A stretch of DNA of 64,000 nucleotides from Limnomonas spitsbergensis (taxonomy: Eukaryota; Chlorophyta; Chlorophyceae; Chlamydomonadales): NCBI GenBank assembly GCA_037349105.1, contig JAYJMM010000041.1, positions 9,112,501 through 9,176,500 on the forward strand. Reading direction: 5' to 3'. The position numbers and the translations under genes are program-made. The notes beneath the pieces are model-generated. The model made no database searches and was not told the DNA's origin. It saw only the letters and a program-made list of their open reading frames with translations. Every line of letters begins with the position of its first letter. The stretch's first letter is position 1. This document shows, piece after piece, positions 1 to 64,000 of this stretch.

Positions 1-593
1 GCATGCATAGGGAGCAAGAATTTAGCGCATCCTCCTTGTGCTCGCAGTTTCCCCTAGCACATCATCGTTGGCCAGGATCGTTGCGCCGTCTTCTATCCTA
101 GTGTCGGCCGTTCTCATTCTGTCGGGCCGCAGCCTTAAGTTTGTGTGGCTCATGGCTTGCGCCAATAAGGTGCCCACCGCCAGTTGTAACTGGGTGCCAT
201 GGAATGCCTCAGATCATATATGATGATAGCTTTACTATCATATGCACACTCCATCGCTACTTAATTACAATAACGGCACCATTAACTGATTTTTCAGATT
301 TGTATTGGGCAGCTTTAAACAGGGTACAACGGTCAGTAGCTGATATCAAACAAGGCGTCAACATGGAAACCAGCCAGACAGGATCAAAATCATGGTGCGT
401 ACTGATGAATCTTATATGCAAAATATGACAATCGAAATCCCATTTTGGTGGAGCATTCCAATCGTGAATCAGCATGTAGGTCATATAGTGCACTGGTTTG
501 GTAACCAGTACGGCAATACCGGTACTTGCCAAAGGCCATGATGTCGCTGAATTAAATCAGTGTTGGCGACATGCACATTGCAAAGACCTGCAT

Positions 594-609
594 GGACAAG
601 TGAAACACC
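594..609 (-). terminator. degenerate histone 3' palindrome of H3
   Basis: This sits 46 bases past the H3 stop, where the other three histone genes carry the 16-base hairpin GGTGTTTTTCAACACC. The left arm and the ACCGGTG context are kept here, but the right arm reads TTGTCC instead of AACACC. Only two of six stem pairs remain. No other good hairpin is apparent between this point and the stop codon. Confidence 0.7.
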
Positions 610-655
610 GGTTTAGTTGGTAGAAATGGGGAAAGAATGGCAGGGCATGAGATGC

Positions 656-1102
<447 letters not shown>

Positions 1103-1151
1103 CTAGAGATTGAAATCGACATTACTTTATCCTGCGGCACGTAGCCCTTGT

Positions 1152-1194
1152 CTGCTGATCTGGGTGTATATGTGTCCACGGATCGGATCAGCAG
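1152..1194. promoter_or_regulatory. inverted CTGCTGATC / GATCAGCAG pair upstream of H3
   Basis: CTGCTGATC (1152-1160) and GATCAGCAG (1186-1194) form an inverted pair about 90-130 bases upstream of the H3 start. The same 9-mer pair, in opposite order, occurs in the H2A/H2B divergent promoter. Conservation between two histone promoters suggests a shared regulatory element. Binding by a factor is inference. Confidence 0.5.
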
Positions 1195-1240
1195 ACTCGG
1201 CCATCAAATTTGTGTGAGATCGTCTACTCTACTTACAACA

Positions 1241-1870
1241 CGATTCTGATGCGTGGAGGAACTTTCGAAACCACCCTTTCGAAAGTTCCTCCACCCGATC
1301 TCGTGGAACAGGTGTGGAGGAACGGGTGGAGGAACTTTCGAAAGGGTGGAGGAATGCATTCTTTTCCGCGGAGGGGGGGGGGGTCCGCGGAACTATTGAA
1401 CTATTGAGCTCATTGCCAGCGTGGCCGAGATAATTTCTGCGCCCTTTCCTTTCTATATGACGTTAATCGCAAGTTCTTTCTTTAACTTTTGATGTCTTTG
1501 CGGCGATTTGGCGTGGATGAAGGGACCAAACGACGGCTCTTTCGATGATGGAGCGAGCGATCTACAGTCACACAGGACTGCGAGCGATCTACAGCCACAA
1601 AAATAATGTGCGACATCCATAGTCGGTGTGCTAGAGAGAATAGCAGAACGATATGCAGCAATGATATACACTGCAAGGAAGAATGCACGAAAGAAATGAA
1701 ACAGGCGGCAGAAAAGAGCGCTGTGAAGATCTCCCGTACAGAACTCCAACCTTCGCCATTCTTCCTCCATCTCACGTCTCGTGGAACAGGGGTGGAGGAA
1801 CGGGTGGAGGAACTTTCGAAAACTTTCGTATTTTTCCTCCACACGTGTTTCCTCCACCAATCAGAATCGG
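1241..1870. mobile_element. candidate MITE-like insertion in the H3/H4 promoter
   Basis: The ends carry an imperfect inverted repeat of about 20 bp: CGATTCTGAT followed by GTGGAGGAA at 1241-1260, and its complement at 1851-1870. Inside are a direct repeat of about 44 bp with one mismatch (1302-1345 and 1777-1820), several TTTCGAAAG palindromes and a 10-G run. I see no convincing target-site duplication and no transposase. Removing the segment would leave about 240 bp between H3 and H4, close to the 212 bp between H2A and H2B. A non-autonomous DNA element is the best reading. Confidence 0.45.
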
Positions 1871-1901
1871 GCTGTCATACAGGGTATGCTAGCAAATGTG
1901 A

Positions 1902-2246
<345 letters not shown>

Positions 2247-2293
2247 ACCCTCTTTCATCCTGGAGATTTATACCAACCTCACCACTCCCAACC

Positions 2294-2309
2294 GGTGTTT
2301 TTCAACACC
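2294..2309 (+). terminator. histone 3' palindrome of H4
   Basis: Perfect hairpin GGTGTTTTTCAACACC: a six-base stem with a TTTC loop. It is followed by ACCATT, as at H2B. The 16 bases are identical to those downstream of H2A and H2B in this window and match the known green-algal histone mRNA 3' signal. Confidence 0.9.
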
Positions 2310-2411
2310 ACCATTGGACCAAACCCCGAGGTCTGCTGCAGGAGCCCTGTCATTTCGGGGGGGGATGCATCATGTATCCATGTGGATGCTCCTTCAGCCC
2401 TCACAGGCCAG

Positions 2412-4925
2412 AACCGCACATGTATGACCCAGATCAGCAGCATGTATGGCCCAGATCAGCAACATGCATGGCCTAGATCAGCAACATGCATGGCCCAGAT
2501 CAGCAGCATGCATGGTGCAGATCAGCGGCATGCATGGCCAAGATCAGCAGCATGCATGGCCCAGATGAGCAGCATACATGGCCCAGATCAGCAGCATACA
2601 TGGCCCAGATCAGCAGCATACATGGCCCAGATCAGCAGCATGCATGGCCCAGATTAGCAGCATGCATGGCCCAGATCAGCAGCATGCATGGTACAGATCA
2701 GCAGCATACATGGCCCAGACCAGCAGCATGCATGGCCCAGATCAGCAGCATGCATGGTACAGACCAGCAGCATGCATGGTGCAGATCAGCAGCATGCATG
2801 GTACAGACCAGCAGCATGCATGGTACAGATCAGCAGCATGCAGGGTACAGATCAGCAGCATGCAGGGTACATACCAGCAGCATGCGTGGGTACAGATCAG
2901 CAGCATGCATGGTACAGACCAGCAGCATGCATGGCACAGATCAGCAGCATGCATGGTACAGATCAGCAGCATGCATGGCCCAGATCAGCAGCATGCATGG
3001 TACAGATCAACAGCATGCGTGGGTACAGATCAGCAGCATACATGGTACAGATCAGCAGCATGTATGGTACAAATCAGCAGCATACATGGTACAGATCAGC
3101 AGCATACATGGAACAGATCAGCAGCATACATGGAACAGATCAGCAGCATACATGGCCCAGATCAGCAGCATGCATGGTACAGACCAGCAGCATGCATGGT
3201 ACAGATCAGCAGCATGCATGGCCCATATCTGCAGCATGCATGGCCCAAAACAGCAGCATGCATGGCCCAGATCAGCAGAATGCATGGCCCAGATCAGCAG
3301 CATACATGGTACAGATCAGCAGCATACATGACCAAGATCAGCAGCATGCATGGCCCAGATCATCAGCATGCATGGCCCAGATCAGCACCATACCTGGCCC
3401 AGATCAGCAGCATGCATGGCCCAGATCAGCAGCATAAATGGCCCAGAACAGCAGAATGCATGGTACCGATCAGCAGCATGCATGGCCCAGATCTGCAGCA
3501 TACATGGCCCAGATCAGCAGCATGCATGGCCCAGATCAGCAGCATGCATGGTGCAGATCAGCAGAATACATGGCCCATATCAGCTGCATGCATGGCCCAG
3601 ATCAACATCATGCATGGCCCAGATCAGCAGCATGCATGGTACAGACCAGCAGCATGCATGGTGCAGATCAGCGGCATGCATGGTACAGACCAGCAGCATA
3701 CATGGTACAGACCAGCAGCATGCATGGTAAAGACCAGCAGCATGCATGGTACAGATCAACAGCATACATGGTACAGATCAGCAGCATGCAGGGTACAGAT
3801 CAGCAGCATGCAGGGTCCAGATCAGCAGCATGCATGGTACAGACCAGCAGCATGCATGGTACAGATCAGCAGCATACATGGCCCAGATCAACAGCATACA
3901 TGGTACAGATCAGCAGCATGCAGGGTACAGATCAGCAGCATGCATGGTACAGATCAGCAGCATGCGTGGGTACAGATCAGCAGCATGCATGGTACAGACC
4001 AGCAGCATGCATGGCACAGATCAGCAGCATGCATGGTACAGATCAGCAGCATACATGGCCCAGTTCAGCAGCATGCATGGTACAGATCAACAGCATGCGT
4101 GGGTACAGATCAGCAGCATACATGGTACAGATCAGCAGCATGCATGGTACAGATCAGCAGCATACATGGTACAGATCAGCAGCATACATGGAACAGATCA
4201 GCAGCATGCATGGTACAGATCAGCAGCATGCATGGTACAGACCAGCAGCATGCATGGTACAGACCAGCAGCATGCATGGTACAGACCAGCAGCATGCATG
4301 GTGCACATCAACAGCATGCAAGGTACAGACCAGCAGCATGCATGGTATTGACCAGCAGCATGCATGGTGCACATCAACAGCATGCATGGTACAGACCAGC
4401 AGTATGCATGGTAATAGCGAGCAGCATGCATGGTACAGATCAACAGCATGCGTGGGTACAGATCAGCTGCATGCATGGTACAGAACAGCAGAATGCATGG
4501 TACAGATCAGCAGCATGCATGGTACAGACCAGCAGCATGCATGGTACAGATCAGATGCATGCATGGTACAGATCAGATGCATGCATGGTACAGATCAGGT
4601 GCATGCATGGTACAGATCAGCTGCATGCATGGTACAGATCAGCAGCATGCATGGTACAGACCAGCAGCATGCATGGTACAGATCAGATGCATGCATGGTA
4701 CTGATCAGATGCATGCATGGTACAGTTCAGGTGCATGCATGGTACAGATCAGCTGCATGCATGGTACAGATCAGCAGCATGCATAGTACAGATCAGCTGC
4801 ATGCATGGTACAGATCAGCAACATGCATGGTACAGATCAGCAGCATGCATGGTACAGATCAGCTGCATGCATGGTACAGATCAGCAGCATGCATGGTCCA
4901 GATCAGCAGCATGCATGGTCATCAG
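2412..4925. repeat. 22-bp satellite, about 114 units
   Basis: Tandem array with consensus GATCAGCAGCATGCATGGTA plus two bases (CA or CC). Variants replace GGTAC by GGCCC, and there are sub-blocks with shared variants. Near 4550-4760 a GATCAGATGC/GATCAGGTGC subfamily appears. Three 22-bp units make 66 bases, and the unit has no forward stop. All three forward frames therefore stay open and produce long spurious ORFs. Every unit contains the palindrome GCATGC or TGCATGCA. The array lies between H4 and the gene beginning at 5016. Confidence 0.95.
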
Positions 4926-5015
4926 TTGCGTGTGTATTCCACATGATCTGCATGCATCTTTGCATCATCCATGCATCATGCAAGGATTCCGCCTATCACG
5001 TCACCATAAACCGAA

Positions 5016-6944
5016 ATGGCAGTTGCCTGGTTGGATGCCTTACGTGAGAAGGTGTTCGAACTGCTTCATTCTCTCCCTGTCCAGTTGCAGGATTGTTGGT
5101 TCAGAGGGCCATATCTGCAGGCGTGGAACGCTGCAACTTTTCTTTCAGGTATCGTCTGTAAATCTGTATCCATGAAGCATCCCTACCACATATCTTGGAA
5201 CTCAAGGGGGAGGGTTGGCAGGGGTGGGGAGGGGGGTAGGGAGAAGTATTGAAGCTGGACACGACCATGTGGACAGAGGGGGGGGAGCAGGAAGGGTGGA
5301 TAAAGCTGGGTGCAATCATGTAGGTAGAGGGGAGGAAGGGAGCCAGGATGAAGCTGAGCACTGTCACGTGGACTAGGGGAGTGGAGGGAGGGTGGGGTGA
5401 AGCTAGGCACTATCATGTTGGCAGAGGTTAAGGAGGTAGCGTCACTGATCTCCGCGCACAGGCTCACACCCTGTTCAGGCCCTGCTCACACCCTGCCCAC
5501 ATCATGCCCTCATGCAAGACGGGTATCAGCATCATGCTGGTAACGGGGCGAATGGAGTTCATGCATGCAACGATCGAGGTAATGAGGCAGAGGATGCGGA
5601 GTTGGGGGCGCCACGATGGTGAGTGCTAAGCTCTGACCCTCCCCTCCCCTCCCCACATGTCCTCCGTAGCAGGGAGGTTGATTAGGCGCCAATTTGTTCT
5701 GTAGCGGCATTGACCTGTCCTCTCCCTCCCTTCCCCTCCTGCTCCCCACCTGCCCGTAAGCGGGGGATGAGGCGTCACAATGTTGAGGCGGCCGCAACAG
5801 CTCCGCACTCATCCCTACTGTGTAGTTGTTCTTCTTTCAGGATTTATGTCTACCGGTTTGCACAAAGGGCTCATAGAGGCTCTGGGCGACCAGCCTCTTA
5901 TTTACCGATTCCTGTACCACATGCACGATTTGCCAAAGTTTGTGCGAAAGGCTGCTTTACCTGGCCTTTACCCGGCATCCGTGCACACCGTGTGCGTAAG
6001 TTTGTGTTGAAGGATGCTTTGCCTGGCCTCACCTCAGCACATGCATGCACGCATGCTCCACATCCTGGCATAGGCATTCGCCAGGGACTGCCCGGGGGTG
6101 CCTGCGGGCAAAAGCCTGCAGGTATCTCTGTGTGGGCTGATCCAGAGGGATAGATTACTTATTCCAGGCGCATCATCGTGTTCATCTTGGGTGAATGCCA
6201 TCAAGTCGATACCGGTAGAGATTGGGAGGCTGGTGGCTTAATTGCGATATGCGACATGATCTTTACTGTCTATTTGAATCGTCGTCCCCTTGGGTGTGAT
6301 TTCATTCTCGATTGGACTTGTTTATTTGCTCGCGCGATTGCAGAGCACAGATTTTATGTACACTGATCTAGCAGTTTGTTGTTTTTCACACAACCTGGCC
6401 TTACCTGTGCTGCTGCTGCCCTGACCCTGATCATGCAACACTGCACGTGCGCATGTGGTTGACCTCGGGCTCTGGACTGTTGCTGACGCCTGCCGCGCCA
6501 AGGACTGCCTGAAATGTGTTGCTGATGCTGATGTGTGTGGCTATCCCATCTACGAACCGCAGGGCCACATATAATCGGGCACGACATGGCATGGCATGGC
6601 ATGGCCGCCCTTTCAAATGCCACGCGTTGTGTAATTGTGTGTGTTTTTAGTTCTGCTGTGCTTAAGTCAAACTTGTGACGGCCCTTGGACGTAGGGCCGC
6701 TGCAAATTTGACATACTCTGTGAGCACAAGACATGACATGACCTGGCATCCTGCTTACATCATGTGCGCCATGTGACGTGGCATGGCCTCCTGCTGACAT
6801 TATCCCGCCCCGCAGTCCAAGGGTCACATGCCATTTCAGCGCATCGGTACCCCTCAACCTGCGGAAATGGTGGCCATATCAGCTCAGCGTGCGGTTGAGA
6901 TGCTTGCGGATGTATATCATACAGTGCTGCCCTTCTTCGAGTGA
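5016..6944 (+). CDS. unrecognised three-exon protein (about 138 aa)
   Basis: Inferred exons are 5016-5148, 5841-5995 and 6816-6944, with GT-AG junctions and consistent phases. Exon 1 begins MAVAWLDALREKVFELLHSL. The second exon follows CTTCTTTCAG and includes LIYRFLYHMHDLPKFVRKAA. The last exon follows CCCCGCAG, includes IGTPQPAEMVAISAQRAVEM and ends PFFE-stop. There is no signal peptide or obvious catalytic motif, and I do not recognise the family. Additional exons between 5995 and 6816 are possible. The end of exon 2 is followed by a diverged tandem copy of itself (6000-6060). Confidence 0.5.
5255..5440. repeat. 62-bp degenerate minisatellite in intron 1
   Basis: About three to four diverged units carry GAAGCTGG-CAC-ATCATGTGG-CAGAGG followed by a G-rich stretch. 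They lie in the first intron of the gene starting at 5016. Confidence 0.5.
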
Positions 6945-7401
6945 GCGAGGGAGAGGGCTTCTTTGAACGGGGCAGTGGGGAGCAGGTTTATTTGTGTGGG
7001 GAAGTGGGGAGAGGGCTTTTTCAAGTGACAGCCGGAAGAGTTGCAGGTAAAGAGGGGGAGGGCAGGTCCTTTGGCTCTTAACCTAAACCCAGACATCGTT
7101 ACCTTTCCGTCTTTGAGTGAGAGCGGGGGAGCAGGAAAGCAGAATGTGTCAATGTTTGTGTGGGGGGGTCGGGGGTGTGTGGGGGGAGGACGATGGGGCG
7201 GGGTTATCCGTGCGTGAGCGTTGGGAGGGATGGGGGAGGGAAGGGAGGGGGGGTAGGAAGAGACCGAATTATAGCGCTGCCTTCAGCAGGTGGGACAGCT
7301 GGGCATACTCGACCTGCTGCTGCCCCCCTCCAGTAAAACAAGACATCCGCACACTGGTGGCTGCATTGAAGCTTGAAACAACCTTTCACGTCCAATTTAC
7401 T

Positions 7402-7745
7402 GCAGATGTACCTGCACTGATGTACCTGCACTGATGTACCTGCACTGATGTACCTGCACTGATGTACCTGCACTGATGTACCTGCACTGATGTACCTGCA
7501 CTGATGTACCTGCACTGATGTACCTGCACTGATGTACCTGCACTGATGTACCTGCACTGATGTACCTGCACTGATGCACCTGCACTGATGTACATGCACT
7601 GATGTACCTGCACTGATGTACATGCACTGATGTAACTGCACTGATGTAACTGCACTGATGTAACTGCACTGATGTACCTGAACTGATGTACCTGCACTGA
7701 TGTACCTGCACCGATGTACCTGAACTGATGTGCATGCACTGAGGC
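7402..7745. repeat. 14-bp minisatellite, about 24 units
   Basis: Tandem GATGTACCTGCACT with point variants (ACATGC, ACTGC, TGAACT) concentrated toward the distal end. The proximal units are nearly identical, which suggests polarised homogenisation. The minus strand is open in three frames (CRYISAGTSVQVHQ-like), which is a by-product of the 14-base period. Confidence 0.95.
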
Positions 7746-7749
7746 ACCT

Positions 7750-9410
7750 CCTGGTGTTCAGGACATCTCGTTGTGCATAATTCAAGTCACTAATGCGGTG
7801 AAATGTCTGTAGAAGAGCCAGCTTAATACACCTGGCTGTTTCATTGGTGCATGGCGGCTGCCATTCCCTGCACCTGGCACTCCTTGCATATGTGTTTGAA
7901 CAGTTCCCATCGCCCGATGACTCTCTAGGCTTCCTTGCTGCTGCATGCATCCTCGGTTACCTGCTTTCCCGCTCCCCCATCATCCTTCATCCGTAATAAG
8001 CCACTCCCTAGCTGTATGATCCTCCCGAACTCCACACCTCCTAGATAGGTGACCCGCTCTCACGCTTCGCCATCATCCCTCCCTGGGTACTAACCGGCCC
8101 CTACCCTTTCTTCCCATAAGGGGCGGTGTTTTACAGCTCCTGAAGAGTGGCTCCCCCAAACTCTCCTTGCTAGTAACACGCTCTCTCCCTTTCCAGCCTC
8201 ACGCCCTCCTTGCTCCATTTCCCGCTCCCCCGCCCTCCTCCGACCCCCCCCCCCGTAGAGAGCGTCGCCATGCACCCATCCTCCTATCCTCGTACCCCTT
8301 TGTCATTATGGTGAGGGCGCTGCTCTGCAGATCCTAGAAGGCAGCCCCTCAATCCTTTTGCTCTCCTGGATAATGATCCGCTGCTCTCCTCCCCCAGCCA
8401 CACGTCCTCCTGTCCATTTGCCTGCGCTCCCTCTCTCGTCCGTCCCCACGTATAGTGCGTCGCCATGGTCCCATACTCCCATAGTCCCATCCTCAAAACC
8501 CTGCTCTCTCCCTCTGTTGGTCTGTACTGGAGCACGTCCTTGCACTTCCTGGAAAGCTCCCCCTTCATACTCACGTTCTGCTCGATAGTGACCCGCACTC
8601 CCACTAGGACTGCAACTGCACTGTTTCTTGAGAGCTGCTCCTCCCCTGTGGAGGCCCTGGTCAAGGCCCTGGCTGGCCAAGATCTCGAGCATTCATCACA
8701 ATGCAGCCGTCCTCCTTAATCAACGCAACGAGGGGTGCATGACGCTGCCGTTCACATGCAGCCACCAAGTTACATTGCCCTTGGCGGTGTGAGGCTACTT
8801 GAGGTGAATAATTCATGGGGGGGGTATAAGGTATGAAGTACCGGATGCATGTTATTCTTGAGTGAGGACTGGCAGGTCCCGAACGCCTGCCATGAACTGC
8901 CATTGAATGCATTCCTTAACCCTGAAACGCTGGACCCTGCAGGATGGCCTGCCGCATGAAAGAGGAGGCCGTCAATCAAGTATCGGCCAGGGCGCTGTGT
9001 TTGACGCGCCTTCGGAGCATGTTGATGCGTTTGTGTCAACGGCACAGGTCAGTGTGATGTGTAACGTGCTTCAGCTACGACTCAGCGACAAATCAGCAAC
9101 AAGCCTGCAACTCACGGCGAGGGAGGGGGGCCTGCTCCACCAAGGCCTAATGCTTGGGACACTGGCCGCAGGCCAGCGAAGGTTAGGTCCTCATCAGGCG
9201 GTGGTGGTTGACCAGCTGCCTGTCTAAGACGGTGGTCTGATAAGCACAACAGCTGTTGAAGTACAGGTAACACAGATCTGGGCTTATCGACTTGGCAGGG
9301 GCAAACATGGCTTATCCCTCGTAGCAGCGTGACTAGGTGCATTGGCCGCCACACTTGTGTGCCACTGAGTATGAACACTTGTGGTAAGCAGATAGGCAGC
9401 GACTATTGGG
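7750..9410. other. no supported gene; degenerate C/T-rich repeats
   Basis: The stretch 8040-8560 holds two or three diverged long repeats around CGTCGCCATG, with CCC-rich flanks. Short open stretches occur on both strands (for example minus 8660-8720), but none has family-like sequence with flanking splice sites that I can defend. Confidence 0.4.
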
Positions 9411-9485
9411 CTGATGGGGACCGAACCTGGGCTGGCGTACGGCCGGTGGCCCAAGACGCAGGGCCTGCTGCACCAGGCCACCTCG
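9410..9485 (-). repeat. SINE-like repeat with pol III boxes (copy 1)
   Basis: On the minus strand, an A box TGGTGCAGCAGG (9464-9475) is followed about 36 bases later by a B box GGTTCGGTCCCC (9416-9427). The next bases, ATCAGCCCAATAGTCGC, are shared with other copies at 24.5, 53.4 and 57.5 kb. The layout is that of a tRNA-derived SINE head. Confidence 0.5.
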
Positions 9486-9731
9486 GCGAAAGGTTGTGAT
9501 GTAGCTTAGTTGTGGCTGAAGCACCCCCATTTAAACATTGCTGGGGGACTGAAATGTAAGGTCACCTTGAGCTCAACCCTTGGATATTGAAAGCCAAACT
9601 TTCTCCCCTACCCCTTTGGTATGCTCAGAAGGCCTAAGTTAATTTAAGACCGGATTCGCTGTCATTGTGGCAGTGTCTCTGCCTGAGGTCAAGGCCAGGC
9701 CGCAGCAGTCGACTGGTTTCGAAGATAGCAG

Positions 9732-9923
9732 TGGTGGGGTGGAGGCAGTTATGGAAGCCACGGGGGTAATGGAGGGCGGGGCAGCGGCTTGGGAGGGTGG
9801 GGCGGCGGCGGCGGCCGAGGCGGGTATGGCGGCGGCAGCCGCAGTGAAGCCTCTTGGGGGCAGGGCAGCGACAGCAGGCGGGGCCGGGGTGAACAAACCA
9901 TGAGGGGGAGAGGCAGTGGTTGA
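9732..9923 (+). CDS. Gly/RGG-rich terminal exon of an unidentified protein
   Basis: After an acceptor (GATAGCAG) the frame runs 63 codons to TGA. It is dominated by GGG, GGYGG, RGS and GRGG motifs, for example GGWGGGGGRGGYGGGSRSEA. Such tails are typical of RGG-box RNA-binding proteins. No RRM, Alba or other RNA-binding domain was found upstream, so the identity of the N-terminal part is unknown. The GC-rich composition could also be a non-coding repeat. The in-phase acceptor and aromatic/Gly spacing favour coding. Confidence 0.35.
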   Translation, partial: WWGGGSYGSHGGNGGRGSGLGGWGGGGGRGGYGGGSRSEASWGQGSDSRRGRGEQTMRGRGSG

Positions 9924-10950
9924 TGGGTGTGCAATGCACTGGACAGCATTGTAAACTGGGCGGTTGACATTTGGCACAGGCACCAAATCTGTTGTGTGTA
10001 GACCACACTGACACTCGGCCGTTGGCCTTTTTTTGTCAGAGCTTCCACTCAGCCCACTTCAGTGTTCCTGATCTAATACCTGCTAGCAGGACACGCTATT
10101 CGACCATTGTGGCCCCAATGGCAGCAGTTTCCTGCAGCGAGCTGGCCTTTCGTCCTCCTTACAGCCATGGGCTGATTTGGCCAATGATAGGCTAGCTGGC
10201 TGTCCTCGTATGCTGCTGCGTGTAGTTGCTAGGCCAGCATACTATCCGTTTTCCTATTAGCCTTGTACGGATCTGGCCTCAACAGCCCTGTGTGCAGCAG
10301 TTTCCAGGCTAACTAGCTAGCTGCCCCTCTATTGGCCATGTGCTGATTTGGCCATTCCTAGGCTAGCTTGTTATTCGTTATCCTTTTAGCGATTCAGTGC
10401 GTCCTGTCGTAATTACGCCGCCATACGGTTCCAGACACAAGGTAAAAGTAAACATCTGACATGCATTTCCCCCTTGACCAGAATCTGGTCAAGCCACCTG
10501 CCGTTTTAAACGAGTGACAATGTTAAGGGCTGATTAGTTTTCCCCCAGGACGCTACCGGAATGATTGTTACTGTATTTGAGTGCATGTAACAGACCTAGT
10601 TAAATACACCACGTCTGTGCCCAACAGACAGCACGTCCTGCCAATTTTAACCAGAGGCTGGGGCGCTAGGGATACTGGCAGCAGATAACCATCTGGGTTT
10701 CCCTTTGAACTCATGCGTCTTGGTTATGAGAACTTGTCAGGATTATACTTCTTTTTTGTCAAGGGTTGTCGTCTATCTCTTTGACTTCAGTTTCTTCACG
10801 GGTGCCGGAGCTTTATGGCATTGCTTGTGCTGTCAGGGAGTCAGGCCGGTGCAAACCTGACTTGGTAAAAGGCTCAAACAACAGCACGCTGGATGTCAAG
10901 TCCACCTGCACCATGCAATTTGGACATAGAAGGATAATCAATGGTCATGC
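9924..10950. other. no gene seen
   Basis: There are only diverged short repeats around TTGGCCA and GGCTAGCT (10140-10400). No ORF or splice-bounded exon stands out before the H2A 3' end. Confidence 0.4.
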
Positions 10951-10955
10951 ATGGT

Positions 10956-10971
10956 GGTGTTGAAAAACACC
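10956..10971 (-). terminator. histone 3' palindrome of H2A
   Basis: Perfect 16-base hairpin on the minus strand, identical in stem and loop to the H4 and H2B copies. It is about 40 bases past the H2A stop codon and followed by ACCAT. Confidence 0.9.
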
Positions 10972-11009
10972 GGTTGTGTCAAAGGACGGCAGCTAACGCT
11001 TGTGGACGT

Positions 11010-11420
11010 TTACACCTCAGCAGACTCTCCGTCCTTCTTGCTCTTCTTGGGCAGCAGGACGGAGTGGATGTTGGGCAACACACCACCAGATGCAATGGTG
11101 ACTGTGCCCAGCAGCTTGCTCAGCTCCTCATCATTACGGATGGCCAGCTGGATGTGGCGTGGTACGATGCGGTTTTTCTTGTTGTCGCGGGCAGCGTTGC
11201 CAGCCAGCTCAAGCACCTCGGCGGCAATGTATTCAAGGACTGCGGCCAGGTAGACAGGCGCACCAGCTCCAATGCGCTCAGCGTATTTGCCCTTCTTCAG
11301 GTAGCGGGCGACACGGCCCACGGGGAACTGGAGACCAGCCTTCGCGCTGCGAGACACGGCCTTCTTGCCTCCAGCGGCCTTACCGCGACCACCACCAGCG
11401 GAGACTGTCTTGCCAGCCAT
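11010..11420 (-). CDS. H2A: histone H2A
   Basis: Complete intronless H2A of 136 residues. The histone fold contains [20 protein letters not shown] and the acidic-patch region ([25 protein letters not shown]). The docking segment ends [16 protein letters not shown]. There is no C-terminal SQE/D motif, so this is canonical H2A and not H2A.X. It is divergent to H2B with 212 bp between the start codons. The intact 3' palindrome indicates replication-dependent expression. Confidence 0.98.
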
Positions 11421-11505
11421 GTTATCGAGGGAGAGACTGGAGATAAATTGACAGATTCAATTTATTGTGTCAGGAGCCATGCGCTGTTTTAATAGACGAC
11501 TTGAA

Positions 11506-11552
11506 GGCCGGATCAGCAGACCAGCCAGCTGTCGGTGCCTGCTGATCCGGCC
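11506..11552. promoter_or_regulatory. inverted GGCCGGATCAGCAG element in the H2A/H2B promoter
   Basis: GGCCGGATCAGCAG at 11506-11519 and its exact complement at 11539-11552 form a 14-bp inverted repeat with a 19-bp spacer. It is centred between the two divergent start codons. It shares its core GATCAGCAG with the H3 upstream region. A bidirectional promoter element is the natural reading. Confidence 0.6.
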
Positions 11553-11632
11553 GTCCGGACATGTCAACACTACATAAACGCCTCGTCACTTCCGATTGGC
11601 ACCCACAACTTCTCTGATTTCATATCGACATA

Positions 11633-12031
11633 ATGGCGCCCAAGACAATTGCTGAGAAGAAGCCCAAAGTAGCGGCCACTGCCGAGAAGAAGATTGCGAA
11701 GAAGGTCGCGGTCAAGAGCGCCGATGGCAAGAAGAAGAAGAAATCCGGCAAGGCAGTCGAGTCCTACAAGATCTACCTGTACAAGGTGCTCAAGCAGGTC
11801 CACCCCGACACTGGCGTCTCCTCCAAGGCCATGAGCATCCTGAACTCGCTCATGAACGACATGTTCGACAAAATCGCCACCGAGGCTGCCCGCCTGTCCC
11901 GCTACAGCAAGAAGCCCACAATGACCTCCCGAGAGATCCAGACCGCTGTGCGCCTGGTCCTGCCTGGAGAGCTGTCCAAGCATGCTGTCTCAGAGGGCAC
12001 CAAGGCTGTCACCAAGTTCACCTCGGCCTAA
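11633..12031 (+). CDS. H2B: histone H2B
   Basis: Complete intronless H2B of 132 residues. It has a Lys/Ala-rich tail ([15 protein letters not shown]), then the histone fold beginning [20 protein letters not shown]. The C-terminus is [20 protein letters not shown], which includes the conserved ubiquitination-site context [12 protein letters not shown]. It is divergent from H2A and has an intact histone palindrome 43 bases past the stop. Confidence 0.98.
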
Positions 12032-12073
12032 ACAGCCCACCCGCAGTTTCTCTCAGCCTCGTCAGACCAAACC

Positions 12074-12089
12074 GGTGTTTTTCAACACC
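12074..12089 (+). terminator. histone 3' palindrome of H2B
   Basis: Perfect GGTGTTTTTCAACACC hairpin preceded by AAACC and followed by ACCATT, as at H4. Confidence 0.9.
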
Positions 12090-12489
12090 ACCATTCCTGG
12101 TAACACGATCGATGGGCTCACACAAGCTCTTGCTTAAAAGTGCAATAGGTCCATGTTGCTCAGTACCCCCTCCCTCCCTCCATAAGCCCATGTGGCCCGT
12201 CCTAGTGTGTTCAGCACCCACCTCCCTCCCTAAGGCTACGTGGCCTGGCCCAGTGTGCTCAAACTTGGTGGAATGGGGCTAACAGACAGCACAACATTTA
12301 CAAGGCAAGCCACATTGGCAAAAACGCACATGTCAAAATGACACAGTCCAAAACAAGTTCCCAACCGCAACTATCATCAGCGAAGTAAAGCCTAGAACGG
12401 CCTTGTGTCAGCGGCAATATACAAAAAAACAAAAGTCGCCGGTCCTCAAAGTGGGAGCTGTCAACCTGCCATGAGATCAACAAAAGTCT

Positions 12490-12650
12490 CCATAACCCAA
12501 CATTTATATCCCGCCCTCCTCAAAGGAAGGCCAGGAAACGCGCCTTGAAGTCAAAAAAAAAATCTATACCCAGTTATCCACACAAAAAACATCAATACCC
12601 AGTTATCCACACAAAAAACATCTATACCCAGTTATCCACACATTTGAATT
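12490..12650. repeat. 30-bp repeat (x3) and decayed copy of the adjacent exon end
   Basis: Three 30-bp direct repeats contain CCCAGTTATCCACACAAAAA (12568-12645). At 12495-12555 is a diverged minus-strand copy of the terminal exon end at 12660-12700, including the stop codon and the following bases (CCTTCCTTTGAG). The end of the gene has therefore been tandemly duplicated downstream. Confidence 0.6.
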
Positions 12651-12659
12651 ACGCCCTTC

Positions 12660-12792
12660 TCAAAGGAAGGGCAGGAAACCAGCGAGGAAGTCAACAATAG
12701 TCTCCATTCCCACTTCCATAAACTCGGCAATCTGCTGGAAAGGCACGTCCACCGGCTCTCCAAACTCGAGAACGCTCGCCCCTCCCCACGCC
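12660..12792 (-). CDS. terminal exon of an unidentified protein
   Basis: After an acceptor (GCATGCAG) the frame runs 43 codons to TGA. It includes SVLEFGEPVDVPFQQIAEFM and VGMETIVDFLAGFLPFL, an acidic-hydrophobic tail with a likely amphipathic or membrane-associated helix. It is not recognised. Upstream exons on the minus strand (above 12.8 kb) could not be placed. The 3' end faces the H2B terminator. Confidence 0.35.
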
Positions 12793-12839
12793 CTGCATGT
12801 AGTGGCGTAATAGGGATATAATGGATTCGTTACCATGCT

Positions 12840-13020
12840 CAGGGCTAGCAGTTTCAAGCCTTGCATGCCCAGGGCAATTTTAAGCCGTGCCCAAGGCTTG
12901 CGGTTTAAGGCCGTGCTCAGGGCTAGCAGTTTTAAGCCATGCCCAAGGCTAGCATGCAGTTAAAAGCCGTGCCCAGGGCTTGCAGTTAAAGCCATGCACG
13001 AGGCCTTGGGGAGGTTAGGC
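12840..13020. repeat. ~32-bp minisatellite upstream of the terminal exon
   Basis: About five diverged units of GGGCTAGCAGTTTTAAGCC- (G)TGCCCAAG. They lie in the presumed intron just before the exon at 12660-12792. Confidence 0.7.
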
Positions 13021-14226
13021 TGTAGGCCGAGATGCTCATGACCTCAACCCGGCTGAGTCTGAGGACAGGATAAAGTGATAGAGGTCCTCTGAAGTAATAG
13101 CCTTAATTCTAGGGCATGCTTGCTCCAGTTAACCTATAACCCCATGGTCCAAAAGCAATGGAGTGAAAGCAGAGGTCCCATATTGCCCACATTTAGTCAA
13201 ACTTGGGATTTCCCACTGGAGGAACAGATGGGTGAGAGTCCCTCCCACTTTTATGTTCCCAAGATTGGAACAAAAATAGGAACCAAATCATCACATTATA
13301 TCTTGACAAACAGCATCAATCATTAGTGATGTATATATTCGATAACAATTGTCCCTATGGAGTGCAGCAGAAATCAGTCTCTGACACTTGGGGGTGTTAT
13401 GTCGTTTGCTTGTTGAATTTCCAGCAATTTGCCTCGTTTGCCACATAGAATCCAGCAGCTACATCCAGGCCAGATCAGTGCCCCGAGACAGGGGCTGATC
13501 AGGGCTGACACCCATGTTGTGACACCCCACGCTCTACTGATTTGAGCACTGGAAGCTAGCTTGAACCCGCCTGGCGCTGAAGAAGAAACGACAAAACGCA
13601 AGTTGTAACTGCCGAAAGTCGCCAACGGGCGTAAGTCAGCCCATACTGAACATGGGCATATGCCCATTCAAGCAGGGGGGCATTATATATCCCCAAAGGC
13701 AATTACCAAAGCCCACCCCGTCAGCTCTCATGGCCCAAAAGATACAGCAAAGCCAAGCCCTCTAATTGGGCAGTTCCTTTATGAGTCAATGTACCCTTAC
13801 TTAATGGGCCGTCTAGTGATAATCATCGCGAGGCTACAGGCCGAGATGATGATCACAATTTGCGTTGACAGGAGACTCATCATTACAAAGTGCGCGACCG
13901 ATGAGAGAATATTATTAGCCGTGCTTGATGTGAAGTAACGTCGGGATGAAGCCCCTGCTTCACACATGCGCTGCGCTGTGCCCACGCATGCCGGTTGGGA
14001 GATCTGGCAGTGAGGTACGGGTCCAGCTGGATTTGATTGATCAGACACCGTACATGTTACCACCCAGGCACTCATAAACCAACTCGTGCCATGATATGTG
14101 TGTCTCACATTCTTGATCCCATAAGATTGGACGAGGGTCCAAGGAACCAAGCAGTACATTGTTCCAATTGAGGCCATGATGATTTGCGTTGCCAAGATAT
14201 CCACCCGACACAGCCCGCTATGAAAC
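13021..14226. other. no supported gene
   Basis: I see AT-richer DNA without a family-like ORF. It may be 3' flank of the PTOX gene or intron of the gene ending at 12660. Confidence 0.3.
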
Positions 14227-14819
14227 CTACTTGAGTCCCACAATTACGAGGAAGAGGGCAAACACAATTGCCTCCACGTTGGGGCTGCGGTCCAACACGT
14301 CCTGGTCCTGAACACCAAGCAAGAAATGAGGTACTGAAAGGCACCATGTTAGGGTGAAGTGCCCAATGAAATCTGAATGTAAATAAGGATGTTAAAATTG
14401 GGCAGCAAGTACACCCAGAGTCCTACAATCCTACATACTTTTCTGATAAACATTAAAAGTGCACATGCCAACCAGCAGCCGTGCAGCTAGGATCGGGGGT
14501 GAGGAGCCTGCTGTGGAAGTGAAGGTTCTGTGTGGCAATGCCCGTGGAGCATCTTGCGCTAAATGAGCCGGGGCGGGGAGGTGCAATCCTTGTGCAAACA
14601 ATCTGAACTGAATAGCAAGATGCTGTGCAGGTAGTTTGGCAGCCATCTACTATAAAATAACATCATGTTTGCCATGTACTTCTCTACCTTGTTTTACTTG
14701 CTCACCAACAGCAAAAGACACTGACCGCTCATCAAGCCGGCAGCATCCGCTACCCTTTCACACCTGAAAGGGTGACAAGGCATGTACGGTCCTACCACAC
14801 CAGCTTCCTACGGTCCTGG

Positions 14820-14946
14820 CACACATGGTTGCACCTCACACACCTGCACGGTCATGTGCTGCTGGCATTGCACACAGCCACCTCCCTCCCACACCTGCAT
14901 GGCCCTAAACTGCTGGCCCTGCATGCATCCACTTCCCTCCCGCACC
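14820..14946 (-). repeat. tandem copies of the PTOX exon 9 donor
   Basis: The exon 9 end GCCATGCAG|GTGCGGGAGGG is followed by two further copies of about 58 bp, GCCATGCAG|GTGTGGGAGGG and ACCGTGCAG|GTGTGTGAGG. Each keeps a donor consensus. Confidence 0.7.
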
Positions 14947-15000
14947 TGCATGGCGCGCATGGTCGCCACATGCTCCGCCGGCTACCGGGCTGCCGCTCAG

Positions 15001-15402
15001 TCTGGAACTCATCAAACAAGTACCTGTGGGTTTGTAGGGTTCAGGGTTCAGGTTACAGTTGGATCTTGTACCTGCGGAGTTGACAAGTTGAGGGTTCAGG
15101 TAACGGTGTGGAACTCAAGAATGTACCCATGTACCTGTAGGGTTGTAGGGGTTAAGGGTTCAGGTAACAGTTTAAAAATTCACCAAACAGTACCTGTGGA
15201 TTTGTAGGGTTTAGGGTTAGGTAGCAGATCGGAATTTATCAAACAAGTACCGGTGGGAGTGTAGGGTTTAGGGTTCAGGTAACAGTTTGAAACATATCAA
15301 ACACGTACCAGTGGGGTTGTAGGGTTAAGGGTTCAGGTTACCGTATGAAACCTTCCAAACAAATACCAGAGAAATTGTAGGGTTTAGGGATCAGGTACTC
15401 TG
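15001..15402 (-). repeat. ~60-bp array of the PTOX exon 9 acceptor with TTTAGGG-like motifs
   Basis: Seven units. On the minus strand each unit has the telomere-like AACCCTAAACCCTACA, then CCACAG|GTACTTGTTTGA, then a variably preserved copy of the first 26 bases of exon 9 (encoding YLFDEFQT). Only the unit nearest the exon is intact. The others have decayed in the exonic half, while the AACCCTAAACCC half stays conserved. Confidence 0.85.
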
Positions 15403-17745
15403 TTTATGTCTTGTCGAACTTGTGTCTGTGAGTGAGGGGGGGCATCGGGGAAGATGTGATGTCAGGCTGACCAGGTTTTATCCATCATGACCCTCATACC
15501 CCTTTGGTGTCCTTGCGTCCATCATGGCTGCATCCATGCCATGCCTTCGCCGATTAGCATCAAAAGGCTGAATTGCATGACCTACGACCAAGCACAAAAC
15601 TGCAAACACACACAACCACCGGTTTATCCTCCATGACTGCAAGATATCCCTTTACTTGTAGCCTGATGAATCATTCTCCACAATGGCAAAAACCTAAACG
15701 AACAAGCCCCCTTGTAATGATTAGATGTCATTGGCTTCGTCTTAAATCCATCTTCAATCGGGGCATCCAGCATCCACATGCTCCATCTGCATCCCTCTCT
15801 CACCCAGCCTCCTATCCCATGACTCACATGTCTTCCGCCTCATAATAGATCCGAGCCACACGAGGAGGTGGCAGCTTCTTGAGAATGTCCTTGTTCTCAT
15901 CCACAAACTGCAAATTTGGGGAATGATGCTGCAGTTGAGCTTAAGGACATGTCACACGAGGGAGGCCTTACTGGCAAACAAAGGAAGCATTGGGATGCAC
16001 ACCCGCAAAATACGCATCGGGACATGTCAGTGGCCTCCAGAATTGGAGCATGCACGTGGTCATGGGAGTTTTTCAGTGCTGCTGCCAACACCAACGTTCT
16101 TGCTGTACTGCGCAGTCTAGGTAAGCAAGCTATCAACAGGATGTAAGGCACAGACGACACTCAGAAGAAGATGCATGGCTAGCGCAAGACAGCATGACAC
16201 ACGCATGGAGGCGAAAGGTCATGAGGATTGAGGCCTGGTATGAGGCCAATAGCAGACTGTAACGTTCCTAAACCTACACAATATCTGAGACTACTGATGT
16301 ACACATTAGCGGTACGTCATGGCCTGTGCGAGGCTTCATGAGGAGAACCCTCTGGTGGCACAGACAGTATAGAGCGAGGTCGGAGCTCTTTACACAAGAC
16401 AACACATAAATATATTAATATTAGCACTGAGAGTGTTATACAGACAGTCGTCGACCGGCAGCTGAGGCAGCAGGTAATGCTGCACAGTTACAGCAGGACC
16501 CCGCCAATGCGCAACCGCAGGCCAGGACATGGCTGAAATATAGTAATATATCATAACAGGCATTACAAATATCAGTGGTGGCACTTTGTGCAAGACTCAG
16601 CTAATCAGCACTACTAGGCAGTATTCTGGTAAAATACTTCAAGGACTGCAGGGAGGTAAGAGGCCTTTGCCCCTCAGCCTTTCATACCGAAGGGCGCACA
16701 CGTGAAGCAGGCAGGGCGCGCGGGCGTGCCAGGGAGCATGCAGCATTTTGTTCTCTTCTAGACTTGAAAGACGACCCTGAAAGACAGCATGCATTTGCTT
16801 CTCTTCTTTATACAAGGGCGTACCTGACCGTATGTGTCCACAGCGTGCGCCTCTATCAGCTCTGAGAAGTTGTACACCGAAGTTGGGTTGCGTACGGACA
16901 AAGCATGGGAGGGGGGGGGGCAGTTTGCACAGTCCTTGTTAGTGAGTCAATGCATCCACCCATTCCAGCGCTGGATATCGTTTAGGCAAGGGCTATGCAT
17001 GGTAACAGGAAAGACAGAGGCAGGTGGTGTGGGCTTGGCCACATGCACCAAGGTGCACTCTATTGGTGTGTCATCGCGAGGCATGTCCTGAAGACAGAAT
17101 GCCACCAGCTGATTGCTCTAAATGAAACATGCAAGTGCAAGACCCAAAGGTCGCCCTCTTGTCGTCCCCTCAGCAGCTTTTAACCTCCTGCCTCCTCGTG
17201 AAGGCCCCAATAGGAATCCGATGCCTGTCTTGTTGGTCAATCAAATTCAGCATTACCTGACCATCCTTGCCACCCCAGCCTTATAGCACCTCACGCACTA
17301 GAACTCAGAGGGGCAAGCTGACCATCCCTATCCAACCTTTCAGCCCTATCCAGCCCCCTGCCACACATGCACATAATGATCGCAGGTCACTAATTTCAGT
17401 GTGATATATCTGTCATTTCACTTCTTGTCGCCCCCTCCCACTTCTGCGCACAGTAATGATTTAATTTATCACATATCACTGATATCTTCCTGGGTGGCCT
17501 TGCCCCCCCTCACGACCCCAACACACCTGATTTACCACATATCACTGTATCAGTTCTATCTTCAAGACTTCAAGGATGACCTTGCCCCCCTCCTGTCCTC
17601 ACACACACCTGATAACCCACATCATGGATAGTGCGATGAGGTAGACGAGAGCCGAGTGATGCGCAATGAACCTGTCACTCCACTTTTGGTCACCCCCAAG
17701 GGTCTCCATGATCATCAGGTGGTGCGCCTCATTCCACTCCTCAGC

Positions 17746-18110
17746 AAAGTGAACCTGGTGGAAACAGGGAGGATGAAGCACGCTCTCAGACAAGTGGTGC
17801 GCCTCATTCCACTCCTCAGCAAAGTGAACCTGGGGGAAACAGGGAGGATGAAACACACTCTCTGACAAGCGGTGCGCCTCATTCCACTCCTCAGCAAAGT
17901 GAACCTGGGGGAAACAGGGAGGATGAAGCACGCTCTCAGACAGGGAGGATGAAGCACGATCTCAGACAGGGAGGATGAAGCACGCTCTCTGACAGGGAGG
18001 ATGAAGCACGCTCTCAGACAGGGAGGATGAAGCACGATCTCAGACAGGGAGGATGAAGCACGCTCTCAGACAGGGAGGATAAAGCACGATCTCTAACAAG
18101 GACAAAATAG
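17746..18110 (-). repeat. 75-bp x3 acceptor array and 27-bp array in PTOX intron 5
   Basis: Three near-identical 75-bp units hold the polypyrimidine tract, a CCAG acceptor and the first 13 codons of exon 6 ([13 protein letters not shown]). The possible exon starts are 17904, 17829 and 17754. Since 75 bases are 25 codons with no stop, any acceptor gives an open frame. Further upstream (17930-18100) a 27-bp unit (AGACAGGGAGGATGAAGCAC-) is repeated about six times. Confidence 0.9.
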
Positions 18111-19739
18111 GAGTCTGGTGATATGCCGTGCCTCATACATGGATGGGCGAAAGACAGCTCCTGAACCATTGCGGGTGTGTGCAATGCTTTCATCAAATTA
18201 TTGTACGCACCTTCCTGGCTACCAAGCTGCGCCGCCACCAGCCCAAGGTCTCGTACAAGTGCAGCAAGTTGATGTAGCTGAACATGGATGACAGGGGCGG
18301 GGAGCAGGAACAGAGTGCACGGTTGAGAGGGTTTATGTGGTAGTGCATCAAACAGGGTGGGACAGAGGGAATGAGGATAATGAAAGAGGAAGAGGAGGAT
18401 AAGGTGAACAGAAAGTGAGGGTGCGGCAGAAAGGAGGAGGAAAGATAATGTGGGTGTGGCGAGGGGGCGTGGCAGAGGTGCGCGCAAGAGGAGGAGGTAA
18501 AAGAGGGACGCGCGGCACAGGAATGACACAAAGGCTCCTATATAGAAAGAACCGTGCCACATTGTTTGGTTGGGACAATCATAACCATGACCATAAAGTC
18601 TGGGGACAATTGCACCTTCATTTGTGGTATATGTTGAGAGGGGAGGTGGTGGGGGATGGGGGAGAGGTGTGCACTCAAGAATTCATGACGCCAAAGTTTG
18701 TTAAAGCACCTTCATAGAAGATGGGTTGTGATGAGGCGGATCCCCAGGGAGGTGACTTGAGGTGGGATATGAGGAGAGTGTGTATGTGGTTAGGTGGGGC
18801 ATGAGGTAACGGTACGAGAAGGGTTTTTATTCAGGGTTCGAGGTAAGGGTGAGAGGCAGCATGGGGTGGGGCATGTCACCTGAAGTACGGCATGCGTGCA
18901 ACCATCTCCAGCAGCCAAATCCGCTGGATAGGCCTGCCGTCAAATATGACGTCGAGGAACTAGCAGAGCATATAGTAGGGCACCTGGGCATGCCAACAGG
19001 GCGGGGAGCGCATATGCTAGCATGAGCGGTGGCACCGCATTGCACAGAGATGCAGAAAAAAAACAGTGGCAAAGAAAGGAATTTGGCATGCATTGATAGC
19101 TAATTGACACATTTGTGCACCACCCTCGATTTCCTGCAAAGGCATTCCACGAAGATTTGTCGGGAATATCATCACCGGGCGAAGAATGCGTCTGTTGTGT
19201 ATACAACTGGTGGTGTATGGAAACAAAAATGTGTGTGTGCCTGTTCTGTCGCCACGGATTAAGTGCACGAGACCATGTCAGATGTAAAAGGCAGTCTAGA
19301 GACAGGCAGGCTAGGGGAAGGCGGCCGGACATCACTGATCTATGGATAGCCATAAGGCATTATAACTTAAGAAATCAAGAGACAACAGCACAGCATACCC
19401 CCCAGCCCCTTGGCCCCTCAGCCCCACGGCTCCACAGCCTGTCAAGCACCGACCCACCTTGATGACCCAGGGAGATTTCACCGGCTCCCTCAACCCCTCC
19501 CTGTCCCATATGGCCTCCGTCGTTGCTGAGCGTTAGCTTGTCCAGCAGCGCCCGATGTGCCACCTGTGTGTGGTGTTTACTTCTTGTGAGTCAGCTTCAT
19601 TTCAGCTGAATTGTAGCTGCATCCAACTCGCCCAGCCATGCCAATTGTGTCTGTAGGTCGGTCAAGGTTTGACCCTGATCCTGCCTTTGGCAGCCGTGGT
19701 GCAGCTTGGTATGAATAAAGCTTGGTATGAATAAAGAGT

Positions 19740-20110
19740 ATCCAAGTCTTGCTCTTGGAAGCTGGTGTGCCCACAGAGCTGCTCAGAGATGCCAGCAGGT
19801 CCAAGAGGCTAGGGTAGCCATCATCTCACGACCATCATGCACAAAAGTCAAAGCTACATAACTAATACTCGCTCTCAGGGGGCGGTGAGCCCGGAGAGCT
19901 TCTCAGAGGTGCCTGGAGTATGTTTTTGCTATTTTTTCTTATTTGCCAGTACCTGGCCCAGTGGGTAGCGTCTTCTAAAAAAGGAAACCTCCTGGGATGC
20001 TGATGGCAGCCAGCTGCGCAAAGCGCTCACAGATGCAAATGTCACTATTACCTGTGTTTTGGTCTTGGGGGCCGGAGCACCCACTGAGCTCCTGAGAGGC
20101 GCAGGCAGGC
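19740..20110 (-). repeat. decayed copies of the PTOX exon 2 donor end
   Basis: The exon 2 end (RSSVGAPAPKTKTQ|GTAATA, near 20052-20110) has diverged copies at about 19865-19915 and 19740-19805. The latter still reads SSVGTPASKSKTW. They lie downstream in the intron. Confidence 0.65.
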
Positions 20111-20199
20111 CCGGGAAGCCAATGGCCACCAGCAGCGCACGGCCCTCCCGAATGAAGTTCTCAAAGCCCATCTCGAAGAGGCCTCCGGGTACCTGAGAT

Positions 20200-20690
20200 C
20201 AGGAGGGAGAGGAGACCAGAAGGAGGCACGACCGTGATACAGTATTGGTCCAATGGGACGTAAGAAGTTTTTCAGGCCCACGTCAAAAGGTACCTCTGGG
20301 ACATGAGGGAGAAGGGGCAGTGCAGAGGGCCGGCCGTGATTGGTATCATGGAGTGATTACATCCTCAGTGGCGTGCCTGGGTATCTAGCGCACAGCCTCT
20401 GAGAATAGATGCCTCTGGGCAAGGTAGCACATCACAGCACAAGTTGAGCCAGATTTTACCACCTAGGTCGGCTAGGTAGCATGAGACAGCACGATACAGT
20501 AAAGGTCGAGCTAAATTGTGCTACCAAGCCTCTGGGGACCTGTCAATAGGGGGAGAGAGCAGGAAAGAGAGATGACCCCCATTACACTTCAGTCTCATGG
20601 GACGACGACAGGGGGAGCGAGGGCAAGAGGAAATGCCTCTGGGGCCTGGTCTTGTGGGCGGGGGACAGGAAAGAGAGACGCTGTCATCAT
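20200..20690 (-). repeat. decayed copies of the PTOX exon 2 acceptor
   Basis: Exon 2 starts CAG|GTACCCGGAGGCCTC. A copy about 95 bp upstream reads GAG|GTACCTTTTGACGTGGGC, then GAAAAACTTCTTACG, which corresponds to FENFIR. Two more diverged units lie at about 20500-20690. Confidence 0.6.
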
Positions 20691-21369
20691 CGCCAGTCAC
20701 AATACCTGCCTTTCAAAGCAGATGGCTGTTGAAAATGATACATTCCTCCTAATGCATGGAGAAATAATATCTTTCCACCAATGAGGCAATTTCTTCTCCC
20801 CTTACCGTGTCACAGACAGGCTTTCGCCCCCCACGAAGTAAGGGCTGTGGCGTTGTGCAGGTTTAAGGGTCAACAAGAACCTACCCCCATGGCCTTGCTG
20901 TAATCATACGGCTCTCCGCTGTACTGCCTGATGTACCCAAAGTTGTCCAGATCCCCCTCTGATGCAATGTCGTTGACGGTCGTCGAGGCCTCCGCCACCA
21001 TGGTGCTGCTGGTTCCGCTGCTGGGGTATGATGCAGAAGATGATGCTGCACTGGGCAGGTTCCTGCCCCTGCTTCTGCCCCTGCTGCTGCTGCTGCTGCC
21101 CTCCCCGCCCTGCCTGGCGGAGCTGACAGCCATGCTGATGTCACGTTGGCTGCAGGGCCACGTGCAAGGTGTCAGCCAGGGTTGTGCTGGGGCCAGGGCT
21201 GGAAATGTTAGGGTTCCGTGGCCCATGACCCAGGAGGAGCTGGAGTCTGAGGCGTGGAGGGTAGGGATGAAGCGCGGGCTGGCGCGTCGCACTTTGGGGG
21301 TCAAATGGCACCGGGTCGGACACTCGGACATGATGTCAGGGATTGCATCTTGACTGGCTCGAGGCACCG

Positions 21370-23230
21370 GCTGCTGCAGATGACAGGAGGAGTCTAGTCG
21401 GTCTGCAAATGGGCGCCGCGAGAATAAGGTTTGCGCATGGGCGAACTGAAGGAGCCTGAAATCGCAATTGGTGGAGTTACTGACTCACCCGCGCGGTATC
21501 GAGTATCGACAGCCCTGCAGGCTCGCACAGGGCGGGTCATATGTATCGTAAAAACGTGGACAGGCCCAGCAGTGCAAGGAGGTTAGGTCATGACTTGATA
21601 TCAGTTAGACATTGACTGTGCTCCAACCTGATTGCTAGCAGTGCACTAATACTGGTAGGCACCAACTGTCCTTTGAGATAATCGAACGCAAACACAATGG
21701 GCTTTGGGAGTCCACTTGACAGAATCACCAACTCCAATAAAGTTATGTTCTGAGATAACTTGGCCATGCTGAGGGGCCTGCCTCTAATTTTTTGAGGATG
21801 CTTTATTGTCATGCTGGTCTCCATAGCTATAGTATTACCTGATGTAAAGCCTAGGGTTGTGGCTCTGAAACCACCAGTGCTGTTTTTTTCCATCCTCTCG
21901 CAAAACCAGTCCTCGGCAGATCTGGCTGGCTCAGCTTAGATAAGAAGGGGGGCCTGAATAAAGGACATGAAAATCAAGATGTGTGAATAAAGAGTGGATA
22001 CCTGACTTGAGGCATTCTGGAACTCAGTGGCAGTGATATGGGAGCTTGCATGGCTGAGGGGCTGCATGGGGCAAGGGGCATGGCTTCCTGGCAAGCCACC
22101 TTTGCCCCAAATTTGCAGCCTCAGGAGTGGGGAATGGTGCAGAAATTGGGTGGGCAGTCTTAATGAGCTACTCTCAGGCTCTCTGAATCACCAGACATCA
22201 TAGCAATCAGACAGGTTTGGAGTGAATTCCAATCCATCAAAGACAGCCCTGATGTGGGCCACATGGAAGGCCATATCGGCATGTTGGATTGGCCAAATGA
22301 CCCAGGGATGGTGGCAATGCCTCCGTCCATGCCCCACCTACACCCACTGAAGGTTCTACCTCAATCGGTTTTTGGCCACTTTTCAGGCTCAGCCGCCGCA
22401 AGTTTGGTACCCAATGGGCCAGTTTTAGGCATCCAACTGCCATTCGGATTCAAATGATACCCCAACAGGCCTCAATAAACCGTGTATGGCAAGCTGATTA
22501 CAGCAATTGACGATGAAGCAACACATCGAGTCAGTTCCGAGAGAGATTACTTCAAATGACAGTTGGTACTGCTAGTGTGAACCAGGTTGCTGGGACGGCG
22601 GGTCAAACCTCAGTACCCCTAAAACGGGTCGATACATCTGACCCGCCCTGCACGTTATCAGCACGCACGGGGAGACTGACTGGGACCCGAGTGCACTGGA
22701 GTCAGATTTGCTTCTTTGTGATGTAGTCGACCCTAGATAGCATGCACACGTGTGCAGTTGTAGGTTCTGTGTTGCCTACTCTACTATCCCCGTCACTTGG
22801 CTAGTGTGGGAATACACGGAAAGGCCGTCAGGTCAAAAAAGCTGCTGACGTTAGCAGCTAGTCCAGAGGATACCATGAAAGAGAGCGAGCAGCAGGTCGA
22901 ACATTACATGACTGCAAGGAATGCTGAAAATGCTAGAGTCTGTCGATTTGTTGGCATTTCATGCAATATAGAGGCCCCCGGGTGAAACTGTCCAACTGAG
23001 TGGCTCAGCTGCGCGGTCTTCTTTCCAGCCCAGCATGGCATGCGGATCTCCGTTTCGGGGTCCACAGCTGGTCCGCAGTTCCAACTTCCACGAGTACGAA
23101 TGGTGCAGATAGCTTCATGGCTACTTATATCATGATGTACCAACCCTTCCACACATCAGGGCGTACCGTAGATTTCCTTTGCCTTCCCTCATAATTAACG
23201 TTGTTTGGGGTTGAGGGATCAATAAACATA
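21370..23230. other. no supported gene
   Basis: A 101-codon minus ORF at 21588-21893 and a plus ORF at 22254-22457 have protein-like composition but no recognisable motif or splice context. I leave them as unsupported. Confidence 0.3.
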
Positions 23231-23234
23231 CTAA

Positions 23235-23606
23235 TTATCGATTATCGACGCCACTTTTCTTCCCTTTATTCTCAATTGGTCGGTACTGAGTGTAGAAGAC
23301 TCTTTTGTTGAGACCGTCGTACCCTGTGTTGAGGCCTAGTTTTGTTGCTTTTCTTTGCCTTCTAGCGGAATAGGCTTGATAGGGGCAAGGGTACTTCGCC
23401 ACTTCGGGCTGCCTTTTCCTTTTAGGAAGGGGGGTAGTCCTTCGTGTTCTTCTCCTTCTTTCCCACTTTTTCCTCCTTTCGTCTTGTCCTGCCCCCTTGT
23501 GTTGTTTCCATCTTTCCTCCCAACTCTTTTTAATTAGGCGCCCACGCGGCCGAGCCTTTTTGAGCAGGGCCCAGAGGTGTAACGTCATTGACTCGTTAAG
23601 CGACAA
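23235..23606 (-). repeat. dispersed family A, longest copy
   Basis: An open minus frame of 123 codons contains LWALLKKARPRGR and a Lys/Arg-rich stretch. The segment GTCAATGACGTTACACCTCT and the following 60 bases recur at 33.7, 56.6 and 57.3 kb. This is probably the 3' end of a retroelement family. No reverse transcriptase motif is present here. Confidence 0.5.
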
Positions 23607-23619
23607 TCACTTAGCAATG

Positions 23620-25080
23620 CAAGGAAGCAAGTCAACAGGGATCTTGAGTTTGGATCCAGTCTAGTCTCTGGTCGAATCAAAACTGGGTGCATTGGTAGGC
23701 AAGTATAGCACCGGTAGAGGGCATTTTGTGTTGGGATCTACTCCTAGCATGTTTAGAACGGTAATGAGAGTGAATTCATTTCAGCTGGAAACAGAACATT
23801 AAGACCAGGCCAGAATCGCATGTAAGGCTCGTAGGTTGGCAGCCACACCACTTACACAGGGCTATGCTTGTCCAGCCAATGCAACATGGGAGTCCATCAA
23901 CCCAAACTGCAAGCGAACTTGCCATCTGACAGTTCACACCCAAGGAGACGGAAGCCTCCCTTAAAGCGAAAGAAGGCTGGGAGTTTCAATTGGGTACCAA
24001 CCCCAAAGCTTGATGCAGTCAATCAAGGCACAGCCGTAGCAGGCTGGGAGGATTCAATTCGATACCAACCCTAAAGCTTACACAGTCTAGGCACAGCCAT
24101 AGCAGAGGCAAAGAAACCCCAGATTTCTAGTTGTTGGAAAAGAAAAACGATTATTGCACAGGTATTTCGGATTCCCCTTCAGTGGTGGCACTTACTCAGC
24201 ATTAAGACAGGGGTGAAATTTGTGACAAATTGCCAATGGGGGGTGGTAGCAACTGTGCGAGGGTTATGTCTGAGATGCTAGGGCCAGATCCAAACCAGGT
24301 CACATACATTGATCAGTGAAAGCAAGGGTTGGGGCTTGTGAGGCATTAATTCATAGCAGGCTTCATAGCCATGGCGTGCGCTGTCCATTTTTTTATCAGG
24401 TTATCACTTCAATAAATTTCATATATCCCTAGTACCGGTACAATTGTGGCGGAACTGACACTCTAGCGGCTGGGTGCATTTGTCAGGTGCAGCAAGCCCT
24501 GTTCCTTGGGCCATCAACCAGGTTAAGCCCCCATCGGTTCAATGGTGGCCGCCCATCCGCCTGTCATAAGTGGTATGGCTAGGATTAAAATATGCACTGA
24601 TACGAACATCATGGCAGCGTTTCAACTGGGGTGTTACATGTCTGAATAATGGAAGAGGTGTCTTCAGAACCAGGGATACCGGTAAACACAAACCCCAGTG
24701 ACATCATTCGCTTGGTGCAATGAATGGCAGGTCATGGTCAGGATCTGAGCTACAAGTTAAACCAGTTCCCAACCGGCAAGTCACCGGTGCAGCTGCAGCC
24801 AGCAGCACCTATATTCGCATCACCACCGCGCATCCCTGGACGCTGTCCTCAGGAGCTGCCGCGGTCGGGGGAAGATCACTCTACGGACCTTCCACAGCGG
24901 GCGAGAGAAGCGCAGCTCCCCCGCCCATTACCCGGCACCCCGGTTCTCAGCTCTCAGCAATCATTACCATGCTCCACATGCTCTAATATTCCCCATCACA
25001 AAAGTACCAAAAAAACAAGCTGTCCTCTATTCTCGGCTCTAATCTTCCAACGTTCCAAAAGGATTTTCAGCACGGTCAAG
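23620..25080. other. no supported gene apart from a SINE-like copy
   Basis: I see no family-like exons. A pair of near-repeats around GCTGGGAG-TTCAATT-GGTACCAACCC occurs at 23960-24080. Confidence 0.3.
24480..24570 (+). repeat. SINE-like repeat (copy 2)
   Basis: AGGTGCAGCAAGCCCTG (A-box-like) is followed by TTGGGCC, a degenerate B-box region and the shared tail CCCATCGG-TCAATGGTGGCCGCCCA. Confidence 0.4.
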
Positions 25081-25084
25081 ATAT

Positions 25085-25892
25085 CTAGTGTGCATGGCTG
25101 TGCCCATGCTCATGCTCGTCATCCCAGCCATTCATCTGAACGTCCTTCTCAAAAACCCAGATATCTCCATACTGCAGGCATCGCAGAACAGGACGTCAGG
25201 GCACATCGGATGAAATTGGAGCATGAGCTCGGCGCAATCATGTCGCATGCCCCAATGCTGACCTAGCGATATGTTGAACAAATGACATGAACCCACCGTG
25301 CATGAGAGCCGTCTCCTACGTGCTAAATCCTAGATTCAAGGAGAACACAGGATTGTTGTGTCCTTAAAACAGCTCCACTTACCCAATGTTCTTCCCAGTT
25401 GAGGTTGAAATGGTAGATCATCGTGAACCTGCATGGATGCAAGCAAACCAATTTGGGCCCATGTTTGCCATGCCCCATCTTCGTTCCAGGCCAGCTGACA
25501 GACAATCGTGAGAGCTACTGACTCACCAAACAAGTCCCCCCACAAGCTTTGTCCAGTAGTGCTCGAAATCCTTTACAGGCTTCGAGATGGTCAATCCAGC
25601 GTACGTGATGTAGTCTGGCCCCTGGAACTCCGCGGGCGTTGCTTTCCCCTTTGAATGGTGGAAAAATCCGATGGGGCCTCCTCCAGCTACGAGGAAACAA
25701 AGGAGCGAAGAAGTCACGTTGTGATTTCATGAAGCCCGATCAAGCAAGATTCGATTGGTGCGTGCAAACTCATTTATAGCGAATGCAAACACAATGCTCA
25801 CCCATTTTCCTGGTTTGATGCATAAAAAGTTCGGCCCCCTTGTTGTTTGTCCTTAGTCCCAGGACACGCGCTGCTTGACCCCAGGCTGCCAT
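25085..25892 (-). CDS. mitochondrial complex I subunit, AGGG/NDUFB2-like
   Basis: Four exons (25802-25892, 25527-25686, 25383-25428, 25085-25147) give a 119-residue protein with consistent phases and GT-AG introns of 35 to 235 bases class size (115, 98, 235). It begins MAAWGQAARVLGLRTNNKGA, an Arg-rich presequence. Then come MAGGGPIGFF, the family-like ITYAGLTISKPVKDFEHYW, and a hydrophobic single membrane span GGLVWFTMIYHF. The C-terminus is His/Asp-rich, WDDEHEHGHSHAH. The AGGG motif, the Y-GLT--KP segment, the single span and the His tail fit the small membrane-arm subunit NDUFB2 of plants. The assignment rests on remembered family pattern. The GW-HPW motif of plants is reduced to NGWDDEH. 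Confidence 0.6.
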
Positions 25893-27279
25893 TTTAAAGA
25901 ACCCGGTCTTCAACCAGGAGGACACAAATAGAATGCCTTGTAGTGTGTTGCAATTAAAGGAACCAGAGCGGAGCTGTTCCAGTCGGCTTGACGCTCTGGC
26001 GCACTGCACTGTTCTTCGGTTGATACGGCAGTTCAGACGTAAAAAGGGGTTGCAATTCGTGCGGGTCGCATGTGCTGTTCCTGCTGAGCCAGGCACTGCA
26101 GCAATATAGTTGTCCGTTTGCGTGTCTGTACGCTCAGCTCGAACCGTGCAACATTGTGCGACACCAAACATCATAGCTGGGCCAAACCCCTCTCGAATGG
26201 CGCACCCAATGCAAATTTGGCACATCACCAAATGAAGGCCGCCCTGAAGCCCAGATGCTCCCATGTCCGCGTATGCTGCGGCCTCCCGGCCACAGCGGGG
26301 AGCAGGGGCATAAGCCAGGTGCGCCACGCGCAGCGTTTGCAGCGCGCATGGCGTAGTACATAATATCCCCAATGGTTTTCTGGACCGATTGGCGATGGAC
26401 ATGATAAGGCGCATGAGGACATGGGCGCCTGACCAAAAGGGCGCATGAGCGTCATAGCGCAACCTTCAACAGAGGAAACTCGGGACTCTTATCCAGTGTC
26501 AGTCAGCTCGGCCAAGACGCAAGCCATGCGACGCACCCATGCATTCATGCAACCATCCCTATGCCTCTATACCCATGCAGTTATGCACCCGTACCCATGC
26601 ACCCAGGCCTGTGCCAAGAAGAGGAGGAAGCATCGTTCCGCCCCATCTCCCCTGACACATTGCCCTATGCACCATAACCTCCATCATGACTGCTTAACCC
26701 TCGATCCCCTCCACCCGCCTGCCCACCAATCACGACCTAAGGGCAGTATAATTACGATGTCAAAAAAACCCATGCATGTGCCTCATCAGGGACGTCTGTG
26801 GTTCCCCCAGGGGTGACGGTCAGGCCTGTTGGTCTCTCTGCTCGCCGAAGGCCAGGTGGCAGCCCTGAGCCCTCTAGGGGCTTCAACCTGTCACTGCTGG
26901 AGGAGGAGGATCCACTGGCCATGCCTTCAGAGCTCGGGCCTCAGATCCGGCAGGCAAGGAAGGTCCAATCTCAGATTCAGGAGGCAAAGCAAGTGAGATG
27001 TCTGATCTGGGGGCCCAGAGAGCAGAGGGGTAGAATATGTGAAGTTGGCATCGAAAACATCTTGCATTTGGGGGTTGCGGTCTAGGGAGCAATGGAATTA
27101 AACATCAGATATGTGGGGCCGAGCGTACGAGATCTCAGATCCTGAGGATGACGCAGGTGAGGCAGTAAAAGCAGTGAGAAGGGGGGCTGAGCATGTTTGT
27201 TACAGATTCAGAGGTTGGGTGCTTGGTTGTGTGAGGCCTGAGTGCCACCCTGAGGCCCATCTTGATCCACCTAGTGTTT

Positions 27280-27390
27280 ATATCTTCGGCTGCCTTCCAT
27301 GGGCGGCCCTAGGGCATGAAATATTTGATTGGGATCAAACCTGGGCCGACCTATTGCCGGGGGCCCAAGCAGCATAATGAGCCATGCATG
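27280..27390 (-). repeat. SINE-like repeat (copy 3, truncated)
   Basis: The minus strand has GCTGCTTGGGCCCCCGGCAA, then a B-box-like GGTTTGATCCC. This matches the middle of the other copies. The A box is lost. Confidence 0.35.
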
Positions 27391-27589
27391 AAGCCTCCGG
27401 CAAGAGGCCATTGGGTAGCTGAAATGTAGCTTGACGATACTGAGGCACAACAAAATAAACAATTGATCCACCCCAACAGGGACCCACACGACATGCTGGG
27501 AACCAAGTTCGCGGCGGGGCGCAGACACATCTCGACTCTTTTGACACAGGTCCATTTGCTGCGGGCATATCTGACCAGCAGGATGGCAG

Positions 27590-27935
27590 AGCTGGACAAG
27601 GTTCGACCAATGTGGGCATTTCCAGCCGCCAGGCTTACAGACCAGAACAAGGTTCATCCGCCCTGGGCACTTCCAGCCGACAGGCTAACAGTGCTGAACA
27701 AGGTCCATCCTTGCCGGGCATTTCGAACTGGCAGGCCCAAGGGGCTCATCAAGGTTCATCCTCCATGGGCACCTCAGACCGGCAGGCTAACGGAGCCGAA
27801 CAAGGTGCATCCGACCTGAGCACCCACAGCCGACAGGCCAACAGAGCCGAGCAAAGCCCTATCAAGGCAGGCATTTCTAACCTGTGGGCTAACAGAGCCG
27901 AACAAGGTCCATCTGTGGCCAGCACCTTAAGCCAG
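27590..27935 (+). repeat. ~57-bp coding repeat, about six units
   Basis: Imperfect units of CAAGGTCCATC--GGGCATTTC-A---GCAGGC-AACAG-GCCGAA encode the RQANRAEQGPS series. Minus-strand and other plus frames are also open, so the repeat may be older than the reading frame now used. Confidence 0.75.
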
Positions 27936-30900
27936 CAGACTGGCAGGGAGGAGAGACATCCAGCTGCAGCAAGGGGGGCAATGCAGCTGGGAGGGCGAGG
28001 GACAGGCAAAATACAACAGCAGCAGCAGCAGTTTGTGCACCATGGGCAGCAGCAACAGCATGGGCAACATGGGCAGCAGCAGCAGCAGCAGCAGCAGCCT
28101 GGGCAGCGCAGTCGGTGGCTGCGCGAAGGGGGGCTTTACAACCGAGTTGGCATAGAGACGGTTCCTCCTGCAGGATCTGGGGTAGCAGCCAGGGGGCCTG
28201 CCTCTTCCAGTCTTGACCTAGCGGTGGCTGCTGGGCTGGGCGGGCGGGGCAGGCACGCCGCACCTCCAGTACCAGTGCGCCTGCCAGCGAGGCGCCCGTT
28301 CATGTTTGACGCGAGGCAGAGCTCCAGCGGGAAAGTCCTGCTGATCCGCCCGCTGGCCCGGCCCATGTTCAACGCAAGGTGAGGACCGGGCAAGAAGGCA
28401 TGTGGAGATGAGCCTCACAATAGCCCCAGAGATGCATGTATGTGCCCCGCCTCGCGGCACCGGAGTCTCGTGCTGATGAGAAGCTGACGAGAAGCTGATG
28501 AGGTTTATTACCTTGATGACGTATATCGCCTTGATAAAGTATATGCTGTATATCAGTATATCAGCACCGGACCTTCATAGAGATGTGAGCACCTCGCCTG
28601 TCCCCCCTCTCCCTCAGGTTCGGCGAGCGACCCAGGAGGGGCGTGCGCATGGCCGATGCAGAGGGTGTCTCAGTTCCATGGGAGCTGCGCCGGCGGGCGG
28701 TGCACCTGCCCCCACAGACGGATGTCCTGGTCCAGAGCTGGCTGTCGCTGCCACCGCCGCAAGGCTCCTCGACCGAGGGGCCGGGGCGCGGGAGCAGAGG
28801 CGGCAGGGGGCATCTGCTTGACGGGGAGGAGGGAAGGGGATGCAAATCCGGCGACAATGCGGATTTGTTCCGCCTTTTGCCGATCGGATGCTGGCAGGAG
28901 GATCCAGATCTGGATCTGGATGAGCTTGGTGACTGGGTTCCGGAGTGGGCCTGCCGCCTGTCCCGGCAACAGATGATGGACACCGAGGCCGCCGAGGCTT
29001 GGCGAGGCCTACGGGCCTGGGGAGAGGGGGAGGGCAGAGAGGAGGATCATTCGAGGTGGGGGATGCAGGCCGGCCAAGGTAGCAGAAAGGCTAGCAGTGG
29101 GGATGATGCAGTAAGCGATTCGAGGTGGGGGATGCAGGCCGGCCAAAGTGACAGAGGGGCTAGCAGTGGGGGTGATGCAGTACGTGTCCTTTTGTGTGGA
29201 TCTTGCCCACCCTGCCAAGTGATAGGTACCAAAGGCCTCAGCTGCTGGCCCTCCTGTGTATTGGCTTGTAGAGCCCGTAAAACATCAAACGGCCCTGTGA
29301 GAAAAGTAGCCAAGGCCAAGGTCAAGGTTACTCTCACATTTCCCGATCCTAGGTCATGGCAGTGAGGGTGCATTTGTTTTGGCTCCACCAGCAAAAGGGA
29401 TGAGACTCGGGTCTGCAGATCCTGAGCCGTTGACTGGCGCCTGAGCTGCTGACCGAACCCTCAGCCCCTTTACTCGTCTTCCCCTGTCTCTGTGTGACTG
29501 CACCGCAACAGCCGCGCCTATCGTCCCCTCATCTTCAAGGCTGAATGACCCCTCAGCCTTCCCACCACTTTCCCCACTCTCTGCACCAGCTATGGGGGCT
29601 GAATGACCCCTTCGCCCCTTGCCTCTTCTCTCATTGTCTCTGTACGACTGTACCGCAACAGCCGCTCCTACCATTTCCTCAGCTTCAACGCTGAAAAAAT
29701 CCTCCAGCCTTCTTTAACCCTTTCCCCATTCTCTGCACCAGCTATGGGTGCTGACTGACCCCTTTGCCCCTTGCCTCTTCTCTTTTTGTCTCTGCACAAC
29801 TGTACCGCAACAGCCGCTCCTACCGTTTCTTCAGCTTCAACGCTGAATGACCCCTTCAGCCCATTTCAGCCCTTTCCCCACTTTCTGCTCCGCAGCAGCT
29901 GCTCCCGCCACCTCTGCATCTTCAAGACTGATTGTCCCTCACCACCCCTCTCCCCACTCTCTGTACCGCCCTCTGAGTCGCAGCCCACCCCGCCATCTTC
30001 GCATCTTTAAGGCCGGTGGCTACATGTTGGCGGACATGGTGGCCATGCTGCGCTCCTCGGGCCTGTCTCATGCGCTGTCCGTGACGAGGCTGATGCATGA
30101 GGCTGACTGTGTGGTAGCCAAGTCGCAATGGGGCAGTGGCAGGCACGTCAACCTGGTGCAGGTGCGCAGAGTGCTGGGGCAGTGGCAGGCACGTCAACCT
30201 GGTGCAGGTGCGCAGAGTGCTGGGGCAGTGGCAGGCACGTCAACCTGGTGCAGGTGCGCAGAGTGCTGGGGCAGTGGCAGGCACGTCAACCTGGTGCAGG
30301 TGCGCTGGGTGCTGGGGCAGTGGCAGGCACGTCAACCTGGTGCAGGTGCGCAGAGTGCTGGGGCAGTGGCAGGCACGTCAACCTGGTGCAGGTGCGCAGA
30401 GTGCTGGGGCAGTGGCAGGCACGTCAACCTGGTGCAGGTGCGCAGAGTGCTGGGGCAGTGGCAGGCACGTCAACCTGGTGCAGGTGCGCTGAGTGCTGGG
30501 GCAGTGGCAGGCACGTCAACCTGGTGCAGGTGCGCAGAGTGCTGGGGCAGTGGCAGGCACGTCAACCTGGTGCAGGTGCGCAGAGTGCTGGGGCAGTGGC
30601 AGGCACGTCAACCTGGTGCAGGTGCGCTGAGTGCTGGGGCAGTGGCAGGCACGTCAACCTGGTGCAGGTGCGCTGAGTGCTGGGGCAGTGGCAGGCACGT
30701 CAACCTGGTGCAGGTGCGCAGAGTGCTGGGGCAGTGGCAGGCACGTCAACCTGGTGCAGGTGCGCAGAGTGCTGGGGCAGTGGCAGGCACGTCAACCTGG
30801 TGCAGGTGCGCTGGGTGCTGGGGCAGTGGCAGGCACGTCAACCTGGTGCAGGTGCGCAGAGTGCTGGGGCAGTGGCAGGCACGTCAACCTGGTGCAGGTG

Positions 30901-32746
30901 CGCTGAGTGCTGGGGCAGTGGCAGGCACGTCAACCTGGTGCAGGTGCGCAGAGTGCTGGGGCAGTGGCAGGCACGTCAACCTGGTGCAGGTGCGCTGAGT
31001 GCTGGGGCAGTGGCAGGCACGTCAACCTGGTGCAGGTGCGCAGAGTGCTGGGGCAGTGGCAGGCACGTCAACCTGGTGCAGGTGCGCAGAGTGCTGGGGC
31101 AGTGGCAGGCACGTCAACCTGGTGCAGGTGCGCTGAGTGCTGGGGCAGTGGCAGGCACGTCAACCTGGTGCAGGTGCGCTGAGTGCTGGGGCAGTGGCAG
31201 GCACGTCAACCTGGTGCAGGTGCGCAGAGTGCTGGGGCAGTGGCAGGCACGTCAACCTGGTGCAGGTGCGCAGAGTGCTGGGGCAGTGGCAGGCACGTCA
31301 ACCTGGTGCAGGTGCGCAGAGTGCTGGGGCAGTGGCAGGCACGTCAACCTGGTGCAGGTGCGCTGAGTGCTGGGGCAGTGGCAGGCACGTCAACCTGGTG
31401 CAGGTGCGCAGAGTGCTGGGGCAGTGGCAGGCACGTCAACCTGGTGCAGGTGCGCTGAGTGCTGGGGCAGTGGCAGGCACGTCAACCTGGTGCAGGTGCG
31501 CAGAGTGCTGGGGCAGTGGCAGGCACGTCAACCTGGTGCAGGTGCGCAGAGTGCTGGGGCAGTGGCAGGCACGTCAACCTGGTGCAGGTGCGCAGAGTGC
31601 TGGGGCAGTGGCAGGCACGTCAACCTGGTGCAGGTGCGCAGAGTGCTGGGGCAGTGGCAGGCACGTCAACCTGGTGCAGGTGCGCAGAGTGCTGGGGCAG
31701 TGGCCGGCACGTCAACCTGGTGCAGGTGCGCAGAGAGCAGGAGGAAGATATGGGCGTATAGTGGTGGGTTCTCAAGGGCCCACGGTGTATATGGAGGCTG
31801 GTGTGGGAGGCTGGGGCTGCCTGGGCTGGCCTAGGCTGGTTGGGTATACTCGAGATAAAAACTGTAGACCGCGGTGTCTTGTTACTCTCTTGCCTGCCTC
31901 TACTGACACCTTCATGCCTGATTATCTGTTTTTTCTCCAGCATCGAGCGGCAGCTCAGAAATACGGCATTCCTTTCCTCGTGGTTGAGTCTCTGAGGTGA
32001 GACTTGTCAGCAGACTGTTCTCATGAGGTCGTGTGTCAAGATATTGAAGAGAACCGTGACACTACCACTCACACCTTTGACAGCGTACACCAACTGATTG
32101 TCTCATACATGAGACTGCCCTCCTGCCTGGTCCCCTGCAATAAGTGTTTCTGGGGGGTGCGCTAACGCTGCCACAACATTATTGACCTCTTTGCGCTTAA
32201 CGATGCTCTCTGTGCTGCTTGTATCCTCCCCTGTCTGGGAGCTGGCAACCCCGCTGCTGCCCGCAATACTCCTGATGCTCTGACCACCCTCACGCTCCAC
32301 TTGCCCCTGCCTGATGTCTTGGCCTTCCCCACTCCCTGCTTGCCCCTGCTTGATGTCTTGGCCTCCCGCACTCCCTGCTTGCCCCTGCTTGATGTCTTGG
32401 CCTCCCCCACTCCCTGCTTGCCCCTGCCAGGGCACATGAGCTGGTGCTCAAGCTGAAGCCATTGCTGTTGCAGCACAACCTGCTCAGCCACTCACCGACA
32501 GGATGGGAGGGCCTAGACCGACACACATCCCAGCCTGGGCAGGACGGTCTTGTGGCCTCCATATCTGCCCCCCTAGGATGCAAGGTGGGGTACATGCTTG
32601 CCTTACAAATTCTTATTTGTGTGCTCTTCGACAGGCCCATGTTCAGCCACCACTGGGACAATGGGGACCCGCAGTCGACTGATCTACAGCCGGTGGACGA
32701 AGCTGCAAGGCTTGTCTCGCAAGCCCTGATCGCCTATGGGATGTGA
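27590..32746 (+). CDS. long multi-exon protein; C-terminus possibly Ycf45/SPD1-like
   Basis: Supported exons are about 27600-28379 (Gln/Asn-rich, ends RPLARPMFNA), 28621-29112 or -29181, about 30012-30161, 31941-31996 and 32635-32746 (ends LIAYGM-stop). All junctions keep phase. Exon 1 repeats RQANxAEQGxS about six times, then has polyQ runs. The last three exons join as MLADMVAMLRSSGLSHAL, VTRLMHEADCVVAKSQW, then RAAAQKYGIPFLVVESLR. The pattern 'EADcvvakS...RaAaqkyGIPflVv' recalls the C-terminal R3H-associated domain of Ycf45/SPD1 proteins, but no P-loop was found, so this is tentative. More exons may lie at 26800-27160. Two donors of exon 2 (GCA|GTAAGC and GCA|GTACGT) are 69 bp apart and in frame. 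Confidence 0.45.
29040..29190 (+). repeat. 69-bp duplication at an exon end
   Basis: Two units of ATTCGAGGTGGGGGATGCAG-GCCGGCCAA, each ending in a usable in-phase donor (GCA|GTAAGC and GCA|GTACGT). They add 23 codons if the distal donor is used. Confidence 0.75.
29490..30011 (+). repeat. ~150-bp copies of an acceptor region
   Basis: Three to four diverged units of CTGTACCGCAACAGCCGC-CCTAC--TTCCTCAGCTTCAACGCTGA lie upstream of the acceptor CATCTTTAAG|GCCGGTGGC. The first unit has CATCTTCAAG|GCTGAATG, parallel to the real junction. Confidence 0.65.
30130..31735 (+). repeat. 46-bp minisatellite, about 35 units, on a splice donor
   Basis: The unit comprises GTGCTGGGGCAGTGGCAGGC and ACGTCAACCTGGTGCAG|GTGCGC(A/T)G. 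The first unit overlaps the end of the exon coding GSGRHVNLVQ, and each unit repeats those coding bases plus the CAG|GTGCGC donor. Variants are almost confined to CGCAGAG, CGCTGAG and CGCTGGG. Near-identity over 1.6 kb implies recent expansion or homogenisation. Overlapping plus-strand ORFs across it are artefacts of the period. Confidence 0.97.
32280..32435. repeat. 39-bp minisatellite in the last intron
   Basis: About three and a half units of CCCCTGC(T)TGATGTCTTGGCC plus TCCC-CACTCCCTGCTTG. Confidence 0.85.
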
Positions 32747-32749
32747 TGT

Positions 32750-34760
32750 GGCTGAATTGTAGCTGAAGCAGCAAGAAATAGACAGTAAGCATACGAGGAA
32801 GCCTCACTCTGTAAGACTTTCACTCTCTGCCACCCTCTTTCACCCTCTGCCATGCATCGTCTCTTCACTCTGATCCGATTTCAACCTGAGAGATGAAGCA
32901 TCAGCTCTTTGCTGTCATTCAATCTCCGCCGGAAAAATGTTGCACCTCAGCCTTCCATGTCCGCCTGTTTTGACCTCCAGTCCTTTGTGAGACCCACTGA
33001 CTTCAAGGCCCATCCACCTCCTGCTGCACACTAGCTCAAGATGACCTGCCCCTGCAGGTTTTGTCACTGACTCGGGAGCAGCTGAGCGATGCCAGCCCGG
33101 TGCCAGGTTTTGTGCATGCACTGGAAGACCCCGATCAGACCTCGCATGTGCATGGAAGGCTAGCTCACCCCACAGCTCAGCTCCAGCGACCAGCCAAGAG
33201 GAGGGCCAGGAAGGGATCACCAGACGAGGAGGCGCTGCATCCAGATGGTTCTTTAGATGCAGGCGGGGGCAGCATGGCACATCTAGCCCGCAGTCTTCAG
33301 GCTCGGTACCTCAAGGGACAACTGTCCCTGCCAGAGCTGCTATCTGCTAGCCAATCTAGGGCTCATCTGCCTTAAGGACTTTGATGCAGTTTGGACTTGA
33401 CCAAGGAGCGTGCGCTAGACTGCTCACCCCCTCCCTTAATTCTGGGGCGAATGTTGGACAGCCCCCTGTCCGCACCCAATCAATCACAGCTTCAATCCAT
33501 CTGGGCACGCCTAAGCAGTCCTCATCTCGTGCTCCCTAACTGGATTGTGACAGTGCGGGAACATGCCCCTCATATCTTAAAACTCCTGAAGGTTTCATAA
33601 ATCTGAAATTGTCGCAGATATCAGTAACATGCTATTTTAATGTACCTTTTATTTGTGGCTGTCCCTTTTCTTCCTCCTCTTTAGCATATTTTTACCCCGA
33701 TCAGACAGACAGGCGCCCACGTGGCGGAGCCTTTTCAGCATGGCCCAGAAGTGTTATGTCATTGACTGAGTTGTGGCTTTCGTGCAGGGCCCGGGGTGCT
33801 ATGAGCAGCTCTGGTATTCTTGCTTTATGCAGATACTCCAGAAGCGAAATCGAACTATGCTGGTAGTAGTCCTTCCACCCCAGTCTATTACCATCAAGGA
33901 CACCGTGCATCACATTTTTGTCGGAGGGAACATGCTTTTAATCTTTCAGTGGTTCTCCCTCATAGGCTCTCTAGGAAATGGGCCAAGAACCGCAACCTCA
34001 GGCCTCGTCTGTTAGCAATCTGAATTGTGGGACAGCTCTTGTTCAATTTTGACCAAATTTAGGCCACTAATCACTTGAGAGGACGTACGTCTTGGACAGC
34101 ATCCCCTCAGTACTTGTGGTCACCTGCCTCATGCGCTTCAATGCGGCTTTTGGATGGCAGATTCTATGTTCTGTATACATGGAAATCAGGAAAGGGACTG
34201 CAAAGGCTCAAGCCAACACGCACCCCACGTTATGAGCTGGGCTTGGAAGCCATAAATCATGAGTTCAGCAATCAACTTTCCTGACCAAAATAATTGAATC
34301 GATCGGCAAAATACATGATATGCATACCCTATCTCATACAATGGTAACGTCTCCTCATCTTCCTACAAACATGCGTTGTTCCTCACCCCTACCACAGCAA
34401 GTCTGTCCAGCCAGTAACTAAGTTTAATCTCCAGCCATGTGCTGATAGCCTAGGCAGTTAATGAGGGATCTACTCGCAAAAGACTGTTAAGCCAACGGCA
34501 TATTTCGGCGTCCACCTACATCATGCCTTAGGCAGCTCATGACTCTTGAGACCTACAACTGCAGCATGCAATGGCCTACGGGTCAATTGTTCAAATACAG
34601 CATTTCAGGATGCCACCACAACATACGAGACCTCCACACTAACACGAGACTACCGGTATTGAAGGCATGCCTCGCAAGAGCATTGTCCCATGACGCCCTG
34701 GCTACATGTAACCCCACCTACAGGGACGCGAATGGGTCCCGGTACCCAATAGACGTTGGG
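32750..34760. other. no supported gene; family A copy at 33700-33775
   Basis: Plus ORFs at 33061-33375 (104 codons, Gln/Arg/Leu-rich) and 33391-33600 could be exons but show no recognisable motif. The segment 33700-33775 (CCCACGTGGCGGAGCC, GTGTTATGTCATTGAC) is a dispersed family A copy. Confidence 0.35.
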
Positions 34761-34762
34761 TG

Positions 34763-36385
34763 CTACTGCTGCTGCTGCCAGCTGGCAGTGCTGGAATTCA
34801 TGCCCCCATTCATATACTGCTGTTGCTGCTGCTGCATGGGCACGCTCTGCATGTAGGGCTGTTGCTGCTGCGTGGGCATGCTTTGCACATACGGTTGCTG
34901 CTGATGCTGCATGGGTGCAGCCTGTTGATATGGCTGCTGTGGCTGCGCAGCTTGTTGGTAAAACACACTGGCCATGGAGGACGTAAAATCTCCAAAGTCG
35001 CTGTCGGCGGTGCTGCCCCTGCTTTCCGGAGGCGGCTGGTCAAACAGCCGCAGAATATCTTCCGCGCTTTTTGCCGGGCCGTGTCGCGCTGCAGGTGCGC
35101 TGCTCTGATGCACCAGTGGCTGCTGCTGATGCAGGTAGTGGTGAGCTGATTGCGGACCCATCGGTGGCGGCTGGCTGCCGGGACCTGATTGTACCCCTGA
35201 CGCAGCAATCTTCCCATCCATGCCCAAGGTGCTCAGACTCGTCAGCAGGTCGGTTGGGAAGGACGTGGCAAACGGATCGGTTAGGTCTCTTGCGGTGGCA
35301 GGAGCGGGCTGCATGGGCTGGTTCAACGATGGGTAAGAGCGCGCATGCACGACGTGGTCGTGAGGCAGCCGAGGCTGTTGGCTGGGAGCTGCCTGGTGCG
35401 TGGCCAGGGGTGAGGGGGAGGCACCTGCAGACCCGGTGAAGTCCGTCCACTCCTCAGTAGAGTTGACGGTGGCGGGCGGTGCGGGCATGGCATTTGGCCC
35501 AGCCGCCAAACCGTCAAAGAGGTCGTAACCTGGTCCGGCCAGCGGCGCGGGCCCGGGGTGCATGAGCGCGGCGGGCTTTGCCACAGCTGTTGTTGCGGGC
35601 AGCATGGCAGGGACAGCGACCTGGTCAAATGCCCCCAGGAAGTCCCCCATGCCGTCATTTGCGGCAGCAGGTGCTGCTCGCCCTGTGGCTGGGCCAACCC
35701 GCTGTTGCGGGGCCACTACGGCTACCGGTACTGCTGCTGCTGCTGCTGGGGGCGGTGCCTGGCAGTGCGGGTGCGTGTGGAAGTTCTCGATGGTGGGAGG
35801 CTCCACACCCGGGGCCGCCCAACGTCGGTGCTCGTACTTTTCCCGAATGAAGTTCACGAGCTCGGGGTTGGGATTGCCACTGGGGGGGCGGCGAAAGTCC
35901 TTGGGCAACCGCGCCTCCCAGTACTTGTTCGTCTTAAAGTTTCCGAGCGCTTTGCATAGCTCGACTTGCTTCGGTAGCCATGTGTCAAGGTTGCAGGAGC
36001 GGACCTACATGCAAATAGCTCAAGATCTTGTCACTCTCGGTGGGTGGGGCATTTGCATGCCTGTGCGGCATATAAACGATTAAACCTTGCTTACCTGACT
36101 TATGTGCACGCCGAGAGATCTGTGAACGCCAGAGCACGACAGGCAAATGAAGCATCCAAGGTTTGCTGATGCCCTGTGGTGGGGTAAATGAAAACTGTAT
36201 CACTTCTTGTTCCCCATAATTTTGAGATGTCTATATGCAATTGCGTTAGAAGATACGGACCATGTTGGATTCCGAAGTCCGCAGTCAGCGCATGACCGAT
36301 TGCAATGCTCCCGAAGGATTCCGGCTAACGTTTTTTTGTTACGCTCATTCTGCTCCTCACTGACGGTCTTCTTACTGTTGAACAT
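34763..36385 (-). CDS. ArfGAP-domain protein (AGD5/SMAP-like)
   Basis: Three exons (36261-36385, 36095-36173, 34763-36004), with introns of 87 and 90 bases, encode about 481 residues. It activates GTP hydrolysis on Arf GTPases in vesicle traffic. The zinc finger is C-x2-C-x16-C-x2-C (CADC...CLSC). The catalytic Arg is in [12 protein letters not shown], followed by [19 protein letters not shown] and the domain end [16 protein letters not shown]. The tail (residues about 140-481) is low complexity. It has clathrin/adaptor-type motifs (DLFDGL, DPFATSF, LFDQPPP, DFGDF) and ends in polyQ/Met repeats with QPYMQS-like units. The start ATG at 36385 gives the usual short leader before [13 protein letters not shown]. 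This is a plant-type AGD5-like arrangement, with no other folded domain. Confidence 0.92.
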
Positions 36386-37025
36386 GGCCTCAGGTTGTTG
36401 ACCTGATTTGCTAAAGTCCGCGCTGCCCCTGCCAGCTCATTGCCATGACTTTTGCGTGGAACTGAAGTTTTACAATGGTGACGGCATTCTAGTGATTTGC
36501 AAGGAACACAACAATAGAAAGCATAGGCCTAGGTAATGTAGTCGTGCTGTGGAGCTGCTGTACCCTGCACACCTGATCAGACTTCAAGCTTCCAAGATTT
36601 TAAAGCGCTTCTACATGTTACAGCCTAGAGATATTTCAAGGATTCCCAGGCTGATTCCAGTGGTTCAGGAACTCTTCACACCATTACCGTGGTAACCGAA
36701 GTAAAAGAACACGCGGTTACGCCTGATCGTACAAAACCGCCTTCATGGCAGAATAAAGAGCAGAAACGGCTGTGTGTCTGGTATCACTTAGTGTAAATCC
36801 TGCAGATTAACTCTGGTGTGTCAGAGCAGGCAAACTTGCGAGGCATGATTGACAGCACAAACAAGATTTTAATGTGTAGACAGTGGGACAATTTCACAGA
36901 AGTTTGAGCTGAAGCTGGAAAAACCTCAGCTGAAACACCCCGTTTGCCATCTCAATGCAGATTGCAGAGGTAACTGCCTGTGATTGGTACGCTTGTCAGC
37001 AGGAAACCCGTGATGCCATTGCACG

Positions 37026-37232
37026 TCAGCCCTCTGACGAGCCCTGACCAGCATCAGTGGGCAAATATGCTGTTGTACCTGCAACATTGGCTGCAGCGGC
37101 TGCAACATCGGCCACCGCATTGCCACCGTAGCTCGGCGGTATTGCGTCGTCGGTGAGGCACTGCACGCCCTGAATGTTGTTATCAGTAATACCAAAGGGT
37201 CCATATGTAGAGAACGTCCGGTCGTCCGTCAT
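37026..37232 (-). CDS. hypothetical 68-residue protein
   Basis: A short uninterrupted frame begins MTDDRTFSTYGPFGITDNNI and continues with an Ala-rich middle (AVADVAAAAANVAGTTA), ending QGSSEG-stop. It is acidic, with no cysteine pair or membrane span. A protein-like N-terminus and a plausible ATG are the only support. It could be chance. Confidence 0.3.
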   Translation of the reverse strand: MTDDRTFSTYGPFGITDNNIQGVQCLTDDAIPPSYGGNAVADVAAAAANVAGTTAYLPTDAGQGSSEG

Positions 37233-37399
37233 AGTTTATAAAGATAGTTTCAGCATGCCTCCTTTAACGGCTGAGCCGATTTTGCCCCCTTCCCTCAGAT
37301 ATCAGGCGCTCCTGTCGGCTGCCCAATCACCGTCTGCGCTTTTGCTGCCTGGGCTGCACCTGCTGCATCCTGCTCGCTGCGTCCATTGCAATGCATCCT

Positions 37400-37500
37400 C
37401 TAGTTTCGGCTTTAGTCCGGATGTTGCGCTTTAGGTTTAAGGGTTTAGACCGGATGTTGCGCTTTGGGGTTTAGGGTGTGGTCCGGATGTTGCGCTTGCC
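37400..37500. repeat. 34-bp repeat with telomere-like motif (x3)
   Basis: Three units of CCGGATGTTGCGCTTT, spaced by GGGTTTAGGG-like bases. Confidence 0.7.
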
Positions 37501-38554
37501 CTCGACTCTTGCCTTCTTGTCCCCTTATCATGAGCAGCTGTAAGAGGGATGGATGTCAACCATGTGATATCCTTATATCTCCAGAATTCCTTTGGTATAG
37601 TGGTACAAAACCCACGTGCTTGTTGTTACCATTTAGTCATTTACGTTCCACCAAGGACTTCAAGTAGCTGGCCCATGCTCTGGAGGCGCAGTGCACTCTT
37701 GAGTTCATGCCAGATGACGTTGTCGAAGCATGCGCCAGCAGCATACTGGCCTGGCCTGGCACATGCCTGCCATCCATGGTCCCGACCAGTGCTTATTTTG
37801 GCTACAAGGGCATCTTCAGCGAATCCCCTTGGTCGCAAATGTTTGAATGGAACGAAACCTGCACCAAACTGCGTCAGCCCAAGCAGCATGGCAGGCCAAG
37901 CATAAGGTCTTGGGGTGGAGGCTGAAATGTACCTGAACTGTAGCTGAACACCCCCAACATGCCCACACCAAGCTGCACGACTTCCTCATTGAGCCAATTG
38001 TTTGTGTGCCCCTCCATCTCCACCTCCACCTCCATTTCCATCTTCCTGCTGTAGCGCTCAGCTATGTGGTTAAGGCATAATATGTTGCTGTTACAAAGTT
38101 TACGCAACTACCCACAGCCTTTTGCGAAAGGGCCCGGCAGAGCAAACCAGAATAATATGTGTGATCCTGTGTGAAGAGCCCGCCCACCTCTATACTGTCC
38201 GTGTTTCCTCAACATGTCCTCGGGATATATCACTATATCTATACACATCCAGTCAGTGCACAGCCTAGGACATTGACGTCCTGGACGTTACAGCTCCCTG
38301 GGTACAAAGCTTGCCAGCTTGACGGCAGCTATGACCTCATGCTACCATTGAAGAGGAGCTGCCTTCGCTCGCACATGTGCGTTCACCTGCATGCTAGCCA
38401 GCTGTAACCTTGGCAGCAACAACTGCTTGAACAGAACCTTGATGGGCCGGACACAGCATGCCTGGCCGGACACAGCATGCCTGGTTGCTTGCCCAGGGGG
38501 GTCACTGGTTTTCGCTTTCTGTCCTAGTGTATCAAGTGCATGTACCGGTTTCCG

Positions 38555-38605
38555 GGCACATGTCCCATGCATCAAGTGTGATGCTCTGTTGGACTGTAAA
38601 AACTT
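38555..38605. repeat. dispersed repeat B, copy 1
   Basis: GGGCACATGTCCCATGCATC and the next 25 bases (GTGATGCTCTGTTGGACTGT) recur almost exactly at 58415-58460. The family and function are unknown. Confidence 0.6.
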
Positions 38606-38619
38606 CACGAAAACTTCAC

Positions 38620-39860
38620 AGCATGGCCTTTCAGACCCCATAGCGCAAGCCTTTATGTTCTCCAGAGGACAGGGCACCCTCTGGCCATGCTCACCGACGG
38701 CCTTGGCCAAGAGCCCTGGAGGCCAGGAGCTATTTAGCTATTAGGTAGTTCTACGCAGCCCCATTCTTGCGGTAAATAGCTGCATCTAAGAATGGGTGAA
38801 CCAGCAAGTATAGCTCAAGACACTCTTCTTTGAACTCCTACTCTACCTGCAAGTTCCCTAAATGGGCCTCTACCATGCCACTGCTCTAATAAATGCCTTA
38901 AATCCACGGCTACCTCGAGCCAGTAGATACTCTGATAATCTGGGGAGGAAATGGTCCAGTGGTAAAAAGCGGATGGCATGCATACCCAGATCAATCTGCC
39001 ACACGATCTTCCCTCTCCCCCCGCCTAGAACGCCGGGTTCCATGTTTCTGCCCCCTCACATAGTGTCACGACGTATGACTGCACCGTGCGTTTGACTGCG
39101 CCAACTGCTTTTTCGGTTGGAAGTTATGTGTGAACCTGAACAAGTGTGGGTGCCGTCTTAGAGGATCCCGATCTGGGTCCTTTACTTTTTCTTTCTTACT
39201 TTGATCTCACGGCCTACAATAGACTCTTAACGTTTCTAGCTATTGTTCCTGATTATCAATCTGCAAGTTAATCGTCAATCCAAGTCTTACTAAGGGGAAA
39301 CTGGCAGAGCAACTAGGCCAACAACGACTCTATAAGCATCAACAAGTCTCCTGATACGAAGCTGGCAGAGCACCTAGGCCAACAGTCGACCATCTGCAGC
39401 AATTAGCGTTATTCCTGCCTCTTAACAAGGCATATCTCCAGTCCACAACTGGATATTACCACCAACCCACCATCACACCTCCAATCTACAGCCTTTCCTT
39501 TGGCTCCAAGTCGACCATCTGATTCATCAGAGATATCTTCACTCATCAGAAGTCGCCAAGCAAGCGACTCATCACCACAGATCAACGGCCACCATCGCCC
39601 AAGATCGTCCCAAGAAACCCATAAGTACCTCAAGTGTCGAGGCTTTACGAGATCTTGTCAACAGTATCGAAGAAGTCCAGGTGAAGTAGCAAGAGCTATC
39701 ACCTGTTATGGAGCTGATTTCACTGAGTTACAGCAGTGGATCGAGAAGCTCTTACTATAAGCTCTGTAAGAGTTTATTAGTACTTGTTTAAGAAAGAAAA
39801 AGTCCGACTAGTGTCACCTCTAGTCGACTGTAGCGGAAATCGGTCGTCCTAAAGCCGATA
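38620..39860. other. 5' flank of the gag element, no gene
   Basis: This DNA is AT-richer than its surroundings. Direct repeats GCTGGCAGAGCA-CTAGGCCAACA occur at 39302-39325 and 39361-39384. It may contain the LTR or leader of the element starting at 39872, but I could not find a matching second LTR. Confidence 0.35.
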
Positions 39861-39871
39861 AAAAGGTGAAG

Positions 39872-42800
39872 ATGAGTGGATCAGGGGCTGTAGAAGTGCC
39901 CAAAGTCGCTCAGGAGATAGCAACGGATAGTGTTTCTCAGAACACGAGGGGTGCTTTAGCGGCAAAAGGAGCTGCGAAGGTGCAGCCTAAGGGTGATGGA
40001 GAGACCTCGTCTCTCCCTGTACCGTTAATTGAGGTATTCATATCTAATTGGCAAAAGCTTTATAACAAGGCCGGAACTGATCAGGCATGCATGGACTCCG
40101 TGAGGATCAAGCAGGAAGCAGTGGACTTGGCAGAGATGGGGTTGAAAAACCTACCTCTTAACTGTAGCAAGGAAGATTACAACGAACTCAATGACAAGAA
40201 GGATCTCTTGATAGACGAGAGGAATGCAGCGTTAAAGGCTGCATTGGCAGTGTCACCTAAAAAGGTGACAAGGGCTGTCACTGACGATGAGACTTCAGAG
40301 AAACTAAACATGTTGTTGCCCAACCCTGTGTACGAGTACCTGAGAAGGGAAAGTATGAGGTGTGCAAATACTGGAACTCCGTCAAAGATGACGGCTGCTA
40401 CACGCCTGGCAGTACCAGTGTTTGACACTGCTAGTGATGGTGGTTCACAGGCTGGCTCTGTCGAGTCAGTAACAGCATCCACGTGTGCTCCCGAGGTCAC
40501 TGTTCCAATGCAGTCTGCAGCGCCTTTTGCAGTGCATGAGCCCATGGCGCAGAGTGCACCAGTGCATGTGCCTGTTGCGGACATCCCAGTATCCGTGCCC
40601 GTCGCTGCTGCCGCTTCTGTCCCTTCCTCCAATGCTGCGCCAATTCAGGGTGCATCTGTGAGAAGAGAAGGTCATGGTGTGGAATCTGGATCATCACGTC
40701 CGCCACCGCCACCACCACCGCCGCCGCCGACGCAAGTTCCTGCGAGGTTGGCTGGACAGACGCATAACGTACCAGTCTACCCACAGTCTGGACGATATGA
40801 AGATTCTGTGCCGCGGATGCAAGGTTTGGCGTCCGTGTCGGAAGAGCCTGAAGGTGAAGGATCTGGGGGAAGTATCGGGGATGATGTCACCGCTGGAGAA
40901 CCTCAAGAACAAGGTAACCGTTTCACGGGACCTGCTGGATCACAGTCGTTTCATACGGCTGCGGGCACCGAGCATTCCAATTGGAATACTCTTGTCACTC
41001 AGGGTCTAGGTGGTTCTGGTCTGGATAGCTCCAGGGTTAGGGCAGCCCGTGATAGGGCGGCGCTTGGCCAGAGACTGCTACTGGAATATGATCGCCGACA
41101 GCAAGGTGAGGATGCAGCTAGAGCGGCTGCAATGACCAGTGAGCCCCTGCGGGCAGGCACCAGAGGTACGTCAACTGCACCGTCCCAGGAACGCAGCTAT
41201 CAAGAGCCTTCTCAAGAGGACCAGAGTAGGTTCAGGCCTGCTGAGCATGTACCTAGAGAGCAACCATGGAATGGGTTTCCACCTGTGAGAGATTCTAGTC
41301 AGAATCAAAGAGAGCACCGGTTCTCTGGCCAAGGTCAGGGCACCAATCAGGGTCAAGGGCATGATCAATATCAAGGTCAGTCGCAAGGGCAGGGCACGAA
41401 TCAGAACCTGCGGTATGGACATCAAGACCGAGGTGAGTTCCACGGAGGTGGGACAGGAACTGGCTATAGTCAGGGGCCAGCAGGAGGTAACCAACCACCT
41501 AATGGTGGACCACCTTCGGGTGGGGGTCAGCCTCCCGGTCACAGATGGGTGTCAAGACATGGTGTGTTGCACGGGTCAGTAGACCCTGCCAGGAGCCAAG
41601 TTCCTGCAGGAGATGATCCTGGTGGACGCCCTGGTTCAGAGAGTGCCGCACCAGGACCAGTAAATTGGTTGACTGATGTCAAGCTAGATGGGAAGACTGT
41701 GATTGACTCGTCCAAGGTTGTTGAGTTCTCAGCGACTGAGAGCATTATCTCTCACAGGATATGGGACCGATCACTCAGGTTGTTCTGGGGGAATAACGTG
41801 CACATGCTGCACGATGCTGTGTCTGCCCAGGTGAGCATCATCATGAGCACTATTCTGCCAGCAGGGGTTGCTTTTCTCAAGAAGCACTTCGCAGAGCTAG
41901 AGTTTTTGTGTCCCAGTGCAATGCCGCCCTTGGTGAGAGCCATTGAGGGCAGGGACGGCAGTACCAGGAATGATTTCCTGCAGGATGGCACTCAGACCAT
42001 CATGGGGAACATGAGGAGGAATAAGATGATCATGATGGGGGTCGAGGAGGCTGGGGTACGAGAGTACGAGCCTTATCCATTACAGGATGAGCCCTACAGC
42101 TTTATTGAAGCCCTGTTGATGGTAGCCAAGCGCTACCTCAACGTTGCAACATCAGCTGAATTGGCCATTTGGACCCAGGGCTGCATCATGGGTAAGCAGA
42201 ATCAGCTTGACAGGACGGTACTTGTCAGCGAGAACCCCAGGCAGTTTGGGATTAGGTGTCTGTCAGTTTACTCAGCGTTTCAGGGGTCTAACAAGATCGC
42301 TTACAATGGGACGATTGAGAGGACATCTATCATTGATGTGATCATGCGTGGTGTACCAGTGTACCTCCAGGAGGTGTATGAGAGAGAGCTTCAGGGCTTG
42401 GGTGTTGAAGATGACAACTTCAGAGTCCAGGCAAGTGTGATCATTGAGGCCATGCAGAATGCCTATGAGTACCGTGTGAGGACACAGGTCAGGAAGGGTA
42501 TCAGGTATGAGGACCTGACTGCAGAGGGAAGCAAGGATGCTGGAAGAAGAAACCAGAATTCTGGTCAGCATGCTACACCTCGGAGTCATGCCACTGAGGT
42601 GAAATCTAGTGCAGGAGGTTACCCTAGCACAATGCACCCGCATCGCGGCCCGAGCGCCGGGTCATCCAGGCCTTTCCAGGCTGGAAGAGGAGGAGGTGGG
42701 TACAGCAATGTGCAGAGACCGACAGGATCGGGTTACCCTTCCAACAGACCGATGGCTGTTAAAAACTGTCAGATCTGCCACGGTGATCACTACCTGGATA

Positions 42801-43279
42801 AGTGTGACCAGTTGCCTGCGTTCCTCGCGTCGGCAGCCAGAGGTAGGGCCATGGAGGCTTTGGAGAAGAGTCAGAAGACTGCTGCGGACGGCGCTCCTAT
42901 GCCAACTGCTGCAGTGGCAAGGGCGCAAGTGGATCCAGGTGAACTGCAGAGGGCTGTGCCATATGTGTCCTTAGGGCCTGATTACAAGCCGGAGGCTGAG
43001 GTAAAGTTCAATCTGGACAACCACTATGCCGCGCGTGCGGTGGAGGAGGATCAGAGTGGTGTTAGGTTCTATCAACGAGACAATGGTGAGGACTATGAGC
43101 ACATACATGATGCTGCCTACAGAAGCCCATGGCTTCATGCGCATGCAACAGAGTACCGAGGTGAGGAAGTGCACAGTGCGCAGCTTGCGCAATACAACGA
43201 TGGTTGGGATGAGCCGGGTGACCCTGATCAATGCCCGGGGGTCGAAGCTCAGGGATGCTTTGGCTCCAATTACAACTGA
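39872..43279 (+). CDS. gag-like polyprotein, 1135 aa
   Basis: Large intact frame. It has a Ser/Ala/Pro-rich N-terminal part with a ten-Pro run (near residues 275-285) and a Gln/Gly-rich middle (GQGQGTNQGQGHDQYQGQSQ) with Arg. A folded region of about 350 residues (about 600-900) contains IWDRSLRLFWGNNVHMLHDA and SAELAIWTQGCIMG. A zinc knuckle variant C-x2-C-x3-H-x4-C (CQICHGDHYLDKC) lies near residue 966. This is the layout of a retrotransposon capsid/nucleocapsid protein. The start is ATG 39872, not the GTG before it. The next frame carries a protease-like domain. No reverse transcriptase, integrase or tyrosine recombinase was found downstream. Confidence 0.6.
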   Translation: MSGSGAVEVPKVAQEIATDSVSQNTRGALAAKGAAKVQPKGDGETSSLPVPLIEVFISNWQKLYNKAGTDQACMDSVRIKQEAVDLAEMGLKNLPLNCSKEDYNELNDKKDLLIDERNAALKAALAVSPKKVTRAVTDDETSEKLNMLLPNPVYEYLRRESMRCANTGTPSKMTAATRLAVPVFDTASDGGSQAGSVESVTASTCAPEVTVPMQSAAPFAVHEPMAQSAPVHVPVADIPVSVPVAAAASVPSSNAAPIQGASVRREGHGVESGSSRPPPPPPPPPPTQVPARLAGQTHNVPVYPQSGRYEDSVPRMQGLASVSEEPEGEGSGGSIGDDVTAGEPQEQGNRFTGPAGSQSFHTAAGTEHSNWNTLVTQGLGGSGLDSSRVRAARDRAALGQRLLLEYDRRQQGEDAARAAAMTSEPLRAGTRGTSTAPSQERSYQEPSQEDQSRFRPAEHVPREQPWNGFPPVRDSSQNQREHRFSGQGQGTNQGQGHDQYQGQSQGQGTNQNLRYGHQDRGEFHGGGTGTGYSQGPAGGNQPPNGGPPSGGGQPPGHRWVSRHGVLHGSVDPARSQVPAGDDPGGRPGSESAAPGPVNWLTDVKLDGKTVIDSSKVVEFSATESIISHRIWDRSLRLFWGNNVHMLHDAVSAQVSIIMSTILPAGVAFLKKHFAELEFLCPSAMPPLVRAIEGRDGSTRNDFLQDGTQTIMGNMRRNKMIMMGVEEAGVREYEPYPLQDEPYSFIEALLMVAKRYLNVATSAELAIWTQGCIMGKQNQLDRTVLVSENPRQFGIRCLSVYSAFQGSNKIAYNGTIERTSIIDVIMRGVPVYLQEVYERELQGLGVEDDNFRVQASVIIEAMQNAYEYRVRTQVRKGIRYEDLTAEGSKDAGRRNQNSGQHATPRSHATEVKSSAGGYPSTMHPHRGPSAGSSRPFQAGRGGGGYSNVQRPTGSGYPSNRPMAVKNCQICHGDHYLDKCDQLPAFLASAARGRAMEALEKSQKTAADGAPMPTAAVARAQVDPGELQRAVPYVSLGPDYKPEAEVKFNLDNHYAARAVEEDQSGVRFYQRDNGEDYEHIHDAAYRSPWLHAHATEYRGEEVHSAQLAQYNDGWDEPGDPDQCPGVEAQGCFGSNYN

Positions 43280-43312
43280 CATGGAGTACCTGGCACCCAT
43301 CACCTGACAGCA

Positions 43313-44287
43313 ATGGCTGCAGTATTAGGGAGTTTTCGAGATGACTTTGCTAAAAAGGGGTCTAAAATTTTTCCAGACGGGTTCCAGGGGAAATCCAGAG
43401 TCCCTGCCCCGGTTTCCAAATTAGATACAATTGTCGGGTTTTCGGCAGCTGAGGCTGACGCGGGCAGATCCCGCACAGTTTCTGGGGATCCATTTGTGGA
43501 CAGGGGGGCAGCTTCTGCTTCACTTTTTCAGACTGAGGTGCCGACCACGTTGCTTACGCACGGTCCAGGTTCTCGATGGTCTGAGGTTAGGGTTCCGGCG
43601 AACGGACGGCAGTCTGTGATTGAACCTACTATGTTATCTTCTGACGCTTCTCTAACAGACACTAGCCAACGCTTACTATTTGATAGATCTGCTTCTATAC
43701 GCTTGCATACTGCTGCAGAGCCTGAGCCCGAGTCTTTCCTGGTGAGCACGTTGCCTGAACCTGACCCTCTGCGAATGAGCGCACTCATTGCTAACGCATC
43801 GGACATTGGTGCATATTTTCGTTCGCTCACATGATCATTGTTTTACTTTGCGAACCCTGAAGAGGAGCCAGGTGAGCAAGTGGGCTTAATCTATGATGGC
43901 GGCCGGAAACAATTGCCTGATAGGGCCATGTTAGATTTCAAGTCGAATTGTCATTTAATCACCGACAGAGAGGCGCACCGCCTGGGCATACCTGTTCTTC
44001 CATACCCCATGAAGCTCGCCACTAGTGGTGGTGTTGACACGATCAGGGGCATTACGCCTATTATCACGATTTCTTATGGGTCTGGGTCGGCAGAGCTTAC
44101 CAGTGAGCACTGTTTTCTGGTCATTGCCTGGGCTCCGTCGCATTCGTTCACTGCACTGTTCGGGAACCCTGATAGCATACATTTCAGAGCGATCCATGAT
44201 GTTGCCAGGGGTATCCTCACGTTCAGACCAAACTGGTCTTCAGATGTTCTTGAGCTGCCAGTATCGACTGTGAGATCTGATAATTAG
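43313..44287 (+). pseudogene. retropepsin-like ORF, left-arm copy with in-frame TGA
   Basis: One frame is split by TGA at 43832. The upstream part starts MAAVLGSFRDDFAKKGSKIF. The downstream part has the retropepsin-like AMLDFKSNCHLITDREAHRL and later YGSGSAELTSEHCFLV. In the inverted copy at 49-50 kb the TGA is GGA and the motif is LDFGSN, closer to the catalytic D-[ST/x]-G-S box. The left copy therefore has a nonsense change and a Gly-to-Lys change in the active-site loop. The ORF follows the gag ORF after 33 bases. A regulated read-through stop is a less likely alternative. Confidence 0.5.
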
Positions 44288-44434
44288 ACTCATACAGCAC
44301 CTTTCAACTCTGCACGATTGCATCGTGTAGAGTTGGGGGGGGAAGTGTGCTGCTGACTGTGATGACACAGTATTTCACATCACTCAACCTGCTCTGCTTC
44401 CCTCCTCCTCATTGCTGCAGATCTACTCCTACAA

Positions 44435-44480
44435 GTGAGTACCAGTCTTCATACTGCACTACCCCCTGATTACGGTGTAG
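44435..44480 (+). other. 46-base intron-like cassette before ORF 44556
   Basis: The block starts GTGAGTAC and ends TACGGTGTAG. It is preceded by GCAG and 14 bases. The block at 45395-45450 has the same ends and context. See the matching entry. Confidence 0.35.
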
Positions 44481-44555
44481 TGGACTCTGTTAGTATCAGT
44501 AGTTAGTAATTGCTTGTATAATGCTGAGCACCTTGGTGCCTGTCATATTGCGCAG

Positions 44556-45329
44556 ATGGCTATTCCGCCGCCGCGAGATAGGCCTATGATTAGAACCTGG
44601 CTCGGGGAGCAACACCCACTAGCAGCTCCAAGGGAATATGTAACCAGTCTTCACTGTTGGTTAGATGGACGTCATAGCAATTGGCCAAGGCTGCAAAATT
44701 ATGGATCTATACATCAATTCAATCAGATGGAGAGATTGCCACCTCGCTCATGGTTTGACTCTGTCCATCCCGATGACAGAGCATATCACCTACAGCTGTA
44801 TGCTGAGCGAGCTCCTGTAGCAGCGAATGTCGTTGTAGACGAAATGTACCACATTTCAGGAGCGTTGGACCTGCTGAATACCATAGCCAGCTCTGAGGAG
44901 CTGGTGTGCGCAATAGGATCTGGGATCTACGATCTTGAAGGTTTTGTAGCAGGAGGTCAGCTCTGGGAAAAATTCTCCGATCACTTGGGAGTCCTGCTGT
45001 GTGGTCCAGGCCACCCTGATGCGCTGCACTTAGTTGAACAGCGTTGGATCATCAGGGGAAGGCAGCTCCTCAGGGATAAAGGGCAAGTCCTTAGACAGTT
45101 TTGGCTTCTGTATCAGCGTCAGCGACAGAGGCTGCTGCAGTGGACAAGATCCATGAGAAGTTACTCAGGACCAGGGTTCCCTCTAGGGGCAACTGGAGCC
45201 ATGAGATGGATATGTGAAACCCTCGACGCCTTCAGAATCGGTGATGAGGACCAATGGCCAGGAGCGCCGGTCCCTCTCATTCCTGGAGACATCGTCTTTG
45301 GCCCTGAGCCTGCACCTGCTGCCTTCTAG
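44556..45329 (+). CDS. element ORF, 257 aa, unrecognised (left arm)
   Basis: Starts MAIPPPRDRPMIRTWLGEQH, at an ATG directly after a GCGCAG acceptor-like sequence. It contains WFDSVHPDDRAYHLQLYAER and an Arg/Gln-rich helix (RQFWLLYQRQRQRLLQW), and ends GPEPAPAAF. It is mixed alpha in character, with no catalytic motif I know. An identical inverted copy lies at 48197-48970. The longer frame to 44514 needs a TTG start. Confidence 0.55.
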   Translation: MAIPPPRDRPMIRTWLGEQHPLAAPREYVTSLHCWLDGRHSNWPRLQNYGSIHQFNQMERLPPRSWFDSVHPDDRAYHLQLYAERAPVAANVVVDEMYHISGALDLLNTIASSEELVCAIGSGIYDLEGFVAGGQLWEKFSDHLGVLLCGPGHPDALHLVEQRWIIRGRQLLRDKGQVLRQFWLLYQRQRQRLLQWTRSMRSYSGPGFPLGATGAMRWICETLDAFRIGDEDQWPGAPVPLIPGDIVFGPEPAPAAF

Positions 45330-45394
45330 GTAATTGCACTGATAAATTAACTTTTGTCTTTCAATTATTGCTTGCGCAGTTTCGAGTACTTGAA

Positions 45395-45450
45395 GTGAGT
45401 ACTTCTGCGATCAACTAGCAACGATCAACCACCGTCTGAATACGGTGTAG
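45395..45450 (+). other. 56-base intron-like cassette before ORF 45482
   Basis: Like the block at 44435-44480, it starts GTGAGTAC and ends ATACGGTGTAG. It is preceded by GCGCAG and a 15-base segment. The conserved ends suggest tiny spliced introns or a processing signal repeated between ORFs of the element. Confidence 0.35.
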
Positions 45451-45481
45451 TTACTTGCTTGACAGCAGCAGTTGTTTTGTC

Positions 45482-46219
45482 ATGAGAAGTCCTTCTCATG
45501 CCATAATCACTTCTGGTGTAAATCTAGCCTCTCGTAGATTTAGACATGCTTCACAATTGATGTCTGGAAGGGCTTACCGCCTGGAATATATTGGGAGTTC
45601 AGCTGTCGCTTGCATGTTCAGAATTCCTGGCATGGGTGACACTGAACTTAGTATTGAGGATGCTAGTGCACTGTACCCCTCTGCAGGGATAGCAGCAGAT
45701 AAACCTGTTAGCAAATCCTTAGCGCAGTACCGCTTTGATGTAATCAAAGAGGTCATTAGGTTGCAGGATGATAGACTGCTGACCAGTATCACACAGCTAA
45801 AACATGATAGGGATGAACTTGACCAGGATTCGGATGCGTCTGAAGACCTCACGGTCGACAGAATCTCTGAATTAAGGTTGACCTGCGAGAGTGCAAAATC
45901 AGACATAATCAGTCATCAGCTACTGTTTGATTGGTACAAATACATTGCTATGTCTGAATTTGAATACCCTTTGCCTAGAGCATTTGATATTGCTTGGGAA
46001 ACTGAGGCAAGCCTTAAATGGCAATATTGCCCAACAGTAAAACCCTTATCTGATGATGATGAAATTCTATTGAATAAATCTGACTTACATGTGTACAAAG
46101 ATAGACATGCTGATGTGCAACAACCTGATGGCACATTTGATGTTCCAGTAAAATTCATCGGATCTCCCTGGGTGTTTGGGGTTGGTCCATCAAGACCAAT
46201 CCCAACTCAATTGTCTTAA
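45482..46219 (+). CDS. element ORF, 245 aa, unrecognised (left arm)
   Basis: Starts MRSPSHAIITSGVNLASRRF. It has a probable coiled coil (VIRLQDDRLLTSITQLKHDR, then acidic DELDQDSDASED), and ends VGPSRPIPTQLS. No enzyme motif is seen. The right-arm copy (47307-48044) differs by a few residues, and both arms are open, which suggests the frame was under selection before or after duplication. Confidence 0.5.
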   Translation: MRSPSHAIITSGVNLASRRFRHASQLMSGRAYRLEYIGSSAVACMFRIPGMGDTELSIEDASALYPSAGIAADKPVSKSLAQYRFDVIKEVIRLQDDRLLTSITQLKHDRDELDQDSDASEDLTVDRISELRLTCESAKSDIISHQLLFDWYKYIAMSEFEYPLPRAFDIAWETEASLKWQYCPTVKPLSDDDEILLNKSDLHVYKDRHADVQQPDGTFDVPVKFIGSPWVFGVGPSRPIPTQLS

Positions 46220-46383
46220 CATTTTTTTTTAATGATGAGACCTTGTACAGCACTCATCTTACCTACACTAACAGGTCACTCCTTTCAGTAATGACTGTTA
46301 GTGGAGGGGGAAGGTTGTCATGAAGTGCTGTTCATTATCTCATGATGTGATGACTAATTCTTAATTACTTATCACACCTTCAG

Positions 46384-46791
46384 ATGCCCAGACAGCCCAA
46401 CCTCAGCAAGGCTGATCGCGACCATGCTCAGCGGGTCAGTGACAGGGTGGCCATCAACGATGGCTACAAAATCATCAACGCTTCAGCGCGGATGCTTCTC
46501 AGGGAGCGAGTAGCAGCCATCGCTCGGACAGAAGACAGGCGTCGTCAAGCCGCGCTTTTAAATAAGCGCAAGGCAACTGGCGGCGCCTCCGGCTCCAACC
46601 CTGGCCGTGGTGAAAACCTGGCCGGCGGAAGGAGCCATACGGAAGGGCCAATGCAATCGCCTCAGGGCAGGCATGGGGCCCGGATGTCCGGTGGTGAAGA
46701 GGCCCCTCCTCTAGTGAGGGCGTCCAAGCCACCGCTCACCACTGAGGAGGCTGTTTGCGCTCCTTGCGCAGCTTCCGCTCCTCTGTGGTGA
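46384..46791 (+). CDS. element ORF, basic 135 aa, end altered by the palindrome centre
   Basis: ATG directly follows CACCTTCAG. A helical basic protein (MPRQPNLSKADRDHAQRVSD, RTEDRRRQAALLNKRKATGG) leads into a Gly/Arg-rich tail. The last 14 codons (EAVCAPCAASAPLW) come from the turn of the palindrome. The right-arm copy instead continues ERKLRKERKQPPQW. The frame therefore reads through the inversion point on both strands, and the true C-terminus is lost in both. Confidence 0.5.
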   Translation: MPRQPNLSKADRDHAQRVSDRVAINDGYKIINASARMLLRERVAAIARTEDRRRQAALLNKRKATGGASGSNPGRGENLAGGRSHTEGPMQSPQGRHGARMSGGEEAPPLVRASKPPLTTEEAVCAPCAASAPLW

Positions 46792-47143
46792 GCGGTGGCT
46801 TGGACGCCCTCACTAGAGGAGGGGCCTCTTCACCACCGGACATCCGGGCCCCATGCCTGCCCTGAGGCGATTGCATTGGCCCTTCCGTATGGCTCCTTCC
46901 GCCGGCCAGGTTTTCACCACGGCCAGGGTTGGAGCCGGAGGCGCCGCCAGTTGCCTTGCGCTTATTTAAAAGCGCGGCTTGACGACGCCTGTCTTCTGTC
47001 CGAGCGATGGCTGCTACTCGCTCCCTGAGAAGCATCCGCGCTGAAGCGTTGATGATTTTGTAGCCATCGTTGATGGCCACCCTGTCACTGACCCGCTGAG
47101 CATGGTCGCGATCAGCCTTGCTGAGGTTGGGCTGTCTGGGCAT
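46736..47143 (-). CDS. element ORF, basic 135 aa (right arm)
   Basis: Inverted copy of the ORF at 46384-46791, identical over the first 120 residues. It ends TEERKLRKERKQPPQW, which crosses the centre into the left arm. The two copies overlap tail to tail by 56 bases. Confidence 0.5.
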   Translation of the reverse strand: MPRQPNLSKADRDHAQRVSDRVAINDGYKIINASARMLLRERVAAIARTEDRRRQAALLNKRKATGGASGSNPGRGENLAGGRSHTEGPMQSPQGRHGARMSGGEEAPPLVRASKPPLTTEERKLRKERKQPPQW

Positions 47144-47306
47144 CTGAAGGTGTGATAAGTAATTAAGAATTAGTCATCACATCATGAGATAATGAACATC
47201 ACTTCATGACAACCTTCCCCCTCCACTAACAGTCATTACTGAAAGGAGTGACCTGTTAGTGTAGGTAAGATGAGTGCTGTACAAGGTCTCATCATAAAAA
47301 AAAATG

Positions 47307-48044
47307 TTAAGACAATTGAGTTGGGATTGGTCTTGTTGGACCAACCCCAAACACCCAGGGAGATCTGATGAATTTTACTGGAACATCAAATGTGCCATCA
47401 GGTTGTTGCACATCAGCAGGTCTATCTTTGTACACATGTAAGTCAGATTTATTCAATAGAATTTCATCATCATCAGATAAGGGTTTTACTGTTGGGCAAT
47501 ATTGCCATTTAAGGCTTGCCTCAGTTTCCCAAGCAATATCAAATGCTCTAGGCAAAGGGTATTCAAATTCAGACATAGCAATGTATTTGTACCAATCAAA
47601 CAGTAGCTGATGACTGATTATGTCTGATTTTGCACTCTCGCAGGTCAACCTTAATTCAGAGATTCTGTCGACCGTGAGGTCTTCAGACGCATCCGAATCC
47701 TGGTCAAGTTCATCCCTAGCATGTTTTAGCTGTGTGATACTGGTCAGCAGTCTATCATCCTGCAACCTAATGACCTCTTTGATTACATCAAAGCGGTACT
47801 GCGCTAAGGATTTGCTAACAGGTTTATCTGCTGCTATCCCTGCAGAGGGGTACAGTGCACTAGCATCCTCAATACTAAGTTCAGTGTCACCCATGCCAGG
47901 AATTCTGAACATGCAAGCGACAGCTGAACTCCCAATATATTCCAGGCGGTAAGCCCTTCCAGACATCAATTGTGAAGCATGTCTAAATCTACGAGAGGCT
48001 AGATTTACACCAGAAGTGATTATGGCATGAGAAGGACTTCTCAT
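47307..48044 (-). CDS. element ORF, 245 aa (right arm)
   Basis: Inverted copy of 45482-46219. It has substitutions D to A in QLKHxRDEL, H to P in KDRxADV, G to R in FIxSPW and S to T in GPxRP. It is open throughout. Confidence 0.5.
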   Translation of the reverse strand: MRSPSHAIITSGVNLASRRFRHASQLMSGRAYRLEYIGSSAVACMFRIPGMGDTELSIEDASALYPSAGIAADKPVSKSLAQYRFDVIKEVIRLQDDRLLTSITQLKHARDELDQDSDASEDLTVDRISELRLTCESAKSDIISHQLLFDWYKYIAMSEFEYPLPRAFDIAWETEASLKWQYCPTVKPLSDDDEILLNKSDLHVYKDRPADVQQPDGTFDVPVKFIRSPWVFGVGPTRPIPTQLS

Positions 48045-48196
48045 GACAAAACAACTGCTGCTGTCAAGCAAGTAACTACACCGTATTCAGACGGTGGTTG
48101 ATCGTTGCTAGTTGATCGCAGAAGTACTCACTTCAAGTACTCGAAACTGCGCAAGCAATAATTGAAAGACAAAAGTTAATTTATCAGTGCAATTAC

Positions 48197-48970
48197 CTAG
48201 AAGGCAGCAGGTGCAGGCTCAGGGCCAAAGACGATGTCTCCAGGAATGAGAGGGACCGGCGCTCCTGGCCATTGGTCCTCATCACCGATTCTGAAGGCGT
48301 CGAGGGTTTCACATATCCATCTCATGGCTCCAGTTGCCCCTAGAGGGAACCCTGGTCCTGAGTAACTTCTCATGGATCTTGTCCACTGCAGCAGCCTCTG
48401 TCGCTGACGCTGATACAGAAGCCAAAACTGTCTAAGGACTTGCCCTTTATCCCTGAGGAGCTGCCTTCCCCTGATGATCCAACGCTGTTCAACTAAGTGC
48501 AGCGCATCAGGGTGGCCTGGACCACACAGCAGGACTCCCAAGTGATCGGAGAATTTTTCCCAGAGCTGACCTCCTGCTACAAAACCTTCAAGATCGTAGA
48601 TCCCAGATCCTATTGCGCACACCAGCTCCTCAGAGCTGGCTATGGTATTCAGCAGGTCCAACGCTCCTGAAATGTGGTACATTTCGTCTACAACGACATT
48701 CGCTGCTACAGGAGCTCGCTCAGCATACAGCTGTAGGTGATATGCTCTGTCATCGGGATGGACAGAGTCAAACCATGAGCGAGGTGGCAATCTCTCCATC
48801 TGATTGAATTGATGTATAGATCCATAATTTTGCAGCCTTGGCCAATTGCTATGACGTCCATCTAACCAACAGTGAAGACTGGTTACATATTCCCTTGGAG
48901 CTGCTAGTGGGTGTTGCTCCCCGAGCCAGGTTCTAATCATAGGCCTATCTCGCGGCGGCGGAATAGCCAT
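48197..48970 (-). CDS. element ORF, 257 aa (right arm)
   Basis: Inverted copy of 44556-45329, with no amino-acid difference seen. Confidence 0.55.
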   Translation of the reverse strand: MAIPPPRDRPMIRTWLGEQHPLAAPREYVTSLHCWLDGRHSNWPRLQNYGSIHQFNQMERLPPRSWFDSVHPDDRAYHLQLYAERAPVAANVVVDEMYHISGALDLLNTIASSEELVCAIGSGIYDLEGFVAGGQLWEKFSDHLGVLLCGPGHPDALHLVEQRWIIRGRQLLRDKGQVLRQFWLLYQRQRQRLLQWTRSMRSYSGPGFPLGATGAMRWICETLDAFRIGDEDQWPGAPVPLIPGDIVFGPEPAPAAF

Positions 48971-49238
48971 CTGCGCAATATGACAGGCACCAAGGTGCTC
49001 AGCATTATACAAGCAATTACTAACTACTGATACTAACAGAGTCCACTACACCGTAATCAGGGGGTAGTGCAGTATGAAGACTGGTACTCACTTGTAGGAG
49101 TAGATCTGCAGCAATGAGGAGGAGGGAAGCAGAGCAGGTTGAGTGATGTGAAATACTGTGTCATCACAGTCAGCAGCACACTTCCCCCCCCAACTCTACA
49201 CGATGCAATCGTGCAGAGTTGAAAGGTGCTGTATGAGT

Positions 49239-50564
49239 CTAATTATCAGATCTCACAGTCGATACTGGCAGCTCAAGAACATCTGAAGACCAGTTTGGTC
49301 TGAACGTGAGGATACCCCTGGCAACATCATGGATCGCTCTGAAATGTATGCTATCAGGGTTCCTGAACAGTGCAGTGAACGAATGCGACGGAGCCCAGGC
49401 AATGACCAGAAAACAGTGCTCACTGGTAAGCTCTGCCGACCCAGACCCATAAGAAATCGTGATAATAGGCGTAATGCCCCTGATCGTGTCAACACCACCA
49501 CTAGTGGCGAGCTTCATGGGGTATGGAAGAACAGGTATGCCCAGGCGGTGCGCCTCTCTGTCGGTGATTACGCCAGTCACTGTAGCGAGACTATGCCCCC
49601 GAAACCACAAAAACATGAGATGTTCGAACGCTGCACGGCTTGCTTCCAAAACGGGCGCACGAGAAAGACAAAAATCGCGCGAGCCTGAAGAAACTTTTAG
49701 GGCCCGTTGCGTGGCCTGGGCGAGACGTATGAGCCCCAAGTATGGTTTCCGGCACTGAAACGGGGTGCACGGTTTGCTGCCAAATTAAGATAGCCAGAAA
49801 GCGCGCATTTTTGCGATTCTTTTGGTAGAAGGCATACCAGTCCCGTGCCCGGAGCGCGAACCTGGACTTTGGCACTGGAAGGTGACTTGTCGGAGGCCGG
49901 GCCCCAGAGCACCACACGTTTGCGTGGCCAGGAAGGCCCCCAGGCAGAAGCTGACGTCAGCTGACGTGTCGAACTGATTGATCCCATGGCCCGCCTGTCA
50001 AACGCGATCCTAATATTCCATCACGCGAGCGAGCCGTCCCCAAAAGCCGCAGCTCTCGTCGATCATCACGAAATCTGACCCCAGGCGAAGTCCGGCTATG
50101 ACCCTGCAAGGTCCGGATGTTGGCTGGCGTACAAGATGTTTAAATGACAATTCGACCCGAAATCTAACATGGCCCTATCAGGCAATTGTTTCCGGCCGCC
50201 ATCATAGATTAAGCCCACTTGCTCACTCACCTGGCTCCTCTTCAGGGTTCCCAAAGTAAAACAATGATCCTGTGAGCGAACGAAAATATGCACCAATGTC
50301 CGATGCGTTAGCAATGAGTGCGCTCATTCGCAGAGGGTCAGGTTCAGGCAACGTGCTCACCAGGAAAGACTCGGGCTCAGGCTCTGCAGCAGTATGCAAG
50401 CGTATAGAAGCAGATCTATCAAATAGTAAGCGTTGGCTAGTGTCTGTTAGAGAAACGTCAGAAGATAAGATAATGTCTTGTGTTCTTTTCGCTTGGTGCA
50501 CCCATTCCTTAGGGTGCACCTGGCTCTGTGCCGCGACAATAGGAGGGTGGCATGGCTGCACCAT
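49239..50564 (-). pseudogene. retropepsin-like ORF, right-arm copy split by an insertion
   Basis: The 5' part (about 50141-50470) lacks the TGA of the left copy and keeps LDFGSNCHL, then is interrupted. The 3' part (49239-49570) resumes at ITDREAHRL. The break coincides with the 569-bp insertion at 49571-50139. The N-terminal third is missing because the inverted repeat ends inside the ORF. Codons upstream of SSDVSLTD come from unrelated flanking DNA. Confidence 0.55.
49571..50139. mobile_element. ~569-bp insertion in the right palindrome arm
   Basis: Comparison with the left arm gives exact edges: GTCGGTGATTA | CGCCAGTCACTG ... | TTAAATGACAATTC, with a TTA/TAA duplication. One end is CGCCAGTCA. 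An imperfect complement (TGGCTGGCG) lies 10 bases inside the other end. It has no transposase ORF and a higher GC than the host element. It is probably a non-autonomous DNA element. Confidence 0.6.
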
Positions 50565-50633
50565 GGCCCAGGCTGTGCATGGCAGCTGGAATTGAGCCTA
50601 GTCATTCCCGACCAGCCCCACGTGGCCGAGCGT

Positions 50634-50888
50634 TCAGCATGGCCCAGCGGGTATGCACCGTTCTAAACTCTGATACTCAGCCAGGAGCTTTGCTGCACGA
50701 CCCATGAGGTGCTTCCAAAATTGGATGTTCGACGATCCGTTGGCGGCCACGAGCTCATCGATTGAGTGCTTTGCTATTTTGAGGTCATACATGAACACGT
50801 ACATGACCATCGCTATGTCACATAGGAGCACTGCTGCCAGGGGTGGGGCATGTGTGGAGCAGGGGGTGGAGGGTGTGAGACCCTCCAT
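50634..50888 (-). other. unrecognised open frame
   Basis: Frame of 84 codons, with LCDIAMVMYVFMYDLKIAKH, ELVAANGSSNIQFWKHLMGR and LLAEYQSLERC. The composition is protein-like, possibly a fragment of a mobile-element protein. The flank carries a partial family A motif (CCCACGTGGCCGAGC). Confidence 0.25.
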
Positions 50889-50889
50889 T

Positions 50890-52425
50890 TTCTCCAGGTT
50901 ATACAGGCTGGGGCTTTAGGCGTCACGTTCAATCTGTTCTCCAAACCCACGCCATACTTGTAGGCTCTCTCTTTCCACCTTACATATTGGAGAGGAAGAA
51001 ATCGCACTGTCTCATTCGCCTCAGATGAACCAAGCCTTCTAAAATCAACAGGAAAAACTCTGATTGTCTGAAATCATTGATAAATAATTCCGCAATAATT
51101 CACGTCGCCTAATCCCGCTCCGTCATAAAAATCTACAGTGAGACTGCCGCTTCATCGCTTGCACGGCCGACCCTGATTTAGCGCGATCCATCGCTTGACG
51201 TTTCACTGCAGAGGATACCAGTAGCTGGTAGCGGAGGTGATCTCGACTGAACTTCACGACTGATCGTCGCCACTATAGCCCAAGCTGAGGGAAGAACTAC
51301 CCTGGACTGGCGCAGCTGAAGCCTGTGAAATAAGCTGGCTTATAAAAACGGTAAGTGCGCTGTAGAGCAATTACTGCTGTCCTTCTGGCAACAGCATACC
51401 AGGCAGTGCAAGGCATATCCCTATCCCTATATCCATCTGTATCCCCACATAGTTATTCCATGGGCCATGGCACCCAGCACCCGAGCATGGCACCCGCGCA
51501 TGGCACCTGAACTAATATGACTCATTTATCATGGGATCCATGATTATTCAAAGTCACCGACCATCCATGATTTACGTCCCTGGGTGATGCCTGCTCCCGT
51601 ATGGCACTTGAGCATGCCTGATTCTTCCTCTGGCAATGTTGTTGAAGTTACAACATTAACGCAGACCCACAGCCTTCTTTAAAAGGGCCAGGCACAGAGT
51701 ACCGGTGGGAAACTTAAAGAAAAACTGAAAAGGGAGTGAGTAATGCATGTCTGCTTATGACCCCTGAGCAATTAGCATGCACGATTTATTTCCCTGTTTC
51801 ATGGGCCACGCATGCTCAGGTGCCATGAGTAAGATCTAATCCTCCTCATGGTATCTGAGCATGCATGGTTCGTTTCCATAAGCAATGCTTTTATGCTTGC
51901 TGGCTTATGTTATCGCTCATGGCACGTGATCATGTACGGGTTATTTCCCTTGGCAATGCATTCTCGTGCGTCACACCTGATCATGCTCAGCTCATTTCCT
52001 TAAGCTGCCATTTAACACACTAGCACCTGAGCACTGGTATGTATGCTGTTTTCCGGTAATTTCTCATGCATATCGATGATGAATTTCCTGTAGGGGACCA
52101 AGTGAGTGTGCAGCATTGAGCAAGCAACGGCTGGACGTATTGAGAAGAACTCACTTCAAATTGCAGCAACACAGGCAAGATTATCCTCGTCCAACAAAAC
52201 AACAACGCTATGGCAGTGTGAGTCCCTCAGTCAGCTGTCATGGGGGAGGTTTCTGTCAATCCTGGTGATGAGATATCCTCCAGGGAAACTGCCCCGCTAC
52301 TTGTTGCTAATTTTGTGATCCAACATATTACGAAACGTTTGAAGCCTCTTCCGTGTCTCATGGATTTGAACATGACAGGATTGGATGACTTGACTTGCTT
52401 ATGAACCATCCTTTCTAATGCATGC
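50890..52425. other. no gene; degenerate repeats
   Basis: Between 51460 and 52040 about eight diverged 60-70 bp units of CATGGCACCTGAGCATGC, then TTTCC, then GGCAATG can be read in alternating forms. Nothing else is supported. Confidence 0.5.
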
Positions 52426-55400
52426 ATGCACGTTTCGATGCCCATGGCGAGGTCTAAGCGCCCATGTGAACATCGCAGGCAGCAATGGGACATCATGATA
52501 TCGTACCGCACCGATGACATGGGCGACTGTGCTGACGGTATTGTGATAGGCTTGTTCAAGGCTTTGTCGGACGAAGGCTGGTCCGTATTCTTGGACGTGG
52601 AAGTCCTGCCGGTGCGTTTGATGGGAAAACAGCAAGAATATGAGGCTCTGATGCGCATCTTATTGATTGGCATCTGCCATAAACATGATCCGCCCACGTC
52701 CTTATGAGCAGCTTCATGCCGTTCATGGAATGCATCTTTCCTTATAATGAAATCTTGAGCTGCCTGACCCCAAATGCAGGTTGAGGTTGACTGGGTACAA
52801 GTGTCGCGAGATGCCCTCGAGCACTGCACTGTGTTCATTGCCGTCTGCTCCGACCGTTACAGTGCTTCCAAGTTCAAGCATGCGGAGTTCTCCCTGGCTC
52901 ACATGATGGGCAAGGTTGGTACTGCTACTTCTACCAGCTTCTCGAATTAATGATTACCGGAAGACAGATCACAGATAATGCAGTATACTGATCTCAATTT
53001 CATTTGACATGAGCTCTCCTTCAGTCCTCAAACATCAACTTGAATAGATCTCAGCGCTCCTTTTTGTTTTTAAGCTACGTAGTCGAGTTACGCCATGTCC
53101 TAGTTGACATAGCTCTTGCGGCTTTGCATGTGTATCCCAGTGTTTCATATTGGCTCGCGCTTTATATTACTCTTGATATGAGCACTGTTGTCGGGTGTGA
53201 CAGCCACAATTTAGCTATATTAATGCGAGTACCTTGCCTTGACAGCGCCCTTGAATGTCTGCTGGACTCCAGCTTTTCAAAGCGGCGTCTTGTTTATTCC
53301 CTTTGCCCTTGGAGCACAGTTTATTTTCGGTTTACGGCATCAGCTACAATTCAGCTACATCGCAACCAGGGGTGCATGGTACAGCAAGCCATGCTGCTAG
53401 TTCCTCTGATCACCGGTATAGACCGGTCAAGTGTTGGTTCCCATCAGCCCAGTGGTGGCTGCCCAGCGCCCTCTTGAAGGCGGCCGGGTGTCCTGTAATA
53501 TGCAAACTGTTTCACATCAGCTCGCACTTTGTTTCACAGGTCATAATCCCCGTTTTCTACAGCGGCGTGTATCCTCCTCCCCATTTAGAGCCGTTGATGT
53601 CATCCCTGGAGTTCATCCCTAAGAGCGGAGCATGCCAAGGCGAACACCCATGGTTTGATGAGGTGAGCGTGCCAGTAGGTCTCCTATGGTGCCACGAAAT
53701 TGCGGATGCAACCATGCTATCGTAACTAGCCGTGTGCCAGCTTCATAGTGTGGCAGGTGTGTCATGACCGATTTGAAAATGCAGCTTTCCCAGCCACTGA
53801 TGTGCCAGCGTGATGGTGTAGTTAAGATAGATGCTAATCATAATGGTAGTGCAAACCAAGTTTGTTTGTTCTCCAGAATTTTCCCGGAAGGCGAAGAGCT
53901 CCAGGAAAAAGGAAGGGTTGTGTGCCTTTTTAAATGCTCGGATTTTTGGGGATACGAACCGCAAACGTCTAGTGACCGTCGCACTTCTTCCCCTCCCAAA
54001 GCCACGCTCGTCTGGTTTGAAATGCCGTTGGTACCTACTTACTCAGGGCTGCCAACAGTTTCTCCTTGCATCAGTTTCAAGCTGCCCTGCTGAGCCCAGC
54101 CATGCCCAATGTTACATCTGTGGCTGTCGGTAGTCAGTGAGCACTATCAAGCACTGATATTCTATTCAGGTCAGGTCAGTAGGCCGCTTGCTCTTGCACC
54201 CCAGGATGCTAACCCTGGCCTTGCTGCCAAAGAGGCGACTAGGGCCGAGTCCTGCTGGTCCTCCTAGTCCACCTGTTTCCCCTCCACCTGCTCTTTCTGC
54301 TGACAAAGAGAATTTCCTGGGCCTGCCAGGATGAGACGTTCATGCTGGGCACTGAGATGGGCAAGGGTTTACAAGGCTAGATCATGGTGACAGTGCATTT
54401 ATGGTAGCCGATGCTGACTGGTTTCTGTAATTATGTTTGACAGGCTTCGATGTTTGCTCAGCTCAGTCTTGGGCAGCTTTACTGAAACGAATTCTGACTG
54501 ACACTGCGGCAAGGGGAAACAAACTCAAAATACTGAAAAACTGCAGGGCTCTCATAATATTATCAGTGGCTCAAGGTTGCCTTATGGCACCTCTAGGTTA
54601 CTGGTAATAAGGTTGCTTATCAAGTCATGAAGTCCTGCAAGGATAATTTTATTTGTTCCATCGCCCACACACCGCTCGATTCTTCCTGATTCGGCCTAGC
54701 GTTATTATTGCGCACCCCCTACCGGCATTTTCCCTGATCCACGCTACCTATTGCGCATCCCTTTGAGACGCGATTTTAGAGGTTACACATTAATAATGTA
54801 CTGTATTGTCCCGATTGCTTAGGTATCGGTTATTGTGAATTTATTATTCCAATCATCTTGATTTGTTTGTTAGCCTACCCTAGCTTGGGCAAATGAGCTA
54901 GCCACCAATAAAGTTGCCAAAGGTGTTTCGTATGGCGGACGTTAGTTTAAATGCTTGTTGGACGACTTGCAAACTTTCTCCTGTAAAATTTACTACCTAT
55001 GAATCTAATCCCTGCCTTCCTTTTCTTCCCCCCCTGCAAAGATGATAGTGGAGTTGAGGACCTTGATGAAAAACCTGAACCTTCAGCCCTCCGTTGGAAA
55101 ATACCTGCCAGACAGAAACTCCCTTTGGCCATCAAGAAATAAGGTCAGAAAGTCTCGAGTGCCAGGGATGAGACCTAAGCAAGCGTGGCCCTGCCGGTGG
55201 TGATGCAGGGGTCACTCATGATTGTTTTGACCGCAATTAAAAGAATGCTGTTGCGCCTCTTTTTGCACTGTAGCATATGTTAACATTGCGTGCACCTTCG
55301 CATTGCCCTTTGTGCCAAAACAGGACGCGAACCTGCCCATGTAAACTAGGTAACCATGACGCCAAGCCCGTAACCCTGAACCCAATCAAACCCGAACCCC

Positions 55401-56601
55401 GAACCCTGCCCATGTGAAACAGATGGTGGTGAAACCGGACTCTATCATCAACGCGGTTGTGGCCAAGTTGTTCTCGGCCATGTGGTCAGAGCAAGGGCGT
55501 GCGGCGGGGATATTGTCACATCTTACAGCCAATGCTGCGAACAAGGCCAAGATCATGGCTGCTCCTGGTATCATTACCCGGTTGGTCATCTTGATGCGCT
55601 CGAGGTCTGACGTGGTGCAAGAGCGGGCTGCAGGTTTGGTAAGTGACCTTGCTGCCGATGAACAGGCGAATATGGTCAAGATCGCAGCTGCATCTGGTGC
55701 CTTACACCAGCTGGTCGTCTTGCTGAGCTCAAGATCAGAGGCGGTGCAACATCGGGCAACGGGCGCGCTGCTGAGCCTTGCAACGTGCGAAGAGGCCAGT
55801 GTCAAGATTGCCCGTGTGGAGGGAGCCATCCCCCAGCTGGTTAGGCTGTTGAAATCGAGCTCGATGGAGGTAATGGATCGTGCAGCGGGGGCGTTGTGGA
55901 ACCTTGCTGTCAAGAAGGAGATCGCAGCAGAGATTGCCGATACCAATGGTGCCATCGCCCAACTGGTGGCCTTGCTCAGCTCGAGCTCCGCGTTGGTGCA
56001 GGAGAATGCAGCGGGCGCATTGTGGGTTCTCGCATTTCACGAGGAGAACCAGGTTAAAGTCGCTGCTGCTCCTAGAGCCATCACCCAACTGGTCCACGTG
56101 CTGCGCTCCAGCTTGAGCTCCACAGAAGCGCAGGAATTTGCGTTGGGGGTGCTGTTGTTCCTTACAGAGAGTGAAGAGATCTGTGTCAAGATTGCCTATG
56201 CTCCTGGTGCCATCACCCAGCTGGTTGCCTTGCTCAGTTCGAGCTCAGAGACCCTGCAAGTAAGGGCGTCAGACCTGTTGAGTGACCTGGCAATCAACGA
56301 TAATATGCGAGTCAAGATTGCCTGTGCTCCAGGTGCCCTCACCCAGCTGGTCGCCTTGTTGCGCTCTTACTCGACGGAATTGCAGGGAAATGCAGTATGT
56401 GTGCTAAATGCGCTTGCATGCGTGGAGAACCACGTCAAGCTTGTCTCGACTCCTGGTGCCATTACCCAGCTGAAGAAGTTGGCGAGGTCCAATGTTTTTG
56501 CAGTCAAAGAGGCGGCGCAATGTGCCTTGAGCTTTCTGGATCCTCCTGGCCTGCAATTGTTCCCGGGGCAGTCCAGGGTTTGTGTTGACACATGTCAATG
56601 A
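52426..56601 (+). CDS. TIR domain-ARM repeat fusion protein
   Basis: Supported exons are 52426-52611, 52780-52914, 53540-53662, 55042-55143 and 55423-56601, all phase 0. More may lie in 53663-55041. The N-terminal TIR fold reads WDIMISYRTDD, GLFKALSDEGWSVFLDVEVL, then DALEHCTVFIAVCSDRYSAS, KFKHAEFSLAHMMGK and VIIPVFYSGVYPPPHLEPLM. The Glu in KHAEFSLA falls where NADase TIRs have their catalytic Glu. The C-terminal 390 residues are about eight armadillo repeats of the form APGAITQLVALLSSSSxxxQ. ARM-TIR pairing recalls SARM1 with reversed domain order. The role as an NADase or defence sensor is inference. The ARM exon acceptor has a decayed tandem copy about 70 bases upstream. Confidence 0.75.
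53370..53475 (+). repeat. SINE-like repeat (copy 4), inside a TIR-ARM intron
   Basis: ATGGTACAGCAAGCCATGCT, then a degenerate B-box region, TTCCCATCAGCCCAGTGGTG and GCTGCCCAGC. It lies just upstream of the acceptor of the third TIR exon. Confidence 0.4.
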
Positions 56602-56630
56602 CGTTACACCTCTGGCCCATGATGCAATGA
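56590..56630 (+). repeat. family A fragment at the TIR-ARM 3' end
   Basis: TGTCAATGACGTTACACCTC followed by TGGCCCATGATG matches the core of family A. It begins within the last codons of the ARM gene (ending DTCQ-stop), so the stop region may be repeat-derived. Confidence 0.5.
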
Positions 56631-56639
56631 AGCTCGGCC

Positions 56640-58850
56640 ATGTCGGCAAACAAAAAGTCAGCTAGGAAAGTCAAGGGAGAAAGCACATGTATTGCTAAGG
56701 TGCGTCATTGACATGTATTGCTTAGGGGTAAAAACTGGGATGAAACGGGGGTAACGTCGCTACCTCCTTGTGATACATTTTGCGTTTTGGTAGTTACCGT
56801 GGCTACCTCCTTGTGATACATTATTTGGTAGATACCATCCTGATCGTAGCGAAGATGGGCTAACAAGGAGAATAGTGACGAAACTTTTATGTTGAACCGA
56901 CATTTTCCGATTACGCTGAGCTTCGCTGTGAATTTAATCAATTTTCCCAACATTTCCTGTCGCATGAGGATTGAGTTCTGAAGCTGTATATGAATGGCAT
57001 GGGTAGAATGCAGAATGTCCCGCTAAATGTAGGCCCCTTGATCTACCTATCCTGGCCATCATTCTGTCCCTTCCTATTTGTGTTGGTTGCGATGAGGTTT
57101 GGACATAAACTGAGCAAAGACACTTTCCCTCGTTGTCCTAGTTGGAGTGCCGAAGTCTGACTTGTCCAAGGCTAGACAAAAGGTGGGCTGGGGAATCTTG
57201 CAACAGCTTTTCCACGTTGGGGGGAGGAGATTGTCCTCCTATTTTGTCCTTCTCTCTTTATTTTCCACTTTTGTACGATTTTCACTCGACCAGGCATTTG
57301 GACACCCACGTGGCTGAGCCTTTTTAACCAGGGTCCAGAGGTGTAATGTCATTGACCCAGACCCTACAGCCATGTCTCTGCATTGGCTTTGACATAGTAA
57401 CCATGCAACCGTACATCCAGGGGCTACCCCCCCCATGTAATTGCCTACGGCTAGGGGGGCTGGTGCAGCAAGCCCTGCTGCTTGGGCATCCGGTGCTCGG
57501 TCCCCGTTGGCACAATAGTGGCCGCCCAGCAGCCTGCCAAAGGTGGTGTGGTTCTTTGTTCCTAACCCCAAAAAACTTGAGGGGAGCTGATAGTTGGTTC
57601 AGTTTTTAAGTACATCTCCACCCTCCAAAGTTCCTGACATCCAGTCCGGTACATACATTTTTAGTAGATATTATTGGAATGGGTGCAAGTGACACCCTCA
57701 TCAGAAAAGAAAGTACAGTCATAATCAATCATTTCCAACTGGAGTGCAGCACTCACAAGGATACCATGATGATGATGCCGAGACTAGCCGAGCTGACTTG
57801 ATCAACGGACAGGTTCAAGAAAGGCCTGGAGCATGTCTGTTGGGGCATGGGTATCAAGCGTCTGGTTTTGAAAGGAAACGTACGGACTCGAAAACAGAAG
57901 GGCCTGGAAAGTGCAAACAAGTGTGTCAACCAGGGAACACATTCAAAAAATTGCAACTACCGGTAGTTGGACTTTGGATTTGACAGGCATAACATACAAG
58001 GTCACAACCAAACACCATTATTATGATAATATGATCTACGCATGTTCGGTGCAACAGGAAATTGCCTAGTAGGGTAAATATCTAACTTGATGGAAACTTC
58101 ATCGCACAGAATCGAACAAGAAACCAGCCAGGACATGCCCTTGCAATAAGCGCTCAGGAAGGCACGATAAAATTGTGCCACTACTCCGAATGGGCATTCC
58201 TAGGGTGGCTGCCACCTGGTTTGCGACAGCCCAGACTGCTCCCCGAAGAAATCAAAGAATACATGCCCTCCCCACCTTGCATCTCCTTCTTTCCAGTCCC
58301 TCCACACGGAATTTATTTATAGCAAACCAACGGCATGCCCGCCCGGCATGTCAGCGTACTCTGCCAATGAGTCCTGTGACACTTGCAACAAGAAAGCGTA
58401 CTGCCGTCACCCTGGGCACATGTCCCATGCATCATATGTGATGCTCTGTTGGACTGTCAAACTCCACCTTCTAGTGCATTCTTTACTTACGGTAGTAGTG
58501 GATGCTTAATATAAATCATTTCCACCTTCACAGTTTGCATCCGCACCCTCCGCAGCCGCCTGCTTGCTCACGTGCGGCCCCATAGCTGGCAGCATACCGT
58601 CTCTTTGAGAAGATGACTTGGCTCCAGCCTTTCGTGTTCGCTGACTCCATCCGACCAGCCCCCAGCACCTCCACAGAGAAACAAAACTCACACCCCCGAC
58701 CCCCCCACGCGCTCTCACGCGGCCTGCGCCATCGCATCCCGGCTGAAGCGCTTTTGCACATATGTCTATGCTGAGTACATCACATGGCTTGCGCTGTCAT
58801 AGCAGAAGGGCTGAGCGCAGTGGTCGTGCAGATACCATCACAGCCTAACC
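56640..58850. other. no supported gene; composite dispersed repeats
   Basis: A family A copy at about 57290-57360 (minus) is followed by SINE-like copy 5 at 57455-57560. Two copies of TACCTCCTTGTGATACATT occur at 56761 and 56804. Dispersed repeat B copy 2 lies at 58415-58460. Confidence 0.45.
57455..57560 (+). repeat. SINE-like repeat (copy 5)
   Basis: A-box-like CTGGTGCAGCAAGCCCTGCT, then GCTTGGGC, B-box-like GCTCGGTCCCC and the shared tail ACAATAGTGGCCGCCCAGC. Confidence 0.45.
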
Positions 58851-58856
58851 TACACG

Positions 58857-61800
58857 TCACGTGGCTTGTGTTGCCGTTATACCCTGGTTGAAGTGCTCGT
58901 GCACGTACTGAGACAGCTTGCCCCACACCTCATCTATACTGAACAGGTCATGGCCCAGGTCACGCATCTGCCGTAGCACGCTGGGGACCGACCCCGCTGT
59001 GACGGGGCATGCACAGCCCCCACTTGCATCCCGCCACTCCAGCAGCAGCATGATGGCCTTGTAGTGGATGAGCGCGCCAAAAACCACCGCAATCTGAAAA
59101 ATGGAAAATGACAGGGGCAGTTCAAAACAGTCAGCGCCGCATCCAGCTCGGAGTGAAAGAACAGCCCTTCAGGACTCAGCTGTGCAGTGTGCCAAATTTT
59201 GAAGTATAGAGAGACAATTGATTGACCATCTATCGAGAAAAAGAACAGCAAAACGGACATCATGGCCTCATGCTGCCTTGCAGACTCGGCTGGCACTGCG
59301 ATAGCCCGGTCAATTTATGTGTGATCAAACCATTCATATGCTTGCGGATGACAGGCGCAGGCCACACAAACCACACCCACCCATCAGGGCTCACGCATCC
59401 GTCCTTATTTCAGTATACTTCCCTTACCCCGTTTTCCCCCATCGCATGCGAGATACCTCGAGATATCATACTTTTATCGGTTTAAACTTGCCTCTGCATG
59501 CTAGCGCCAGCACTTACATGGAACAGTTGATGGCTGTGCAGCCACAGGTCAAATCTGCCTGGGAACCAGCGCTCTGGGACCCTGTTGGCAAAGATGACGG
59601 CACCTGACTGCTCGAGGAACCAGGGGGGGGGGGCAAGGGGGGCAAGGGTAAGGAAGGTGCATGGAGAGTGTGAAGGGTCAGGGTCAGGGTCAGGGGGACG
59701 CATCGGACGGGGGGAGGGAGGGCATAAGGGACAAGGGAGAGCATAAGGGAAACAAGGGAGAGTGGAGATACAAGTATAATGCAGCGATGTGCACAGAGGG
59801 GGGAGGGGCAAGGGGAGATGGAAGGGCAGTAAGAGGCTGAAGGCTCAACAGATAAAACCATGGACACCCTGTAAAAGACAGCCCGGAAGTGACATCTGAC
59901 GTGCCTGATGGGGCCTGATTCGGCGCAGCGATCCAGCTCAATGTAGACAGGAGCAGGTCTGAATGCCCACTTTGGTTGGCAGGACGCGCTGTGCAGGAAT
60001 GTCCATTGCCAACAGGCCATGCAGAGGCTGCAGCCTCTATAGAAAACTCGAAAAACTGTAGAAAAGTCCCATTGACCTTGCGCAGGTAAGACCTACACTT
60101 GGACCTGTTCTCTCGCCCCTCCCAGATCTCCAGTGCCCCCCTGACACCTGACCCTGGTCCACCAGCAGACTTATAATAAATAAAGAAACGATACGCCCTG
60201 AGGCTGCAGACTTACAATATACGTGGCACCCATGACGAGCTCCACCGCCAGTGCAGTCTGGACCTGCGGAGCACGAATCACAGTTTCACACCATACCCGC
60301 CTTCGTATTCACACAGGACTTCATGCAGGATTTCAAACCACACGGGCATCAGGGTTGTCCTCAAGCACCTCCCCTGCAGATGACCGGCCATGCATCACTC
60401 ATGCGGCATCACTCATGCCCGTGCGACTGATCCCCATCTGCCGTAAAAGCCCCCTGTCATCCTTCATGTCTACAGTGCATTGGTGCCGCATGCCGTATCC
60501 GCCCCCCTTCATATTTCATTTCTTCAATGCATTGGCGCCACATGCCGTACGCGCCCGCCTTCACATTTCATGTTTCAACCTGGTCCCTCTCCTGTGCCTG
60601 CAGGTGTCATTCAGGATGACACCTGCAGGCACAGGTGTAGATGCCTTGGGCACAACAAATACGCAAGTGACTGCTGTGCACACAACACTGGATTCCCTTC
60701 ATCATTGAGGCACCCTCTGAAAGCGAGATACTCACCTGCGGCACTGTCCACAGCCGCAGCCGAGGCCCTGTCCAGAGCCCCACCTGTGGCACGTCACTGT
60801 TGAGGAACCACTGATGCACTATGGGCACCAAGCCGTACAAGCCAAGCACGATGAACATGCCTGCGCGGAAAGGGCGCAGCTCCGGCGCCTGGAACCGGTC
60901 CATGAGCGTCACCGCCACCGCCATCAGGCCTGGTGTGTGTGCGGGGGGTGGGGTGAGAAACACGGCTTGACAGTGGTACTTGGGGTTGGGATGGGCATTG
61001 AAAGCAGTCCAACCACGTCAAAGCGGTCGCAGTGGTGTTGGGGGGTGATGCTGGCACAGAAACTGGTCTTGGAGAGTCAAGGCAATGGCCATCAGGCCTG
61101 AGGGTGTGGGCACAGACAAAGGGCAGTGGTGCTTGGGGTCGGGATGTGCACTGGAAATGGCCCAACAGCGTCAAGGCGTCCGCCATCAGGCCGAATAGGG
61201 GGGAGGGGGGGGTATGAAAAGCATACAGACTGCCTGAGGAATTTGGATTTGGGGTGGGCACAGAATTAGCAATGAGGGAGAGAGTGAGAGCCCTTTCCCG
61301 TGGCTGTGACTCTGACTAGTACAAGCACATAGTGTACAAGACAGAGGGATTGAGAGCCCTGACCCATAATCCATGGCGGTGGTTCTGAGCAATCCAGTGG
61401 TGAGAGCTTGTTAGTTGTGCTGTGAGAGAGAGAGGGAATGAGGACACTCACCCATGGCTGTTATGCTGATGAGGTAGAAGGCTAGGAAGCCCGGCCGGCA
61501 CATGAACAGGTAGTAGACAGTCGGGTAGAAGGAGCACACGATGAGGATGCAGATACCTGCGTAATCCACGCGCCAAACGTATTGCGTGATGTGCTTCTGC
61601 GGGGGGGGGGGCGAGAGGAAGGGATCAGAGGGGCAAGGGAGGACAGGAGTAGTAGAGGGAGCAGATGATGCGAATGCAGATGCCAGTTCCAAGCGCTACA
61701 CTTCCTGTCAAGTGCGCCTCTGAGGGGGGTGTCATGAGAGGGAGAGATCAAAGGAGAAGGGGAGTGGAAGGAAGAGGGGAGGAAATAAGCATACAATGAG

Positions 61801-64000
61801 GATGCAGGTGTCTGTACAATCCACACACTTTGTGTGAAGTGTGATGTTCCTTTGCCGCTGGTGGTCATCAGAGGCAGGGCTCGGAGAGAAGGGGTGGGAA
61901 TGGGATGGGAAGATGCTTCAGCATGCAGTAGGCTGTAGTCAGAGAAAGGGATCAGAAGGACAATGGAGGGGAAGGGGATGCACAGGCAGGCACTATGAAT
62001 GCTCCTAGAGGCTGATTACATGGGCTGAGTGTTCAGCCAGGGTTTGGGCGGGGGATGTGACGATCAAGGTCGTCACAACCTGGATTAAAGACAATTCTCG
62101 GGATTATGAATTTATGATAGAGCAAGCCTGAACAGCCAACCCTAGGATTGGGCTCCATCACTGTCCCAACCTCTATTGTTTCAATGCACTTGATGCTTCC
62201 ATTCACGAATATTTCAGACTGCTGTAGAGGGGTCCTGGTGCAGGACGTCCAGTTGTTTGAATGCCCTTCAGGCTTTGCCGTTCAGCAACATCCCGACCTG
62301 CTGACAAGGGGCCTGGTGCAGTATACCCAGTTGCTCTCGTCATGTCCCCAACCAGCACGTTAGGCAGTCCCACAGAGGTGGTCTTATGCATACGAAAATA
62401 TGAACTCCATACCTGACAGCACCCCAGAAGCATTCTTTACAGCATTCCGTATAAATGTATCATGCTTAGGCTAGCTTGCTCAGCCCCAGCCTCCTGTTCC
62501 CTCCCAAGCTCTGTGTCTGCTCCCTGCCCACACACCTGACAGCACCCCAGAGGAATTGTACACAGCCATCAGGATCATGCTGATACTAGCTTGCTCAGCC
62601 CTAGCCCCGTGTTCCCTCCCAAGCTCTGTGTCTGATCCCTGCCCACACACCTGACAGCACCCCAGAGGAATTGTACACAGCCATCAGGATCATGCTGAAA
62701 CTAGCTTGCTCAGCCCTAGCCCCGTGTTCCCTCCCAAGCTCTGTGTCTGATCCCTGCCCACACACCTGACAGCACCCCAGAGGAATTGTACACAGCCATC
62801 AGGATCATGCTGAAACTAGCTTGCTCAGCCCTAGCCCCGTGTTCCCTCCCAAGCTCTGTGTCTGATCCCTGCCCACACACCTGACAGCACCCCAGAGGAA
62901 TTGTACACAGCCATCAGGATCATGCTGAAACTAGCTTGCTCAGCCCTAGCCCCGTGTTCCCTCCCTCGCCCTGTCTTCAACCCCGTCCACACACCTGACA
63001 GCACCCCAGCAGGTGGCAGATGCTGCTGAATAGCAGGCATGTCATGGCACCCGTCATGAACACATATGCCGGCCACCTGGAGCAGGAGGGAGTCAAGAGA
63101 CAGGGTGCCAGGACAGTTAAACACAGCCGGGAACACAGGACGCAGACACCCCATTGTCTGTCTTTCTGTTTTACACCCTTACCCCTCAACTTTCATATAC
63201 ATTTTTCTAGGCCACTGAAGCCTTCCAGACAGCACCTTATGCCCCCACCACCCCCAGCCCCGGCCTGAACCCCTTCCTCACACTAGACTGTTCACCACAG
63301 CAGTCTCCCCAATAGCGCCTGTTGTCCCTTCCCCCACGCCTTAACCCCCCCCCCTCTGCCTGTTCTCCCCTCCTCACACCTGGCTGTTGGCCATTGCAGT
63401 CTCCCCGACAATGCCTCATAGGCCTCCGCATGGCCGGGCATCCCCATGTGCACCAAGGTGCGAACCCGCGCCTGGATGCTGTACACGCGGTCCGACAGGC
63501 CCTCCTGCAGACTGTGCACTCGCCCTGACAAACCCTCCTGAACACCAAGGGGAGAATACGGGGGCAAGCAGCCATTCGTGTTCAGGGTGTTAAGGACTGG
63601 TATTTCATATTCCCCCCCTGACAGGATCAAAATGTAAGGCTCTCCCTTCAACTGTTCTCCCTCGATGTGTCAGTCCAGCAAGCAAAGCAGCCCGCAGGAA
63701 CAAGGTGCGCTCTGGCGCAACAAGTCTTCATCTTAGTGCGCAATAGACCACCTTCGGCAGGCAATTCACCTTTGGCAGTGGGCTCCCGACTTTCAACGAC
63801 TCAACGCCTGTGGCGAGGCAGGGTTTGCTGCACCACAGCACCACGCCCCTCGCCACGGCCATTGATTTCCTCCCCAAAAGATGCAATTGTTTATAAATGC
63901 CGAAGGTGAGAGAAAGGGTGGAAGGTGCTGCGCGAGAACCTGGGAGTCTGTTTAGGCTGCTGCCCCATTTAAGCTGCTACCTGTAGGTTGTGCATCTGCC
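58857..64000 (-). CDS. PAQR/heptahelical receptor family membrane protein (5'-partial)
   Basis: Exons, 5' to 3': 63981-64000 (partial), 63380-63537, 62995-63076, 61452-61596, 60784-60929, 60216-60263, 59518-59607 and 58857-59093. All phases agree. PAQR (adiponectin receptor/hemolysin III/plant HHP) signatures are present. FMTGAMTCLLFSSICHLLGC has the S-x3-H motif, and VWRVDYAGICILIVCSFYP has the Asp. RPFRAGMFIVLGLYGLVPIV and RVPERWFPGRFDLWLHSHQL follow, with the HSHQLFH His pair. These polar residues form the zinc site of the family. The cytosolic loop has two related EGLSxRV-SxQ segments. The C-terminal tail (about 60 residues after GALIHYKAIML) is soluble. Long introns carry tandem junction copies. 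Confidence 0.88.
60930..61200 (-). repeat. tandem copies of a PAQR acceptor
   Basis: The acceptor-exon start CAG|GCCTGATGGCGGTGGC (60929) recurs upstream as GGCCTGATGGCCATTGCC (near 61097) and GGCCTGATGGCGGACGCC (near 61190). Each is followed by degenerate bases matching ACGCTCATGGACCGGTTCCAG. Confidence 0.75.
61290..61452 (-). repeat. tandem copies of a PAQR donor
   Basis: The donor region ACAGCCATGG|GTGAGTGTCC at 61452 has diverged copies near 61375 (ACCGCCATGGATTATGGGTC) and 61305 (ACAGCCACGGGAAAGGGCTC). Each is followed by CTC-rich bases. Confidence 0.65.
61640..61870 (-). repeat. decayed copies of a PAQR acceptor-exon start
   Basis: Two diverged copies of exon 61452-61596. One keeps ACCTGCATCCTCATTGTATG (near 61800) and the other ATCTGCATTCGCATCATCTG (near 61670), against ATCTGCATCCTCATCGTGTG in the exon. 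Confidence 0.6.
62405..62995 (-). repeat. 115-bp array of a PAQR donor junction
   Basis: Donor junctions GGTGCTGTCAG|GTGTGTGG occur at 62995 (real exon end) and at 62881, 62766, 62651, 62536 and 62413. Spacing is 114, 115, 115, 115 and 123. The middle four units are nearly identical. Each contains TTTCAG, then 44 bases ending in the copied exon tail, then the donor, so each is a potential pseudo-exon with both splice sites. Confidence 0.9.
63273..63325 (-). repeat. copy of the first full PAQR exon donor
   Basis: About 98 bases downstream of the donor at 63380, a copy keeps GGGGAGACTGC, TGG, GAACAG and AGTGTGAGGA. It parallels GGGGAGACTGCAATGGCCAA-CAGCCAG|GTGTGAGGA. Confidence 0.7.

Follow-up and report, generated by a model that had tools for sequence, protein, structure and literature searches.

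In many unrelated genes of the snow alga Limnomonas spitsbergensis, segments spanning exon-intron boundaries are repeated, and the extra copies lie on the intron side, whether the boundary is a donor or an acceptor. These copies are best read, with a probability of about 0.65, as tandem duplications of the mirage type, in which duplication itself is ordinary, copies are tolerated on the intron side and their persistence is anchored by the exon. Replication slippage, unequal exchange or break repair would generate duplications both within introns and over their edges. Where one crosses a donor or acceptor, the protein would be unchanged while the outer splice site is used, and the duplication would be tolerated; most duplications within exons would be removed by selection. 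On some evidence the exon half, held constant by selection, may be the master from which copies are restored, either by gene conversion or by a further duplication. Intron lengthening would be a side effect of the duplications.

Boundary copies in the window

The window is the whole stretch of 64,000 nucleotides that was analysed (G000:C41:9112501-9176500). The PTOX and PAQR gene models within it were rebuilt exon by exon from protein homology (Table 1). Nine PTOX exons were recognised, and the gene may extend below position 14946; PAQR has six recognised exons. An earlier note on this DNA had claimed that intron repeats copy the adjacent boundary in at least ten places. Eight of its 12 examples were recovered, three of them at only 68-72% identity, and one was borderline (PAQR donor 61452, 27/40 at offset 154). 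The acceptor copies reported at 20.2-20.7 kb in PTOX were not recovered at the thresholds used, and the other two examples are real repeats at splice sites that homologues do not support.

Table 1. Genes and boundary repeats in the window (positions are those of the window).
Feature	Position	Strand	Evidence
PTOX (plastid terminal oxidase) gene	14946..21133	-	translation, junctions; Pfam AOX E 1.6e-16
51-bp x2.4 array across PTOX exon 9 donor (14946)	14834..14954	-	TRF; 29/40 match, offset 51
58-60 bp array upstream of PTOX exon 9 acceptor (15023), degenerate exon-start copies	15024..15397	-	TRF
75-bp x3 array containing PTOX exon 6 acceptor (17754) and first 39 exon bp	17719..17942	-	TRF
PTOX exon 2 end, copied into downstream intron	19739..20119	-	70% identity
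152-bp x2.7 repeats upstream of putative acceptor	29485..29888	+	TRF
46-bp x34.9 array, unit contains putative donor 30161	30129..31735	+	TRF; 40/40 match
PAQR / hemolysin-III family gene	59518..63543	-	translation; Pfam HlyIII E 7.3e-45
PAQR exon 4 acceptor (60929), degenerate copies	60889..61210	-	offset 262, 72% identity
PAQR exon 3 acceptor (61596), degenerate copies	61565..61969	-	offset 123, 68% identity
115-bp x4.8 array, starts with last 15 bp of PAQR exon 2 and its donor (62995)	62459..63009	-	TRF
PAQR exon 1 donor (63380) copy	63271..63416	-	offset 96, 76% identity, 37 bp exonic

PTOX acceptor 17754 is among the recovered examples, matching at 39/40 at offset 75. Upstream of acceptor 15023, whose exon encodes YLFDEFQTERQPGSRR, the earlier note had counted a 60-bp unit seven times. 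Degenerate copies of the exon start do lie there, two of them matching at 27/40 or better, with a 34/40 match at offset 227. TRF reports a 58-bp unit x4.4 at 15143-15397. At PTOX donor 20052 the copy ends 4 bp short of the donor. The expected acceptor of PTOX exon 7 (window 16824-16890) lacks AG, so that the splice site is unusual or the assembly is at fault here; this acceptor was omitted from the counts.

The two examples without homologue support lie near 30 kb. The donor at 30161 within the 46-bp array is no more than plausible; the exon ending there has no Pfam match, and its sole database relative aligns to another exon. The gene at this position (working label NYN) was retained in the window counts.

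Repeats cover 8/29 window junctions, where points inside the same introns would predict 7.6, and 6/9 repeat families span a junction where 3.1 are expected (P 0.04). Over the genes analysed, boundary-spanning repeats have offsets of 24-330 bp, mostly 80-190 bp. TRF returned 34 rows for the window and masked 12% of it; the masked fraction of five sampled 40-kb blocks ranges from 7 to 96%. One 40-kb block (L013-L016, G000:C41:1200001-1240000) is 96% tandem repeat by TRF. Across 18 genes 1,266 self-matches scored at least 20, compared with 10 after local shuffling; for VIP1 only 8 kb was shuffled, and VIP1 15.3-25.0 kb was left out of the self-match search. Degenerate telomere-like CCCTAAA/CCCTGAA stretches were also seen by eye, often beside intron repeats (L032, L029 and the VIP1 introns in L017-L020).

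Splice junctions of 15 genes outside the window

An independent set was drawn from genes outside the window so that the discovery set was not reused. It contains VIP1 (inositol hexakisphosphate kinase), a PAP/fibrillin gene, a protein kinase, a WLM gene and 11 chaperonin genes (Pfam PF00118); the VIP1 exons were located with tblastn from database homologues. The 15 genes have 96 donors and 98 acceptors, and both ends are known for 83 introns. The junctions are homology-inferred, chosen by continuity of the profile or homologue, reading frame and the presence of GT or GC with AG; paralog conservation supplied some further exons. Four junctions of very short introns and the PF00118 loci C82, C84, C97, C102 and C114 were omitted from the counts. 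The first independent set had 161 junctions, 157 of them scored. It was enlarged from the paralog comparison, and the direction of the results is the same in both. A self-trained gene finder (264 kb) was dropped because it over-predicted introns and reached only 0.12 nats per codon on held-out exons; in a departure from the plan, the main test then used homology-anchored junctions exclusively.

In the point test the 40 bp centred on each junction were compared with every ungapped position up to 1.2 kb away. With at least 26/40 matching, 37/190 junctions have their own copy, compared with 39.1 predicted from random points in the same introns. At 30/40 the numbers are 24/190 and 22.1. Depending on the threshold, junction copies therefore accompany about an eighth to a fifth of the tested splice sites. 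The earlier note had described the copies as always lying on the intron side, and in these 15 genes all 37 copies matching at 26/40 or better do so (37/37). Its further observations, that copies are frequent, occur in unrelated genes and range from near-identical to degenerate, were also borne out.

Coverage falls steeply into the exon. In the first set 21/161 positions are covered at the boundary, 22/161 at 20 bp inside the exon and 1/112 at 60 bp inside, while coverage runs at 10-23% through the intron. This profile has no peak at the boundary and rises mildly 60-120 bp into the intron. The one-sidedness calls for no special process, since selection would purge most copies inside exons.

A sizeable share of the tested splice sites adjoins copies of itself, with GT/AG retained in 22/32 junction copies, and the outer site agrees with protein continuity. 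About two thirds of copies would in this way leave a decoy splice site. Offsets are divisible by three in 11/32 cases, which is the chance level, and the idea that copies are kept for reading frame was rejected on that ground. Introns with a repeat family (51/83) have a median length of 720 bp, and those without (32/83) a median of 325.5 bp.

The point test is close to what chance overlap would give in a minisatellite-rich genome, where junctions are copied at the density of any intron point, and the abundance of junction copies does stem largely from the repeat-rich intron landscape. Strict TRF arrays point the same way: 8/58 span a junction, compared with 7.1 expected, and 9/194 junctions lie inside arrays, fewer than the 23.1 expected from the array cover of introns. 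These array counts give no support to the general excess at splice sites that the earlier note proposed; its suggested genome-wide comparison of TRF units with junctions, carried out in a near version on the 15 genes, is the 8/58 result. By argument rather than by test, equal coverage of junction and interior would nevertheless imply a modest excess of events, since either copy of a pair can cover an interior point but a junction is covered by one only.

Events were counted by grouping ungapped self-matches into families and scoring a family as junction-spanning when its exonic overlap was 8 bp or longer. The expectation assumes uniform placement of the duplicated unit, with the unit taken as the period. 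In the 83 introns 35/74 families span a junction (16 at donors, 19 at acceptors), where 19.7 are expected; allowing for detection bias raises the expectation to 23.0 (P 0.0004). Families that intron sequence by itself reveals come nearer to chance, at 20/56 compared with 12.8, or 15.0 once the detection advantage is included (P 0.05). Taken with the argument from coverage, the excess over all families makes chance overlap a very improbable account.

The excess depends on unit length. Units shorter than 80 bp show no junction preference (7/38, with 5.3 expected), whereas 28/36 families with units of at least 80 bp span a junction, compared with 14.4 expected. In a decay simulation where changes to the exon half fall mainly on one copy, junction pairs have a detection advantage of 1.2-1.35. 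With this simulated bias the expectation for long units rises to 16.6 (P 4e-5), and with an assumed twofold advantage to 19.6 (P 0.001), so that the excess amounts to about 1.4 to 1.9 fold. The 80-bp cut was chosen post hoc, after the period lists had been seen, and the P values for long units are therefore optimistic.

The long-unit excess was recalculated on subsets at the 1.35 advantage. Without VIP1 it is 19/23 compared with 10.8, and with one gene per paralog pair 22/29 compared with 14.2; without VIP1 and both CCT-eta paralogs it is weak (9/11 compared with 5.7, P 0.03). Among long-unit families that can be recognised without exon sequence, 14/19 span a junction (7.6 expected, or 8.7 with the advantage), as do 11/15 of those with at least 88% identity (6.3 expected, or 7.1; P 0.02). 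The corresponding bias-reduced tests in the first, smaller set were weaker, at 9/13 compared with 6.0 (P 0.05) and 7/11 compared with 5.4 (P 0.22).

Formation and persistence of the long units

The mirage-type reading with exon-anchored persistence is supported by the intron-side position of every copy, by the steep fall of coverage into the exon, by the agreement of TRF arrays and short units with expectation and by the greater median length of introns that hold a repeat family. Against it stands the long-unit excess, which survives detection biases of 1.2-1.35 and of 2. Conservation of the exon half is therefore not the full explanation by itself. The excess could be due to faster formation or to longer persistence at junctions. 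Under longer persistence, junction copies of about 100 bp would outlast interior ones and so produce an excess of the size found.

Faster formation is the core of the process suggested in the earlier note. Splice boundaries would be mutational hot spots where R-loops, nicks or lariat-related repair duplicate about 100 bp, and introns would grow from their ends. The junction-spanning families with long units speak for such hot spots, in that the excess persists when VIP1 is removed and when each paralog pair is reduced to one gene, and so does the mild rise in coverage just inside the intron. The preference for splice boundaries that the note had proposed holds for units of at least 80 bp and fails for shorter units and for TRF arrays, and coverage does not peak at the boundary. 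Moreover, the cut at 80 bp was post hoc, the bias-reduced tests of the first set were weak, and longer persistence at exons would yield the same pattern. On balance hot spots seem unlikely. A narrower version sets duplications of about 80-190 bp apart from the short-unit minisatellites found in intron interiors: junctions would be their preferred formation sites, and introns would be built from their ends in a process linked to splicing or transcription. This version is still more doubtful. Exon-anchored persistence is preferred as the cause of the long-unit excess, and targeted formation is its rival. The excess makes the two separable by resequencing of strains.

Three copies have an unusual structure. 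At VIP1 9094, VIP1 37341 and C36 6987 the exonic part is 91-96% identical and intronic homology extends only 1-7 bp. Such exon-only copies are not predicted by plain tandem duplication followed by neutral decay. They would suit templated insertion, in which template-switch or end-joining repair places copies of exon ends together with spacer into introns and no tandem duplication takes place, as each copy ends no more than 7 bp from the splice site and unrelated spacer separates it from the original. Elsewhere the intronic parts match and several units are present (PTOX 75 bp, C106 86 bp, C62 119 bp), and the 104-bp copy at C99 also has a matching intronic part. The CCT-eta paralogs, furthermore, differ in intronic homology at a shared acceptor, which by eye is kept in one and largely lost in the other, making later loss likely. 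Templated insertion is accordingly a highly improbable source of the copies as a class.

Paralogs bear on the persistence of copies under the mirage-type reading. The comparison covered two pairs of chaperonin paralogs with 32 orthologous junctions at a threshold of 28/40. Five of the 32 junctions are duplicated in one paralog only and three in both; a longer comparison detected a weaker copy in the other paralog at two of the five (CCT-eta 4547/4919; 1738/1598). At junction 1738/1598, counting copies of at least 42/66, one paralog has three (offsets 508, 373 and 131) and the other has one (offset 133). Junction copies change after gene duplication.

At one CCT-eta acceptor the 108-bp offset and the outer breakpoint are identical in both paralogs, so this duplication probably predates the paralog split. 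Divergence between the CCT-eta paralogs at fourfold sites is 0.57, and a neutral copy should have drifted far more over that span than these copies have. The intronic copies are 87% or 94% identical to their own exon (8 and 4 differences in 63) and 82.5% identical to each other. The simplest reading is that the copies have been refreshed, whether through conversion or a further round of duplication, although the evidence is thin: diagnostic sites follow the copy's own exon at 2/4 positions in both paralogs for this acceptor, at 2/4 for the second shared junction and at 0/3 for the third.

Known boundary repeats and other features of the window

The growth of introns from duplicated boundaries had been thought undescribed, yet related repeats are already known from the lancelet (PMC3087553). 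Mirages in the amphioxus genes Adh3, BflGb6 and BflGb9, the last two being globins, are minisatellite-like duplications of intron-exon boundaries at either intron end, with units of 10-72 bp in Adh3 and 150-160 bp in the globins (PMC3087553). Many units retain AG/GT and regular splicing is undisturbed; copy number differs among haplotypes, and the units undergo concerted evolution (PMC3087553). The repeats of the alga are of this known kind, with families that span the boundary at both donors and acceptors. They differ from amphioxus mirages in occurring in a green alga and at 24-37/190 junctions over 15 genes, in being set against a measured expectation, and in being known here from the genome sequence alone.

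Two further reports describe neighbouring phenomena. In Chlamydomonas and Volvox introns have the highest tandem-repeat density, with repeats commoner near intron-exon junctions (PMC3887541); that survey concerns repeats within introns, and the sections consulted mention no units reaching over the exon edge. In human segmental-duplication genes boundary minisatellite units vary between recent paralogs (PMC2812944). The human repeats are tied to new introns and alternative splicing (PMC2812944), whereas the copies in the alga lie in existing introns. A limited literature search found no paper on intron-exon boundary minisatellites in an alga, a result that does not by itself establish novelty in algae.

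Intron gain by tandem duplication of AGGT resembles the present case in that the duplicated segment includes splice-site-like sequence. Under that model each end of an intron should look like the exon at its other end. A potato RdRp gene reportedly gained an intron by this route. In the alga the 14 aligned copies resemble the adjacent exon and the intron pre-exists, and AGGT duplication was not adopted as an explanation. The start of the next exon is copied near the donor in the C106 intron, but this copy is linked to the acceptor array. AGGT duplication as a route to intron gain goes back to Rogers 1989 and to Gao and Lynch 2009 (both cited in PMC3087553).

How introns gain length and how decoy splice sites originate are open questions that are easy to study in this genome, which offers natural material for examining splice-site choice and how a duplicated boundary may become a new intron. 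The published genome of L. spitsbergensis comes with full-length transcripts, 43,157 polished isoforms (PMC11228838), which allow a direct test of splice-site use.

The window holds several other features. Open frames that read by eye as histones H3, H4, H2A and H2B lie at 659-1102 (-), 1902-2243 (+), 11013-11456 (-) and 11618-12028 (+), and TRF reports a 22-bp x113 array at 2430-4919, between two histone pairs. Beside PTOX, a 477-bp segment (21524-22000) recurs at 95-96% identity in at least 39 other places in the genome; among the matches listed, many are in tandem with a spacing of about 1.1-2.5 kb. A mobile-element-like open frame of 1151 aa occupies 39824-43279, and a frame of the same length with a similar start is found in block B4 (loci L021-L024). 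The 1151-aa frame is followed at 44481-49045 by an inverted pair, in which frames of 282 and 259 aa at 44481-46219 (+) return almost unchanged at 47307-49045 (-). A 413-aa open frame at 55360-56601 has, by eye, the look of an armadillo-type repeat protein.
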